DNA from: Pleodorina starrii
Lineage: Eukaryota; Chlorophyta; Chlorophyceae; Chlamydomonadales; Volvocaceae
Assembly (NCBI GenBank): GCA_030267565.1
Contig: BRXU01000028.1
Coordinates: 1,575,001-1,639,000 of the forward strand
DNA: 64,000 nt
Direction of reading: 5' to 3'
The translations under genes were made by a program, and so were the position numbers. The notes below the pieces were generated by a model, which did not search any database, had not been told where the DNA came from, and worked only from the letters and a program-made list of their open reading frames with translations. Positions 1-64,000 of the stretch are shown here, piece after piece (the first letter of the stretch is position 1; the number at the start of each line of letters is the position of its first letter).

Positions 1-584
1 TCACAGTGTGCATCGCTGCCGTGGAGACTTTAGAGGATACTTCCGAGATCCGCCCTCCTTAGTTCTTGTTGTGTCCGGCGGCGAATGCTAGGGCGCAAAA
101 CCTGTTGTAACACCCATGTGGCTCCAGAGAACGCCGGGCGGGTAACATTTGTGCAGTAACGAAGCGCCCACCTTCCCGGCCCCCGCGTCGTACATCTGCG
201 GTACGGGCTAGCCCACCTGTTATCAGGTTTCTCCCTGAGGGTGCGGCGTACTTGCACCCGCCGTGTGGATTCAGTAGAAAAGCCTTGGAATCCCAGTCCA
301 TCGGCCTTGCCAAGATAAACAAAACCATGCGACTGAAACCTAGTGAACGCACGTCCGTGCCCCGAGGCCGTTTCCTGACCGTGTAACTGCTCGCCGTGCT
401 GATAGGGATTATATGGGGGGCCCTCCGTTACAGTCGACGTGCCGGCCGGCGTTGCTTTTGACAGCGGCGGGCTGCGCCTCCCGGAACCCACGAAAAGCGG
501 GTCTGCGGCAGCAAGGGACGGTTAGTGCGACGTTCTCCAGGATACGATAGAAAACCCTACTCTCATTCATTAAGTGTCTCCTAC
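1..584. other. Downstream flank of the Kazal-type gene, nothing firmly recognised
   Basis: Open frames of 97-153 residues occur on the minus strand, but they lack recognisable domains and overlap each other. The stretch lies downstream of the Kazal-type exon and may hold its later exons and 3' untranslated region. A minus-strand TGTAA motif near 427-431 could be a polyadenylation signal. No exon could be fixed. Confidence 0.3.
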
Positions 585-810
585 CGTCGCAAGGCCCCTC
601 CGTGAAGGACTGGATGCCCTGGCACAACGCAAAGCACTCGTTCTGCAGCGTCAGTAACGCCTCCGTGCAAATGGGCTTTATGTTGGCTGGACAAAGATGA
701 CATTGATTATTTTCTGTATTAGAAACGGAGTACAGCTGAGGTGTCGCGTGAGCCATCAACGGTGTCATGACAACTACAAAGGCTACCCATATTGACAACA
801 GCATCTTCAT
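585..810 (-). CDS. Secreted Kazal-type protease inhibitor-like protein, first exon
   Basis: The reading frame starts with ATG at 810. Residues 1 to about 22 form a signal peptide: charged start, hydrophobic core, then an AHA-type cleavage site. It is followed by one Kazal-like domain with six cysteines at residues 37, 40, 48, 59, 63 and 74. The spacings C-x2-C-x7-C-x10-C-x3-C-x10-C and the NEC motif at residues 57-59 fit the Kazal fold, which blocks serine proteases through a loop after the second cysteine. The open frame runs on to 409, but a GTAGG donor on the minus strand at 584 and loss of any family resemblance after the last cysteine suggest that the exon ends at 585. Later exons are unresolved. 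The protein would act outside the cell or in the secretory pathway. The domain call is good; a real inhibitory function is inferred. Confidence 0.6.
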
Positions 811-3197
811 TAATTATCAATCTTCTATCTTATTGATATAACAAGCTACATGGTAGGCGGTTACCATTATAAATACTATGAGCGCATCATGGCTGACAAA
901 ATGGAAGGAAAAATGCAAGTCCAAAATCAAAAACTCTAATGGAATAAGCGATAACACATTTTGCTGGAAAGTTTCATTATCGTGTGTTTGTGTCGGTTTC
1001 GAGCGGAGGCTCATCCACTGCCGTGCAGTTGAACGCTTTGCGTGCCCGTTGCTGCTGATACTATACATGTCAGTATGATTTAGGATAACATGTATGTTAT
1101 GCGTTAAACGTGAGGGTAGTCTAAGAGTGACAAGAGTGATGTGTGACAGCTAGCGAACGAACAGCCCTTCCGGTGCGCGCCATTCTCGTCCAACGCTACG
1201 ACCGCAGGTACCTTCTTGGCTGGGGCAGGCTCTGTTGCTGACTGCCCGGTACGCTGCCTGACCGATAATGAGGGTAACTTGTGTCGGAGAAAGGGAGCTG
1301 ATCGTCTCGGGTTGTTCCAATCATAAAATCTCTTCCTGTCTTTGTCATGCCACTACCCAGCACGAACGAAAACACCCCTCGGGCAATGCAGTGGGTTGTT
1401 CCAACAAATAAGCAAGGATCCAGGCTTTAAGTCACCTTCCATACTACAACCGACAACCGACAGAGGCCCCACACAAAGCATAGGCCGAGACGAAGCGACT
1501 TAAGTAACACGCCGCACGGTCCTGGATGATAACTAAAGTACAAGACTACGTGAATGCGAAAACTGAAGTCGCACACGGGGGCTTGGATGGATTTGATGAC
1601 GACACGACACCGCCTCGTGAAATGGTTAGGCTGGCGCTGGCCGTCCCAGGACGGCATGTCGGAAGTCCAGAATAAGTCATATCTACTCCAGCATCACCTC
1701 GGCCGATTCCTCCTATCAGGGTAATCCTAATGGGCGATGCCGAAACGGTATGAGCCTGCGCAACACGTGCTGCAGCGCATGCACTACCGTAGCCGGCCCC
1801 GGTTTATCCCCGTGGGCCAGATGGATACGGTAAGGCTAGAGGGAGTATCTGGGAAAAGGGGAGCATAGTGACGCCCCGGCACATGCCCAACCCAGTGCGA
1901 GCCGGTGTGTCTTTCCGTGCCCTAGTTGCTTCCAGCGCATGCAAGTTCGTTCGGCTGCTACAGGGGTTATCCTCAAAGCGTTTCCGGGGCAGGTGCTCCA
2001 CCAGCCCTCAGCGGTCAACGCTTTTGGCGCGATTTTGTGCAGTCCGAATCCAGCCCAGCTGTGCCCATGCCATGGGAGAAGGCGGAGCACGGAGATTCAT
2101 CACCCACACTTGCCACACTCGCGCATGGGACCTCATGACTCGACCAACTTCAATCACTGCAGCTGGACACCTCCTCATATGGTTGGTTGACGCATTCAGA
2201 GGCTCACAGCATTGTAGAGTCCCCCGCCAATCAACCGCTTATTGGGCCATACCTCCAGCTCTCCGGTCAGGAAAATGGTTGCTATGTGTTGCCAACCCAG
2301 GGTCGTACATACAAAGATGCGATGCGTGATGCACGCGCACCAACGCCTCAAGGTCACAAACATTCAAGACCAATCAGCCGCTAGATCAATGCGCAAATAG
2401 CGCGTCGTCTTTCAGCACACGGTCCGCGACATCCCGTCTTGTGAATGGGACGATGCCAAGACGCCCACACATTGCCCAACAGCGGGCATGAAGGCGGCGA
2501 TCTCTCAACGTCCGATGGTACACGGGCCGTGCGTCTTCCGCCTTCATACCACAACGAACGGTAAAAGGGTACGGTGGTTGCTTAATGCAACGTCAGTCAA
2601 TAATCTTCGAACGGCGCCCGCAACATGGCCCAAAATGTCTAAACACTACCCGTAAACTTCCCAAGACGACAACACCAACCAACAACCAGAGTTTAGCCTG
2701 GGACGGAGAGCAACCTGATGGCCTGCAGACCCCACTCCCAGTCAGTGATTTGCGCCAAACCGAACCTGCCCTGCCAAACCAAGCGATTAAGCGCGTTCAC
2801 ACAAGCAGGAAAAGACGCCAACGCTTTATATGCTAATAATGGGAAATGGTGGGAAATGGGTGACGGCATGAAGTGCGCAGCCGTACGTTTTCACCTGCCG
2901 TGCACGCGAACGAGCCGGTAAGTTCATGCAGAAATGCCTGCCCAAGCTCCCAGGATGCTGTAGTCACACAATCCTGGAGTTGCACATACACAAGCCGCCT
3001 ATTTCAACGACGATCAGCATTCCTTTGCGTTCAGTAGCCCGCCTTGCGTTTATATTGCCGTACTGTTAGTTCATTGTCTCGTCTTGCACGAATGCGCGTC
3101 TCACACGCACGCACGCCGACGCAGTCCTCCCTAACAACACGCCTGCCTTTTCACGCCCACACGCACGACACATCACATACAGCACAAACAGCAAAAC
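811..3197. other. Intergenic stretch with no recognised gene
   Basis: Only short overlapping frames (60-153 residues, several with non-ATG starts) are present on both strands. None shows a domain, a signal peptide or a convincing splice pattern. The first 300 bases are AT-richer than the rest and would be the promoter side of the minus-strand Kazal-type gene. The longest frame (1868-2329, plus) has no recognised similarity and is probably chance in GC-rich DNA. Confidence 0.4.
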
Positions 3198-4861
3198 TCA
3201 CAAACAGCAAAACTTCCTCGGCGAGCTGCTGCCCTCGCAGACTCCACGTGGACTCAGGACCCAAGGAGATGCGCATGGCGAGGTGCAACCAGGCTGCGAC
3301 CAAAAGAGCTGCTCCCTGGTGGTCGTCGGAGGGATGAGGTAGCACAAGTCATAGGCGTTGGCGCAAGAAAGGACCAACGGAGACCAGCGGCTGCAAGAAA
3401 CGGATGTGATGCCGGTTGCCACATCCGTCGACTGGCTGCCCGTGGCGTCATCTGACCCGGGCTCCGGAACCGCCTCCGAAACCGGGCACGCCTCCAAGCC
3501 GGGCAGGCCGCAAGGAATGGCGTCCCCGCACTCGCCATCCTCGCAGATAAAGTCTGCAAAGGCGACAGGGATGCGGAGCAGTTGCTTTGCTAGCGTGGCT
3601 CAAATGGGGTGGCAGGACCTCAAGCGCCGGAAAGGGCAGACGCACAGCCTCAGGTTCAGGTTTCACAAGCGTGCTCTGATGTGATGGGCTACCGGCGCCT
3701 TCAGCGAATACGCCATGAAATGAACGCTCGGCATGGAGCGTCCAACAACAGCGGGGCCAACTGAGCAGCTGGCTCTACCCGGCTTCCGAGATTCCTAGGC
3801 CCACTTGCAACAACAACAACAGCAAGGATGGAGGAGACCAGCAGGGCCGTGAAAACAACGCTACTGGCTTGACAAATAACGCTTCCGTGACTCACAGAAG
3901 TACAGCTGCTGCTCGGCCAAGCGGCGGCCCCGGTCTTGCACCGTGAAGAAGCCCTCGAGCAGCGGCCCCGTGAGGTTGGACACGGACCAGATGCCGTTTT
4001 CCAGGGTCAGCGTTCCCGACGCCGTCTGGACTCTGACGATGTAGCCGTCGGTCGACGAGTTGCTCGGGATCCGGGCGATGCCCAGAATTGCCAGGGAGTA
4101 CCGCGCGTTGTCGGCGGTTACGAACTGCGGCAGCAAGTAAGATCGGGAGGGCATTATGTGCGGGCCACTTCATGCCGTACACACGCCACACGGTACCAAC
4201 GCTATCGCGTGGCCAGCATTTCCATCTTCGAGCGCGGTTAGAAAAGGATTGCTTACCACTAGGTTCTGAAGTGAAAGCAGTTTCTCAAACGACGTCTTGG
4301 TGGTGATATGCCCGGGTGTCTGCAGCGTCGATGTCATTACCACGGACGACGAATCGCGCGTGACCAGCCTGCCGCCTACGACCGTCATATCAATGTTGGC
4401 CACTTGCACTGGCGTCTGCTCGCGGTCGTTGGTCACGAGGACCGAGCCTTGCACCTGGACCAAGGGCCCGGACGATAACGGGACGGAAGGGACAAGTTGA
4501 CAAGTCAAGCACATCCGGTGCATTGAACGGGCCATCAGCAGAGCGCGCGAAGCAGCAGAGGTGGCATGCCTGACGGTAGGCCCATAAAGTCGGGCTTCGA
4601 GTCCCCTCGGACCATTGTACGACATTTTTGGGGCGCGTCGTACATGTACGGCAAAACAGTCTACCCGTACGCCCGGGAACCGTACCTGCGTGTCCTTGAG
4701 CGCGGCGACCACCGCCCAAGTCAGTCCGAACATGGCGCCGAGAAGCACGGCCGTGAAGACGGCCAAGATGATGAGCCCAATTTTGAAAGCCCTGGACTTG
4801 AACTTTTCAGCAACCAACGTCGTCACGATGGTTTGGATCTCGTTAGCATCGATGCGGCCAT
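3198..4861 (-). CDS. Single-pass membrane protein with cysteine-rich C-terminus, four exons (N-terminus missing)
   Basis: Four exons join in frame on the minus strand: 4861-4686, 4454-4257, 4124-3896 and 3553-3198, all with GT-AG introns (for example GTAAGC donor at 4256, CAG acceptor before 4124). The first recognised exon starts with an EF-hand-like DGRIDANEI segment, then a basic stretch (KFKSRAFK) and a hydrophobic span of about 28 residues (IGLIILAV to WAVVAAL) ending in KDTQ, so the N-terminal side is probably cytosolic. The following 140 residues are Thr/Ser/Val-rich and look extracellular, with beta-rich phrases such as LVTRDSSSVVMTSTLQTPG and NGIWSVSNLTG. The last exon is cysteine-rich (FICEDGECGDAIPCGLPG). 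I think similar proteins occur in volvocine algae, but I cannot name the family or a function. An upstream exon is expected, because the CAG just before 4861 looks like an acceptor. The stop codon end near 3198 is the least certain boundary. Confidence 0.5.
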
Positions 4862-7800
4862 CTGCGCCAGGGCGTGCCGGGTGCATCCGATGTCATGTCA
4901 CCTCTCAGGCTTGCCTTCCTGGCTGTTCGGTTAGGTGGATCATCCTTTGGTGTTTAAAGGGGCACTCAAGGGCCTCCTCTGCAGCTGTTGTAACTGCCAT
5001 GCCCCCAGCAAGGCCCAGAAAGCTTGTTCAGTTGTGCAAAAGGCGCGCTGCGCTATCCGCCATCCATGCCAGGGCCATCCGAAGCGCACGGAAAAACCAA
5101 CGAGTATGCACAGCGTGCCTACGCGGATGACTTATGAGAATTGCAAGGACAATCGACGGACTGGGGATGCGGCGACGAGCACCTGCGGCCCCCGCAGCTC
5201 TCCCGGCCAAAGCCCTACTTCCCGGGTCTGGAAATGGGGACCCATCCCGGCGCAACTCACCCCCGTTGTTATCAAATTTCTTCAGTATGTTCCGTGTCGG
5301 CGTGTTCACACCTGAACATGAACAGAGCGGTCGGGAGGTCTTCGTCAAGGATAGGCGAGACCGTCACGTGGTGACGGCCCCACGCAGTAGTAATAGCGGG
5401 CTAGCTGCCGTAGGGCCTGTATACAATTCCACACCTGAGACCGCCAAAAGGACTGTAGTCGATTTTGAAATTTCCGCACTTACGTGCTAAGGTAATCTGG
5501 TTGGCGCGACCCGGCGTGACCCGGTCGCCATAGGCCGCCAAGTCAACCCGTAGTTCGGGATCGCATCCACATTTGTCCTCGGACATTGCCGCGCGTATAG
5601 TTCAACTGCAAGAACTACACGAATGGAATGGCTGCTTAATGCACCGCAGGTGGCTACCTGCTGGGAATATGGCATGCGGACAGAGAGGAGCGCATAATGA
5701 AGAAATACGGGACATTGATTTGTGACGCAAGTGGTTGTTTATGTCTCATAAACAACCCTAATTTAAGGGATGCCTGACGCGGGAACCTCCGAAGAACCCA
5801 GGTCCCCCGTCCCGAAACGGCGCGCGCGTTGTTTTCTTCTTCTGGCTATAAAAAGGCTTTGCAAATGCCAATAAGAACGGCGAGTTAAATAACGTACGCT
5901 GCGTGGCGTCGTTGCGTAAACGAAGAGGGGCGCAAGTTCACAGTCCAGCAGTGCGTAAAACAACGTCCCCCGAGAACGGTGGCAATCTACGTTACCTTGA
6001 TAGCCAAATTCTACTGACAGCTGCAGCCGCGCCCAGGGAGAAGATGCTGCAGAAGCAGGATACCCAACTGTCGGGTGAAAGCAGCTCGATATGGGGGAGG
6101 TATAGTCCTCCTGTTGCTCAATACCAGATATCAGAAGGAATGTGATAATTTGAGATGACTTCATTCAACACACGTCTGTCACACAACAGTTTTGGGTGAG
6201 TACGATCACAGGGCCGAGCGTACTGTACTGCGCGAGACAAGAAACGAAGAACCTACGCCGGATACAGTGTGCGTGGTCGCGAGCTATTTTACTTCACTGC
6301 TCTCAAAGTAGCTCTGGATACGAATAAATATTCGCGGTGTTTGTACGTGGGCTGCTGGGATGCTGGCCTTTCTGTCCTTGCGTATACTTCAAAGGTGAAA
6401 GTCGATCAAAGCCAGCAGCCGTCATGGACTGTTACACGGGCTCTTGATGAGAGCTATTGTCTGCACCCGGGGAACTCTCCCCTCGTTCGTAGGCTCAGGT
6501 AGGCTTTAGCAGTAGATACGATTTGTCGAGCCATCGCAGCAGATAGATAGATGTCGCATAGATAGAACTTACGAAGGGGTCGTAGCACGACACTACCGGT
6601 ACAAGGAGTGCGGGAACATACGAACATTTGGCTCCAGGACTCCTGCTGAAGGATTGATCGGAGTGTAGAGTCAGCGGACCAGCTAGGGATTCACCGCAGC
6701 GGATGCAAGGAAGGCCAAAGAAAGCGCAACATGGCCAGGTAGCCCGGCTATCAGGCTCTGACAGTGCGTGACGTGCTCCGACGGACTGCACGCAAAGCAC
6801 GCCCGCGTTGAGTACTCGGCGTGGCCTGAAGGCGCTGCCCGCTGCGTGCCGTGAAATGTGCAGCCCCTAGCAGCAGATTGTAACCTGACGGCGCTGGGTC
6901 GTGTTGTGGCATGCTTTCTTAAGATGACGTGGGCCACATCTCTGGTCGCCACCTGTAATGCTTGGGCGGAGCAAAGGCTACTCGAGATGCTGAGCGAGGC
7001 CTTTCTTAGGCTTTATGCTAGCCGTTTGTACGGCAAATGTACGGTATTGTAACCGCCGCGTTACACCACCTGTGCATGTACCGTGCCAAGCCAATGGTGC
7101 AAAGTGGAGGTGGCCCCAGGATCGGCATTCATTTCTCACCGCGTTCACCGGCCCACAAAGCAGGGCTATACAGTACGCGGTTCGGGCCGTCGGAGCTAGT
7201 CACAGCAGAGGGGAAAGCTCCGTGGCGAACCGCTTATTCACAGGAGCCCACGAGGTTTTGTGGCAGCTGTCAACGTAGGCTCTGCGCTACTCTGTACCCG
7301 ACGGTAAAGCAAGCTGGCCAGCTGGCCGAGCACTGCAGTAGTGCTCGCCCCGAGCCTTAACGTGTGTGTATGGGGGGGGGGGTTGCGTGTGAGTGTGTGG
7401 GGTGTGTATTGAACTATGGATGGGTGGGCGGGTGCTGGGTGGGTGTGTTGTGGATGTGTGCGTGTGTGCACCACAGTTGCGTGGCTGCTTGCGGTGCCCT
7501 GCCACATCCCGGACACTGTACCCTGGCTGCACCTGGTTGCAAGACCTGGCTTGGCGGGACAGGTGCACTCGGAGCCCTGAAAGAACGGCGCCTGAGCTGC
7601 GGCGCAGCTGCCTCCGCCCAGCTGCGGCCCAGCGTCCAGAAGTCCCCAGGACAGCCTAGGAAAGGCGGTAGGTGCGGACCGCGAGTGCAAGGGGGTGTCA
7701 AGTTCCTCGAAGCTGGAAGAGGGGTGGAGACCCCGCAGGCCACACTGCCAGTACGGGACGTCTGAGACCGGTGTCGCGATTTCGCTGGGTTGCGGGTGTC

Positions 7801-9455
7801 CCGCCGTGGCTGACACGCAGTGGGCCCCCGCTATCCCGTCCTCCGAGTGCTCGGGGGGATCAGCTGATCTGATTTGTGTGGGCCCCTCGCTATGGGGATT
7901 GAGGTGCCGCGCGTGTGGGTGATAGCTGGTAGGGTACGTGTTATCCACCCCCGCAGGCGGCTTCATTTGCGGTTCGTAACGATCTGGGGGGTAACAAACT
8001 CATGAGCCGCCTCTGGTCAGTTGCGGCTTGGAGCTTCCCCTGGTGGGGTGTCTTGCAGTTTGTTGGGTGGCATCAGTCATCTAGACCGATGTGGGTGCCC
8101 TGGGTGGCTCCATTCCCCTAGTAATATGCTCCAGGCTCCAGGCCCCCGAAGGGGTAGAGACGGCGGGGCATCCGGCTTGGCACTGCCGAAAGGCCCCTGA
8201 AATGGTCTTTGTCCATCTGCTTGGGGTGCTCCCTGCCTGGGGTTGCCCCCACGTGTGGCTGTTCCGGGTCGTGTCTTTGGTCGCTTGGCCCGCTTCCCGC
8301 GGTTTGGGCTTCGGCTGTCGGATGCGGTACGCGCCAATGACAATGGGAAGCCAAGCTCAACGCGGCCCGTGCTCTCGTCGTGATCCCACAGGACGTATCT
8401 TGGGAGGTCGGTAATCCGTTCGTAGGGCGTCGCTGTGGCTCACGTACTTATGCAGCCCGTACTGCGCTTGCTGTGCCACAGTCCACAAGCGCACCCCTGC
8501 CAAAGCGCAGTTTGGCAGGCAGCGCATACCTGGGCTCGACGGTGCGAATACAGTTTTCCGCCGAGCCCAACATTGAAGCGCGGATGGTGCGTTGACCCGG
8601 GTGGGCAAGCTGTCGGAAGTTTGACGACCGGCACGGTGACAGGTGGCCTATTCAGAGATTGTGTTGAAACACTACTGGATTACTTCATATTTTGAGCCGT
8701 CAATGTAGAGTGTGCCGATCCTGAATTAGCAACGTAAGGAAAGCGAGCGCGCAGTCCAACCCAGGCCATCAGACTTTGCGCCCTATCCACAACCTAACCT
8801 TAACAGAGGGTTGTAATCAGCAGTCGCACTTGACTTTCACGCATGCGACGATGTCACGCCCAAGGCATTCCGAGAGTGAGCAAACGGGACGAAGCAGCGC
8901 AATAAACTGCACACAATCTTTTCGCTCAAACCTTTGTTCAAACGGATTTATTTTTAAAGAGATAACGCGTTTACGTGACGATGTCAATGTCTTCGTAAAG
9001 CGGTTGTGCATTCACAACGACAGTAACCCTAGAATAGGGCCCAACAGCCGACACGCAACATGCTTTCCATAAGTGCGCCCACTCAGCCACGTTTCGGCAG
9101 TCAGCGAATCACCATGCAGTCACAACCACTGGCCCGTTTGGGGCTGGGGCCGGTAAGCACTGCGCGTGACCTGATTCTGATTGCACCTGCGACACCGACC
9201 TAGGGTCTCCAAATCCTCAACCAGTCACTGCTTAGCTGCGCCACATTTAGTGCAGCATGTATAGCAGTCCGTAGTGCAATCTTGACTTCGGCTTGCGCGC
9301 CCGAATGCGCAGGTCCGGCTCGGCCTTGTTGGCCGCGAGCGGCAAAATGTCCTCTGTTACTCGTCGATTGCGGGCATCGAGAAGGTATGATTTCGGATTG
9401 TCCGTGTCCCGGGACAGGTAAAGGTGCAGTTGCTGACACAGAAATTGACGCGCAG
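4862..9455. other. Long stretch with no recognised gene
   Basis: Many short frames on both strands have no domain or splice support. Bases 7366-7480 are G- and GT-rich low-complexity sequence. The upstream end may contain the missing 5' exon(s) of the membrane protein gene, and the last 400 bases should contain the promoter, leader and presequence exon of the aconitase gene. A candidate start is the ATG at 9347, opening an Arg/Ser-rich frame (SSVTRRLRASR), but its phase does not join the next exon in any simple way. Confidence 0.35.
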
Positions 9456-12400
9456 GTGCCGATGAGCAAGCTTGAGCCGACTGAGTACGTTAATGATCGC
9501 TACAAGGCGATCGAGGACCGCCTGAAGGTTGGCTTTAGCCGCGCGCCTAGTGTTGCTTGGTTGGCCGCCCTCACGTGGGGTCTCATAGCCTCCGTGACCC
9601 TACCCTTTCGCAGGTCGTCCGCAAGCGGCTGAACCAGCCTCTGACTCTGGCCGAGAAGGTGAGCTGACATCTTGCGCTTTTTCTCCGGTGGGCTGCGGTA
9701 AGCCCTGAACCCTGGTGTCGTGCGCTGAATCGCAGATCGTCTATGGCCACCTCGACGATCCTGAATCGGCGGAGATGAAGCGAGGCGTTTCGTACCTGAA
9801 GCTTCGTCCGGGTGAGGGCTTGAATTTGAGCTCGCGCACTCGGCGCACTCGCGCGCTTCCGAATGACTCACCCATAACATGACAATGCCGCCTTTCCCTG
9901 AACCCGCGCGCAGACCGCGTGGCTATGCAGGACGCCACTGCGCAGATGGCCATGCTGCAGTTCATTTCCTCGGGTCTGCCAAAGACCATGGTGCCATCGA
10001 CCATCCACTGCGACCACCTCATCGAGGGTACGACGTCGCCGCAGCCCGACAGGTGCGCCGCCCTCTCTCTCTCTCTCTCTCCCTCTCTCTCTCTCTCTCC
10101 CTCTCTCCGGGCACTCGTAACGCGCTCGCGCACTAGTCTCTGCCCCCGAAGCAGCGATGGTGTGTGCTGGCTCGCGGACAGGTCCCAACCATAGCCACTA
10201 CCTTCGTTGAAAGCCACGGCCTAGCCATGCATCTACGCCATGTATGTCATGTATGCGGGGGGTGAGCTTCCCTTGCAACTCCGCCGGGCCACAGCAGATG
10301 TGTCCGGGACCCAAGGAAGCGCTAAGCCTGACCTGACCCGTACCCATGTCCCGCTGCGCCCCGGGGGTTTGGGACGGGAGAGTCTTGAGAGCCCGAGAGG
10401 GCCAAAGCGGCAGCTCTGCAGTTTTCTTATACGGCGCGCTCGCGTGCCCTCTTGCGCGGACCGCAGGGAGGGCAAGTTCGGTGGCGAGGCTGACCTGAGC
10501 TTTGCCGTGAAGACCAACAAGGAGGTGTACGACTTCCTGGCAACTGCTGGCTCGAAGTACGGCGTGGGCTTCTGGCGTCCGGGCTCCGGTATTATCCACC
10601 AGGTACGCCGCGCCGGCTGTATAGAGCAGCGGCTGGAAGGAGGGCACGTGGCGTGCCGAAAGGAGCAGTTTTGGGTCCTGCGCACTTCACCTGTACCACT
10701 TAATATCTGCTCGGAATGTACTGTACTACGCCAGCGATCAGGGCGCTAGTGCGATCCTGGGCACACTTGGAGGTTTGGGATCACGCACAGCTCCCTGCAA
10801 TGCTCCCAGGGCGCTCAGCGCGATCGCGCTGGCGTAGTACACGCGCTTGGCATGGGCTCAAATAACCGTGTCGTGAATCTGTTCTTTGTTCCATTCATGA
10901 AAGCATTGGGGGAGCGCTAGTAAGGACGTCTCACTTATGACACGTAAAAACGCCCTGACCAGTTCATCGTTGGAGGGGCTATCCAGTTGTTGGGAGTGGT
11001 TGGCATGGCCAGGGTTGCGATATCGGGCTCGCCATCAGTCGGGGGTTAGCACAATGCCCTTGTGCACTGCGAGACCACCGTAATGATAGTAACGCACCAA
11101 GTACGCAAAACACGCGCGAGACAGAAAAGGCAGTTCGGCAGCCCTGGAGTGGCCTGCCAAGACATCCGGATCTCTCTTGGGCGGTTCGGCAGGCGAGATC
11201 GGGGACCTCAGTCCACTCCGCTGCATGTGTCTTTTGTTTCTCTGTGTCCTCAGTACGAACCCGGACGAACCCCACGGGTCGTACTACCGCGACGTTTCCT
11301 TCCCGCCTTTTGTCTCCCTGACTTACTCCAAAAGCAACCGTTTGCCTTGCCCCTCCGTGCGCCTCTCCCCTTCTTTCTTCCAGATCGTGCTGGAGAACTA
11401 CGCCCTGCCGGGCCTCATGATGATTGGCACGGACTCGCACACGCCCAACGCCGGCGGCCTGGGCATGTGCGCAGTGGGCGTGGGCGGCGCCGACGCAGTG
11501 GACGTGATGGCGGGTCTGCCCTGGGAGCTCAAGGCGCCCAAGGTGATCGGTGTCAAGCTCACGGGCAAGATGTCTCGCTGGACGTCGCCCAAGGACGTCA
11601 TCCTCAAGGTCAGTGGGGGATGCGTGGGTTGGTGGGTGGGCGATGTGACGAAGTGGGTTGGTGGGTGGTCGGTAACGTAGTGGGTTGGTGGGTTGGCGGT
11701 GTGACGAAGTGAGTTGGTGAGATGGTGAAGACAGCACGGTTGGTTTCAGCGTGTCGGTATAGACAAGTATAGGTGTATAGCCATTACATTGGGTCGGTGA
11801 AGATGCGCTGTGCAGCTGCTGCATCAGTACAGTACCGATCTTGCGCTCCATGCTACAGCTCCTCGTGCCGCTGGCTCCCCTCACCTGGCCCGAACCCGTG
11901 TTTCTCGCACCGCTCACGGTCTGCCACCAATCTTGCTCCGAAACCGCCACTGCTCTCCAGGTCGCGGGCATCTTGACGGTCAAGGGCGGCACCGGCGCCA
12001 TTGTGGAGTACTTCGGCCCCGGCGTCGACAACATGAGCTGCACCGGCATGGCCACGGTGTGCAACATGGGCGCCGAGATTGGCGCCACGACGTCGCTCTT
12101 CCCCTTCAACAAGCGCATGTACGACTATCTGGTGGCCACGGACCGCAGCGGCGCCGCCTCGCTGGCCGACGCGTTCAAGTGAGTACGGCATGGGTACGGC
12201 AGTGCAGCTGACTGGGTAGAGTGCGAGAGGCAGGGCAGCGCTGGGAGGCAAGGCAACGGCGTTAGTAAGCTCTACGAAGAACCAGTCACAGGCCGTCTTA
12301 AAAGCTGCAGGTGTTGTACAATCAACACATTCGTACAATCATCACATTCAAAACCAAAGCCGATCGGCGAGGCTACGTCGCGGTGGCCTGTCGTTCCAAG

Positions 12401-15400
12401 CCGTCCAGATCCCGATCAGACACTTGAGACTTGACCCCAATCCAATTTTCATCCTGGGAATGAACCCCGAACAGGGAGAACCTGCGCGCGGACGAGGGCG
12501 CCAAGTACGACCAGCTGATTGAGATCAACCTCTCTGAGCTGGAGCCGCACATCAACGGTCCCTTCACGCCCGACCTGGCGCACCCTCTGTCCAAGTTCGC
12601 GGAGGAGCTGCGGAAGAACAACTGGCCCACGGAGCTCAAGGCCGGCCTCATCGGCAGCTGCACCAACTCGTCTTACGAGGACATGGCGCGCGCCGCCTCG
12701 GTCGCGCGCCAGGCGCTGGCGGCCGGTGAGAGAATGGGGTGGTGATGGTCGTGGTGGTGCGGGTTTTTGTGACCCGTGAGTCGGCGCAGGTGGCGGCCGC
12801 AGCGGCCCTCTCACGCCATGATTGTAACCCAACTGTCTGAATGGAGTCTGCACGTGTCTTGGAGGCCTAATCGCCGTGCTCAGCATGTTGATCTGGGCTC
12901 GATACCTGTGGAAGAGAGTGGAAAATCCAAATCCATCACTACCGGACATCGAAGCACACGTCGTTCGGCTAAGGCTAACGCCTGCCCCCGCTGCTGTTTG
13001 TGCCGTGCTCCCGCACCTGTCGCAGGCATCAAGGCCAAGGTGCCCTTCACCATCTCCCCCGGCAGCGAGCAGATCCGAGCCACCATCGCCCGCGACGGTA
13101 TCATGGACGTGTTCGACAAGATTGGCGGCACCGTGCTGAGCAACAGCTGCGGTCCCTGCATCGGCCAGTGGAAGCGCACGGACGTGCCCAAGGGCGAGGC
13201 CAACTCGATCATCACCTCATTCAACAGGTGGGTGGGTGGACGAGGTAGGGAGCACGGTAGCACGGACCGAGATGGATGTTATATGGAGAATTTTGAAAGG
13301 GTTTCAGGGCTTAAGCGGCGGGATGTGTCGCGGGGTGTTTTGTGGGGCGCGTGGGTGACTGGGTGGAGGAATGGGCAAGATGGTGGAAAGGATTATTGCG
13401 GTGGAAAGGATGAGCGCGCGTTTAGCGCACGTGTCGTTTAACTCGCTCGTCACCGGTTGGCGCCCGGCGGCACACACATACACGCACGGGGGAGGTTCCC
13501 GTTCCCGACTGGTCTGCGTTTGCTGCCCTGTGCTGCTGCCGTCCACAGGAACTTCGCGGCGCGCAACGACGGCAACCCCGCCACGCACGCGTTCGTGGCC
13601 TCGCCGGAGCTGGTGACCGCTTACGCCATTGCGGGTGACTTGACCTTCAACCCGGAGAAGGACACCCTGGTCGGAGCAGGTCAGATAAGGGAGCGAGTGG
13701 GAGAACTGCCAGCAGCAGCAGCAGCCGCAGTCGCAAGCAAGCTAGAAAGCAGGCGGTGTTTTTGGGTCTCTTGCATGGCGGCATGGGGCCTTGCGGAACC
13801 CCGTAGTTATGTTCCCCTTATGCCACCTGGCTGACAACCTGAGCAGCTATTTATTTTGGGGGTTAAGCAGAAGAGGGCGCGGCACATGTTTTTTTACCTC
13901 AGCCGCAATTAACATGGCAGATGTGATGGTCAGAAGTCCGGCGCCAACCCTCGATTCGCACGCTGACCCGCGCTTGTCCCGTCTCCCATCGCTACTGTCC
14001 GCTCGCAGACGGCAAGGAGATCAAGCTGGAGGCGCCCTTCGGCGATGAGCTGCCGGCCCGCGGCTTCGACGCCGGCGCCAACGTGTACCAGGCACCTCCC
14101 TCCTCCCTGGACGACCGCGCCAAGCTGTCTGTCAAGGTGGACCCCGCCTCGCAGCGCCTGCAGCTGCTGTCGCCCTTCAAGGCCTGGAACGGCGATGACA
14201 TCAAGGACGCCGTTGTCCTCATCAAGGTGGGTGGGAAATGGGTTTGGTTGGTTGGTTTGTTGGTTTGCAAAGTTGGTCGTATGACAAGTCGTGGGGGCCG
14301 ATAGCAGATGAATGCATGTTGTGCATGAATAAGGCATACCTTGCGGGCCACCTGCGTAGGCTCGAGCTAAGCTTTCGAACGGCGATGCTTGCACCTCCGG
14401 CTGCTGCACGGCGTTTCTCACAACTATCGAAAATGGATGGCGACCGAAGAACCTCTTGATCCTAACCAATGCCACGTGCGCGCGCGATTGCAGGTCAAGG
14501 GCAAGTGCACGACGGACCACATTTCCATGGCCGGCCCCTGGCTCAAGTACCGCGGTCACCTGGACAACATCTCCAACAACCTCCTCATCGGCGCCATCAA
14601 CATTGCTAACGGGAAGCCCAACGCCGTCAAGAATCTCGTGACGGGCGAGGAGGGCCCCGTGCCGGCGACTGCCCGGTAAGACTCCGCAGTAGTGGGAGGG
14701 GTGACAGCGTGCGGGAAAACGCTTGTGTGCGCGCGTTTATGGGAATGGTTGGGCGTTTGGCTGGAGATGCGCCTCGGTCTGGGCGCTGCCTGGAGCGGGT
14801 CCCTGAAGCAGATTCTGCGGGGGCGTAACCCTGGGCGGGTTACGTGGTACGGCATGCGGCGGTTGCGGTGGGGAGGGAGGCGAGCACTGGAGAAAGTTGT
14901 TGGGGTATTGTAAACGGCTGTTTTGAGAGCTGATGTAGGCTTGCTCGGTGCCCTTGCCTCGCTTGTCGTTGGAAACAGTGACTACAAGGCCCGCGGCATG
15001 CCGTGGGTTGTGGTCGGCGACGAGAACTACGGTGAGGGCAGCAGCCGCGAGCATGCCGCGCTGGAGCCGCGTCATCTGGGCGGTGTGGCCATCATCGTCA
15101 AGTCGTTTGCCCGCATCCACGAGACCAACCTCAAGAAGCAGGGTGAGTGCGGGGCACTCAGTGTGTGTACTGTACAGCGCGCACTAGAGTGAACCCAATG
15201 TCAGGGTCACTTCTTTCGAGTTCAGAGTGAACCTTGCACGTTTTTCGAAGGTGGGGTCTCGTTTTTGGGGCTTCAAAATAACCTCCGGAGGCGCTGCGTC
15301 CCGCAGGCTTTTGCCAGTCCGCCGCCTTCGCGAAGCTGCGGACGGGCGCCAACAATGTTGACGTTCTGCCCGCTGACGCCCTTCCGCTCCGATCCTTTTC

Positions 15401-15666
15401 TTTCTCCGTCCGCTGCAGGTATGCTGCCCCTCACCTTTGCCAACCCGGCCGACTATGACAAGATTGACCCCACCGACAAGATCACCATCGAGGGCCTCAA
15501 GACCTTCACGCCCGGCGTGCCGCTGACGCTTGTGGGCAAGAAGGCCGACGGCTCCACCTACTCGTTCCCCGTCAACCACACCTTCAACGACAACCAGATC
15601 AACTGGTTTAAGAACGGCTCTGCGCTCAACGCCATGGCTGCCGCCTTCAAGGCCGGCAAGATGTAA
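9456..15666 (+). CDS. Aconitate hydratase, mitochondrial type, 14 coding exons, presequence exon not found
   Basis: It isomerises citrate to isocitrate through cis-aconitate in the TCA cycle using a [4Fe-4S] cluster. Exons: 9456-9527, 9614-9658, 9736-9811, 9914-10052, 10467-10602, 11384-11608, 11961-12178, 12475-12725, 13026-13227, 13549-13679, 14009-14226, 14494-14675, 14979-15142, 15419-15666. Together they encode 768 residues, close to mature mitochondrial aconitases. Cluster cysteines are C366 ([10 protein letters not shown]), C429 and C432 (SCGPCIGQW), with the family's spacing of 63 and 66. Active-site motifs are TDSHTPN (about 172-178) and [15 protein letters not shown] near the C-terminus. 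The first exon begins [11 protein letters not shown], matching the mature start, so an upstream exon should encode the transit peptide. The 10052/10467 junction is the least sure: it adds about nine residues (GTTSPQPDR) after CDHLIE, and a weaker donor at 10035 would remove six of them. No frameshift or stop was seen. No TGTAA polyadenylation motif was found near the stop except one overlapping it. Confidence 0.95.
10061..10107. repeat. (CT)n microsatellite in an aconitase intron
   Basis: Three CT runs broken by CCC triplets start eight bases after the preferred donor of the fourth recognised intron (exon end 10052). Pyrimidine-rich sequence so close to a donor is odd, because such tracts normally sit next to acceptors. 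Confidence 0.9.
10723..10840. mobile_element. MITE-like inverted-repeat element inside an aconitase intron
   Basis: Perfect 14-bp terminal inverted repeats lie at 10723-10736 (GTACTACGCCAGCG) and 10827-10840, enclosing 90 bp with further partial complementarity (GCGCTAGTGCGATC against a similar inverted block). No coding capacity. It sits within the 780-bp intron 10603-11383, one of the longest of the gene. The size and structure fit a small non-autonomous DNA transposon or a snap-back hairpin. A clear target-site duplication was not seen. Confidence 0.55.
11609..11745. repeat. GGTTGGTGGGT-rich minisatellite in an aconitase intron
   Basis: The first third of the intron 11609-11960 holds imperfect copies of a GTGGGTTGGTGGGTGG-type motif separated by TGTGACGAAGT, at roughly 30-40-bp intervals. 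Guanine runs of three recur on the coding strand. Confidence 0.7.
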
Positions 15667-16839
15667 AAGGCCCTTGAGCGCGTGTTAGGGTGGAAGCGGT
15701 GGGGCGGATGTCTGTTGCGGGTTTGGTGTCAGCGTTTCGGCGCTGGGTCACTCGCAGCTCCGCCGTAGCCGCGAAACGTACGGCTGCATGCTGCCGCCGG
15801 CGGTCGCCGGCGGTGGCGGCGGCGGCGGCGAGGTGACTTGCGAGCGGCTTAACGGAGTGCTGTGCTCGGTGGCGTTGATGCTATGTGGCTGCGCCCTGAA
15901 TTCTTTGGCTGGATCGGATTTTTTTCCGGGCGCGGATGCGGGAGGATGGTGTTGATTTGGTGGCGGCGGTTTGTTGTTTTGGTGTGTGTTTGATGTGGAG
16001 TAATATTGGCGCGGCGGCGTGGCGTCAAACGGCCGCATGCCATCGTCTTGTGTGTGTGTGCGTGTGTGTGGTGTCGTACATCATGGCGCTGGTACAATTA
16101 ATTCGGGTACGGCAAGTACGCATGCCCGTGCACGGCGTTGCGTGCACAGCCGAGCAGGGATACAGCTCATTCATGCTGCGCACGTTTGTCCCCGTGGTAT
16201 TCGGTGTGTCGTTGCGTTTTCACGTCGTTTGTGTGGCCTCGGAACTGGTTAGGGCCAGCTGCGTCACCCAGCGCTCTGGTGGAGGACTGTTTCCGCGACG
16301 TTTGCGCGACATGCGGGGCGTCGATTACTGCCCTTAGTGTGCCAGGGGCGCAAAAGGCGTACCGGCACGTCGTCGAAACTGCACGTGCTGGAGCAATTGA
16401 TTTTTGACATCGTTTCTAACCGGGAACAATCGCCGCCGGGGTGTGGTGGGTTTGGCGGCGGTCGGAGAAGTGTGGTGGAAGGGTGTGGAGAATGGGATGG
16501 AAAGGTGGAGTTGGACACATCGATGACAATGCTCGCATCCCAACGGCTAGGATACGTCAGCGGGGGGCGCAAAGCAGCGAGCTTGTCGTCTTTCCTCTGG
16601 GATGGCTGCAATGCAAGGTCGGCTTGTAGGAGGATCTGGTGGTTTGTCATCATCCCAAGCAGTTTGTTCGCCCCCACATATTAAAGCACGTGAACCTGCA
16701 AACATACACATACGTACAACAGGAGATTCGAAATCCGCAGCTATAATCGTTGTACGATTGTACCGGTACACGCAGTGGCAGCAGATATTGCATATTGGGT
16801 GTCATCAGGGGCCTGCCAGGAAAAATAGAAAAGGCAAGC
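15667..16839. other. Aconitase downstream region, no gene recognised
   Basis: It should begin with the 3' untranslated region of the aconitase gene. A GCC/GGC-rich block lies at 15792-15833 and GT-rich low complexity at 16048-16075. Short frames on both strands lack domains. No clear TGTAA polyadenylation motif was seen in the first 700 bases. Confidence 0.4.
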
Positions 16840-17378
16840 CTTGACCAAGCGATAAACAGTACACTCGTCGTGCACTGCATCAAGTGCTCTGCTTGCCTGG
16901 GGCTTAACATGATGCATCACTCGGAGTCGCCGAAGACCCTCTTTGAGTGGCTTTACACGCGGTTTACAACTGCCCCTTCGGTTGTTGTGTACGACAACAA
17001 CTGCCACGTACTGCCTCAACCGAGAGCCAGAATGGGCGGCGGAAACTACATTCCTGATTGACAAAACCCATTACAAGGGGCACAAAGGGTGCTCACGTGG
17101 TTACGACATTTCTACATACCCACAGCACAAGGTCTTGAACTCGCAGCTCGCCGAGCAGAAGGTGAGAAGCGGGCCGTGTTCCTTCTAGCTAGGCGGGCTG
17201 TGTTCCTTCTCCTTGTTCTTCGTGTCCGAGGAAACATTCAACCGTCCCGCGTTTCGTCCCTACCCTGCAGAATGCCAAGCTTGCGCTACTCAAAAGCCAC
17301 TGTGCATACATGAGCCAGCCCATGTTCCTCCTTTACCTGCGGTTCTTCCTGTACGTCAGTGCAAACTTGCGGGGTTGA
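16840..17378 (+). pseudogene. KDZ (Zisupton-like) transposase fragment, frameshifted
   Basis: Two exon-like blocks resemble the C-terminal half of Kyakuja-Dileera-Zisupton transposases. The first carries a cysteine cluster (HCIKCSAC), then VVVYDNNC at about 16984-17004, where the family has a conserved YD..C. One extra base near 17005-17010 shifts the frame; the continuation in the other frame shows FLIDKTHYKGHKGCS and LNSQLAEQK, typical of the family's DxxHxxxHxxCS and NSxxAEQ motifs. A well-formed intron (17162-17270, GTGAG to CTGCAG) separates this from a short last exon (NAKLALLKSHCAYMSQPM to a stop at 17376-17378), which matches the family's C-terminal end. The N-terminal half was not found. 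The fragment probably marks an old DNA transposon. The family assignment rests on motif memory and was not searched. Confidence 0.6.
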
Positions 17379-17413
17379 TGTGGACCATGGGGGCGCTTGC
17401 TGTTTGAGACTCG

Positions 17414-17418
17414 TGTAA
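17414..17418 (+). promoter_or_regulatory. TGTAA polyadenylation-type motif after the transposase fragment
   Basis: Volvocine algae use UGUAA as the main poly(A) signal. This one lies 36 bases past the stop codon of the transposase relic, which fits the end of a formerly expressed gene. Confidence 0.4.
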
Positions 17419-18125
17419 GGCGGGGTACTTGCGGTTTGGGAACACTGTCTCTTTAGGGCCTCGTGTGTATACTGCACACCATAGCAACCCTGGACAGGCG
17501 CTGTACTGGGTTGGGTGGATTGGCATTTGTGTCTCGCGTACTGACGGGCAAAGTATGTTGTCCAATAGGATAGTGGCGGGTGTACGGCTTGTGTGGAGCA
17601 ACACACTACGTGCCATTGACGGTGTCGTGCCTGTCATGTCGTGTCTGGACACTCCGCGTTTTTGTTTTCATCCTGAACACGCGTCATTGCGATTATGACA
17701 CATTGGTAGAGCAACCAGGGTCGATGCTGCTGGGCTTATCGTTGGGCGACGCCGTGGGCAGGTATATCAACATGGGTGATGGGTACCTTCGGAAAGGTGA
17801 CCGGTACGGCAGCGCGCACATTCATTTGACGGATGGTTTATGATGGGTTGAGGCGAAGGTGTTGTGTTCATGGTTTTTAGTCAATTTGCTGCACGCAGCG
17901 ATGCAGAGGATGGGGTTGGAATGTGCGTGTACTGAATGCGCTGGTTGCTTTGGACGGCTAAGGATGACCATGCATGTGTTCTTGGACCCGTGGGACAGCA
18001 TGTGACCGCTGAGCCGTGTTGTCGATGGCGGGTGCCGTTATTAATACGAATGTAATGACCAAGTTTGCATATAGAAAGGTACATTCTCCAGTCCGTTCAT
18101 ATACACAATACTTTCAGCAGTCATG
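17419..18125. other. No gene recognised; possible 3' end of a plus-strand transcript
   Basis: No frame here shows a domain. The last 200 bases look like a volvocine 3' untranslated region and carry a TGTAA motif at 18051-18055 on the plus strand, so a transcript may end just before the repeat region. The body of such a transcript was not identified. Confidence 0.3.
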
Positions 18126-18531
18126 CATACAGCGTCCCGCGGTGTACCGCTTTGTGGCGAGTAGCCAGGACGACTGAAAAAATTAATAATTATTCGACCT
18201 GAATTGGAATAACAGCTAATGCTGGGGCGGCCCCGGATCGTGGCTCTGGACATGTCCCGACTCGGTACATGTCCTGAGCCACGAATCGTAGCTCCCGCTC
18301 CCGCAGTGTACTGCTTCGTGGCGAGTAGCCAGACCGATATAGTCATAAATAAAGAAATAAATAATCAATTTGAAGAGGGATGTCGGCTTATGCTGGGACG
18401 GCCACGTATCGTGGCTCAGGACATGTCCCGGCTCGGGACATGTCCCGAGCCACGAATCGTGGCTCCCGCACCCGCAGTGTACCGCTTTGTGGCGACCGAT
18501 AAAGTAATAAATAAATAAATAATCAACCTGA
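18126..18531. repeat. Palindrome-rich repeat family, block 1 (about 172-bp period)
   Basis: Two full copies and one partial copy of a unit that runs: GCTTATGCTGGGGCGGCC, a clustered palindrome built from GGCTCAGGACATGTCC and its complement, ATCGTGGCTCCCGC, GTGTACCGC, and an AT tail of TAAATAAATAA followed by CAACCTGA. The central palindrome varies in length between copies. No coding frame. Its tails match the flanks of later blocks, so the Helentron-like copy, the AAAT tract and the SINE were all inserted into or grew within this family. Confidence 0.75.
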
Positions 18532-19523
18532 CAAGGGGTTGGTGTCGGCTTCCTTGAAGCCGGAAAAAGGGCGGGGCCCCGTTCAATCCGTACGGGTTAT
18601 TAAGTTGTGTGCTAGGGCGGCGAGGGTGTCAAGTGTGAGAGTGTACTGACAGTCCTGCTGTTATTAGACAGCCAGAGATTTATATTCGAAATGCATGCAG
18701 CTTCAGCAATCCGCCCCACGTATAGCATCGCGCTCCGTCTCGGCACTGCGCTGTGCAACTCTTCCCGCGAGCGCATTGGCTGAAGTAACAGGACAGTAGA
18801 CATGGAGTGTATCATTCACATATCACGCAGGCTGACAATAGAAGGGCAGCAGAACTGTTTGCGAGGGTCGCGACGACGTGCAGTTGCCGACGAGAGTGCA
18901 CATGCTTCGCTACCGAGGTATCCGCCGTATCGTAGAGGAGGCTCGACAACTTTAACATTAGGACAGGGACTGTAGAAGTCCCCTAGGTTGTCGACAGGAC
19001 TTGTTGGGCGGCCCGCAGAAGACCGCCGCATCGCTCGTGCGTGCATCGGCGGCTTGGCGTCCAACAACCAGCATTTTGCCCCTCATGGTTTGCACCTTGC
19101 AACCTTTGTAATAGCAATATGCGTCAAGACGATCGGACCGGCTAGCAGAGCTGCTGTGGTGTGGTCGCGGGACGAATGTTCGCAATGCAAACATAGTTTG
19201 TTTCCGAAACGAAGATTCATTTGACGCCGTCATGTCAGAATCCCACCTTAAGGAACGATGAATCATCTGGAATTAATTATAGGCCGAGAGGTGTTGGTTT
19301 GACCTCGGCCTCGGTCCATGGAGACTGCCAAACTGGTTTTTCTCATACGAGGTTGGGTTCCAATAATTAATTTACCGTGCAATAAAGAATGTAATTTTTT
19401 ACTTATGCAGACTTTCCGTTGGCCGAAAGTCCACACTTGTCCAATTACTTCCCACGCACGCACGGACATGGGCAATCCTACAGGGCGGGGCCCCCCTGGG
19501 CGCTTCGCGCTGGGGCCCCGCCC
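18532..19523 (-). mobile_element. Helentron-like non-autonomous element, copy 1 (reverse orientation)
   Basis: Read on the minus strand, the 5' end is GGGCGGGGCCCC at 19523, itself part of a larger palindrome. The 3' end has the same inverted repeat about 37 bases inside the terminus, followed by a 7-bp hairpin (CGGCTTC, loop AAG, GAAGCCG) and ending CCCCTTG at 18532. This asymmetric inverted-repeat layout, with a hairpin near the 3' end and insertion between T and T, fits Helentron/Helitron2 elements rather than cut-and-paste transposons. No Rep-helicase frame is present, so it is non-autonomous. It is more diverged and about 170 bp shorter than the copies at 52,629 and 61,045, suggesting an older insertion. 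The host site is a palindromic-repeat tail (CAACCTGA then AAAAGGG). Confidence 0.6.
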
Positions 19524-20080
<557 letters not shown>

Positions 20081-20724
20081 TATTATTATTGTTACACCGA
20101 GCACGCTCTGGCGTGGTTTAAGGGGACGGGGGCCTGCCGCCGGGACTCTGGCATTTGCTTTATATAGCGAGCCGACCAGCCGCCACCAGTTGTGGTCCAA
20201 TCCGCACGACACCTGTACGACGATCCACGACACTATCGCAGTCGTTCTCCTCGCCCCATTATCGCTGGGGAACACGGCCAGTTAGTGCTACTAGCCGGAG
20301 CCTGGCCCTCCTGATCACACCTCAGCAGCCACCTCGCTAGTACCGACTACCGGGTAGCCTGGGAATTGCCCGCTCATTCTTCGAACTTGGCCTTCGACTC
20401 CATCTCCAGCTCCGGAGCTCCACCTCGGGAACCTTGATGCTCGTAGCTACCGCCTTCGTCTTGAGTGGTAGGCTTCCTCCTCCCAGGGGTACGGTCCCGC
20501 CCAGTAGCTCCGACTAACTACATCTACCGTCTTCGTCAACTGCCCCCGCCAACGACACCGGTTGGTAAGCTGCCATTCAACCTTCTACACCCTGGCCAAC
20601 TGCCAGGGGGTCAACCGTGGGATTCGAACCCTCATCTACCCATTGACAATCCGACCAAGCATGGGATCGAACCCATGACCATCGAATTGCCAAGCGAGTG
20701 CTCTTCCAATCGAGCTACGCTGAC
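20081..20724 (-). mobile_element. tRNA-derived SINE with 14-bp target-site duplication
   Basis: Identical 14-bp flanks (AGCCAGACCGATAT at 20067-20080 and 20725-20738) bracket a 644-bp insert in the palindromic repeat. On the minus strand it starts with a tRNA-like head: a TAGCTCGATTGG A box, a four-pair D arm, an anticodon-loop-like TTGGCAA, and a B box at 20673-20663 (GGTTCGATCCC). A second B-box-like TTCGAATCC follows at 20630-20620. The acceptor arm no longer pairs, so this is not a working tRNA. The body has no coding frame, and the element ends in a short AAT-repeat tail, as in SINEs mobilised by LINEs. The parent tRNA is uncertain. Confidence 0.65.
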
Positions 20725-20738
20725 AGCCAGACCGATAT

Positions 20739-20925
20739 AATAAGAAATAAATAAATAAATAATCAACCTGAAAAGGGATGTCAGCTTATGCTGCCCCGGA
20801 TCGTGGATCGGAACATGTCCCGAGTCGGGACATGTCCCGAGTCGGGACATGTCCCGAGCCACGAATCGTGGCTCCCGCTCCCGCAGTGTACCGCTGCGTG
20901 GCGGGTAGCCAAACCCATCCGACAT
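20739..20925. repeat. Palindrome-rich repeat family, block 3
   Basis: The copy that hosted the SINE, continuing after the target-site duplication. It has a long palindrome with three ACATGTCCCGAG modules and the usual GTGTACCGC segment. Confidence 0.7.
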
Positions 20926-21076
20926 TTAATAATTTGTTAAATAATACATTTGCATTGGAATATTGGGTCGGAGCATGGGACCCGGTCCCACGGTGTGCCC
21001 CTGAATGGCGAGTCGTCAAACCGATTCAACATTACATATTTATAAAACAATCATCATGCATTGAGATACGGGCTTG

Positions 21077-21191
21077 CGCTGGGGCGGCCCCGGATCGTGG
21101 CTCAGGACATGTCCCGAGTCGGGACATGTCCTGAGCCAGAGGGGTCTGTCATTGTTCGGGACATGTCCTGAGCCACGATCCGGGGCCGCTG
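21077..21191. repeat. Palindrome-rich repeat family, diverged copy
   Basis: CTGGGGCGGCCCCGGATCGTGGCTC at its start is mirrored at the end by the reverse complement (GAGCCACGATCCGGGGCCGC), so the whole 115-bp block is one large inverted repeat with ACATGTCC modules inside. Confidence 0.6.
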
Positions 21192-21846
21192 CCTTACTGC
21201 GATAAGGGCAAGCTAATGCTACAATATTCAGTAACGCCCCACCGAAGAAGATGGTGTTTAGTGGGCACGGCTGAATCTGCCGTTTCATGGATTTGCGGGA
21301 TACGGTAGGTCCATGGTGGATTGGGTTGCATTCGTCCCATTAGAATATTCAGGGCACATGGCTGATCCAGCATCTGGCTGCAGCCCGCGAATTGCTGTCG
21401 GTGTATTGGTGCGCCTTTCTTTGTGGGCAACGGAGCCGCGGAAGCCGTCGCCAGTTTGAGAACATCATGGCTAGCACCCCCGTGGCTGCGAGTGTGCGAG
21501 CCTTCCGCCCCGGCTCAATCGTTATTGTATGGGTGACGTGTGCTGTCAGGTCTAGATGCGCTTTCCTTTGGCCATGGTACTCACTGTTGCAGTGACTGGC
21601 CACCTGGCTTGCTGGCTTTACCCTTCAGGAGGATCTGGAGTTTACTGGAGGGTCTAGAGCCCTCTTGAGGGTCTGGAGCTCACTGGAGGCCACTTCTACC
21701 CCTGGCCCTAGACGTCAGTGGATCCGGAGCTCACACAGAAGCAGCACCTACCGGACACACAAGGCCTTGTCTTGTCTGCCGGTCTCTTTCCCCCTCCCCC
21801 TCCCACTGGTCCGGTGCAGGCTGCGAGCCACGGGTCTTAAGACGAG
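21192..21846. other. Spacer between the repeat block and the tRNA array, no gene recognised
   Basis: Mixed unique-looking sequence with a few imperfect GGTCTGGAG repeats around 21635-21690. Small frames only. It ends in a pyrimidine-rich stretch (about 21780-21810) before the frame at 21847. Confidence 0.35.
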
Positions 21847-22004
21847 ATGGACGAGCCGTCAACATCATACTCAGTCCTCCCGACGTCTTCCTGGCCCATG
21901 GAGCCGTGGAGCAATGAGTCGTTCCCCGCCAAGCGGCGCTTCATCGACACCCAGATCATGCTGGCGTGCAGCAAGCAGAGATTCAACTTCAAGGTGACCA
22001 ACGC
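21847..22004 (+). pseudogene. Possible gene fragment cut off by the start of the array
   Basis: An ATG at 21847 opens a frame of about 53 residues (MDEPSTSYSVLPTSSWPMEP and onward, through RRFIDTQIMLACSKQ) that runs into the first array unit. A CAAG/GTGACC junction at 21992 could be a donor site. The family is not recognised. It may be the 5' part of a gene whose remainder was displaced by the array, or just an open stretch. Confidence 0.25.
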
Positions 22005-22022
22005 CGGGAGATCCCAACTGAT
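22005..22022 (-). ncRNA. Truncated tRNA-Ser 3' half at the array edge
   Basis: Only A38, the 3' strand of the anticodon stem and part of the variable arm remain. The T arm and 3' acceptor strand are replaced by unique sequence. It marks the array boundary and cannot form a tRNA by itself. Confidence 0.7.
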
Positions 22023-22509
22023 ATCGGGTAGAATCCGCACTGTCACCTCACCGGTCCTTACACCCCACCTCCCAAGAGTCCGTGAACGCTGCACCTTCGA
22101 CAGAGCGAGCGGCAAGTGAGGCGTTGTCGTGAACCCTGTGTCACGACACACTGCGTCTCGGGCACATCGGGTAGAATCTTGCGGCCTGAGAAACTGTAGT
22201 CGGGCTGCAGACTGGTAAAGGTGACTCGAGCTCGAGTTTTTTGGGCAGGTCTGACCGGGCCTTTCTATCCTAGCCGGGCTTAGGGATACTGCCGTACTTG
22301 GATCATGAGCGGAACTCAGCTCCCGCTCAGGCAGTGATCGCCGGAGTAACGGCACTCAGATCCCGTCTTCCGGAGTAGATTCCGCGGCGTTCCCCCATCC
22401 TTGACCGAGGAGGGGTTTCCTGGTGTAGATCGTACACTCCAGGCTTTCGACACGCTGTGTCAATTACGCAGTGTGTCATGACACCTGTACGAAAACCTTG
22501 GCGGATCAT

Positions 22510-22597
22510 TTCTAGTCAGTCCCCTTAACCACTCGGGCACGACTGTCTCATGTCGCAGTCGACAGAATTCGAACCTGTGCGGGAGATCCCAACTGAT
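22510..22597 (-). ncRNA. Permuted tRNA-Ser(AGA) locus, first complete one in the array
   Basis: 3' half 22597-22554, spacer 22553-22547, 5' half 22546-22510. The acceptor stem has one unpaired end (A1 against C72), and the last T-stem pair is a G-U. A T4 run follows 14 nt past the 5' half. It is slightly degraded compared with central units. Confidence 0.5.
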
Positions 22598-23076
22598 ATC
22601 GGGTAAAATCCGCACTGTCACCTCACCGGTCCTTACACCCCACCTCCCAAGAGTCCGTGAACGCTGCACCTTCGACAGAGCGAGCGGCAAGTGAGGCGTT
22701 GTCGTGAACCCTGTGTCACGACACACTGCGTCTCGGGCACATCGGGTAGAATCATGCGGCCTGAGAAACTGCAGTCGGGCTGCAGACTGGTAAAGGTGAC
22801 TCGAGCTCGAGTTTTTTGGGCAGGCCTGACCGGGCCTTTCTATCCTAGCCGGGCTTAGGGATACTGCCGTACTTGGATCATGAGCGGAACTCAGCTCCCT
22901 CTCAGGCAGTGATCGCCGGAGTAACGGCACTCAGATCCCGTCTTCCGGAGTAGATTCCGCGGCGTTCCCCCATCCTTGACCGAGGAGGGGTTTCCTGGTG
23001 TAGATCGTACACTCCAGGCTTTCGACACGCTGTGTCAATTACGCATGACACCTGTACGAAAGCCTTGGCGGATCAT

Positions 23077-23164
23077 TTCTAGTCAGTCCCCTTAACCACT
23101 CGGGCACGATTGCCTCATGTCGCAGTCGACAGGATTCGAACCTGTGCGGGAGATCCCAACTGAT
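23077..23164 (-). ncRNA. tRNA-Ser(AGA) halves in a 567-bp unit (likely degraded class)
   Basis: Representative of the 567-bp class. The 5' acceptor strand reads GCAATCG, giving an A-C mismatch at the fourth pair, and the downstream T4 is changed to CTTTC, removing the pol III terminator. Anticodon, D, T and variable arms remain intact. The same two changes occur together in most 567-bp units (for example at 24219, 24786, 26503, 27645, 28787, 29929, 32213). Confidence 0.5.
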
Positions 23165-26100
23165 ATCGGGTAGAATCCGCACTGTCACCTCACCGGTCCT
23201 TACACCCCACCTCCCAAGAGTCCGTGAACGCTGCGCCTTCGACAGAGCGAGCGGCAAGTGAGGCGTTGTCGTGAACCCTGTGTCACGACACACTGCGTCT
23301 CGGGCACATCGGGTAGAATCTTGCGGCCTGAGAAACTGCAGTCGGGCTGCAGACTGGTAAAGGTGACTCGAGCTCGAGTTTTTTGGGCAGGTCTGACCGG
23401 GCCTTTCTATCCTAGCCGGGCTTAGGGATACTGCCGTACTTGGATCATAAGCGGCACTCAGCTCCCGCTCAGGCAGTGATCGCCGGAGTAACGGCACTCA
23501 GATCCCGTCTTCCGGAGTAGATTCCACGGCGTTCCCCCATCCTTGACCGAGGAGGGGTTTCCTGGTGTAGATCGTACACTCCAGGCTTTCGACACGCTGT
23601 GTCAATTACGCAGTGTGTCATGACACCTGTACGAAAACCTTGGCGGATCATTTCTAGTCAGTCCCCTTAACCACTCGGGCACGACTGTCTCATGTCGCAG
23701 TCGACAGAATTCGAACCTGTGCGGGAGATCCCAACTGATATCGGGTAAAATCCGCACTGTCACCTCACCGGTCCTTACACCCCACCTCCCAAGAGTCCGT
23801 GAACGCTGCACCTTCGACAGAGCGAGCGGCAAGTGAGGCGTTGTCGTGAACCCTGTGTCACGACACACTGCGTCTCGGGCACATCGGGTAGAATCTTGCG
23901 GCTTGAGAAACTGCAGTCGGGCTGCAGACTGGTAAAGGTGACTCGAGCTCGAGTTTTTTGAGCAGGTCTGACCGGGCCTTTCTATCCTAGCCGGGCTTAG
24001 GGATACTGCCGTACTTGGATCATGAGCGGAACTCAGCTCCCTCTCAGGCAGTGATCGCCGGAGTAACGGCACTCAGATCCCGTCTTCCGGAGTAGATTCC
24101 GCGGCGTTCCCCCATCCTTGACCGAGGAGGGGTTTCCTGGTGTAGATCGTACACTCCAGGCTTTCGACACGCTGTGTCAATTACGCATGACACCTGTACG
24201 AAAGCCTTGGCGGATCATTTCTAGTCAGTCCCCTTAACCACTCGGGCACGATTGCCTCATGTCGCAGTCGACAGGATTCGAACCTGTGCGGGAGATCCCA
24301 ACTGATATCGGGTAAAATCCGCACTGTCACCTCACCGGTCCTTACACCCCACCTCCCAAGAGTCCGTGAACGCTGCACCTTCGACAGAGCGAGCGGCAAG
24401 TGAGGCGTTGTCGTGAACCCTGTGTCACGACACACTGCGTCTCGGGCACATCGGGTAGAATCATGCGGCCTGAGAAACTGCAGTCGGGCTGCAGACTGGT
24501 AAAGGTGACTCGAGCTCGAGTTTTTTGAGCAGGTCTGACCGGGCCTTTCTATCCTAGCCGGGCTTAGGGATACTGCCGTACTTGGATCATGAGCGGAACT
24601 CAGCTCCCTCTCAGGCAGTGATCGCCGGAGTAACGGCACTCAGATCCCGTCTTCCGGAGTAGATTCCGCGGCGTTCCCCCATCCTTGACCGAGGAGGGGT
24701 TTCCTGGTGTAGATCGTACACTCCAGGCTTTCGACACGCTGTGTCAATTACGCATGACACCTGTACGAAAGCCTTGGCGGATCATTTCTAGTCAGTCCCC
24801 TTAACCACTCGGGCACGATTGCCTCATGTCGCAGTCGACAGGATTCGAACCTGTGCGGGAGATCCCAACTGATATCGGGTAGAATCCGCACTGTCACCTC
24901 ACCGGTCCTTACACCCCACCTCCCAAGAGTCCGTGAACGCTGCGCCTTCGACAGAGCGAGCGGCAAGTGAGGTGTTGTCGTGAACCCTGTGTCACGACAC
25001 ACTGCGTCTCGGGCACATCGGGTAGAATCATGCGGCCTGAGAAACTGCAGTCGGGCTGCAGACTGGTAAAGGTGACTCGAGCTGGAGTTTTTTGGGCAGG
25101 CCTGACCGGGCCTTTCTATCCTAGCCGGGCTTAGGGATACTGCCGTACTTGGATCATGAGCGGCACTCAGCTCCCTCTCAGGCAGTGATCGCCGGAGTAA
25201 CGGCACTCAGATCCCGTCTTCCGGAGTAGATTCCGCGGCGTTCCCCCATCCTTGACCGAGGAGGGGTTTCCTGGTGTAGATCGTACACTCCAGGCTTTCG
25301 ACACGCTGTGTCAATTACGCAGTGTGTCATGACACCTGTACGAAAACCTTAGCGGATCATTTCTAGTCAGTCCCCTTAACCACTCGGGCACGACTGCCTC
25401 ATGTCGCAGTCGACAGAATTCGAACCTGTGCGGGAGATCCCAACTGATATCGGGTAGAATCCGCACTGTCACCTCACCGGTCCTTACACCCCACCTCCCA
25501 AGAGTCCGTGAACGCTGCGCCTTCGACAGAGCGAGCGGCAAGTGAGGCGTTGTCGTGAACCCTGTGTCACGACACACTGCGTCTCGGGCACATCGGGTAG
25601 AATCTTGCGGCCTGAGAAACTGCAGTCGGGCTGCAGACTGGTAAAGGTGACTCGAGCTCGAGTTTTTTGGGCAGGTCTGACCGGGCCTTTCTATCCTAGC
25701 CGGGCTTAGGGATACTGCCGTACTTGGATCATAAGCGGCACTCAGCTCCCGCTCAGGCAGTGATCGCCGGAGTAACGGCACTCAGATCCCGTCTTCCGGA
25801 GTAGATTCCGCGGCGTTCCCCCATCCTTGACCGAGGAGGGGTTTCCTGGTGTAGATCGTACACTCCAGGCTTTCGACACGCTGTGTCAATTACGCAGTGT
25901 GTCATGACACCTGTACGAAAACCTTGGCGGATCATTTCTAGTCAGTCCCCTTAACCACTCGGGCACGAATGCCTCATGTCGCAGTCGACAGAATTCGAAC
26001 CTGTGCGGGAGATCCCAACTGATATCGGGTAAAATCCGCACTGTCACCTCACCGGTCCTTACACCCCACCTCCCAAGAGTCCGTGAACGCTGCGCCTTCG

Positions 26101-29100
26101 ACAGAGCGAGCGGCAAGTGAGGCGTTGTCGTGAACCCTGTGTCACGACACACTGCGTCTCGGGCACATCGGGTAGAATCATGCGGCCTGAGAAACTGCAG
26201 TCGGGCTGCAGACTGGTAAAGGTGACTCGAGCTCGAGTTTTTTGGGCAGGCCTCACCGGGCCTTTCTATCCTAGCCGGGCTTAGGGATACTGCCGTACTT
26301 GGATCATGAGCGGAACTCAGCTCCCTCTCAGGCAGTGATCGCCGGAGTAACGGCACTCAGATCCCGTCTTCCGGAGTAGATTCCGCGGCGTTCCCCCATC
26401 CTTGACCGAGGAGGGGTTTCCTGGTGTAGATCGTACACTCCAGGCTTTCGACACGCTGTGTCAATTACGCATGACACCTGTACGAAAGCCTTGGCGGATC
26501 ATTTCTAGTCAGTCCCCTTAACCACTCGGGCACGATTGCCTCATGTCGCAGTCGACAGAATTCGAACCTGTGCGGGAGATCCCAACTGATATCGGGTAAA
26601 ATCCGCACTGTCACCTCACCGGTCCTTACACCCCACCTCCCAAGAGTCCGTGAACGCTGCGCCTTCGACAGAGCGAGCGGCAAGTGAGGCGTTGTCGTGA
26701 ACCCTGTGTCACGACACACTGCGTCTCGGGCACATCGGGTAGAATCTTGCGGCCTGAGAAACTGCAGTCGGGCTGCAGACTGGTAAAGGTGACTCGAGCT
26801 CGAGTTTTTTGGGCAGGTCTGACCGGGCCTTTCTATCCTAGCCGGGCTTAGGGATACTGCCGTACTTGGATCATAAGCGGCACTCAGCTCCCGCTCAGGC
26901 AGTGATCGCCGGAGTAACGGCACTCAGATCCCGTCTTCCGGAGTAGATTCCGCGGCGTTCCCCCATCCTTGACCGAGGAGGGGTTTCCTGGTGTAGATCG
27001 TACACTCCAGGCTTTCGACACGCTGTGTCAATTACGCAGTGTGTCATGACACCTGTACGAAAGCCTTGGCGGATCATTTCTAGTCAGTCCCCTTAACCAC
27101 TCGGGCACGATTGCCTCATGTCGCAGTCGACAGGATTCGAACCTGTGCGGGAGATCCCAACTGATATCGGGTAGAATCCGCACTTTCACCTCGCCGGTCC
27201 TTACACCCCACCTCCCAAGAGTCCGTGAACGCTGCGCCTTCGACAGAGCGAGCGGCAAGTGAGGTGTTGTCGTGAACCCTGTGTCACGACACACTGCGTC
27301 TCGGGCACATCGGGTAGAATCATGCGGCCTGAGAAACTGCAGTCGGGCTGCAGACTGGTAAAGGTGACTCGAGCTCGAGTTTTTTGGGCAGGCCTCACCG
27401 GGCCTTTCTATCCTAGCCGGGCTTAGGGATACTGCCGTACTTGGATCATGAGCGGAACTCAGCTCCCTCTCAGGCAGTGATCGCCGGAGTAACGGCACTC
27501 AGATCCCGTCTTCCGGAGTAGATTCCGCGGCGTTCCCCCATCCTTGACCGAGGAGGGGTTTCCTGGTGTAGATCGTACACTCCAGGCTTTCGACACGCTG
27601 TGTCAATTACGCATGACACCTGTACGAAAGCCTTGGCGGATCATTTCTAGTCAGTCCCCTTAACCACTCGGGCACGATTGCCTCATGTCGCAGTCGACAG
27701 GATTCGAACCTGTGCGGGAGATCCCAACTGATATCGGGTAGAATCCGCACTGTCACCTCACCGGTCCTTACACCCCACCTCCCAAGAGTCCGTGAACGCT
27801 GCGCCTTCGACAGAGCGAGCGGCAAGTGAGGCGTTGTCGTGAACCCTGTGTCACGACACACTGCGTCTCGGGCACATCGGGTAGAATCTTGCGGCCTGAG
27901 AAACTGCAGTCGGGCTGCAGACTGGTAAAGGTGACTCGAGCTGGAGTTTTTTGGGCAGGTCTGACCGGGCCTTTCTATCCTAGCCGGGCTTAGGGATACT
28001 GCCGTACTTGGATCATAAGCGGCACTCAGCTCCCGCTCAGGCAGTGATCGCCGGAGTAACGGCACTCAGATCCCGTCTTCCGGAGTAGATTCCGCGGCGT
28101 TCCCCCATCCTTGACCGAGGAGGGGTTTCCTGGTGTAGATCGTACACTCCAGGCTTTCGACACGCTGTGTCAATTACGCAGTGTGTCATGACACCTGTAC
28201 GAAAACCTTAGCGGATCATTTCTAGTCAGTCCCCTTAACCACTCGGGCACGACTGCCTCATGTCGCAGTCGACAGAATTCGAACCTGTGCGGGAGATCCC
28301 AACTGATATCGGGTAGAATCCGCACTGTCACCTCACCGGTCCTTACACCCCACCTCCCAAGAGTCCGTGAACGCTGCGCCTTCGACAGAGCGAGCGGCAA
28401 GTGAGGTGTTGTCGTGAACCCTGTGTCACGACACACTGCGTCTCGGGCACATCGGGTAGAATCATGCGGCCTGAGAAACTGCAGTCGGGCTGCAGACTGG
28501 TAAAGGTGACTCGAGCTCGAGTTTTTTGGGCAGGCCTCACCGGGCCTTTCTATCCTAGCCGGGCTTAGGGATACTGCCGTACTTGGATCATGAGCGGAAC
28601 TCAGCTCCCTCTCAGGCAGTGATCGCCGGAGTAACGGCACTCAGATCCCGTCTTCCGGAGTAGATTCCGCGGTGTTCCCCCATCCTTGACCGAGGAGGGG
28701 TTTCCTGGTGTAGATCGTACACTCCAGGCTTTCGACACGCTGTGTCAATTACGCATGACACCTGTACGAAAGCCTTGGCGGATCATTTCTAGTCAGTCCC
28801 CTTAACCACTCGGGCACGATTGCCTCATGTCGCAGTCGACAGGATTCGAACCTGTGCGGGAGATCCCAACTGATATCGGGTAGAATCCGCACTGTCACCT
28901 CACCGGTCCTTACACCCCACCTCCCAAGAGTCCGTGAACGCTGCGCCTTCGACAGAGCGAGCGGCAAGTGAGGCGTTGTCGTGAACCCTGTGTCACGACA
29001 CACTGCGTCTCGGGCACATCGGGTAGAATCTTGCGGCCTGAGAAACTGCAGTCGGGCTGCAGACTGGTAAAGGTGACTCGAGCTCGAGTTTTTTGGGCAG

Positions 29101-32100
29101 GTCTGACCGGGCCTTTCTATCCTAGCCGGGCTTAGGGATACTGCCGTACTTGGATCATAAGCGGCACTCAGCTCCCGCTCAGGCAGTGATCGCCGGAGTA
29201 ACGGCACTCAGATCCCGTCTTCCGGAGTAGATTCCGCGGCGTTCCCCCATCCTTGACCGAGGAGGGGTTTCCTGGTGTAGATCGTACACTCCAGGCTTTC
29301 GACACGCTGTGTCAATTACGCAGTGTGTCATGACACCTGTACGAAAACCTTAGCGGATCATTTCTAGTCAGTCCCCTTAACCACTCGGGCACGACTGCCT
29401 CATGTCGCAGTCGACAGAATTCGAACCTGTGCGGGAGATCCCAACTGATATCGGGTAAAATCCGCACTGTCACCTCACCGGTCCTTACACCCCACCTCCC
29501 AAGAGTCCGTGAACGCTGCGCCTTCGACAGAGCGAGCGGCAAGTGAGGTGTTGTCGTGAACCCTGTGTCACGACACACTGCGTCTCGGGCACATCGGGTA
29601 GAATCATGCGGCCTGAGAAACTGCAGTCGGGCTGCAGACTGGTAAAGGTGACTCGAGCTGGAGTTTTTTGGGCAGGCCTCACCGGGCCTTTCTATCCTAG
29701 CCGGGCTTAGGGATACTGCCGTACTTGGATCATGAGCGGCACTCAGCTCCCTCTCAGGCAGTGATCGCCGGAGTAACGGCACTCAGATCCCGTCTTCCGG
29801 AGTAGATTCCGCGGTGTTCCCCCATCCTTGACCGAGGAGGGGTTTCCTGGTGTAGATCGTACACTCCAGGCTTTCGACACGCTGTGTCAATTACGCATGA
29901 CACCTGTACGAAAGCCTTGGCGGATCATTTCTAGTCAGTCCCCTTAACCACTCGGGCACGATTGCCTCATGTCGCAGTCGACAGGATTCGAACCTGTGCG
30001 GGAGATCCCAACTGATATCGGGTAGAATCCGCACTGTCACCTCACCGGTCCTTACACCCCACCTCCCAAGAGTCCGTGAACGCTGCGCCTTCGACAGAGC
30101 GAGCGGCAAGTGAGGCGTTGTCGTGAACCCTGTGTCACGACACACTGCGTCTCGGGCACATCGGGTAGAATCTTGCGGCCTGAGAAACTGCAGTCGGGCT
30201 GCAGACTGGTAAAGGTGACTCGAGCTCGAGTTTTTTGGGCAGGTCTGACCGGGCCTTTCTATCCTAGCCGGGCTTAGGGATACTGCCGTACTTGGATCAT
30301 AAGCGGCACTCAGCTCCCGCTCAGGCAGTGATCGCCGGAGTAACGGCACTCAGATCCCGTCTTCCAGAGTAGATTCCGCGGCGTTCCCCCATCCTTGACC
30401 GAGGAGGGGTTTCCTGGTGTAGATCGTACACTCCAGGCTTTCGACACGCTGTGTCAATTACGCAGTGTGTCATGACACCTGTACGAAAACCTTAGCGGAT
30501 CATTTCTAGTCAGTCCCCTTAACCACTCGGGCACGACTGCCTCATGTCGCAGTCGACAGAATTCGAACCTGTGCGGGAGATCCCAACTGATATCGGGTAA
30601 AATCCGCACTGTCACCTCACCGGTCCTTACACCCCACCTCCCAAGAGTCCGTGAACGCTGCGCCTTCGACAGAGCGAGCGGCAAGTGAGGTGTTGTCGTG
30701 AACCCTGTGTCACGACACACTGCGTCTCGGGCACATCGGGTAGAATCATGCGGCCTGAGAAACTGCAGTCGGGCTGCAGACTGGTAAAGGTGACTCGAGC
30801 TCGAGTTTTTTGGGCAGGCCTCACCGGGCCTTTCTATCCTAGCCGGGCTTAGGGATACTGCCGTACTTGGATCATGAGCGGAACTCAGCTCCCTCTCAGG
30901 CAGTGATCGCCGGAGTAACGGCACTCAGATCCCGTCTTCCGGAGTAGATTCCGCGGTGTTCCCCCATCCTTGACCGAGGAGGGGTTTCCTGGTGTAGATC
31001 GTACACTCCAGGCTTTCGACACGCTGTGTCAATTACGCATGACACCTGTACGAAAGCCTTGGCGGATCATTTCTAGTCAGTCCCCTTAACCACTCGGGCA
31101 CGATTGCCTCATGTCACAGTCGACAGGATTCGAACCTGTGCGGGACATCCCAACTGATATCGGGTAGAATCCGCACTGTCACCTCACCGGTCCTTACACC
31201 CCACCTCCCAAGAGTCCGTGAACGCTGCGCCTTCGACAGAGCGAGCGGCAAGTGAGGCGTTGTCGTGAACCCTGTGTCACGACACACTGCGTCTCGGGCA
31301 CATCGGGTAGAATCTTGCGGCCTGAGAAACTGCAGTCGGGCTGCAGACTGGTAAAGGTGACTCGAGCTCGAGTTTTTTGGGCAGGTCTGACCGGGCCTTT
31401 CTATCCTAGCCGGGCTTAGGGATACTGCCGTACTTGGATCATAAGCGGCACTCAGCTCCCGCTCAGGCAGTGATCGCCGGAGTAACGGCACTCAGATCCC
31501 GTCTTCCGGAGTAGATTCCGCGGCGTTCCCCCATCCTTGACCGAGGAGGGGTTTCCTGGTGTAGATCGTACACTCCAGGCTTTCGACACGCTGTGTCAAT
31601 TACGCAGTGTGTCATGACACCTGTACGAAAACCTTAGCGGATCATTTCTAGTCAGTCCCCTTAACCACTCGGGCACGACTGCCTCATGTCGCAGTCGACA
31701 GAATTCGAACCTGTGCGGGAGATCCCAACTGATATCGGGTAAAATCCGCACTGTCACCTCACCGGTCCTTACACCCCACCTCCCAAGAGTCCGTGAACGC
31801 TGCGCCTTCGACAGAGCGAGCGGCAAGTGAGGTGTTGTCGTGAACCCTGTGTCACGACACACTGCGTCTCGGGCACATCGGGTAGAATCATGCGGCCTGA
31901 GAAACTGCAGTCGGGCTGCAGACTGGTAAAGGTGACTCGAGCTGGAGTTTTTTGGGCAGGCCTGACCGGGCCTTTCTATCCTAGCCGGGCTTAGGGATAC
32001 TGCCGTACTTGGATCATGAGCGGCACTCAGCTCCCTCTCAGGCAGTGATCGCCGGAGTAACGGCACTCAGATCCCGTCTTCCGGAGTAGATTCCGCGGCG

Positions 32101-33937
32101 TTCCCCCATCCTTGACCGAGGAGGGGTTTCCTGGTGTAGATCGTACACTCCAGGCTTTCGACACGCTGTGTCAATTACGCATGACACCTGTACGAAAGCC
32201 TTGGCGGATCATTTCTAGTCAGTCCCCTTAACCACTCGGGCACGATTGCCTCATGTCGCAGTCGACAGGATTCGAACCTGTGCGGGAGATCCCAACTGAT
32301 ATCGGGTAGAATCCGCACTGTCACCTCACCGGTCCTTACACCCCACCTCCCAAGAGTCCGTGAACGCTGCGCCTTCGACAGAGCGAGCGGCAAGTGAGGC
32401 GTTGTCGTGAACCCTGTGTCACGACACACTGCGTCTCGGGCACATCGGGTAGAATCTTGCGGCCTGAGAAACTGCAGTCGGGCTGCAGACTGGTAAAGGT
32501 GACTCGAGCTCGAGTTTTTTGGGCAGGTCTGACCGGGCCTTTCTATCCTAGCCGGGCTTAGGGATACTGCCGTACTTGGATCATAAGCGGCACTCAGCTC
32601 CCGCTCAGGCAGTGATCGCCGGAGTAACGGCACTCAGATCCCGTCTTCCGGAGTAGATTCCGCGGCGTTCCCCCATCCTTGACCGAGGAGGGGTTTCCTG
32701 GTGTAGATCGTACACTCCAGGCTTTCGACACGCTGTGTCAATTACGCAGTGTGTCATGACACCTGTACGAAAACCTTAGCGGATCATTTCTAGTCAGTCC
32801 CCTTAACCACTCGGGCACGACTGCCTCATGTCGCAGTCGACAGAATTCGAACCTGTGCGGGAGATCCCAACTGATATCGGGTAGAATCCGCACTGTCACC
32901 TCACCGGTCCTTACACCCCACCTCCCAAGAGTCCGTGAACGCTGCGCCTTCGACAGAGCGAGCGGCAAGTGAGGTGTTGTCGTGAACCCTGTGTCACGAC
33001 ACACTGCGTCTCGGGCACATCGGGTAGAATCATGCGGCCTGAGAAACTGCAGTCGGGCTGCAGACTGGTAAAGGTGACTCGAGCTCGAGTTTTTTGGGCA
33101 GGTCTGACCGGGCCTTTCTATCCTAGCCGGGCTTAGGTATACTGCCGTACTTGGATCATGAGCGGCACTCAGCTCCCTCTCAGGCAGTGATCGCCGGAGT
33201 AACGGCACTCAGATCCCGTCTTCCGGAGTAGATTCCGTGGCGTTCCCCCATCCTTGACCGAGGAGGGGTTTCCTGGTGTAGATCGTACACTCCAGGCTTT
33301 CGACACGCTGTGTCAATTACGCAGTGTGTTATGACACCTGTACGAAAACCTTGGCGGATCATTTCTAGTCAGTCCCCTTAACCACTCGGGCACGACTGCC
33401 TCATGTCGCAGTCGACAGGATTCGAACCTGTGCGGGAGATCCCAACTGATATCGGGTAAAATCCGCACTGTCACCTCACCGGTCCTTACACCCCACCTCC
33501 CAAGAGTCCGTGAACGCTGCGCCTTCGACAGAGCGAGCGGCAAGTGAGGTGTTGTCGTGAACCCTGTGTCACGACACACTGCGTCTCGGGCACATCGGGT
33601 AGAATCTTGTGGCCTGAGAAACTGCAGTCGGGCTGCAGACTGGTAAAGGTGACTCGAGCTCGAGTTTTTTGGGCAGGCCTGACCGGGCCTTTCTATCCTA
33701 GCCGGGCTTAGGGATACTGCCGTACTTGGATCATGAGCGGCACTCAGCTCCCTCTCAGGCAGTGATCGCCGGAGTAACGGCACTCAGATCCCGTCTTCCG
33801 GAGTAGATTCCGCGGCGTTCCCCCATCCTTGACCGAGGAGGGGTTTCCTGGTGTAGATCGTACACTCCAGGCTTTCGACACGCTGTGTCAATTACGCAGT
33901 GTGTCATGACGCCTGTACGAAAACCTTGGCGGATCAT

Positions 33938-34025
33938 TTCGAGTCAGTCCCCTTAACCACTCGGGCACGAATGCCTCATGTCGCAGTCGACAGGATTCGA
34001 ACCTGTGCGGGAGATCCCAACTGAT
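33938..34025 (-). ncRNA. Permuted tRNA-Ser locus with anticodon CGA
   Basis: Anticodon bases at 33941-33939 read CGA instead of AGA. T stem perfect and T4 present; the acceptor fourth pair is mismatched (GCATTCG). Confidence 0.5.
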
Positions 34026-37000
34026 ATCGGGTAAAATCCGCACTGTCACCTCACCGGTCCTTACACCCCACCTCCCAAGAGTCCGTGAACGCTGCGCCTT
34101 CGACAGAGCGAGCGGCAAGTGAGGTGTTGTCGTGAACCCTGTGTCACGACACACTGCGTCTCGGGCACATCGGGTAGAATCATGCGGCCTGAGAAACTGC
34201 AGTCGGGCTGCAGACTGGTAAAGGTGACTCGAGCTCGAGTTTTTTGGGCAGGCCTCACCGGGCCTTTCTATCCTAGCCGGGCTTAGGTATACTGCCGTAC
34301 TTGGATCATGAGCGGAACTCAGCTCCCTCTCAGGCAGTGATCGCCGGAGTAACGGCACTCAGATCCCGTCTTCCGGAGTAGATTCCGCGGCGTTCCCCCA
34401 TCCTTGACCGAGGAGGGGTTTCCTGGTGTAGATTGTACACTCCAGGCTTTCGACACGCTGTGTCAATTACGCATGACACCTGTACGAAAGCCTTGGCGGA
34501 TCATTTCTAGTCAGTCCCCTTAACCACTCGGGCACGAATGCCTCATGTCGCAGTCGACAGGATTCGAACCTGTGCGGGAGATCCCAACTGATATCGGGTA
34601 AAATCCGCACTGTCACCTCACCGGTCCTTACACCCCACCTCCCAAGAGTCCGTGAACGCTGCGCCTTCGACAGAGCGAGCGGCAAGTGAGGTGTTGTCGT
34701 GAACCCTGTGTCACGACACACTGCGTCTCGGGCACATCGGGTAGAATCTTGTGGCCTGAGAAACTGCAGTCGGGCTGCAGACTGGTAAAGGTGACTCGAG
34801 CTCGAGTTTTTTGGGCAGGCCTGACCGGGCCTTTCTATCCTTGCCGGGCTTAGGGATACTGCCGTACTTGGATCATGAGCGGCACTCAGCTCCCTCTCAG
34901 GCAGTGATCGCCGGAGTAACGGCACTCAGATCCCGTCTTCCGGAGTAGATTCCGCGGCGTTCCCCCATCCTTGACCGAGGAGGGGTTTCCTGGTGTAGAT
35001 CGTACACTCCAGGCTTTCGACACGCTGTGTCAATTACGCAGTGTGTCATGACGCCTGTACGAAAACCTTGGCGGATCATTTCTAGTCAGTCCCCTTAACC
35101 ACTCGGGCACGAATGCCTCATGTCGCAGTCGACAGGATTCGAACCTGTGCGGGAGATCCCAACTGATATCGGGTAGAATCCGCACTGTCACCCCACCGGT
35201 CCTTACACCCCACCTCCCAAGAGTCCGTGAACGCTGCGCCTTCGACAGAGCGAGCGGCAAGTGAGGTGTTGTCGTGAACCCTGTGTCACGACACACTGCG
35301 TCTCGGGCACATCGGGTAGAATCTTGTGGCCTGAGAAACTGCAGTCGGGCTGCAGACTGGTAAAGGTGACTCGAGCTCGAGTTTTTTGGGCAGGTCTGAC
35401 CGGGCCTTTCTATCCTAGCCGGGCTTAGGTATACTGCCGTACTTGGATCATGAGCGGCACTCAGCTCCCTCTCAGGCAGTGATCGCCGGAGTAACGGCAC
35501 TCAGATCCCGTCTTCCGGAGTAGATTCCGCGGCGTTCCCCCATCCTTGACCGAGGAGGGGTTTCCTGGTGTAGATCGTACACTCCAGGCTTTCGACACGC
35601 TGTGTCAATTACGCAGTGTGTTATGACACCTGTACGAAAACCTTGGCGGATCATTTCTAGTCAGTCCCCTTAACCACTCGGGCACGACTGCCTCATGTCG
35701 CAGTCGACAGGATTCGAACCTGTGCGGGAGATCCCAACTGATATCGGGTAAAATCCGCACTGTCACCTCACCGGTCCTTACACCCCACCTCCCAAGAGTC
35801 CGTGAACGCTGCGCCTTCGACAGAGCGAGCGGCAAGTGAGGTGTTGTCGTGAACCCTGTGTCACGACACACTGCGTCTCGGGCACATCGGGTAGAATCTT
35901 GTGGCCTGAGAAACTGCAGTCGGGCTGCAGACTGGTAAAGGTGACTCGAGCTCGAGTTTTTTGGGCAGGTCTGACCGGGCCTTTCTATCCTAGCCGGGCT
36001 TAGGTATACTGCCGTACTTGGATCATGAGCGGCACTCAGCTCCCGCTCAGGCAGTGATCGCCGGAGTAACGGCACTCAGATCCCGTCTTCCGGAGTAGAT
36101 TCCGCGGCGTTCCCCCATCCTTGACCGAGGAGGGGTTTCCTGGTGTAGATCGTACACTCCAGGCTTTCGACACGCTGTGTCAATTACGCAGTGTGTCATG
36201 ACACCTGTACGAAAACCTTGGCGGATCATTTCTAGTCAGTCCCCTTAACCACTCGGGCACGACTGCCTCATGTCGCAGTCGACAGAATTCGAACCTGTGC
36301 GGGAGATCCCAACTGATATCGGGTAAAATCCGCACTGTCACCTCACCGGTCCTTACACCCCACCTCCCAAGAGTCCGTGAACGCTGCGCCTTCGACAGAG
36401 CGAGCGGCAAGTGAGGTGTTGTTGTGAACCCTGTGTCACGACACACTGCGTCTCGGGCACATCGGGTAGAATCATGCGGCCTGAGAAACTGCAGTCGGGC
36501 TGCAGACTGGTAAAGGTGACTCGAGCTGGAGTTTTTTGGGCAGGCCTCACCGGGCCTTTCTATCCTAGCCGGGCTTAGGGATACTGCCGTACTTGGATCA
36601 TGAGCGGCACTCAGCTCCCTCTCAGGCAGTGATCGCCGGAGTAACGGCACTCAGATCCCGTCTTCCGGAGTAGATTCCGTGGCGTTCCCCCATCCTTGAC
36701 CGAGGAGGGGTTTCCTGGTGTAGATCGTACACTCCAGGCTTTCGACACGCTGTGTCAATTACGCATGACACCTGTACGAAAGCCTTGGCGGATCATTTCT
36801 AGTCAGTCCCCTTAACCACTCGGGCACGACTGCCTCATGTCGCAGTCGACAGGATTCGAACCTGTGCGGGAGATCCCAACTGATATCGGGTAGAATCCGC
36901 ACTGTCACCTCACCGGTCCTTACACCCCACCTCCCAAGAGTCCGTGAACGCTGCGCCTTCGACAGAGCGAGCGGCAAGTGAGGCGTTGTCGTGAACCCTG

Positions 37001-38503
37001 TGTCACGACACACTGCGTCTCGGGCACATCGGGTAGAATCTTGCGGCCTGAGAAACTGCAGTCGGGCTGCAGACTGGTAAAGGTGACTCGAGCTCGAGTT
37101 TTTTGGGCAGGTCTGACCGGGCCTTTCTATCCTAGCCGGGCTTAGGGATACTGCCGTACTTGGATCATGAGCGGCACTCAGCTCCCGCTCAGGCAGTGAT
37201 CGCCGGAGTAACGGCACTCAGATCCCGTCTTCCGGAGTAGATTCCGCGGCGTTCCCCCATCCTTGACCGAGGAGGGGTTTCCTGGTGTAGATCGTACACT
37301 CCAGGCTTTCGACACGCTGTGTCAATTACGCAGTGTGTCATGACACCTGTACGAAAACCTTGGCGGATCATTTCTAGTCAGTCCCCTTAACCACTCGGGC
37401 ACGACTGCCTCATGTCGCAGTCGACAGGATTCGAACCTGTGCGGGAGATCCCAACTGATATCGGGTAAAATCCGCACTGTCACCTCACCGGTCCTTACAC
37501 CCCACCTCCCAAGAGTCCGTGAACGCTGCGCCTTCGACAGAGCGAGCGGCAAGTGAGGTGTTGTCGTGAACCCTGTGTCACGACACACTGCGTCTCGGGC
37601 ACATCGGGTAGAATCTTGTGGCCTGAGAAACTGCAGTCGGGCTGCAGACTGGTAAAGGTGACTCGAGCTCGAGTTTTTTGGGCAGGTCTGACCGGGCCTT
37701 TCTATCCTAGCCGGGCTTAGGTATACTGCCGTACTTGGATCATGAGCGGCACTCAGCTCCCGCTCAGGCAGTGATCGCCGGAGTAACGGCACTCAGATCC
37801 CGTCTTCCGGAGTAGATTCCGCGGCGTTCCCCCATCCTTGACCGAGGAGGGGTTTCCTGGTGTAGATCGTACACTCCAGGCTTTCGACACGCTGTGTCAA
37901 TTACGCAGTGTGTCATGACACCTGTACGAAAACCTTGGCGGATCATTTCTAGTCAGTCCCCTTAACCACTCGGGCACGACTGCCTCATGTCGCAGTCGAC
38001 AGAATTCGAACCTGTGCGGGAGATCCCAACTGATATCGGGTAAAATCCGCACTGTCACCTCACCGGTCCTTACACCCCACCTCCCAAGAGTCCGTGAACG
38101 CTGCGCCTTCGACAGAGCGAGCGGCAAGTGAGGTGTTGTCGTGAACCCTGTGTCACGACACACTGCGTCTCGGGCACATCGGGTAGAATCATGCAGCCTG
38201 AGAAACTGCAGTCGGGCTGCAGACTGGTAAAGGTGACTCGAGCTCGAGTTTTTTGGGCAGGCCTGACCGGGCCTTTCTATCCTAGCCGGGCTTAGGGATA
38301 CTGCCGTACTTGGATCATGAGCGGCACTCAGCTCCCTCTCAGGCAGTGATCGCCGGAGTAACGGCACTCAGATCCCGTCTTCCGGAGTAGATTCCGCGGC
38401 GTTCCCCCATCCTTGACCGAGGAGGGGTTTCCTGGTGTAGATCGTACACTCCAGGCTTTCGACACGCTGTGTCAATTACGCAGTGTGTCATGACACCTGT
38501 ACG

Positions 38504-38507
38504 AAAA
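38504..38507 (-). terminator. T4 pol III terminator after the 5' tRNA half
   Basis: TTTT (minus strand) begins 14 nt beyond the 5' half. It is present in nearly all 575-bp units at this place and altered to CTTT in most 567-bp units. It would stop a pol III transcript of the permuted order just after the splice-competent stem, and would cut short any transcript of a 487-nt intron. Confidence 0.55.
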
Positions 38508-38521
38508 CCTTGGCGGATCAT

Positions 38522-38609
38522 TTCTAGTCAGTCCCCTTAACCACTCGGGCACGACTGCCTCATGTCGCAGTCGACAGGATTCGAACCTGTGCGGGAGATC
38601 CCAACTGAT
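38522..38609 (-). ncRNA. Permuted tRNA-Ser(AGA) locus, best-formed example
   Basis: Minus strand order: 3' half 38609-38566 (44 nt), spacer ACATGAG 38565-38559, 5' half 38558-38522 (37 nt). Joining the 5' half to the 3' half gives an 81-nt tRNA. It has acceptor GCAGTCG/CGACTGC fully paired, discriminator G, D stem CCC/GGG, anticodon stem ACTGA/TCAGT, loop CTAGAAA with anticodon AGA (38525-38523), a four-pair variable arm GGGA/TCCC typical of serine, and T stem ACAGG/CCTGT with loop TTCGAAT. The break lies between positions 37 and 38. The outside flanks pair (GCGGAT with ATCCGC, and TTCTA with the TAGAA of the anticodon loop), and C32 can pair with the G three bases before A38, leaving a 3-nt bulge at the splice site. 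CCA is not encoded. The known parallel is permuted tRNA genes in red and prasinophyte algae, matured through a circular intermediate. Expression is inferred. Confidence 0.65.
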
Positions 38610-41600
38610 ATCGGGTAGAATCCGCACTGTCACCTCACCGGTCCTTACACCCCACCTCCCAAGAGTCCGTGAACGCTGCGCCTTCGACAGAGCGAGCGGC
38701 AAGTGAGGTGTTGTCGTGAACCCTGTGTCACGACACACTGCGTCTCGGGCACATCGGGTAGAATCTTGCGGCCTGAGAAACTGCAGTCGGGCTGCAGACT
38801 GGTAAAGGTGACTCGAGCTCGAGTTTTTTGGGCAGGTCTGACCGGGCCTTTCTATCCTAGCCGGGCTTAGGGATACTGCCGTACTTGGATCATGAGCGGC
38901 ACTCAGCTCCCGCTCAGGCAGTGATCGCCGGAGTAACGGCACTCAGATCCCGTCTTCCGGAGTAGATTCCGCGGCGTTCCCCCATCCTTGACCGAGGAGG
39001 GGTTTCCTGGTGTAGATCGTACACTCCAGGCTTTCGACACGCTGTGTCAATTACGCAGTGTGTCATGACACCTGTACGAAAACCTTGGCGGATCATTTCT
39101 AGTCAGTCCCCTTAACCACTCGGGCACGACTGCCTCATGTCGCAGTCGACAGAATTCGAACCTGTGCGGGAGATCCCAACTGATATCGGGTAAAATCCGC
39201 ACTGTCACCTCACCGGTCCTTACACCCCACCTCCCAAGAGTCCGTGAACGCTGCGCCTTCGACAGAGCGAGCGGCAAGTGAGGTGTTGTCGTGAACCCTG
39301 TGTCACGACACACTGCGTCTCGGGCACATCGGGTAGAATCATGCGGCCTGAGAAACTGCAGTCGGGCTGCAGACTGGTAAAGGTGACTCGAGCTCGAGTT
39401 TTTTGGGCAGGTCTGACCGGGCCTTTCTATCCTAGCCGGGCTTAGGGATACTGCCGTACTTGGATCATGAGCGGCACTCAGCTCCCGCTCAGGCAGTGAT
39501 CGCCGGAGTAACGGCACTCAGATCCCGTCTTCCGGAGTAGATTCCGCGGCGTTCCCCCATCCTTGACCGAGGAGGGGTTTCCTGGTGTAGATCGTACACT
39601 CCAGGCTTTCGACACGCTGTGTCAATTACGCAGTGTGTCATGACACCTGTACGAAAACCTTGGCGGATCATTTCTAGTCAGTCCCCTTAACCACTCGGGC
39701 ACAACTGCCTCATGTCGCAGTCGACAGAATTCGAACCTGTGCGGGAGATCCCAACTGATATCGGGTAGAATCCGCACTGTCACCCCACCGGTCCTTACAC
39801 CCCACCTCCCAAGAGTCCGTGAACGCTGCGCCTTCGACAGAGCGAGCGGCAAGTGAGGTGTTGTCGTGAACCCTGTGTCACGACACACTGCGTCTCGGGC
39901 ACATCGGGTAGAATCTTGCGGCCTGAGAAACTGCAGTCGGGCTGCAGACTGGTAAAGGTGACTCGAGCTCGAGTTTTTTGGGCAGGTCTGACCGGGCCTT
40001 TCTATCCTAGCCGGGCTTAGGGATACTGCCGTACTTGGATCATGAGCGGCACTCAGCTCCCTCTCAGGCAGTGATCGCCGGAGTAACGGCACTCAGATCC
40101 CGTCTTCCGGAGTAGATTCCGCGGCGTTCCCCCATCCTTGACCGAGGAGGGGTTTCCTGGTGTAGATCGTACACTCCAGGCTTTCGACACGCTGTGTCAA
40201 TTACGCAGTGTGTCATGACACCTGTACGAAAACCTTGGCGGATCATTTCTAGTCAGTCCCCTTAACCACTCGGGCACGACTGCCTCATGTCGCAGTCGAC
40301 AGGATTCGAACCTGTGCGGGAGATCCCAACTGATATCGGGTAGAATCCGCACTGTCACCTCACCGGTCCTTACACCCCACCTCCCAAGACTCCGTGAACG
40401 CTGCGCCTTCGACAGAGCGAGCGGCAAGTGAGGTGTTGTCGTGAACCCTGTGTCACGACACACTGCGTCTCGGGCACATCGGGTAGAATCTTGCGGCTTG
40501 AGAAACTGCAGTCGGGCTGCAGACTGGTAAAGGTGACTCGAGCTCGAGTTTTTTGGGCAGGTCTGACCGGGCCTTTCTATCCTAGCCGGGCTTAGGGATA
40601 CTGCCGTACTTGGATCATGAGCGGCACTCAGCTCCCGCTCAGGCAGTGATCGCCGGAGTAACGGCACTCAGATCCCGTCTTCCGGAGTAGATTCCGCGGC
40701 GTTCCCCCATCCTTGACCGAGGAGGGGTTTCCTGGTGTAGATCGTACACTCCAGGCTTTCGACACGCTGTGTCAATTACGCAGTGTGTCATGACACCTGT
40801 ACGAAAACCTTGGCGGATCATTTCTAGTCAGTCCCCTTAACCACTCGGGCACGACTGCCTCATGTCGCAGTCGACAGGATTCGAACCTGTGCGGGAGATC
40901 CCAACTGATATCGGGTAGAATCCGCACTGTCACCTCACCGGTCCTTACACCCCACCTCCCAAGAGTCCGTGAACGCTGCGCCTTCGACAGAGCGAGCGGC
41001 AAGTGAGGTGTTGTCGTGAACCCTGTGTCACGACACACTGCGTCTCGGGCACATCGGGTAGAATCATGCGGCCTGAGAAACTGCAGTCGGGCTGCAGACT
41101 GGTAAAGGTGACTCGAGCTCGAGTTTTTTGGGCAGGTCTGACCGGGCCTTTCTATCCTAGCCGGGCTTAGGGATACTGCCGTACTTGGATCATGAGCGGC
41201 ACTCAGCTCCCTCTCAGGCAGTGATCGCCGGAGTAACGGCACTCAGATCCCGTCTTCCGGAGTAGATTCCGCGGCGTTCCCCCATCCTTGACCGAGGAGG
41301 GGTTTCCTGGTGTAGATCGTACACTCCAGGCTTTCGACACGCTGTGTCAATTACGCAGTGTGTCATGACACCTGTACGAAAACCTTGGCGGATCATTTCT
41401 AGTCAGTCCCCTTAACCACTCGGGCACGACTGCCTCATGTCGCAGTCGACAGGATTCGAACCTGTGCGGGAGATCCCAACTGATATCGGGTAGAATCCGC
41501 ACTGTCACCTCACCGGTCCTTACACCCCACCTCCCAAGAGTCCGTGAACGCTGCGCCTTCGACAGAGCGAGCGGCAAGTGAGGTGTTGTCGTGAACCCTG

Positions 41601-42546
41601 TGTCACGACACACTGCGTCTCGGGCACATCGGGTAGAATCTTGCGGCCTGAGAAACTGCAGTCGGGCTGCAGACTGGTAAAGGTGACTCGAGCTCGAGTT
41701 TTTTGGGCAGGTCTGACCGGGCCTTTCTATCCTAGCCGGGCTTAGGGATACTGCCGTACTTGGATCATGAGCGGCACTCAGCTCCCGCTCAGGCAGTGAT
41801 CGCCGGAGTAACGGCACTCAGATCCCGTCTTCCGGAGTAGATTCCGCGGCGTTCCCCCATCCTTGACCGAGGAGGGGTTTCCTGGTGTAGATCGTACACT
41901 CCAGGCTTTCGACACGCTGTGTCAATTACGCAGTGTGTCATGACACCTGTACGAAAACCTTGGCGGATCATTTCTAGTCAGTCCCCTTAACCACTCGGGC
42001 ACGACTGCCTCATGTCGCAGTCGACAGGATTCGAACCTGTGCGGGAGATCCCAACTGATATCGGGTAGAATCCGCACTGTCACCTCACCGGTCCTTACAC
42101 CCCACCTCCCAAGAGTCCGTGAACGCTGCGCCTTCGACAGAGCGAGCGGCAAGTGAGGTGTTGTCGTGAACCCTGTGTCACGACACACTGCGTCTCGGGC
42201 ACATCGGGTAGAATCATGCGGCCTGAGAAACTGCAGTCGGGCTGCAGACTGGTAAAGGTGACTCGAGCTCGAGTTTTTTGGGCAGGTCTGACCGGGCCTT
42301 TCTATCCTAGCCGGGCTTAGGGATACTGCCGTACTTGGATCATGAGCGGCACTCAGCTCCCTCTCAGGCAGTGATCGCCGGAGTAACGGCACTCAGATCC
42401 CGTCTTCCGGAGTAGATTCCGCGGCGTTCCCCCATCCTTGACCGAGGAGGGGTTTCCTGGTGTAGATCGTACACTCCAGGCTTTCGACACGCTGTGTCAA
42501 TTACGCAGTGTGTCATGACACCTGTACGAAAACCTTGGCGGATCAT

Positions 42547-42634
42547 TTCGAGTCAGTCCCCTTAACCACTCGGGCACAACTGCCTCATGTCGCAGTCGAC
42601 AGAATTCGAACAAGTGCGGGAGATCCCAACTGAT
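42547..42634 (-). ncRNA. Permuted tRNA-Ser locus with anticodon CGA, broken T arm
   Basis: Two-base change in the T stem (ACTTG instead of ACAGG) disrupts both pairing and the B box. The acceptor has one G-U. Probably non-functional. Confidence 0.45.
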
Positions 42635-45600
42635 ATCGGGTAGAATCCGCACTGTCACCCCACCGGTCCTTACACCCCACCTCCCAAGAGTCCGTGAACG
42701 CTGCGCCTTCGACAGAGCGAGCGGCAAGTGAGGTGTTGTCGTGAACCCTGTGTCACGACACACTGCGTCTCGGGCACATCGGGTAGAATCTTGCGGCCTG
42801 AGAAACTGCAGTCGGGCTGCAGACTGGTAAAGGTGACTCGAGCTCGAGTTTTTTGGGCAGGTCTGACCGGGCCTTTCTATCCTAGCCGGGCTTAGGTATA
42901 CTGCCGTACTTGGATCATGAGCGGCACTCAGCTCCCTCTCAGGCAGTGATCGCCGGAGTAACGGCACTCAGATCCCGTCTTCCGGAGTAGATTCCGCGGC
43001 GTTCCCCCATCCTTGACCGAGGAGGGGTTTCCTGGTGTAGATCGTACACTCCAGGCTTTCGACACGCTGTGTCAATTACGCAGTGTGTCATGACACCTGT
43101 ACGAAAACCTTGGCGGATCATTTCTAGTCAGTCCCCTTAACCACTCGGGCACGACTGCCTCATGTCGCAGTCGACAGGATTCGAACCTGTGCGGGAGATC
43201 CCAACTGATATCGGGTAGAATCCGCACTGTCACCTCACCGGTCCTTACACCCCACCTCCCAAGAGTCCGTGAACGCTGCGCCTTCGACAGAGCGAGCGGC
43301 AAGTGAGGTGTTGTCGTGAACCCTGTGTCACGACACACTGCGTCTCGGGCACATCGGGTAGAATCTTGTGGCCTGAGAAACTGCAGTCGGGCTGCAGACT
43401 GGTAAAGGTGACTCGAGCTCGAGTTTTTTGGGCAGGTCTGACCGGGCCTTTCTATCCTAGCCGGGCTTAGGGATACTGCCGTACTTGGATCATGAGCGGC
43501 ACTCAGCTCCCTCTCAGGCAGTGATCGCCGGAGTAACGGCACTCAGATCCCGTCTTCCGGAGTAGATTCCGCGGCGTTCCCCCATCCTTGACCGAGGAGG
43601 GGTTTCCTGGTGTAGATCGTACACTCCAGGCTTTCGACACGCTGTGTCAATTACGCAGTGTGTCATGACACCTGTACGAAAACCTTGGCGGATCATTTCT
43701 AGTCAGTCCCCTTAACCACTCGGGCACGACTGCCTCATGTCGCAGTCGACAGGATTCGAACCTGTGCGGGAGATCCCAACTGATATCGGGTAGAATCCGC
43801 ACTGTCACCTCACCGGTCCTTACACCCCACCTCCCAAGACTCCGTGAACGCTGCGCCTTCGACAGAGCGAGCGGCAAGTGAGGTGTTGTCGTGAACCCTG
43901 TGTCACGACACACTGCGTCTCGGGCACATCGGGTAGAATCTTGTGGCCTGAGAAACTGCAGTCGGGCTGCAGACTGGTAAAGGTGACTCGAGCTCGAGTT
44001 TTTTGGGCAGGTCTGACCGGGCCTTTCTATCCTAGCCGGGCTTAGGTATACTGCCGTACTTGGATCATGAGCGGCACTCAGCTCCCTCTCAGGCAGTGAT
44101 CGCCGGAGTAACGGCACTCAGATCCCGTCTTCCGGAGTAGATTCCGCGGCGTTCCCCCATCCTTGACCGAGGAGGGGTTTCCTGGTGTAGATCGTACACT
44201 CCAGGCTTTCGACACGCTGTGTCAATTACGCAGTGTGTCATGACACCTGTACGAAAACCTTGGCGGATCATTTCTAGTCAGTCCCCTTAACCACTCGGGC
44301 ACGACTGCCTCATGTCGCAGTCGACAGGATTCGAACCTGTGCGGGAGATCCCAACTGATATCGGGTAGAATCCGCACTGTCACCTCACCGGTCCTTACAC
44401 CCCACCTCCCAAGACTCCGTGAACGCTGCGCCTTCGACAGAGCGAGCGGCAAGTGAGGTGTTGTCGTGAACCCTGTGTCACGACACACTGCGTCTCGGGC
44501 ACATCGGGTAGAATCTTGTGGCCTGAGAAACTGCAGTCGGGCTGCAGACTGGTAAAGGTGACTCGAGCTCGAGTTTTTTGGGCAGGTCTGACCGGGCCTT
44601 TCTATCCTAGCCGGGCTTAGGGATACTGCCGTACTTGGATCATGAGCGGCACTCAGCTCCCTCTCAGGCAGTGATCGCCGGAGTAACGGCACTCAGATCC
44701 CGTCTTCCGGAGTAGATTCCGCGGCGTTCCCCCATCCTTGACCGAGGAGGGGTTTCCTGGTGTAGATCGTACACTCCAGGCTTTCGACACGCTGTGTCAA
44801 TTACGCAGTGTGTCATGACACCTGTACGAAAACCTTGGCGGATCATTTCTAGTCAGTCCCCTTAACCACTCGGGCACAACTGCCTCATGTCGCAGTCGAC
44901 AGAATTCGAACCTGTGCGGGAGATCCCAACTGATATCGGGTAGAATCCGCACTGTCACCCCACCGGTCCTTACACCCCACCTCCCAAGACTCCGTGAACG
45001 CTGCGCCTTCGACAGAGCGAGCGGCAAGTGAGGTGTTGTCGTGAACCCTGTGTCACGACACACTGCGTCTCGGGCACATCGGGTATAATCTTGCGGCCTG
45101 AGAAACTGCAGTCGGGCTGCAGACTGGTAAAGGTGACTCGAGCTCGAGTTTTTTGGGCAGGTCTGACCGGGCCTTTCTATCCTAGCCGGGCTTAGGGATA
45201 CTGCCGTACTTGGATCATGAGCGGCACTCAGCTCCCGCTCAGGCAGTGATCGCCGGAGTAACGGCACTCAGATCCCGTCTTCCGGAGTAGATTCCGCGGC
45301 GTTCCCCCATCCTTGACCGAGGAGGGGTTTCCTGGTGTAGATCGTACACTCCAGGCTTTCGACACGCTGTGTCAATTACGCAGTGTGTCATGACACCTGT
45401 ACGAAAACCTTGGCGGATCATTTCTAGTCAGTCCCCTTAACCACTCGGGCACGACTGCCTCATGTCGCAGTCGACAGGATTCGAACCTGTGCGGGAGATC
45501 CCAACTGATATCGGGTAGAATCCGCACTGTCACCCCACCGGTCCTTACACCCCACCTCCCAAGACTCCGTGAACGCTGCGCCTTCGACAGAGCGAGCGGC

Positions 45601-48296
45601 AAGTGAGGTGTTGTCGTGAACCCTGTGTCACGACACACTGCGTCTCGGGCACATCGGGTAGAATCTTGTGGCCTGAGAAACTGCAGTCGGGCTGCAGACT
45701 GGTAAAGGTGACTCGAGCTCGAGTTTTTTGGGCAGGTCTGACCGGGCCTTTCTATCCTAGCCGGGCTTAGGTATACTGCCGTACTTGGATCATGAGCGGC
45801 ACTCAGCTCCCTCTCAGGCAGTGATCGCCGGAGTAACGGCACTCAGATCCCGTCTTCCGGAGTAGATTCCGCGGCGTTCCCCCATCCTTGACCGAGGAGG
45901 GGTTTCCTGGTGTAGATCGTACACTCCAGGCTTTCGACACGCTGTGTCAATTACGCAGTGTGTCATGACACCTGTACGAAAACCTTGGCGGATCATTTCT
46001 AGTCAGTCCCCTTAACCACTCGGGCACGACTGCCTCATGTCGCAGTCGACAGGATTCGAACCTGTGCGGGAGATCCCAACTGATATCGGGTAGAATCCGC
46101 ACTGTCACCTCACCGGTCCTTACACCCCACCTCCCAAGAGTCCGTGAACGCTGCGCCTTCGACAGAGCGAGCGGCAAGTGAGGTGTTGTCGTGAACCCTG
46201 TGTCACGACACACTGCGTCTCGGGCACATCGGGTAGAATCTTGTGGCCTGAGAAACTGCAGTCGGGCTGCAGACTGGTAAAGGTGACTCGAGCTCGAGTT
46301 TTTTGGGCAGGTCTGACCGGGCCTTTCTATCCTAGCCGGGCTTAGGTATACTGCCGTACTTGGATCATGAGCGGCACTCAGCTCCCTCTCAGGCAGTGAT
46401 CGCCGGAGTAACGGCACTCAGATCCCGTCTTCCGGAGTAGATTCCGCGGCGTTCCCCCATCCTTGACCGAGGAGGGGTTTCCTGGTGTAGATCGTACACT
46501 CCAGGCTTTCGACACGCTGTGTCAATTACGCAGTGTGTTATGACACCTGTACGAAAACCTTGGCGGATCATTTCTAGTCAGTCCCCTTAACCACTCGGGC
46601 ACGACTGCCTCATGTCGCAGTCGACAGGATTCGAACCTGTGCGGGAGATCCCAACTGATATCGGGTAGAATCCGCACTGTCACCCCACCGGTCCTTACAC
46701 CCCACCTCCCAAGAGTCCGTGAACGCTGCGCCTTCGACAGAGCGAGCGGCAAGTGAGGTGTTGTCGTGAACCCTGTGTCACGACACACTGCGTCTCGGGC
46801 ACATCGGGTAGAATCTTGCGGCCTGAGAAACTGCAGTCGGGCTGCAGACTGGTAAAGGTGACTCGAGCTCGAGTTTTTTGGGCAGGTCTGACCGGGCCTT
46901 TCTATCCTAGCCGGGCTTAGGGATACTGCCGTACTTGGATCATGAGCGGCACTCAGCTCCCGCTCAGGCAGTGATCGCCGGAGTAACGGCACTCAGATCC
47001 CGTCTTCCGGAGTAGATTCCGCGGCGTTCCCCCATCCTTGACCGAGGAGGGGTTTCCTGGTGTAGATCGTACACTCCAGGCTTTCGACACGCTGTGTCAA
47101 TTACGCAGTGTGTCATGACACCTGTACGAAAACCTTGGCGGATCATTTCTAGTCAGTCCCCTTAACCACTCGGGCACGACTGCCTCATGTCGCAGTCGAC
47201 AGGATTCGAACCTGTGCGGGAGATCCCAACTGATATCGGGTAGAATCCGCACTGTCACCCCACCGGTCCTTACACCCCACCTCCCAAGACTCCGTGAACG
47301 CTGCGCCTTCGACAGAGCGAGCGGCAAGTGAGGTGTTGTCGTGAACCCTGTGTCACGACACACTGCGTCTCGGGCACATCGGGTAGAATCTTGTGGCCTG
47401 AGAAACTGCAGTCGGGCTGCAGACTGGTAAAGGTGACTCGAGCTCGAGTTTTTTGGGCAGGTCTGACCGGGCCTTTCTATCCTAGCCGGGCTTAGGTATA
47501 CTGCCGTACTTGGATCATGAGCGGCACTCAGCTCCCTCTCAGGCAGTGATCGCCGGAGTAACGGCACTCAGATCCCGTCTTCCGGAGTAGATTCCGCGGC
47601 GTTCCCCCATCCTTGACCGAGGAGGGGTTTCCTGGTGTAGATCGTACACTCCAGGCTTTCGACACGCTGTGTCAATTACGCAGTGTGTCATGACACCTGT
47701 ACGAAAACCTTGGCGGATCATTTCTAGTCAGTCCCCTTAACCACTCGGGCACGACTGCCTCATGTCGCAGTCGACAGGATTCGAACCTGTGCGGGAGATC
47801 CCAACTGATATCGGGTAGAATCCGCACTGTCATCCTACCGGTCCTTACACCCCACCTCCCAAGAGCCCGTGAACGCTGCGCCTTCGACAGAGCGAGCGGC
47901 AAGTGAGGTGTTGTCGTGAACCCTGTGTCACGACACACTGCGTCTCGGGCACATCGGGTAGAATCTTGTGGCCTGAGAAACTGCAGTCGGGCTGCAGACT
48001 GGTAAAGGTGACTCGAGCTCGAGTTTTTTGGGCAGGTCTGACCGGGCCTTTCTATCCTAGCCGGGCTTAGGTATACTGCCGTACTTGGATCATGAGCGGC
48101 ACTCAGCTCCCGCTCAGGCAGTGATCGCCGGAGTAACGGCACTCAGATCCCGTCTTCCGGAGTAGATTCCGCGGCGTTCCCCCATCCTTGACCGAGGAGG
48201 GGTTTCCTGGTGTAGATCGTACACTCCAGGCTTTCGACACGCTGTGTCAATTACGCAGTGTGTCATGACACCTGTACGAAAACCTTGGCGGATCAT

Positions 48297-48384
48297 TTCG
48301 AGTCAGTCCCCTTAACCACTCGGGCACGACTGCCTCATGTCGCAGTCGACAGGATTCGAACCTGTGCGGGAGATCCCAACTGAT
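48297..48384 (-). ncRNA. Permuted tRNA-Ser(CGA) locus, fully paired
   Basis: The best CGA unit: acceptor, D, anticodon, variable and T stems all pair, and the T4 run is present. It opens a run of three consecutive CGA units. Confidence 0.6.
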
Positions 48385-48871
48385 ATCGGGTAGAATCCGC
48401 ACTGTCACCCCACCGGTCCTTACACCCCACCTCCCAAGACTCCGTGAACGCTGCGCCTTCGACAGAGCGAGCGGCAAGTGAGGTGTTGTCGTGAACCCTG
48501 TGTCACGACACACTGCGTCTCGGGCACATCGGGTAGAATCTTGTGGCCTGAGAAACTGCAGTCGGGCTGCAGACTGGTAAAGGTGACTCGAGCTCGAGTT
48601 TTTTGGGCAGGTCTGACCGGGCCTTTCTATCCTAGCCGGGCTTAGGTATACTGCCGTACTTGGATCATGAGCGGCACTCAGCTCCCTCTCAGGCAGTGAT
48701 CGCCGGAGTAACGGCACTCAGATCCCGTCTTCCGGAGTAGATTCCGCGGCGTTCCCCCATCCTTGACCGAGGAGGGGTTTCCTGGTGTAGATCGTACACT
48801 CCAGGCTTTCGACACGCTGTGTCAATTACGCAGTGTGTCATGACACCTGTACGAAAACCTTGGCGGATCAT

Positions 48872-48959
48872 TTCGAGTCAGTCCCCTTAACCACTCGGGC
48901 ACGACTGCCTCATGTCGCAGTCGACAGAATTCGAACCTGTGCGGGAGATCCCAACTGAT
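48872..48959 (-). ncRNA. Permuted tRNA-Ser(CGA) locus, second of three in a row
   Basis: Acceptor perfect; the last T-stem pair is G-U (AATTCGAA form on the plus strand). T4 present. Confidence 0.55.
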
Positions 48960-49446
48960 ATCGGGTAGAATCCGCACTGTCACCCCACCGGTCCTTACAC
49001 CCCACCTCCCAAGACTCCGTGAACGCTGCGCCTTCGACAGAGCGAGCGGCAAGTGAGGTGTTGTCGTGAACCCTGTGTCACGACACACTGCGTCTCGGGC
49101 ACATCGGGTAGAATCTTGTGGCCTGAGAAACTGCAGTCGGGCTGCAGACTGGTAAAGGTGACTCGAGCTCGAGTTTTTTGGGCAGGTCTGACCGGGCCTT
49201 TCTATCCTAGCCGGGCTTAGGTATACTGCCGTACTTGGATCATGAGCGGCACTCAGCTCCCTCTCAGGCAGTGATCGCCGGAGTAACGGCACTCAGATCC
49301 CGTCTTCCGGAGTAGATTCCGCGGCGTTCCCCCATCCTTGACCGAGGAGGGGTTTCCTGGTGTAGATCGTACACTCCAGGCTTTCGACACGCTGTGTCAA
49401 TTACGCAGTGTGTCATGACACCTGTACGAAAACCTTGGCGGATCAT

Positions 49447-49534
49447 TTCGAGTCAGTCCCCTTAACCACTCGGGCACGACTGCCTCATGTCGCAGTCGAC
49501 AGAATTCGAACCTGTGCGGGAGATCCCAACTGAT
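49447..49534 (-). ncRNA. Permuted tRNA-Ser(CGA) locus, third of three in a row
   Basis: Same structure as the preceding unit, including the G-U in the T stem. The trio suggests local spread of the CGA variant by unequal exchange or conversion. Confidence 0.55.
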
Positions 49535-51171
49535 ATCGGGTAGAATCCGCACTGTCACCTCACCGGTCCTTACACCCCACCTCCCAAGACTCCGTGAACG
49601 CTGCGCCTTCGACAGAGCGAGCGGCAAGTGAGGCGTTGTCGTGAACCCTGTGTCACGACACACTGCGTCTCGGGCACATCGGGTAGAATCTTGTGGCTTG
49701 AGAAACTGCAGTCGGGCTGCAGACTGGTAAAGGTGACTCGAGCTCGAGTTTTTTGGGCAGGTCTGACCGGGCCTTTCTATCCTAGCCGGGCTTAGGTATA
49801 CTGCCGTACTTGGATCATGAGCGGCACTCAGCTCCCGCTCAGGCAGTGATCGCCGGAGTAACGGCACTCAGATCCCGTCTTCCGGAGTAGATTCCGCGGC
49901 GTTCCCCCATCCTTGACCGAGGAGGGGTTTCCTGGTGTAGATCGTACACTCCAGGCTTTCGACACGCTGTGTCAATTACGCAGTGTGTCATGACACCTGT
50001 ACGAAAACCTTGGCGGATCATTTCTAGTCAGTCCCCTTAACCACTCGGGCACGACTGCCTCATGTCGCAGTCGACAGGATTCGAACCTGTGCGGGAGATC
50101 CCAACTGATATCGGGTAGAATCCGCACTGTCACCTCACCGGTCCTTACACCCCACCTCCCAAGACTCCGTGAACGCTGCGCCTTCGACAGAGCGAGCGGC
50201 AAGTGAGGTGTTGTCGTGAACCCTGTGTCACGACACACTGCGTCTCGGGCACATCGGGTAGAATCTTGTGGCCTGAGAAACTGCAGTCGGGCTGCAGACT
50301 GGTAAAGGTGACTCGAGCTCGAGTTTTTTGGGCAGGTCTGACCGGGCCTTTCTATCCTAGCCGGGCTTAGGTATACTGCCGTACTTGGATCATGAGCGGC
50401 ACTCAGCTCCCTCTCAGGCAGTGATCGCCGGAGTAACGGCACTCAGATCCCGTCTTCCGGAGTAGATTCCGCGGCGTTCCCCCATCCTTGACCGAGGAGG
50501 GGTTTCCTGGTGTAGATCGTACACTCCAGGCTTTCGACACGCTGTGTCAATTACGCAGTGTGTCATGACACCTGTACGAAAACCTTGGCGGATCATTTCT
50601 AGTCAGTCCCCTTAACCACTCGGGCACGACTGCCTCATGTCGCAGTCGACAGGATTCGAACCTGTGCGGGAGATCCCAACTGATATCGGGTAGAATCCGC
50701 ACTGTCACCCCACCGGTCCTTACACCCCACCTCCCAAGACTCCGTGAACGCTGCGCCTTCGACAGAGCGAGCGGCAAGTGAGGTGTTGTCGTGAACCCTG
50801 TGTCACGACACACTGCGGCTCGGGCACATCGGGTAGAATCTTGTGGCCTGAGAAACTGCAGTCGGGCTGCAGACTGGTAAAGGTGACTCGAGCTCGAGTT
50901 TTTTGGGCAGGTCTGACCGGGCCTTTCTATCCTAGCCGGGCTTAGGGATACTGCCGTACTTGGATCATGAGCGGCACTCAGCTCCCTCTCAGGCAGTGAT
51001 CGCCGGAGTAACGGCACTCAGATCCCGTCTTCCGGAGTAGATTCCGCGGCGTTCCCCCATCCTTGACCGAGGAGGGGTTTCCTGGTGTAGATCGTACACT
51101 CCAGGCTTTCGACACGCTGTGTCAATTACGCAGTGTGTCATGACGCCTGTACGAAAACCTTGGCGGATCAT

Positions 51172-51259
51172 TTCGAGTCAGTCCCCTTAACCACTCGGGC
51201 ACGAATGCCTCATGTCGCAGTCGACAGGATTCGAACCTGTGCGGGAGATCCCAACTGAT
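51172..51259 (-). ncRNA. Permuted tRNA-Ser locus with anticodon CGA, acceptor mismatch
   Basis: GCATTCG acceptor (one mismatch), perfect T arm. The unit also has a TGACGCC instead of TGACACC beside the terminator, a mark shared with the CGA unit at 33,938. Confidence 0.5.
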
Positions 51260-53707
51260 ATCGGGTAGAATCCGCACTGTCACCCCACCGGTCCTTACAC
51301 CCCACCTCCCAAGACTCCGTGAACGCTGCGCCTTCGACAGAGCGAGCGGCAAGTGAGGTGTTGCCGTGAACCCTGTGTCACGACACACTGCGGCTCGGGC
51401 ACATCGGGTAGAATCATGCGGCCTGAGAAACTGCAGTCGGGCTGCAGACTGGTAAAGGTGACTCGAGCTGGAGTTTTTTGGGCAGGCCTGACCGGGCCTT
51501 TCTATCCTAGCCGGGCTTAGGGATACTGCCGTACTTGGATCATGAGCGGCACTCAGCTCCCTCTCAGGCAGTGATCGCCGGAGTAACGGCACTCAGATCC
51601 CGTCTTCCGGAGTAGATTCCGCGGCGTTCCCCCATCCTTGACCGAGGAGGGGTTTCCTGGTGTAGATCGTACACTCCAGGCTTTCGACACGCTGTGTCAA
51701 TTACGCAGTGTGTTATGACACCTGTACGAAAACCTTGGCGGATCATTTCTAGTCAGTCCCCTTAACCACTCGGGCACGACTGCCTCATGTCGCAGTCGAC
51801 AGGATTCGAACCTGTGCGGGAGATCCCAACTGATATCGGGTAAAATCCGCACTGTCACCTCACCGGTCCTTACACCCCACCTCCCAAGACTCCGTGAACG
51901 CTGCGCCTTCGACAGAGCGAGCGGCAAGTGAGGCGTTGTCGTGAACCCTGTGTCACGACACACTGCGTCTCGGGCACATCGGGTAGAATCTTGCGGCTTG
52001 AGAAACTGCAGTCGGGCTGCAGACTGGTAAAGGTGACTCGAGCTCGAGTTTTTTGGGCAGGTCTGACCGGGCCTTTCTATCCTAGCCGGGCTTAGGTATA
52101 CTGCCGTACTTGGATCATGAGCGGCACTCAGCTCCCTCTCAGGCAGTGATCGCCGGAGTAACGGCACTCAGATCCCGTCTTCCGGAGTAGATTCCGCGGC
52201 GTTCCCCCATCCTTGACCGAGGAGGGGTTTCCTGGTGTAGATCGTACACTCCAGGCTTTCGACACGCTGTGTCAATTACGCAGTGTGTCATGACACCTGT
52301 ACGAAAACCTTGGCGGATCATTTCTAGTCAGTCCCCTTAACCACTCGGGCACGACTGCCTCATGTCGCAGTCGACAGGATTCGAACCTGTGCGGGAGATC
52401 CCAACTGATATCGGGTAAAATCCGCACTGTCACCTCACCGGTCCTTACACCCCACCTCCCAAGACTCCGTGAACGCTGCGCCTTCGACAGAGCGAGCGGC
52501 AAGTGAGGTGTTGTCGTGAACCCTGTGTCACGACACACTGCGTCTCGGGCACATCGGGTAGAATCTTGTGGCCTGAGAAACTGCAGTCGGGCTGCAGACT
52601 GGTAAAGGTGACTCGAGCTCGAGTTTTTGGGCGGGGCCCCAGCGTGAAGCGCCCGGGGGGGCCCCGCCCTGTAGGATTGCCCATGTCTGTGCCTGCACTG
52701 TCTGATGTCTAATGTAAAAGCGCACGTGCAGAATTTCGGCCAACGGAAAGACTCCATAAGTAAAATATTACGTTCTTTATTGCATGGTAAATTTATTATA
52801 GGAACCCAACCTCGTATGAGTAAAAACCAGTTTGGCAGTCTCCATGGACCGAGGCCGAGGTCAAACCAACGCCTCTCGGCCTATAATTAATTCCAGAAGA
52901 TCCATCGTTTCTCGAACTGGAATTCTGACATTACGGCGTGAAATGAATCTTCGTTTCGGCGACCAAATATGTTTGCATTGCGAACAATCTTCCCGCGAAC
53001 ACACCACAGCAGCTCTGCTTGCCGGTCCGACCGACTTGATGCACACTTATATTACAAAGATTGCATGGGACAAACCATGAGGGGCAAACTGCTGGTTGTT
53101 GGACGCCAAGACGCAAATTGCACACACGATGCGGCAGTCTTCTGCGGGCCGCCCAACAAGTCCAGTCGGCAACCTAGGGAATCCCTGTCCTAATGTTAAA
53201 GCATTCAAGCCTCCTCTACGGCGAATACCTCAGTAGCGAAGCCTGTGCACTCTCGTCGGCAACTGCACGTCGTCGCAATCAACCCTCGCAAACAGTTCCG
53301 CTGTCCTATTGTCAAGTCAGCCTGCGTGATGTGTAAATGATACACTCCATGTCTACTGTCAAGTAACTTCAGCCAATGCGCTGGCCGGAAGAATTGCACA
53401 GTGCCGAGACGGCGCGCGATGCTAAACATGGGTCGGATTGCTGAAGCCGCAGGCATTTCAGATATAAAGCTCTGGCTGCCTATCAGCAGGAATGTCGATA
53501 CTCTCACAGTTGACGCCCTCGCCGCTCGCTTTGGAAATGCCGTATTTCGGTCGATGCGCACATGCGCTCATGCACCCGGCGGGATGACGCGCTTCGCGCG
53601 GCGCCGGCAGGCCTTGCTAACGACTCGGCTAGCAGGCATTTCGGGAAAAAGCTCTGGCTGTCTATCAGCAGGAATGTCGACACTCTCACACTTCACGCCC
53701 TCGCCGC

Positions 53708-53718
53708 CCTAGCACTCA
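53708..53718. repeat. LINE target-site duplication, left copy
   Basis: CCTAGCACTCA, repeated at 59236-59246 and present once at the matching place of the empty Helentron copy at 61,045-62,205. This fixes both ends of the LINE insertion. Confidence 0.9.
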
Positions 53719-56700
53719 TAATAATAATAATAATAATACGCCCGACCGGAGGCCGAGGCGTGGGTTAAGGGAGCAGAGGAGGTGGGGTGACGGGTTTCCC
53801 CGGTCCCAGTCCTCCCCCGCCACCGCGGTGGGGGTTGAGAACGAGTGTGTGTTGGTTATGTGCCCGTCTGCTGTGGCGTCTCGTGCGGGGCGCGTTCCAT
53901 TTGCCGCCGGGTGATCACAATCTTGTTGAGCGCCCGGACAGCGTGATCGTGGAGTTCGTTGCAGCATGTTTTGGCCGCTTCGCTGCCCGCCCCTAGGGTG
54001 CGGAGAAGGGGGCGTATCACGCCTGGGGGTGTGGGGGCTGTGTCGGCGTGTGCGGTTTGCATGGCTTCGACCGGGTCACGGGGCTTCGGGGCGAGGTACT
54101 TTGTTATGCGTCCGTACGGTATGGGTTTGGGTCCAGCCGCTTCGTCGGTTAGGCCGGTCAGGCCGGGGTTGTCTGGAATGAGCCGCAGCTCGGGGGGTAG
54201 AGATGTGGATCCGCGGTATCTGGGTGCCCGAGCCCGCACGCTGGGGTCAGCATTCATGGCGAGACTGAGCTGGTTCAGGGCTATCCTATGGCGCGATCCC
54301 ACGTTCCGGCCTCCGATTAGTTGCAGCTGATCGGTGGTGATGATGTGCGTGCCCGTGTTCTGATCCCTCAGGGCCCTGAGGTCGAGACCCAGCTCAAGCA
54401 GAGGTTGTACGCATCGGAAGAGGAGCGCAAGCGCCTTGGGTTCGGCCGCTGGGTTGAGAGATCCGATCAGGTGGGCGAGGCTGCTCATTGTCGTCTCGTA
54501 TGCTGTCCCTTTGTCCGTGAGTTCAATCCCCTCCTCCCTCACGAGAGCGAGCTGTTTCAGTGTGGTGTAGAATTTGCATTCCCGTTTGAGTTCATGTGCC
54601 GGTACGGTGCCCATGTATCGACTTTGCAGGTGGAGGAGAGCTCTGGTCACCGCTCCGAGACGGCCGTCATCATTGAGGGAGAGGACGAGGGTCTTTGCCG
54701 CCCGGACGGCGTATAAGGTGCGTACGGTGCCAACCCCCAGGCCGAGCCGCGCGGTCGGGTTGAGAATGGCGCGGGTGGGGAAGCCCATCTTGAGTCCGTA
54801 GCTGCGTTTGGCTATGCCCGCGATTTGCGCATCGAAACTGGCAATGTCTTGTGGGGTGTACGCCATGGTGGGCAGGCTGTACGCCACGAAGGGGTGTATG
54901 AGGGTTCTGATCATGTTGATGCGTTGGTCGGGGGTCGCGAGGGAGCTCTGAATGCCCCGTCCTCGTCTGTCGACTTCGGCGCGCACATAGGCCACTTGTT
55001 CTGCCCAGTCTAGCGTGGGGGTAATATGTACTCCCAGATACTTGTACGGCTGCGTGGGGGGTGCGTACGGGATAGGCGTGTCGTCTATTCGAATTTGGTT
55101 TTTCAGAAGGCGTTCCAGGGCGGTCTGGTATTTTTGTGTGCCGGGGCCTCTGCTCAGATCCTTGTCCGAGCGCGCGCGGCCATGGAGAATGCCTTGTATC
55201 TGGCACTTGCTCACGTTGACCTTGAGGGCCCCCCACCTCGCATACCGTTCAATTTTTGAGCATTGGAGCCGCAGATCCGATACCGCGTTCGTAAGGATAA
55301 CTAGGTCGTCAGCGAATGCCCCCGAGCTGAAGTGATGGCGATCGTTTTCTTCCGCCCGGAGGCAGCCATATCGGTACCCCCTGCCGCCGCTGTGCAGCCA
55401 TCGTAGGAGGGGTTCCATGTAGATAATGAACAGGACGGGTGACAGCGTGTCTCCCTGGATCGTTCCGCGCTCAATTGCAATGTTCGCAGTGCATCCGTGC
55501 TCGGTTCGTATGCGTGTCGCGGCGTGCGAGTACAGGTTCGCAACCACCTCGATGAGGTCATCTGGGTAGCCCAGGTCGTACATGATCATAAGCAGTTTAT
55601 CATGATCGATGGTGTTGAACGCGGATGTGAAATCAATATAAAGGAGGAACAGGTCGCGCCCGGTAAGGCCCGCGTCCTCGATAGCGTGCAGCACGTTCTG
55701 GATTTGCCGTTCTGTGTTGCGCTGCCGGAGGTACCCTTCCTGGGCCTCGGTAAAGATGTGTGCTTGCTCGCTGTAAGTTACGATGTTTAGCGTGATGTGG
55801 CTGGTGTACAGCTTGTAGAGGGTGTTGGCCAGGGCGATCGGGCGTTTGTTCTTAATAAGAAGTGGGTCTCCTTTCTTGGGGATGAGGACCGTGTCGGATT
55901 GTGTCCAGTGGGGGGGGATTTCGGCTTTGACCCACATTACGGTGATCAGGTGGTGTATTGCGGTCTGGAGGTCGTCTGGAAGGGTTTGGAGGAGTTCATT
56001 GGGCAGGCCGTCCGGCCCGGGGGCTTTGTTGCGGGCGAGGTGGCCTAGGCAGGTGCGAAAGTTGCATGGGTCGAGGATTCCGGGGAGGAGGGACGGGGGT
56101 GCGCCGTCCCACCGTCCAAGGCCTTGTCTGAGTGGGTCAGGGGCCCCAGCCGCTTCCCAGGGGTAATTGCGTGGGGCCTCGCCTGGGAGGTATTTGCCTG
56201 TGCGGGGACCGGAGACTGGCTTGGCTAGGAGGGCGAAGTGTGTGTGTAGCGCGTCGAGAATGCCTTCGGAATCCGTGCACAGGTGCCCGTCCTCGGGGTG
56301 GCGTATAGCCGCGATACCTCGCGGTTGATCGTCAGGCTCCAGGATTTGCCTGTGCGCCTGCTTTGGCTTCTTTGTGAAAAGGCGTTGGAGCCGCCTGCTT
56401 GCTCTGCGCATGTGCAGTTTGCGCGTCTCATTAACCACCTTCCTGATTTCGTCCCCCTTGCTCCGGATCGCGGTGCGCAGGTCGCGGGTTTCAAGGTTGT
56501 CCCATGGGTCCCCCTGGCCTTGTGTTTGGCGGGTGGTACCAGTTTCAGGTGGGTCGGGGGTCTGATCTGTGGCTTTCGGGACCGGCGTTGCCTCCTGGGG
56601 GTGCCGTGATGGGGGTTGTTGGGTCGCTTTCGTCGGGTTGGGGGGGGCCCCCGGCGGGTGCAGTGCTTGCGTGAGGTCGCGTTTCAGTGCTTTGTGTTCA

Positions 56701-59235
56701 TCATGTAAACGGGTGAGGCGCCTGCCAATGCCCCGGCGCGCGTGCAGTCTCCCTGAGCGGGGGGGTTTTTGTTGGCAGTGACTTTCGAGGATGCCGAGGC
56801 ATTGCAGCATGAGCGTCCCAAGCTCTTGGCTTAGGGAAGTGACATTCGTGGCTTGCACGGCCTCGTGATTGCGCAGGTGGCCAAGGATCATCCGCGCCTG
56901 GTCCTTGCCCGCGGCGCGCTCCATTTGGGTGGAGGCGGCTGTTATGGTCTCGTGCGCGGGGCGGAGAGCGTCCAGCAGGTGGGTAATTGCGCCCGTGAGT
57001 GTCGCCTCCATTTCCATGCGTGCTTTGCCTTTGCTTTCTTTGAGGATGGGCAGCTGGATGCGGCTCCATGAGCTGGGGTTCAGGTCTGTGGGGGGCTGGG
57101 CAGCGGGGGCAGGGAAGAGGCGGAGTCCCGCTAGGGGAAGGAGGGTACACAGCGGTCGGTGGTCGAAGTTGCCTCCACAATCGTACACTTGTTCGTATGC
57201 ATTGCCCTCCTTGGCCACAGCGGCGGTGGTTTGGGGAGCAAGGAGGACGTCGTCGATGCGGCTCAGGTGGGTGTCGAGTCCGAGTTGCGTCTGCGTGTAG
57301 GTGTATTCTCGTCGCCTGGTGTCTACTGGTTGTAGGTTGTTGTCCGTCGAGAAGCATCTGTGTGCCCTGTCGTCCGAGTTGCAGATGCCTGTCGACCGGT
57401 CACTCGCTTTGAGCACGGCGTTCCAGTCGCCCGCCATGACCAGGTGTTCACCCTTCGCTTTGGCGTGCGCCGAGGCCGCTCGCCCATATTCGTATATTCT
57501 CTGCCGTGCGGTGGAGTCGGATGGGCAGTACACCCCTATGATGTGGAGGGCGGAGCTGGCCGGGGGGGCTATACGCACATGCCCTATGTACCCTTCCAGT
57601 TCAGTGGGTATAGGTTCTGCGGTGGCGCTGCCCTGTCTACTGAAGCGCTCCGCCACTCCGATCAGGACGCCTGCTTCCCGATTGGCGCGGTCGGCGACAT
57701 GCGGGCGGTTGCTCAGGTAGGTCTGATAGGGCTGCATGCTGTGCTTCATGCTTGCAATAGCGCGCCGATGGTGGGCGCTTAGCTTGGTTTCGGTGAGCAC
57801 CAGCACATCTGGCTTGTGGTCGTCGACTAGGCGCAAAATACCCTCGCGGTGCCCTTGCAGGCCTCGCGTGTTCATCGTAACGAGTTTGAGATAGCCTATC
57901 GGCGGTGCTCCGGGTGCGGCGGGGGGTGGCTCGCTGGCGGTCTGCGCTGGCGTCTTGGCAGGTGCGGCGGGGGTGTCCGTCTTTGGCTTTTTGGGGTGGG
58001 CGTATTTCGTCATGTGTTGTTGCTGAGGTCCTGTTTTTGGTTTAGGGCGGGACTGCGGAGGGGGGGAGCTTTCCGCTGGGCGCTTGCGTGGGCGTGGACG
58101 TGCTGCATCCCGTTCCGGAATGGGGCGCGTCGTGCCGTGCGCCGCCAGCCGTACCGGGTCGGGGGCCGGGTTCGGTGGGTTGTGTTGCGATGTCTCAGTT
58201 GTCTCGGCTCCGTCCGGTGCGTCGGCGGCCGTGCGGTTATGGCCCTGCCGAATGGGGAGGCCTTGCATGCGGAGCAGGTGATATGTGATGGTGTGGGTTG
58301 CGGGCGCGGGCCCTACTTGCCTTCTGGTCCGCTTTCTGCTGGTGCGTGCAGGTGCCGCGGCCTCTGGAGTGGGGGCGCGCCTGGTGGCCCGTCCCGTGTC
58401 GGCGTGGCGCGCTTCAGGAGCATTCGCGGTTGCTCTACGGGGCCTAGGGACGTCTTGCTGCGCGGGCCGCGGGGCGCCCGCGGCGTCGTGGGCATCCGGC
58501 GGAGGCTGCGGGATTTCCGCATCCAGCTCTGCGTCGTCAGTGTCCATGGGGCTGGGGTCGGCAGGGGTATGTGCCGGGGGGCCCTCGGGGCTTCCGGGGT
58601 CCGTCGGTTGCATGTGTACTTTGGTTCCGGGGGAGCCCGCGTCATCTACCTCCATCGGGGTGGGGTTTGGGCTAGCGGCGGTGTACCGGGGTGCCCCGTG
58701 CTCTGCAGTCGCTCTCCCCTCGTGGGAGGGCGAGGGGAGCGCTTCGGTGGGGGTGGGTTCCGGTGGTGTGCGTGTGTCGTGGCTAGTCTGGTGCGGTTCC
58801 GTCGTGTCCGTGATGGTGGCGGCGGGTCCGTTCTGTGTGTTGATCGCCAGGGTTGCGGTCCATTGCTCAGGTGGCGTGACATTCCGGAGGTCGACATGTG
58901 TTTGACATGGGGTGCTGTTGTGCCGGTGTTGGAGGCAGTAGATAGTGCCGTGGGCGAGGGGCCAATTGGTTGTCAGCTGTGTCGGGCGCGGCGATTGCGA
59001 GTCAATAATGAACCAATGCGTGTGTTGCCTTCGGACTGCGACAGCATGGCCTTCGAGATGCACTATGAAACCCCAGCTTTGGGCGTGGGGGGGGAGTTGT
59101 GCCCAGAGGGTGTCGAGCTGGTCCCCTTTGCGGATCGGAAGCTCGGTGCTCACTGATGCGATGTGTGTGTCGTGGGGTGTGTTGCCGCTGGCGTCGCGGA
59201 TCCGTACGTTGTGGCGTAGGTAGTGGTTCAGCACT
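53719..59235 (-). mobile_element. APE-type non-LTR retrotransposon (LINE), 5'-truncated
   Basis: 5,517-bp insertion on the minus strand, bounded by an 11-bp target-site duplication. The 3' end has about 140 bases of untranslated sequence and a trinucleotide tail (TAT repeated, 53719-53735) in place of poly(A). The 5' end falls inside the open frame, so this copy lacks its start and any 5' untranslated region. An intact long frame and a perfect duplication mean a recent insertion. Confidence 0.9.
53856..59235 (-). CDS. LINE polyprotein: protease-like remnant, APE endonuclease, reverse transcriptase
   Basis: One uninterrupted frame of almost 1,795 codons. No start codon belongs to the element: the frame opens through the target duplication, so the protein is N-terminally incomplete. 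Residues 1-110 resemble the end of a cysteine-protease fold (GHAVAVRR then WFIIDSQS, which could hold the catalytic His and Asp; the Cys would lie in the missing part). Residues 110-440 are Pro/Thr/Ala-rich and basic. APE endonuclease begins near 447 (LKLVTMNTRGLQGHR, then VLVLTETK), with MAGDWNAVL further on. The reverse transcriptase spans about 1040-1400: LIPKKGD, YIDFTSAFNTIDH, TIQGDTLSP, AFADDLVIL. The C-terminal 350 residues have no recognised RNase H or zinc knuckle. The protein would nick target DNA and prime cDNA synthesis. Chlamydomonad LINEs with added proteases are known (the Dualen type), but the clade here is not settled. Confidence 0.9.
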
Positions 59236-59246
59236 CCTAGCACTCA
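59236..59246. repeat. LINE target-site duplication, right copy
   Basis: Second copy of CCTAGCACTCA, followed by the remaining Helentron sequence (ACTTAACCCG). Confidence 0.9.
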
Positions 59247-59317
59247 ACTTAACCCGTACGGATTTAGTGGGGCCCCGCCCTTTTTCCGGCTTCAAGGAAG
59301 CCGACACCAACCCCTTG

Positions 59318-61044
59318 TTTGGGCAGGTCTGACCGGGCCTTTCTATCCTAGCCGGGCTTAGGTATACTGCCGTACTTGGATCATGAGCGGCACTCAGCTC
59401 CCTCTCAGGCAGTGATCGCCGGAGTAACGGCACTCAGATCCCGTCTTCCGGAGTAGATTCCGCGGTGTTCCCCCATCCTTGACCGAGGAGGGGTTTCCTG
59501 GTGTAGATCGTACACTCCAGGCTTTCGACACGCTGTGTCAATTACGCAGTGTGTCATGACACCTGTACGAAAACCTTGGCGGATCATTTCTAGTCAGTCC
59601 CCTTAACCACTCGGGCACGACTGCCTCATGTCGCAGTCGACAGGATTCGAACCTGTGCGGGAGATCCCAACTGATATCGGGTAAAATCCGCACTGTCACC
59701 TCACCGGTCCTTACACCCCACCTCCCAAGAGTCCGTGAACGCTGCGCCTTCGACAGAGCGAGCGGCAAGTGAGGTGTTGTCGTGAACCCTGTGTCACGAC
59801 ACACTGCGTCTCGGGCACATCGGGTAGAATCTTGTGGCCTGAGAAACTGCAGTCGGGCTGCAGACTGGTAAAGGTGACTCGAGCTGGAGTTTTTTGGGCA
59901 GGCCTGACCGGGCCTTTCTATCCTAGCCGGGCTTAGGGATACTGCCGTACTTGGATCATGAGCGGCACTCAGCTCCCTCTCAGGCAGTGATCGCCGGAGT
60001 AACGGCACTCAGATCCCGTCTTCCGGAGTAGATTCCGCGGCGTTCCCCCATCCTTGACCGAGGAGGGGTTTCCTGGTGTAGATCGTACACTCCAGGCTTT
60101 CGACACGCTGTGTCAATTACGCAGTGTGTTATGACACCTGTACGAAAACCTTGGCGGATCATTTCGAGTCAGTCCCCTTAACCACTCGGGCACGAATGCC
60201 TCATGTCGCAGTCGACAGGATTCGAACCTGTGCGGGAGATCCCAACTGATATCGGGTAAAATCCGCACTGTCACCTCACCGGTCCTTACACCCCACCTCC
60301 CAAGAGTCCGTGAACGCTGCGCCTTCGACAGAGCGAGCGGCAAGTGAGGTGTTGTCGTGAACCCTGTGTCACGACACACTGCGTCTCGGGCACATCGGGT
60401 AGAATCTTGTGGCCTGAGAAACTGCAGTCGGGCTGCAGACTGGTAAAGGTGACTCGAGCTCGAGTTTTTTGGGCAGGTCTGACCGGGCCTTTCTATCCTA
60501 GCCGGGCTTAGGTATACTGCCGTACTTGGATCATGAGCGGCACTCAGCTCCCTCTCAGGCAGTGATCGCCGGAGTAACGGCACTCAGATCCCGTCTTCCG
60601 GAGTAGATTCCGCGGCGTTCCCCCATCCTTGACCGAGGAGGGGTTTCCTGGTGTAGATCGTACACTCCAGGCTTTCGACACGCTGTGTCAATTACGCAGT
60701 GTGTTATGACACCTGTACGAAAACCTTGGCGGATCATTTCTAGTCAGTCCCCTTAACCACTCGGGCACGACTGCCTCATGTCGCAGTCGACAGGATTCGA
60801 ACCTGTGCGGGAGATCCCAACTGATATCGGGTAAAATCCGCACTGTCACCTCACCGGTCCTTACACCCCACCTCCCAAGAGTCCGTGAACGCTGCGCCTT
60901 CGACAGAGCGAGCGGCAAGTGAGGTGTTGTCGTGAACCCTGTGTCACGACACACTGCGTCTCGGGCACATCGGGTAGAATCTTGTGGCCTGAGAAACTGC
61001 AGTCGGGCTGCAGACTGGTAAAGGTGACTCGAGCTCGAGTTTTT
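59318..61044 (-). repeat. Array segment between Helentron copies 2 and 3 (three unit lengths)
   Basis: Three 575-bp periods of the tRNA-Ser array in the same phase and orientation as the main array. tRNA loci at 59588-59675, 60163-60250 and 60738-60825. Together with one Helentron-like element this makes a 2,888-bp higher-order unit. Confidence 0.9.
60163..60250 (-). ncRNA. Permuted tRNA-Ser locus with anticodon CGA inside the higher-order repeat
   Basis: Acceptor GCATTCG mismatch, perfect T arm, upstream TTTTA variant. Its duplicate lies exactly 2,888 bp further on. Confidence 0.5.
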
Positions 61045-62205
61045 GGGCGGGGCCCCAGCGTGAAGCGCCCGGGGGGGCCCCGCCCTGTAGGATTGCCCAT
61101 GTCTGTGCCTGCACTGTCTGATGTCTAATGTAAAAGCGCACGTGCAGAATTTCGGCCAACGGAAAGACTCCATAAGTAAAATATTACGTTCTTTATTGCA
61201 TGGTAAATTTATTATAGGAACCCAACCTCGTATGAGTAAAAACCAGTTTGGCAGTCTCCATGGACCGAGGCCGAGGTCAAACCAACGCCTCTCGGCCTAT
61301 AATTAATTCCAGAAAATCCATCGTTTCTCGAACTGGAATTCTGACATTACGGCGTGAAATGAATCTTCGTTTCGGCGACCAAATATGTTTGCATTGCGAA
61401 CAATCTTCCCGCGAACACACCACAGCAGCTCTGCTTGCCGGTCCGACCGACTTGATGCACACTTATATTACAAAGATTGCATGGGACAAACCATGAGGGG
61501 CAAACTGCTGGTTGTTGGACGCCAAGACGCAAATTGCACACACGATGCGGCAGTCTTCTGCGGGCCGCCCAACAAGTCCAGTCGGCAACCTAGGGAATCC
61601 CTGTCCTAATGTTAAAGCATTCAAGCCTCCTCTACGGCGAATACCTCAGTAGCGAAGCCTGTGCACTCTCGTCGGCAACTGCACGTCGTCGCAATCAACC
61701 CTCGCAAACAGTTCCGCTGTCCTATTGTCAAGTCAGCCTGCGTGATGTGTAAATGATACACTCCCTGTCTACTGTCAAGTAACTTCAGCCAATGCGCTGG
61801 CCGGAAGAATTGCACAGTGCCGAGACGGCGCGCGATGCTAAACATGGGTCGGATTGCTGAAGCCGCAGGCATTTCAGATATAAAGCTCTGGCTGCCTATC
61901 AGCAGGAATGTCGATACTCTCACAGTTGACGCCCTCGCCGCTCGCTTTGGAAATGCCGTATTTCGGTCGATGCGCACATGCGCTCATGCACCCGGCGGGA
62001 TGACGCGCTTCGCGCGGCGCCGGCAGGCCTTGCTAACGACTCGGCTAGCAGGCATTTCGGGAAAAAGCTCTGGCTGTCTATCAGCAGGAATGTCGACACT
62101 CTCACACTTCACGCCCTCGCCGCCCTAGCACTCAACTTAACCCGTACGGATTTAGTGGGGCCCCGCCCTTTTTCCGGCTTCAAGGAAGCCGACACCAACC
62201 CCTTG
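61045..62205 (+). mobile_element. Helentron-like element, copy 3, uninterrupted
   Basis: The reference copy, 1,161 bp. 5' palindrome 61045-61085; subterminal inverted repeat GGGGCCCCGCCC 62157-62168; hairpin stems CGGCTTC 62175-62181 and GAAGCCG 62185-62191 with loop AAG; 14 nt to the end CCCCTTG. I noticed only a few single-base differences from copy 2. The longest frames (about 120 codons) show no Rep, helicase or other domain. Confidence 0.65.
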
Positions 62206-63932
62206 TTTGGGCAGGTCTGACCGGGCCTTTCTATCCTAGCCGGGCTTAGGTATACTGCCGTACTTGGATCATGAGCGGCACTCAGCTCCCTCTCAGGCAG
62301 TGATCGCCGGAGTAACGGCACTCAGATCCCGTCTTCCGGAGTAGATTCCGCGGCGTTCCCCCATCCTTGACCGAGGAGGGGTTTCCTGGTGTAGATCGTA
62401 CACTCCAGGCTTTCGACACGCTGTGTCAATTACGCAGTGTGTCATGACACCTGTACGAAAACCTTGGCGGATCATTTCTAGTCAGTCCCCTTAACCACTC
62501 GGGCACGACTGCCTCATGTCGCAGTCGACAGGATTCGAACCTGTGCGGGAGATCCCAACTGATATCGGGTAAAATCCGCACTGTCACCTCACCGGTCCTT
62601 ACACCCCACCTCCCAAGAGTCCGTGAACGCTGCGCCTTCGACAGAGCGAGCGGCAAGTGAGGTGTTGTCGTGAACCCTGTGTCACGACACACTGCGTCTC
62701 GGGCACATCGGGTAGAATCTTGTGGCCTGAGAAACTGCAGTCGGGCTGCAGACTGGTAAAGGTGACTCGAGCTGGAGTTTTTTGGGCAGGCCTGACCGGG
62801 CCTTTCTATCCTAGCCGGGCTTAGGGATACTGCCGTACTTGGATCATGAGCGGCACTCAGCTCCCTCTCAGGCAGTGATCGCCGGAGTAACGGCACTCAG
62901 ATCCCGTCTTCCGGAGTAGATTCCGCGGCGTTCCCCCATCCTTGACCGAGGAGGGGTTTCCTGGTGTAGATCGTACACTCCAGGCTTTCGACACGCTGTG
63001 TCAATTACGCAGTGTGTTATGACACCTGTACGAAAACCTTGGCGGATCATTTCGAGTCAGTCCCCTTAACCACTCGGGCACGAATGCCTCATGTCGCAGT
63101 CGACAGGATTCGAACCTGTGCGGGAGATCCCAACTGATATCGGGTAAAATCCGCACTGTCACCTCACCGGTCCTTACACCCCACCTCCCAAGAGTCCGTG
63201 AACGCTGCGCCTTCGACAGAGCGAGCGGCAAGTGAGGTGTTGTCGTGAACCCTGTGTCACGACACACTGCGTCTCGGGCACATCGGGTAGAATCTTGTGG
63301 CCTGAGAAACTGCAGTCGGGCTGCAGACTGGTAAAGGTGACTCGAGCTCGAGTTTTTTGGGCAGGTCTGACCGGGCCTTTCTATCCTAGCCGGGCTTAGG
63401 TATACTGCCGTACTTGGATCATGAGCGGCACTCAGCTCCCTCTCAGGCAGTGATCGCCGGAGTAACGGCACTCAGATCCCGTCTTCCGGAGTAGATTCCG
63501 CGGCGTTCCCCCATCCTTGACCGAGGAGGGGTTTCCTGGTGTAGATCGTACACTCCAGGCTTTCGACACGCTGTGTCAATTACGCAGTGTGTTATGACAC
63601 CTGTACGAAAACCTTGGCGGATCATTTCTAGTCAGTCCCCTTAACCACTCGGGCACGACTGCCTCATGTCGCAGTCGACAGGATTCGAACCTGTGCGGGA
63701 GATCCCAACTGATATCGGGTAAAATCCGCACTGTCACCTCACCGGTCCTTACACCCCACCTCCCAAGAGTCCGTGAACGCTGCGCCTTCGACAGAGCGAG
63801 CGGCAAGTGAGGTGTTGTCGTGAACCCTGTGTCACGACACACTGCGTCTCGGGCACATCGGGTAGAATCTTGTGGCCTGAGAAACTGCAGTCGGGCTGCA
63901 GACTGGTAAAGGTGACTCGAGCTCGAGTTTTT
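62206..63932 (-). repeat. Array segment between Helentron copies 3 and 4
   Basis: Duplicate of 59318-61044 with a very small number of differences (for example CGGTGTT to CGGCGTT at the left side). tRNA loci at 62476-62563, 63051-63138 and 63626-63713. Confidence 0.9.
63051..63138 (-). ncRNA. Permuted tRNA-Ser locus with anticodon CGA, duplicate of the 60,163 locus
   Basis: Identical in the tRNA halves to its higher-order partner, including the acceptor mismatch, so the duplication followed the anticodon change. Confidence 0.5.
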
Positions 63933-64000
63933 GGGCGGGGCCCCAGCGTGAAGCGCCCGGGGGGGCCCCGCCCTGTAGGATTGCCCATGTCTGTGCCTGC
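63933..64000 (+). mobile_element. Helentron-like element, copy 4, cut by the window end
   Basis: The first 68 bases match the 5' palindrome and onward of copies 2 and 3, again directly after the T run of an array unit. The higher-order repeat therefore continues beyond the window. Confidence 0.8.

Follow-up and report, generated by a model that had tools for sequence, protein, structure and literature searches.

Permuted tRNA-Ser(AGA) genes in the volvocine alga Pleodorina starrii, one of them probably expanded, together with an inserted element, into a satellite

Permuted tRNA genes have mostly been known as rare single loci of small algal genomes. Type II genes, which are broken at positions 37/38, have been described in Ostreococcus, Micromonas, the Bigelowiella natans nucleomorph and Cyanidioschyzon merolae, with intervening sequences of 5 to 64 nt in the green-algal and nucleomorph rows of the review; a permuted Ser(AGA) gene is already known in Micromonas pusilla and in the B. 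natans nucleomorph, and Chlamydomonas reinhardtii has no permuted tRNA genes according to the same source (PMC3978253). No array of permuted genes is described in the sections of that review used here (PMC3978253). Tandem tRNA arrays are known from the Arabidopsis tRNA-Cys clusters (PMC10701932) and the human 1q23.3 tRNA repeat (PMC4041453), both of which consist of head-to-tail tRNA units as in P. starrii and, in the passages cited, carry no pointer to permuted genes.

We analyzed the 136-Mb assembly of the colonial alga P. starrii NIES-4479 and, within it, a window of 64,000 nucleotides on contig C28 that contains a satellite of tRNA-Ser halves. Auxenochlorella belongs to a different green-algal group from P. 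starrii. It resembles P. starrii in being a non-prasinophyte green alga with permuted tRNA genes but differs in that tandem arrays of these genes are not described in the part of the source cited (PMC12633428). The P. starrii genes are like type II genes in having the 3′ half first, a break at 37/38 and a short intervening sequence (7 or 16 nt), whereas their host is a volvocine alga (Chlorophyceae) in which one isoacceptor has several dispersed copies in addition to satellite arrays, unlike the type II hosts covered in the cited sections (PMC3978253). We estimate at roughly 85%, judging from sequence, the probability that P. starrii has functional permuted tRNA-Ser(AGA) genes and that one of them was amplified together with an inserted element into the satellite.

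Between positions 22,005 and 63,932 of the window there are 59 pairs of tRNA-Ser halves, exclusively on the minus strand, in units spaced by 567 or 575 bp (Table 1); TRF, run with periods of up to 500, did not detect the array. The earlier note had seen here one large array of about 60 head-to-tail, permuted-looking units. The tandem units are borne out by our count but their continuity is not, since inserts interrupt them at about 52,629-59,320 and 61,045-62,208, and a further insert begins at 63,933, after the third block. The single open frame of the retrotransposon in the first insert is 1795 aa long when counted from its first GTG (53856-59243), which places the listed start in the flank. 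The array extends to near the end of the contig (1,639,624 bases; the window stops at 1,639,000).

The same note's order of parts, 3′ half, 7 nt and 5′ half with the break at 37/38, was observed in every one of the 59 units, the spacer always being ACATGAG, and both the D stem (CCC/GGG) and the anticodon stem are paired throughout. The anticodon is AGA in 51 units and CGA in 8. The note's claim that the joined halves make a complete tRNA also agrees with our results: after script-based joining of the halves and addition of ten T at either end, ARAGORN called tRNA-Ser in 59/59 units and, with four single loci included, in 63/63 pairs. None of the 59 units was called in the native layout with 60-nt flanks, and on the whole window ARAGORN called no tRNA and Rfam at gathering thresholds gave no match, blanks that are expected because the halves are swapped. 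The CCC/GGG D stem was considered as an array-specific compensatory change and dropped, as ordinary CGA genes carry CCC/GGG too. In free folds of the precursors, two of three array variants differ from the cloverleaf-like form of the single locus L076, and there is no common structure.

Table 1. Positions of the satellite blocks, the inserts and the parts of one example unit in the window
Feature	Position	Strand	Remark
Satellite main block, 53 units (567 or 575 bp) containing both tRNA halves	22005..52628	-	Left end truncated inside 3′ half
Insert, about 1.16-kb element with GGGGCCCC-type ends, split by non-LTR retrotransposon	52629..59320	.	Ends by eye
Non-LTR retrotransposon between two CTAGCACTCA copies	53719..59236	-	
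Satellite second block, 3 units	59321..61044	-	
Second 1.16-kb element copy, without retrotransposon	61045..62208	.	
Satellite third block, 3 units, bounded by next insert	62209..63932	-	
Example unit: inverted-repeat element TGTCACGACACACTGCG...CGCAGTGTGTCATGACA	45626..45970	+	CCTG on both flanks
Example unit: trailer with TTTT end	45979..45996	-	Putative Pol III stop
Example unit: tRNA-Ser 5′ half, position 1 to 37, anticodon AGA	45997..46033	-	
Example unit: intervening sequence ACATGAG, 7 nt	46034..46040	-	
Example unit: tRNA-Ser 3′ half, position 38 to discriminator G73	46041..46084	-	
Example unit: leader, upstream of 3′ half	46085..46103	-	GCGGAT able to pair with trailer ATCCGC

It is conceivable, though improbable, that the array actively supplies tRNA-Ser(AGA) and tRNA-Ser(CGA) in a dosage-type manner and is maintained like ribosomal DNA, which would be compatible with functional single genes. 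The ARAGORN calls on all rejoined units and the retention of TTTT downstream of the 5′ half in 47 of the 59 are in its favor, but the acceptor stem is fully paired (G-U allowed) in only 40 of the 59 and mismatched in 19. Selection inside the array was not supported, the tRNA parts being no more conserved than the remainder of the unit (mean diversity 0.0182 vs 0.0138). Furthermore, neither CATC nor A+T-rich upstream elements were found in the array leader tested; CATC occurs, at varying positions, within the last 75 nt upstream of 13 of 14 ordinary single tRNA-Ser loci, compared with 5 of 14 in the downstream control. Most array copies are probably expressed weakly or not at all.

The order of the halves in the array is ambiguous, since the phase in which a tandem repeat is read is arbitrary, and the window alone is therefore no proof of permutation. 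Read from the other phase, the array would be a tandem of ordinary tRNA-Ser genes lying 7 nt apart, with a very long intron (at present about 490 nt; before the insertion, about 138 nt), and the permutation would be only apparent. The array edges leave room for such a tandem: the left end on C28 (a truncated 3′ half from about 22,005) and the right end on C31 break off within tRNA halves and favor neither reading, and the C31 edge shows a 5′ half truncated at its start, then an element-free stretch, then a 3′ half. We nevertheless consider a tandem of ordinary genes very unlikely. In such an intron Pol III would be expected to terminate at the TTTT that follows the 5′ half, and the 7 nt separating the genes would lack a terminator. 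The permuted order is supported because four single tRNA-Ser(AGA) loci outside the array (L076-L079) are found only in this order, because L076 has the leader of the array, and because a T-run follows the 5′ half. Five matches to the permuted-order pattern in viral contigs all proved to be adjacent ordinary tRNA genes, and the pattern alone therefore proves nothing.

At each of L076-L079 a single 3′ half precedes a single 5′ half, with no further halves within 601 bp or about 1 kb on each side. The rejoined halves of L076, L078 and L079 are identical and those of L077 differ by one base, whereas the flanks are unlike. L076, whose intervening sequence is ATGCGAG, also has the 7-nt spacer length in common with the array, and the intervening sequence of L077-L079 begins with ATTCTACCCG. 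In three of the four, CATC lies 18-20 nt ahead of the 3′ half, L076 having CATG instead, and all four have a T-run 12-14 nt past the 5′ half. L077 has one anticodon-stem mismatch. The permutation proposed in the earlier note is thus supported by these loci and the T-run, but the satellite itself is composite and its copies are without CATC.

All 12 places outside the array that match a D-arm/anticodon pattern with no more than 1 mismatch were read, and comprise the four permuted AGA genes together with five CGA and three TGA genes in normal order; for places with 2 mismatches, the listed part was covered. At single loci the CGA, TGA and GCT genes that were read have the ordinary order, and a tRNA-Ser(GCT) array on C20 is an ordinary-order counterpart in the same genome. 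Of 89 candidate matches to an ordinary Ser gene, 40 were scored, and those listed include neither an AGA gene in normal order nor the known L077-L079; one match, C7:4,249,436, is by eye a decayed CGA gene with an intron. In a whole-genome tRNA family search 63 of 4674 candidates were scored, and no absence claim rests on these. The earlier note had named ordinary AGA and CGA genes elsewhere as part of what would count against permutation; CGA genes are present (L080-L084), and an AGA gene was not found among the places examined. That all permuted copies, single ones included, are dead relics (e.g., DNA copies of circular tRNA intermediates), with an undetected ordinary tRNA-Ser(AGA) gene decoding UCU/UCC, fits the array diversity, the mismatched acceptor stems, the blank ARAGORN and Rfam results and a search that was strong, not exhaustive, but is very unlikely given that the single copies keep an intact tRNA despite unlike flanks, mostly have the CATC of ordinary genes, always have the T-run, and have no ordinary AGA counterpart among the places and listed matches examined. 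The case for function is supported by the dispersed genes and not by the array.

The satellite unit consists of a ~226-bp permuted-gene piece and a ~345-bp inverted-repeat element with a CCTG duplication. In the array, 60 left and 48 right ends of the element were found, all flanked by CCTG; the right ends of shorter units were unmatched. Solo copies outside the array have, by eye, 4-bp duplications of GGTA, CGCC and CTGC (at L014, L024 and L026, respectively). The array element is therefore MITE-like in its terminal inverted repeats, target-site duplication and dispersed solo copies. Rfam at a loose threshold detected no tRNA in the dispersed element cluster L017, and we therefore make no claim of a tRNA inside the dispersed element. 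An empty site lies at the edge of the sister array (C31:46,799-46,961); of 77 candidates 40 were scored, and among these no other matched at full length. A permuted gene related to L076 was probably present in two or more tandem copies of ~226 bp. One of these received the inverted-repeat element, which is non-autonomous, with duplication of CCTG, and the 575-bp composite would then have been amplified into the satellites on C28 and C31.

Transcription, processing and function of the permuted genes are suggested by their sequence. A short transcript would contain a leader of about 18 nt, the 3′ half, 7 or 16 nt, the 5′ half and a trailer ending in the T-run, and the leader would pair with the trailer beside the anticodon stem. 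Leader-trailer folding is stronger within each of two gene groups, where it ranges from -17.1 to -28.8 kcal/mol, than between the groups (-10.7 to -15.1). Against shuffled flanks the pairing is not significant for the array (0.209) and L076 (0.299) and modest for L077-L079 (0.027-0.046). A check for a bulge-helix-bulge-like junction showed group-specific leader-trailer pairing, without a strict 3-4-3 motif.

The permuted tRNA-Ser gene matters because a normally ordered gene for the same tRNA was not found among the places and listed matches examined. We tentatively raise the possibility, less likely than not to be correct in full, that the common serine codons UCU and UCC are decoded wholly by permuted tRNAs derived from circular RNA, perhaps also in volvocine relatives, with the satellites adding dozens of expressed copies, including the permuted CGA type. 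An ordinary tRNA scan, such as ARAGORN here, overlooks permuted genes, which calls for caution. The preserved tandem copies, the element insertion and the empty site offer a test of how permuted genes arise and spread. If our interpretation is true, a circular-RNA route would be able to carry a core decoding task in a multicellular alga, in which the only detected genes of an essential isoacceptor are permuted.

The array occupying much of the window consists of 59 units on the minus strand, each 567 or 575 bp long, in which a tRNA-Ser 3′ half is followed by 7 nt (ACATGAG in 59/59) and then by the 5′ half, with the break between positions 37 and 38. This agrees with the earlier note, which had described about 60 head-to-tail units of this layout and had claimed that the joined halves make a complete tRNA-Ser. 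Once the halves were rejoined by script, ARAGORN called tRNA-Ser in every unit (51 AGA and 8 CGA); for the 59 unit stretches in their native layout it made no tRNA call (0/59). The acceptor stem is fully paired in 40 of the 59 units, and 16 of the 19 copies with mismatched stems lie below window position 36,000, toward the left end. A sister array on contig C31 has 17 units (13 CGA and 4 AGA). One stretch of C31 (in L010) resembles badly corrupted array sequence, matching in short words only, and is either an assembly error or strongly decayed. An exon-like open frame in the window presumably resembles aconitase, so the array adjoins an apparently ordinary nuclear gene.

Head-to-tail repeats have two possible reading phases, here either permuted genes or, starting from the 5′ half and running through ~490 nt to the 3′ half, ordinary tRNA-Ser genes with a giant intron. 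The two readable array ends (C28 left and C31 right) do not decide the phase, because both are cut within a tRNA half. The gene order is settled instead by four single tRNA-Ser(AGA) loci, L076-L079. All are permuted, and each contains a single 3′ half and a single 5′ half, both in 601 bp and within ~1 kb on either side. Permutation is thus upheld by the single loci, whereas the array by itself allows both phases; the permuted-gene finding is real and larger than first noted. Three of these loci give the same rejoined tRNA, from which that of L077 departs at one base, and the flanks of the loci are unlike one another. The intervening sequence is ATGCGAG (7 nt) in L076 and one of three 16-mers of the form ATTCTACCCGNNNTTG in L077-L079. 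L076 is the nearest array relative among the four, sharing with the array the leader GCGGATTCTACCCGATA before the 3′ half and a 7-nt intervening sequence.

We searched the whole assembly (95 contigs, 136,057,477 bases) with a D arm plus anticodon pattern at up to two mismatches, and 152 places matched. Outside the C28 and C31 arrays, 12 places had no more than one mismatch, and all of them were read; they are five CGA and three TGA genes in normal order and four permuted AGA genes, with isoacceptor types assigned by eye at some places. With short introns allowed, ARAGORN's calls were Gly for L080 and Phe for L087; for L071 it called Ser or Phe according to the intron setting. A part of the two-mismatch places was listed, and some of these were read; those listed belong mostly to a tRNA-Ser(GCT) array on C20. 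In a separate search with an ordinary tRNA-Ser(CGA) query (40 of 89 candidates scored), contiguous relatives were of CGA and TGA types only, and the matches also included array halves and the L076 3′ half; this list is incomplete, because the known loci L077-L079 are missing from it. A normal-order tRNA-Ser(AGA) gene was found neither at the 12 places nor among the 40 scored candidates, and is therefore counted as not found. On the question for which the earlier note had proposed a genome-wide scan, these searches recover ordinary CGA genes and no ordinary AGA gene; the sequence-based case for absence of the latter from the genome is strong but not exhaustive.

Positions and types of the features discussed
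Feature	Location or locus	Details
Exon-like open frame	window ~11,090-11,680, plus strand	
1.16-kb element, three copies	window 52,629-59,320; 61,045-62,208; 63,933 onward	same unit position
Array-like stretch	L010 5500-6860 (C31 ~33.5-34.85 kb)	
Element-free site	C31:46,799-46,961	right end of C31 array
Single tRNA-Ser AGA	L076-L079	permuted, 4/4; pattern search
tRNA-Ser CGA	L080-L084	normal order; pattern search
tRNA-Ser TGA	L071, L085, L087	normal order; pattern search
tRNA-Ser TGA	L086	ordinary; two-mismatch place
Dispersed inverted-repeat element	L014, L024, L026	duplications GGTA, CGCC, CTGC (by eye)
Tandem clusters of inverted-repeat element	L013, L016-L018	units ~485 bp
Large array, ordinary tRNA-Ser(GCT)	C20:996,009-1,038,888 (L067, L068)	units ~561-565 bp
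Further tRNA arrays	C2:6,665,164-6,735,886; C2:6,518,881; C3:248-122,167; C59	

Putative expression signals were compared among these genes. Of 14 ordinary single-locus tRNA-Ser genes, 13 have CATC within the preceding 75 nt, at varying distances, and 5 have it in a downstream control stretch. CATC lies 18-20 nt before the 3′ half in three of the four permuted single genes; by eye, the site reads CATG in L076 and CAGT in the array. T-runs, which have a role in Pol III transcription, are found 12-14 nt after the 5′ half in all four single genes, and TTTT follows the 5′ half in 47 of the 59 window units. Predicted folding of leader with trailer (the stretch after the 5′ half) gives -17.1 to -28.8 kcal/mol within two gene groups and -10.7 to -15.1 kcal/mol between them. 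In the shuffle test this pairing gives modest values for L077-L079 (0.027 to 0.046), and it reaches significance for neither L076 (0.299) nor the array (0.209). By eye, UCUA or UUUA in the leaders of the array and L076 faces UAGA in the anticodon loop, similar to the anticodon-intron pairing of ordinary tRNA precursors.

The array unit joins a ~226-bp piece bearing the permuted gene to an inverted-repeat element of ~345 bp, and CCTG borders the element on each side (60 left ends, 48 right ends). Dispersed copies of this element have their own 4-bp duplications. It also forms tandem clusters, where the unit comparison covered the element and not the tRNA part; the L017 copies lie end to end with GC between them (by eye), and those of L013 are in both orientations. 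The element-free site is the sole full-length match among 40 of 77 candidates scored, and its sequence runs from a truncated 5′ half through an uninterrupted stretch into a 3′ half. At least two ~226-bp pieces with the permuted gene therefore stood in tandem before the element was inserted. One lineage of permuted tRNA-Ser(AGA) genes probably became a satellite together with the inserted element. We further noticed that ATCGGGTAGAATC (window plus strand) occurs in both the element and the tRNA leader, that the 13-mer GATTCTACCCGAT is shared by the array leader, the L076 leader and the subterminal part of the element, and that GATTCTACCCG lies at the boundary of 3′ half and intervening sequence in L077-L079; rearrangement, capture or chance are candidate sources of GATTCTACCCGAT and GATTCTACCCG. 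The separate 1.16-kb element was probably amplified with the array, because it recurs at one unit position. Its third copy extends past the window end, and one copy holds a non-LTR retrotransposon; the 1795-aa open frame of this retrotransposon has a match in a P. starrii protein.

Within the array, diversity is no lower in the tRNA parts than in the remainder of the unit (mean 0.0182 versus 0.0138 in 56 complete units), and the leader examined no longer has the upstream CATC. We take the array to be a satellite that has captured a permuted gene, and low-level expression of its copies is possible. Tandem arrays bearing tRNA genes seem to be common in this genome, among them Lys(CTT) with ~1.4-kb spacing, Arg(TCG) with 162-bp spacing and, on C3, Trp(CCA), its type read at one copy. 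By eye, the TATA-like element of the single-copy gene L072 is missing from the copies read in the C20 array.

Decoding of UCU and UCC needs a tRNA-Ser with A34 (inosine). No AGA genes other than the permuted ones were found here, in a search that is strong but not exhaustive. One review catalogues 34 permuted tRNA genes, among them Ser(AGA) of Micromonas pusilla and of the B. natans nucleomorph, describes a circular route of maturation and reports none in C. reinhardtii (PMC3978253); another paper reports them in Auxenochlorella (PMC12633428). The word tRNA is absent from the main text of the P. starrii genome paper (PMC10256686), and among the titles listed in searches of open-licence literature none concerns a volvocine permuted tRNA gene or an array of such genes. 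The permuted gene type is already known; as far as could be found, the novelty lies in the lineage, in the apparently exclusive use of such genes and in the satellite.
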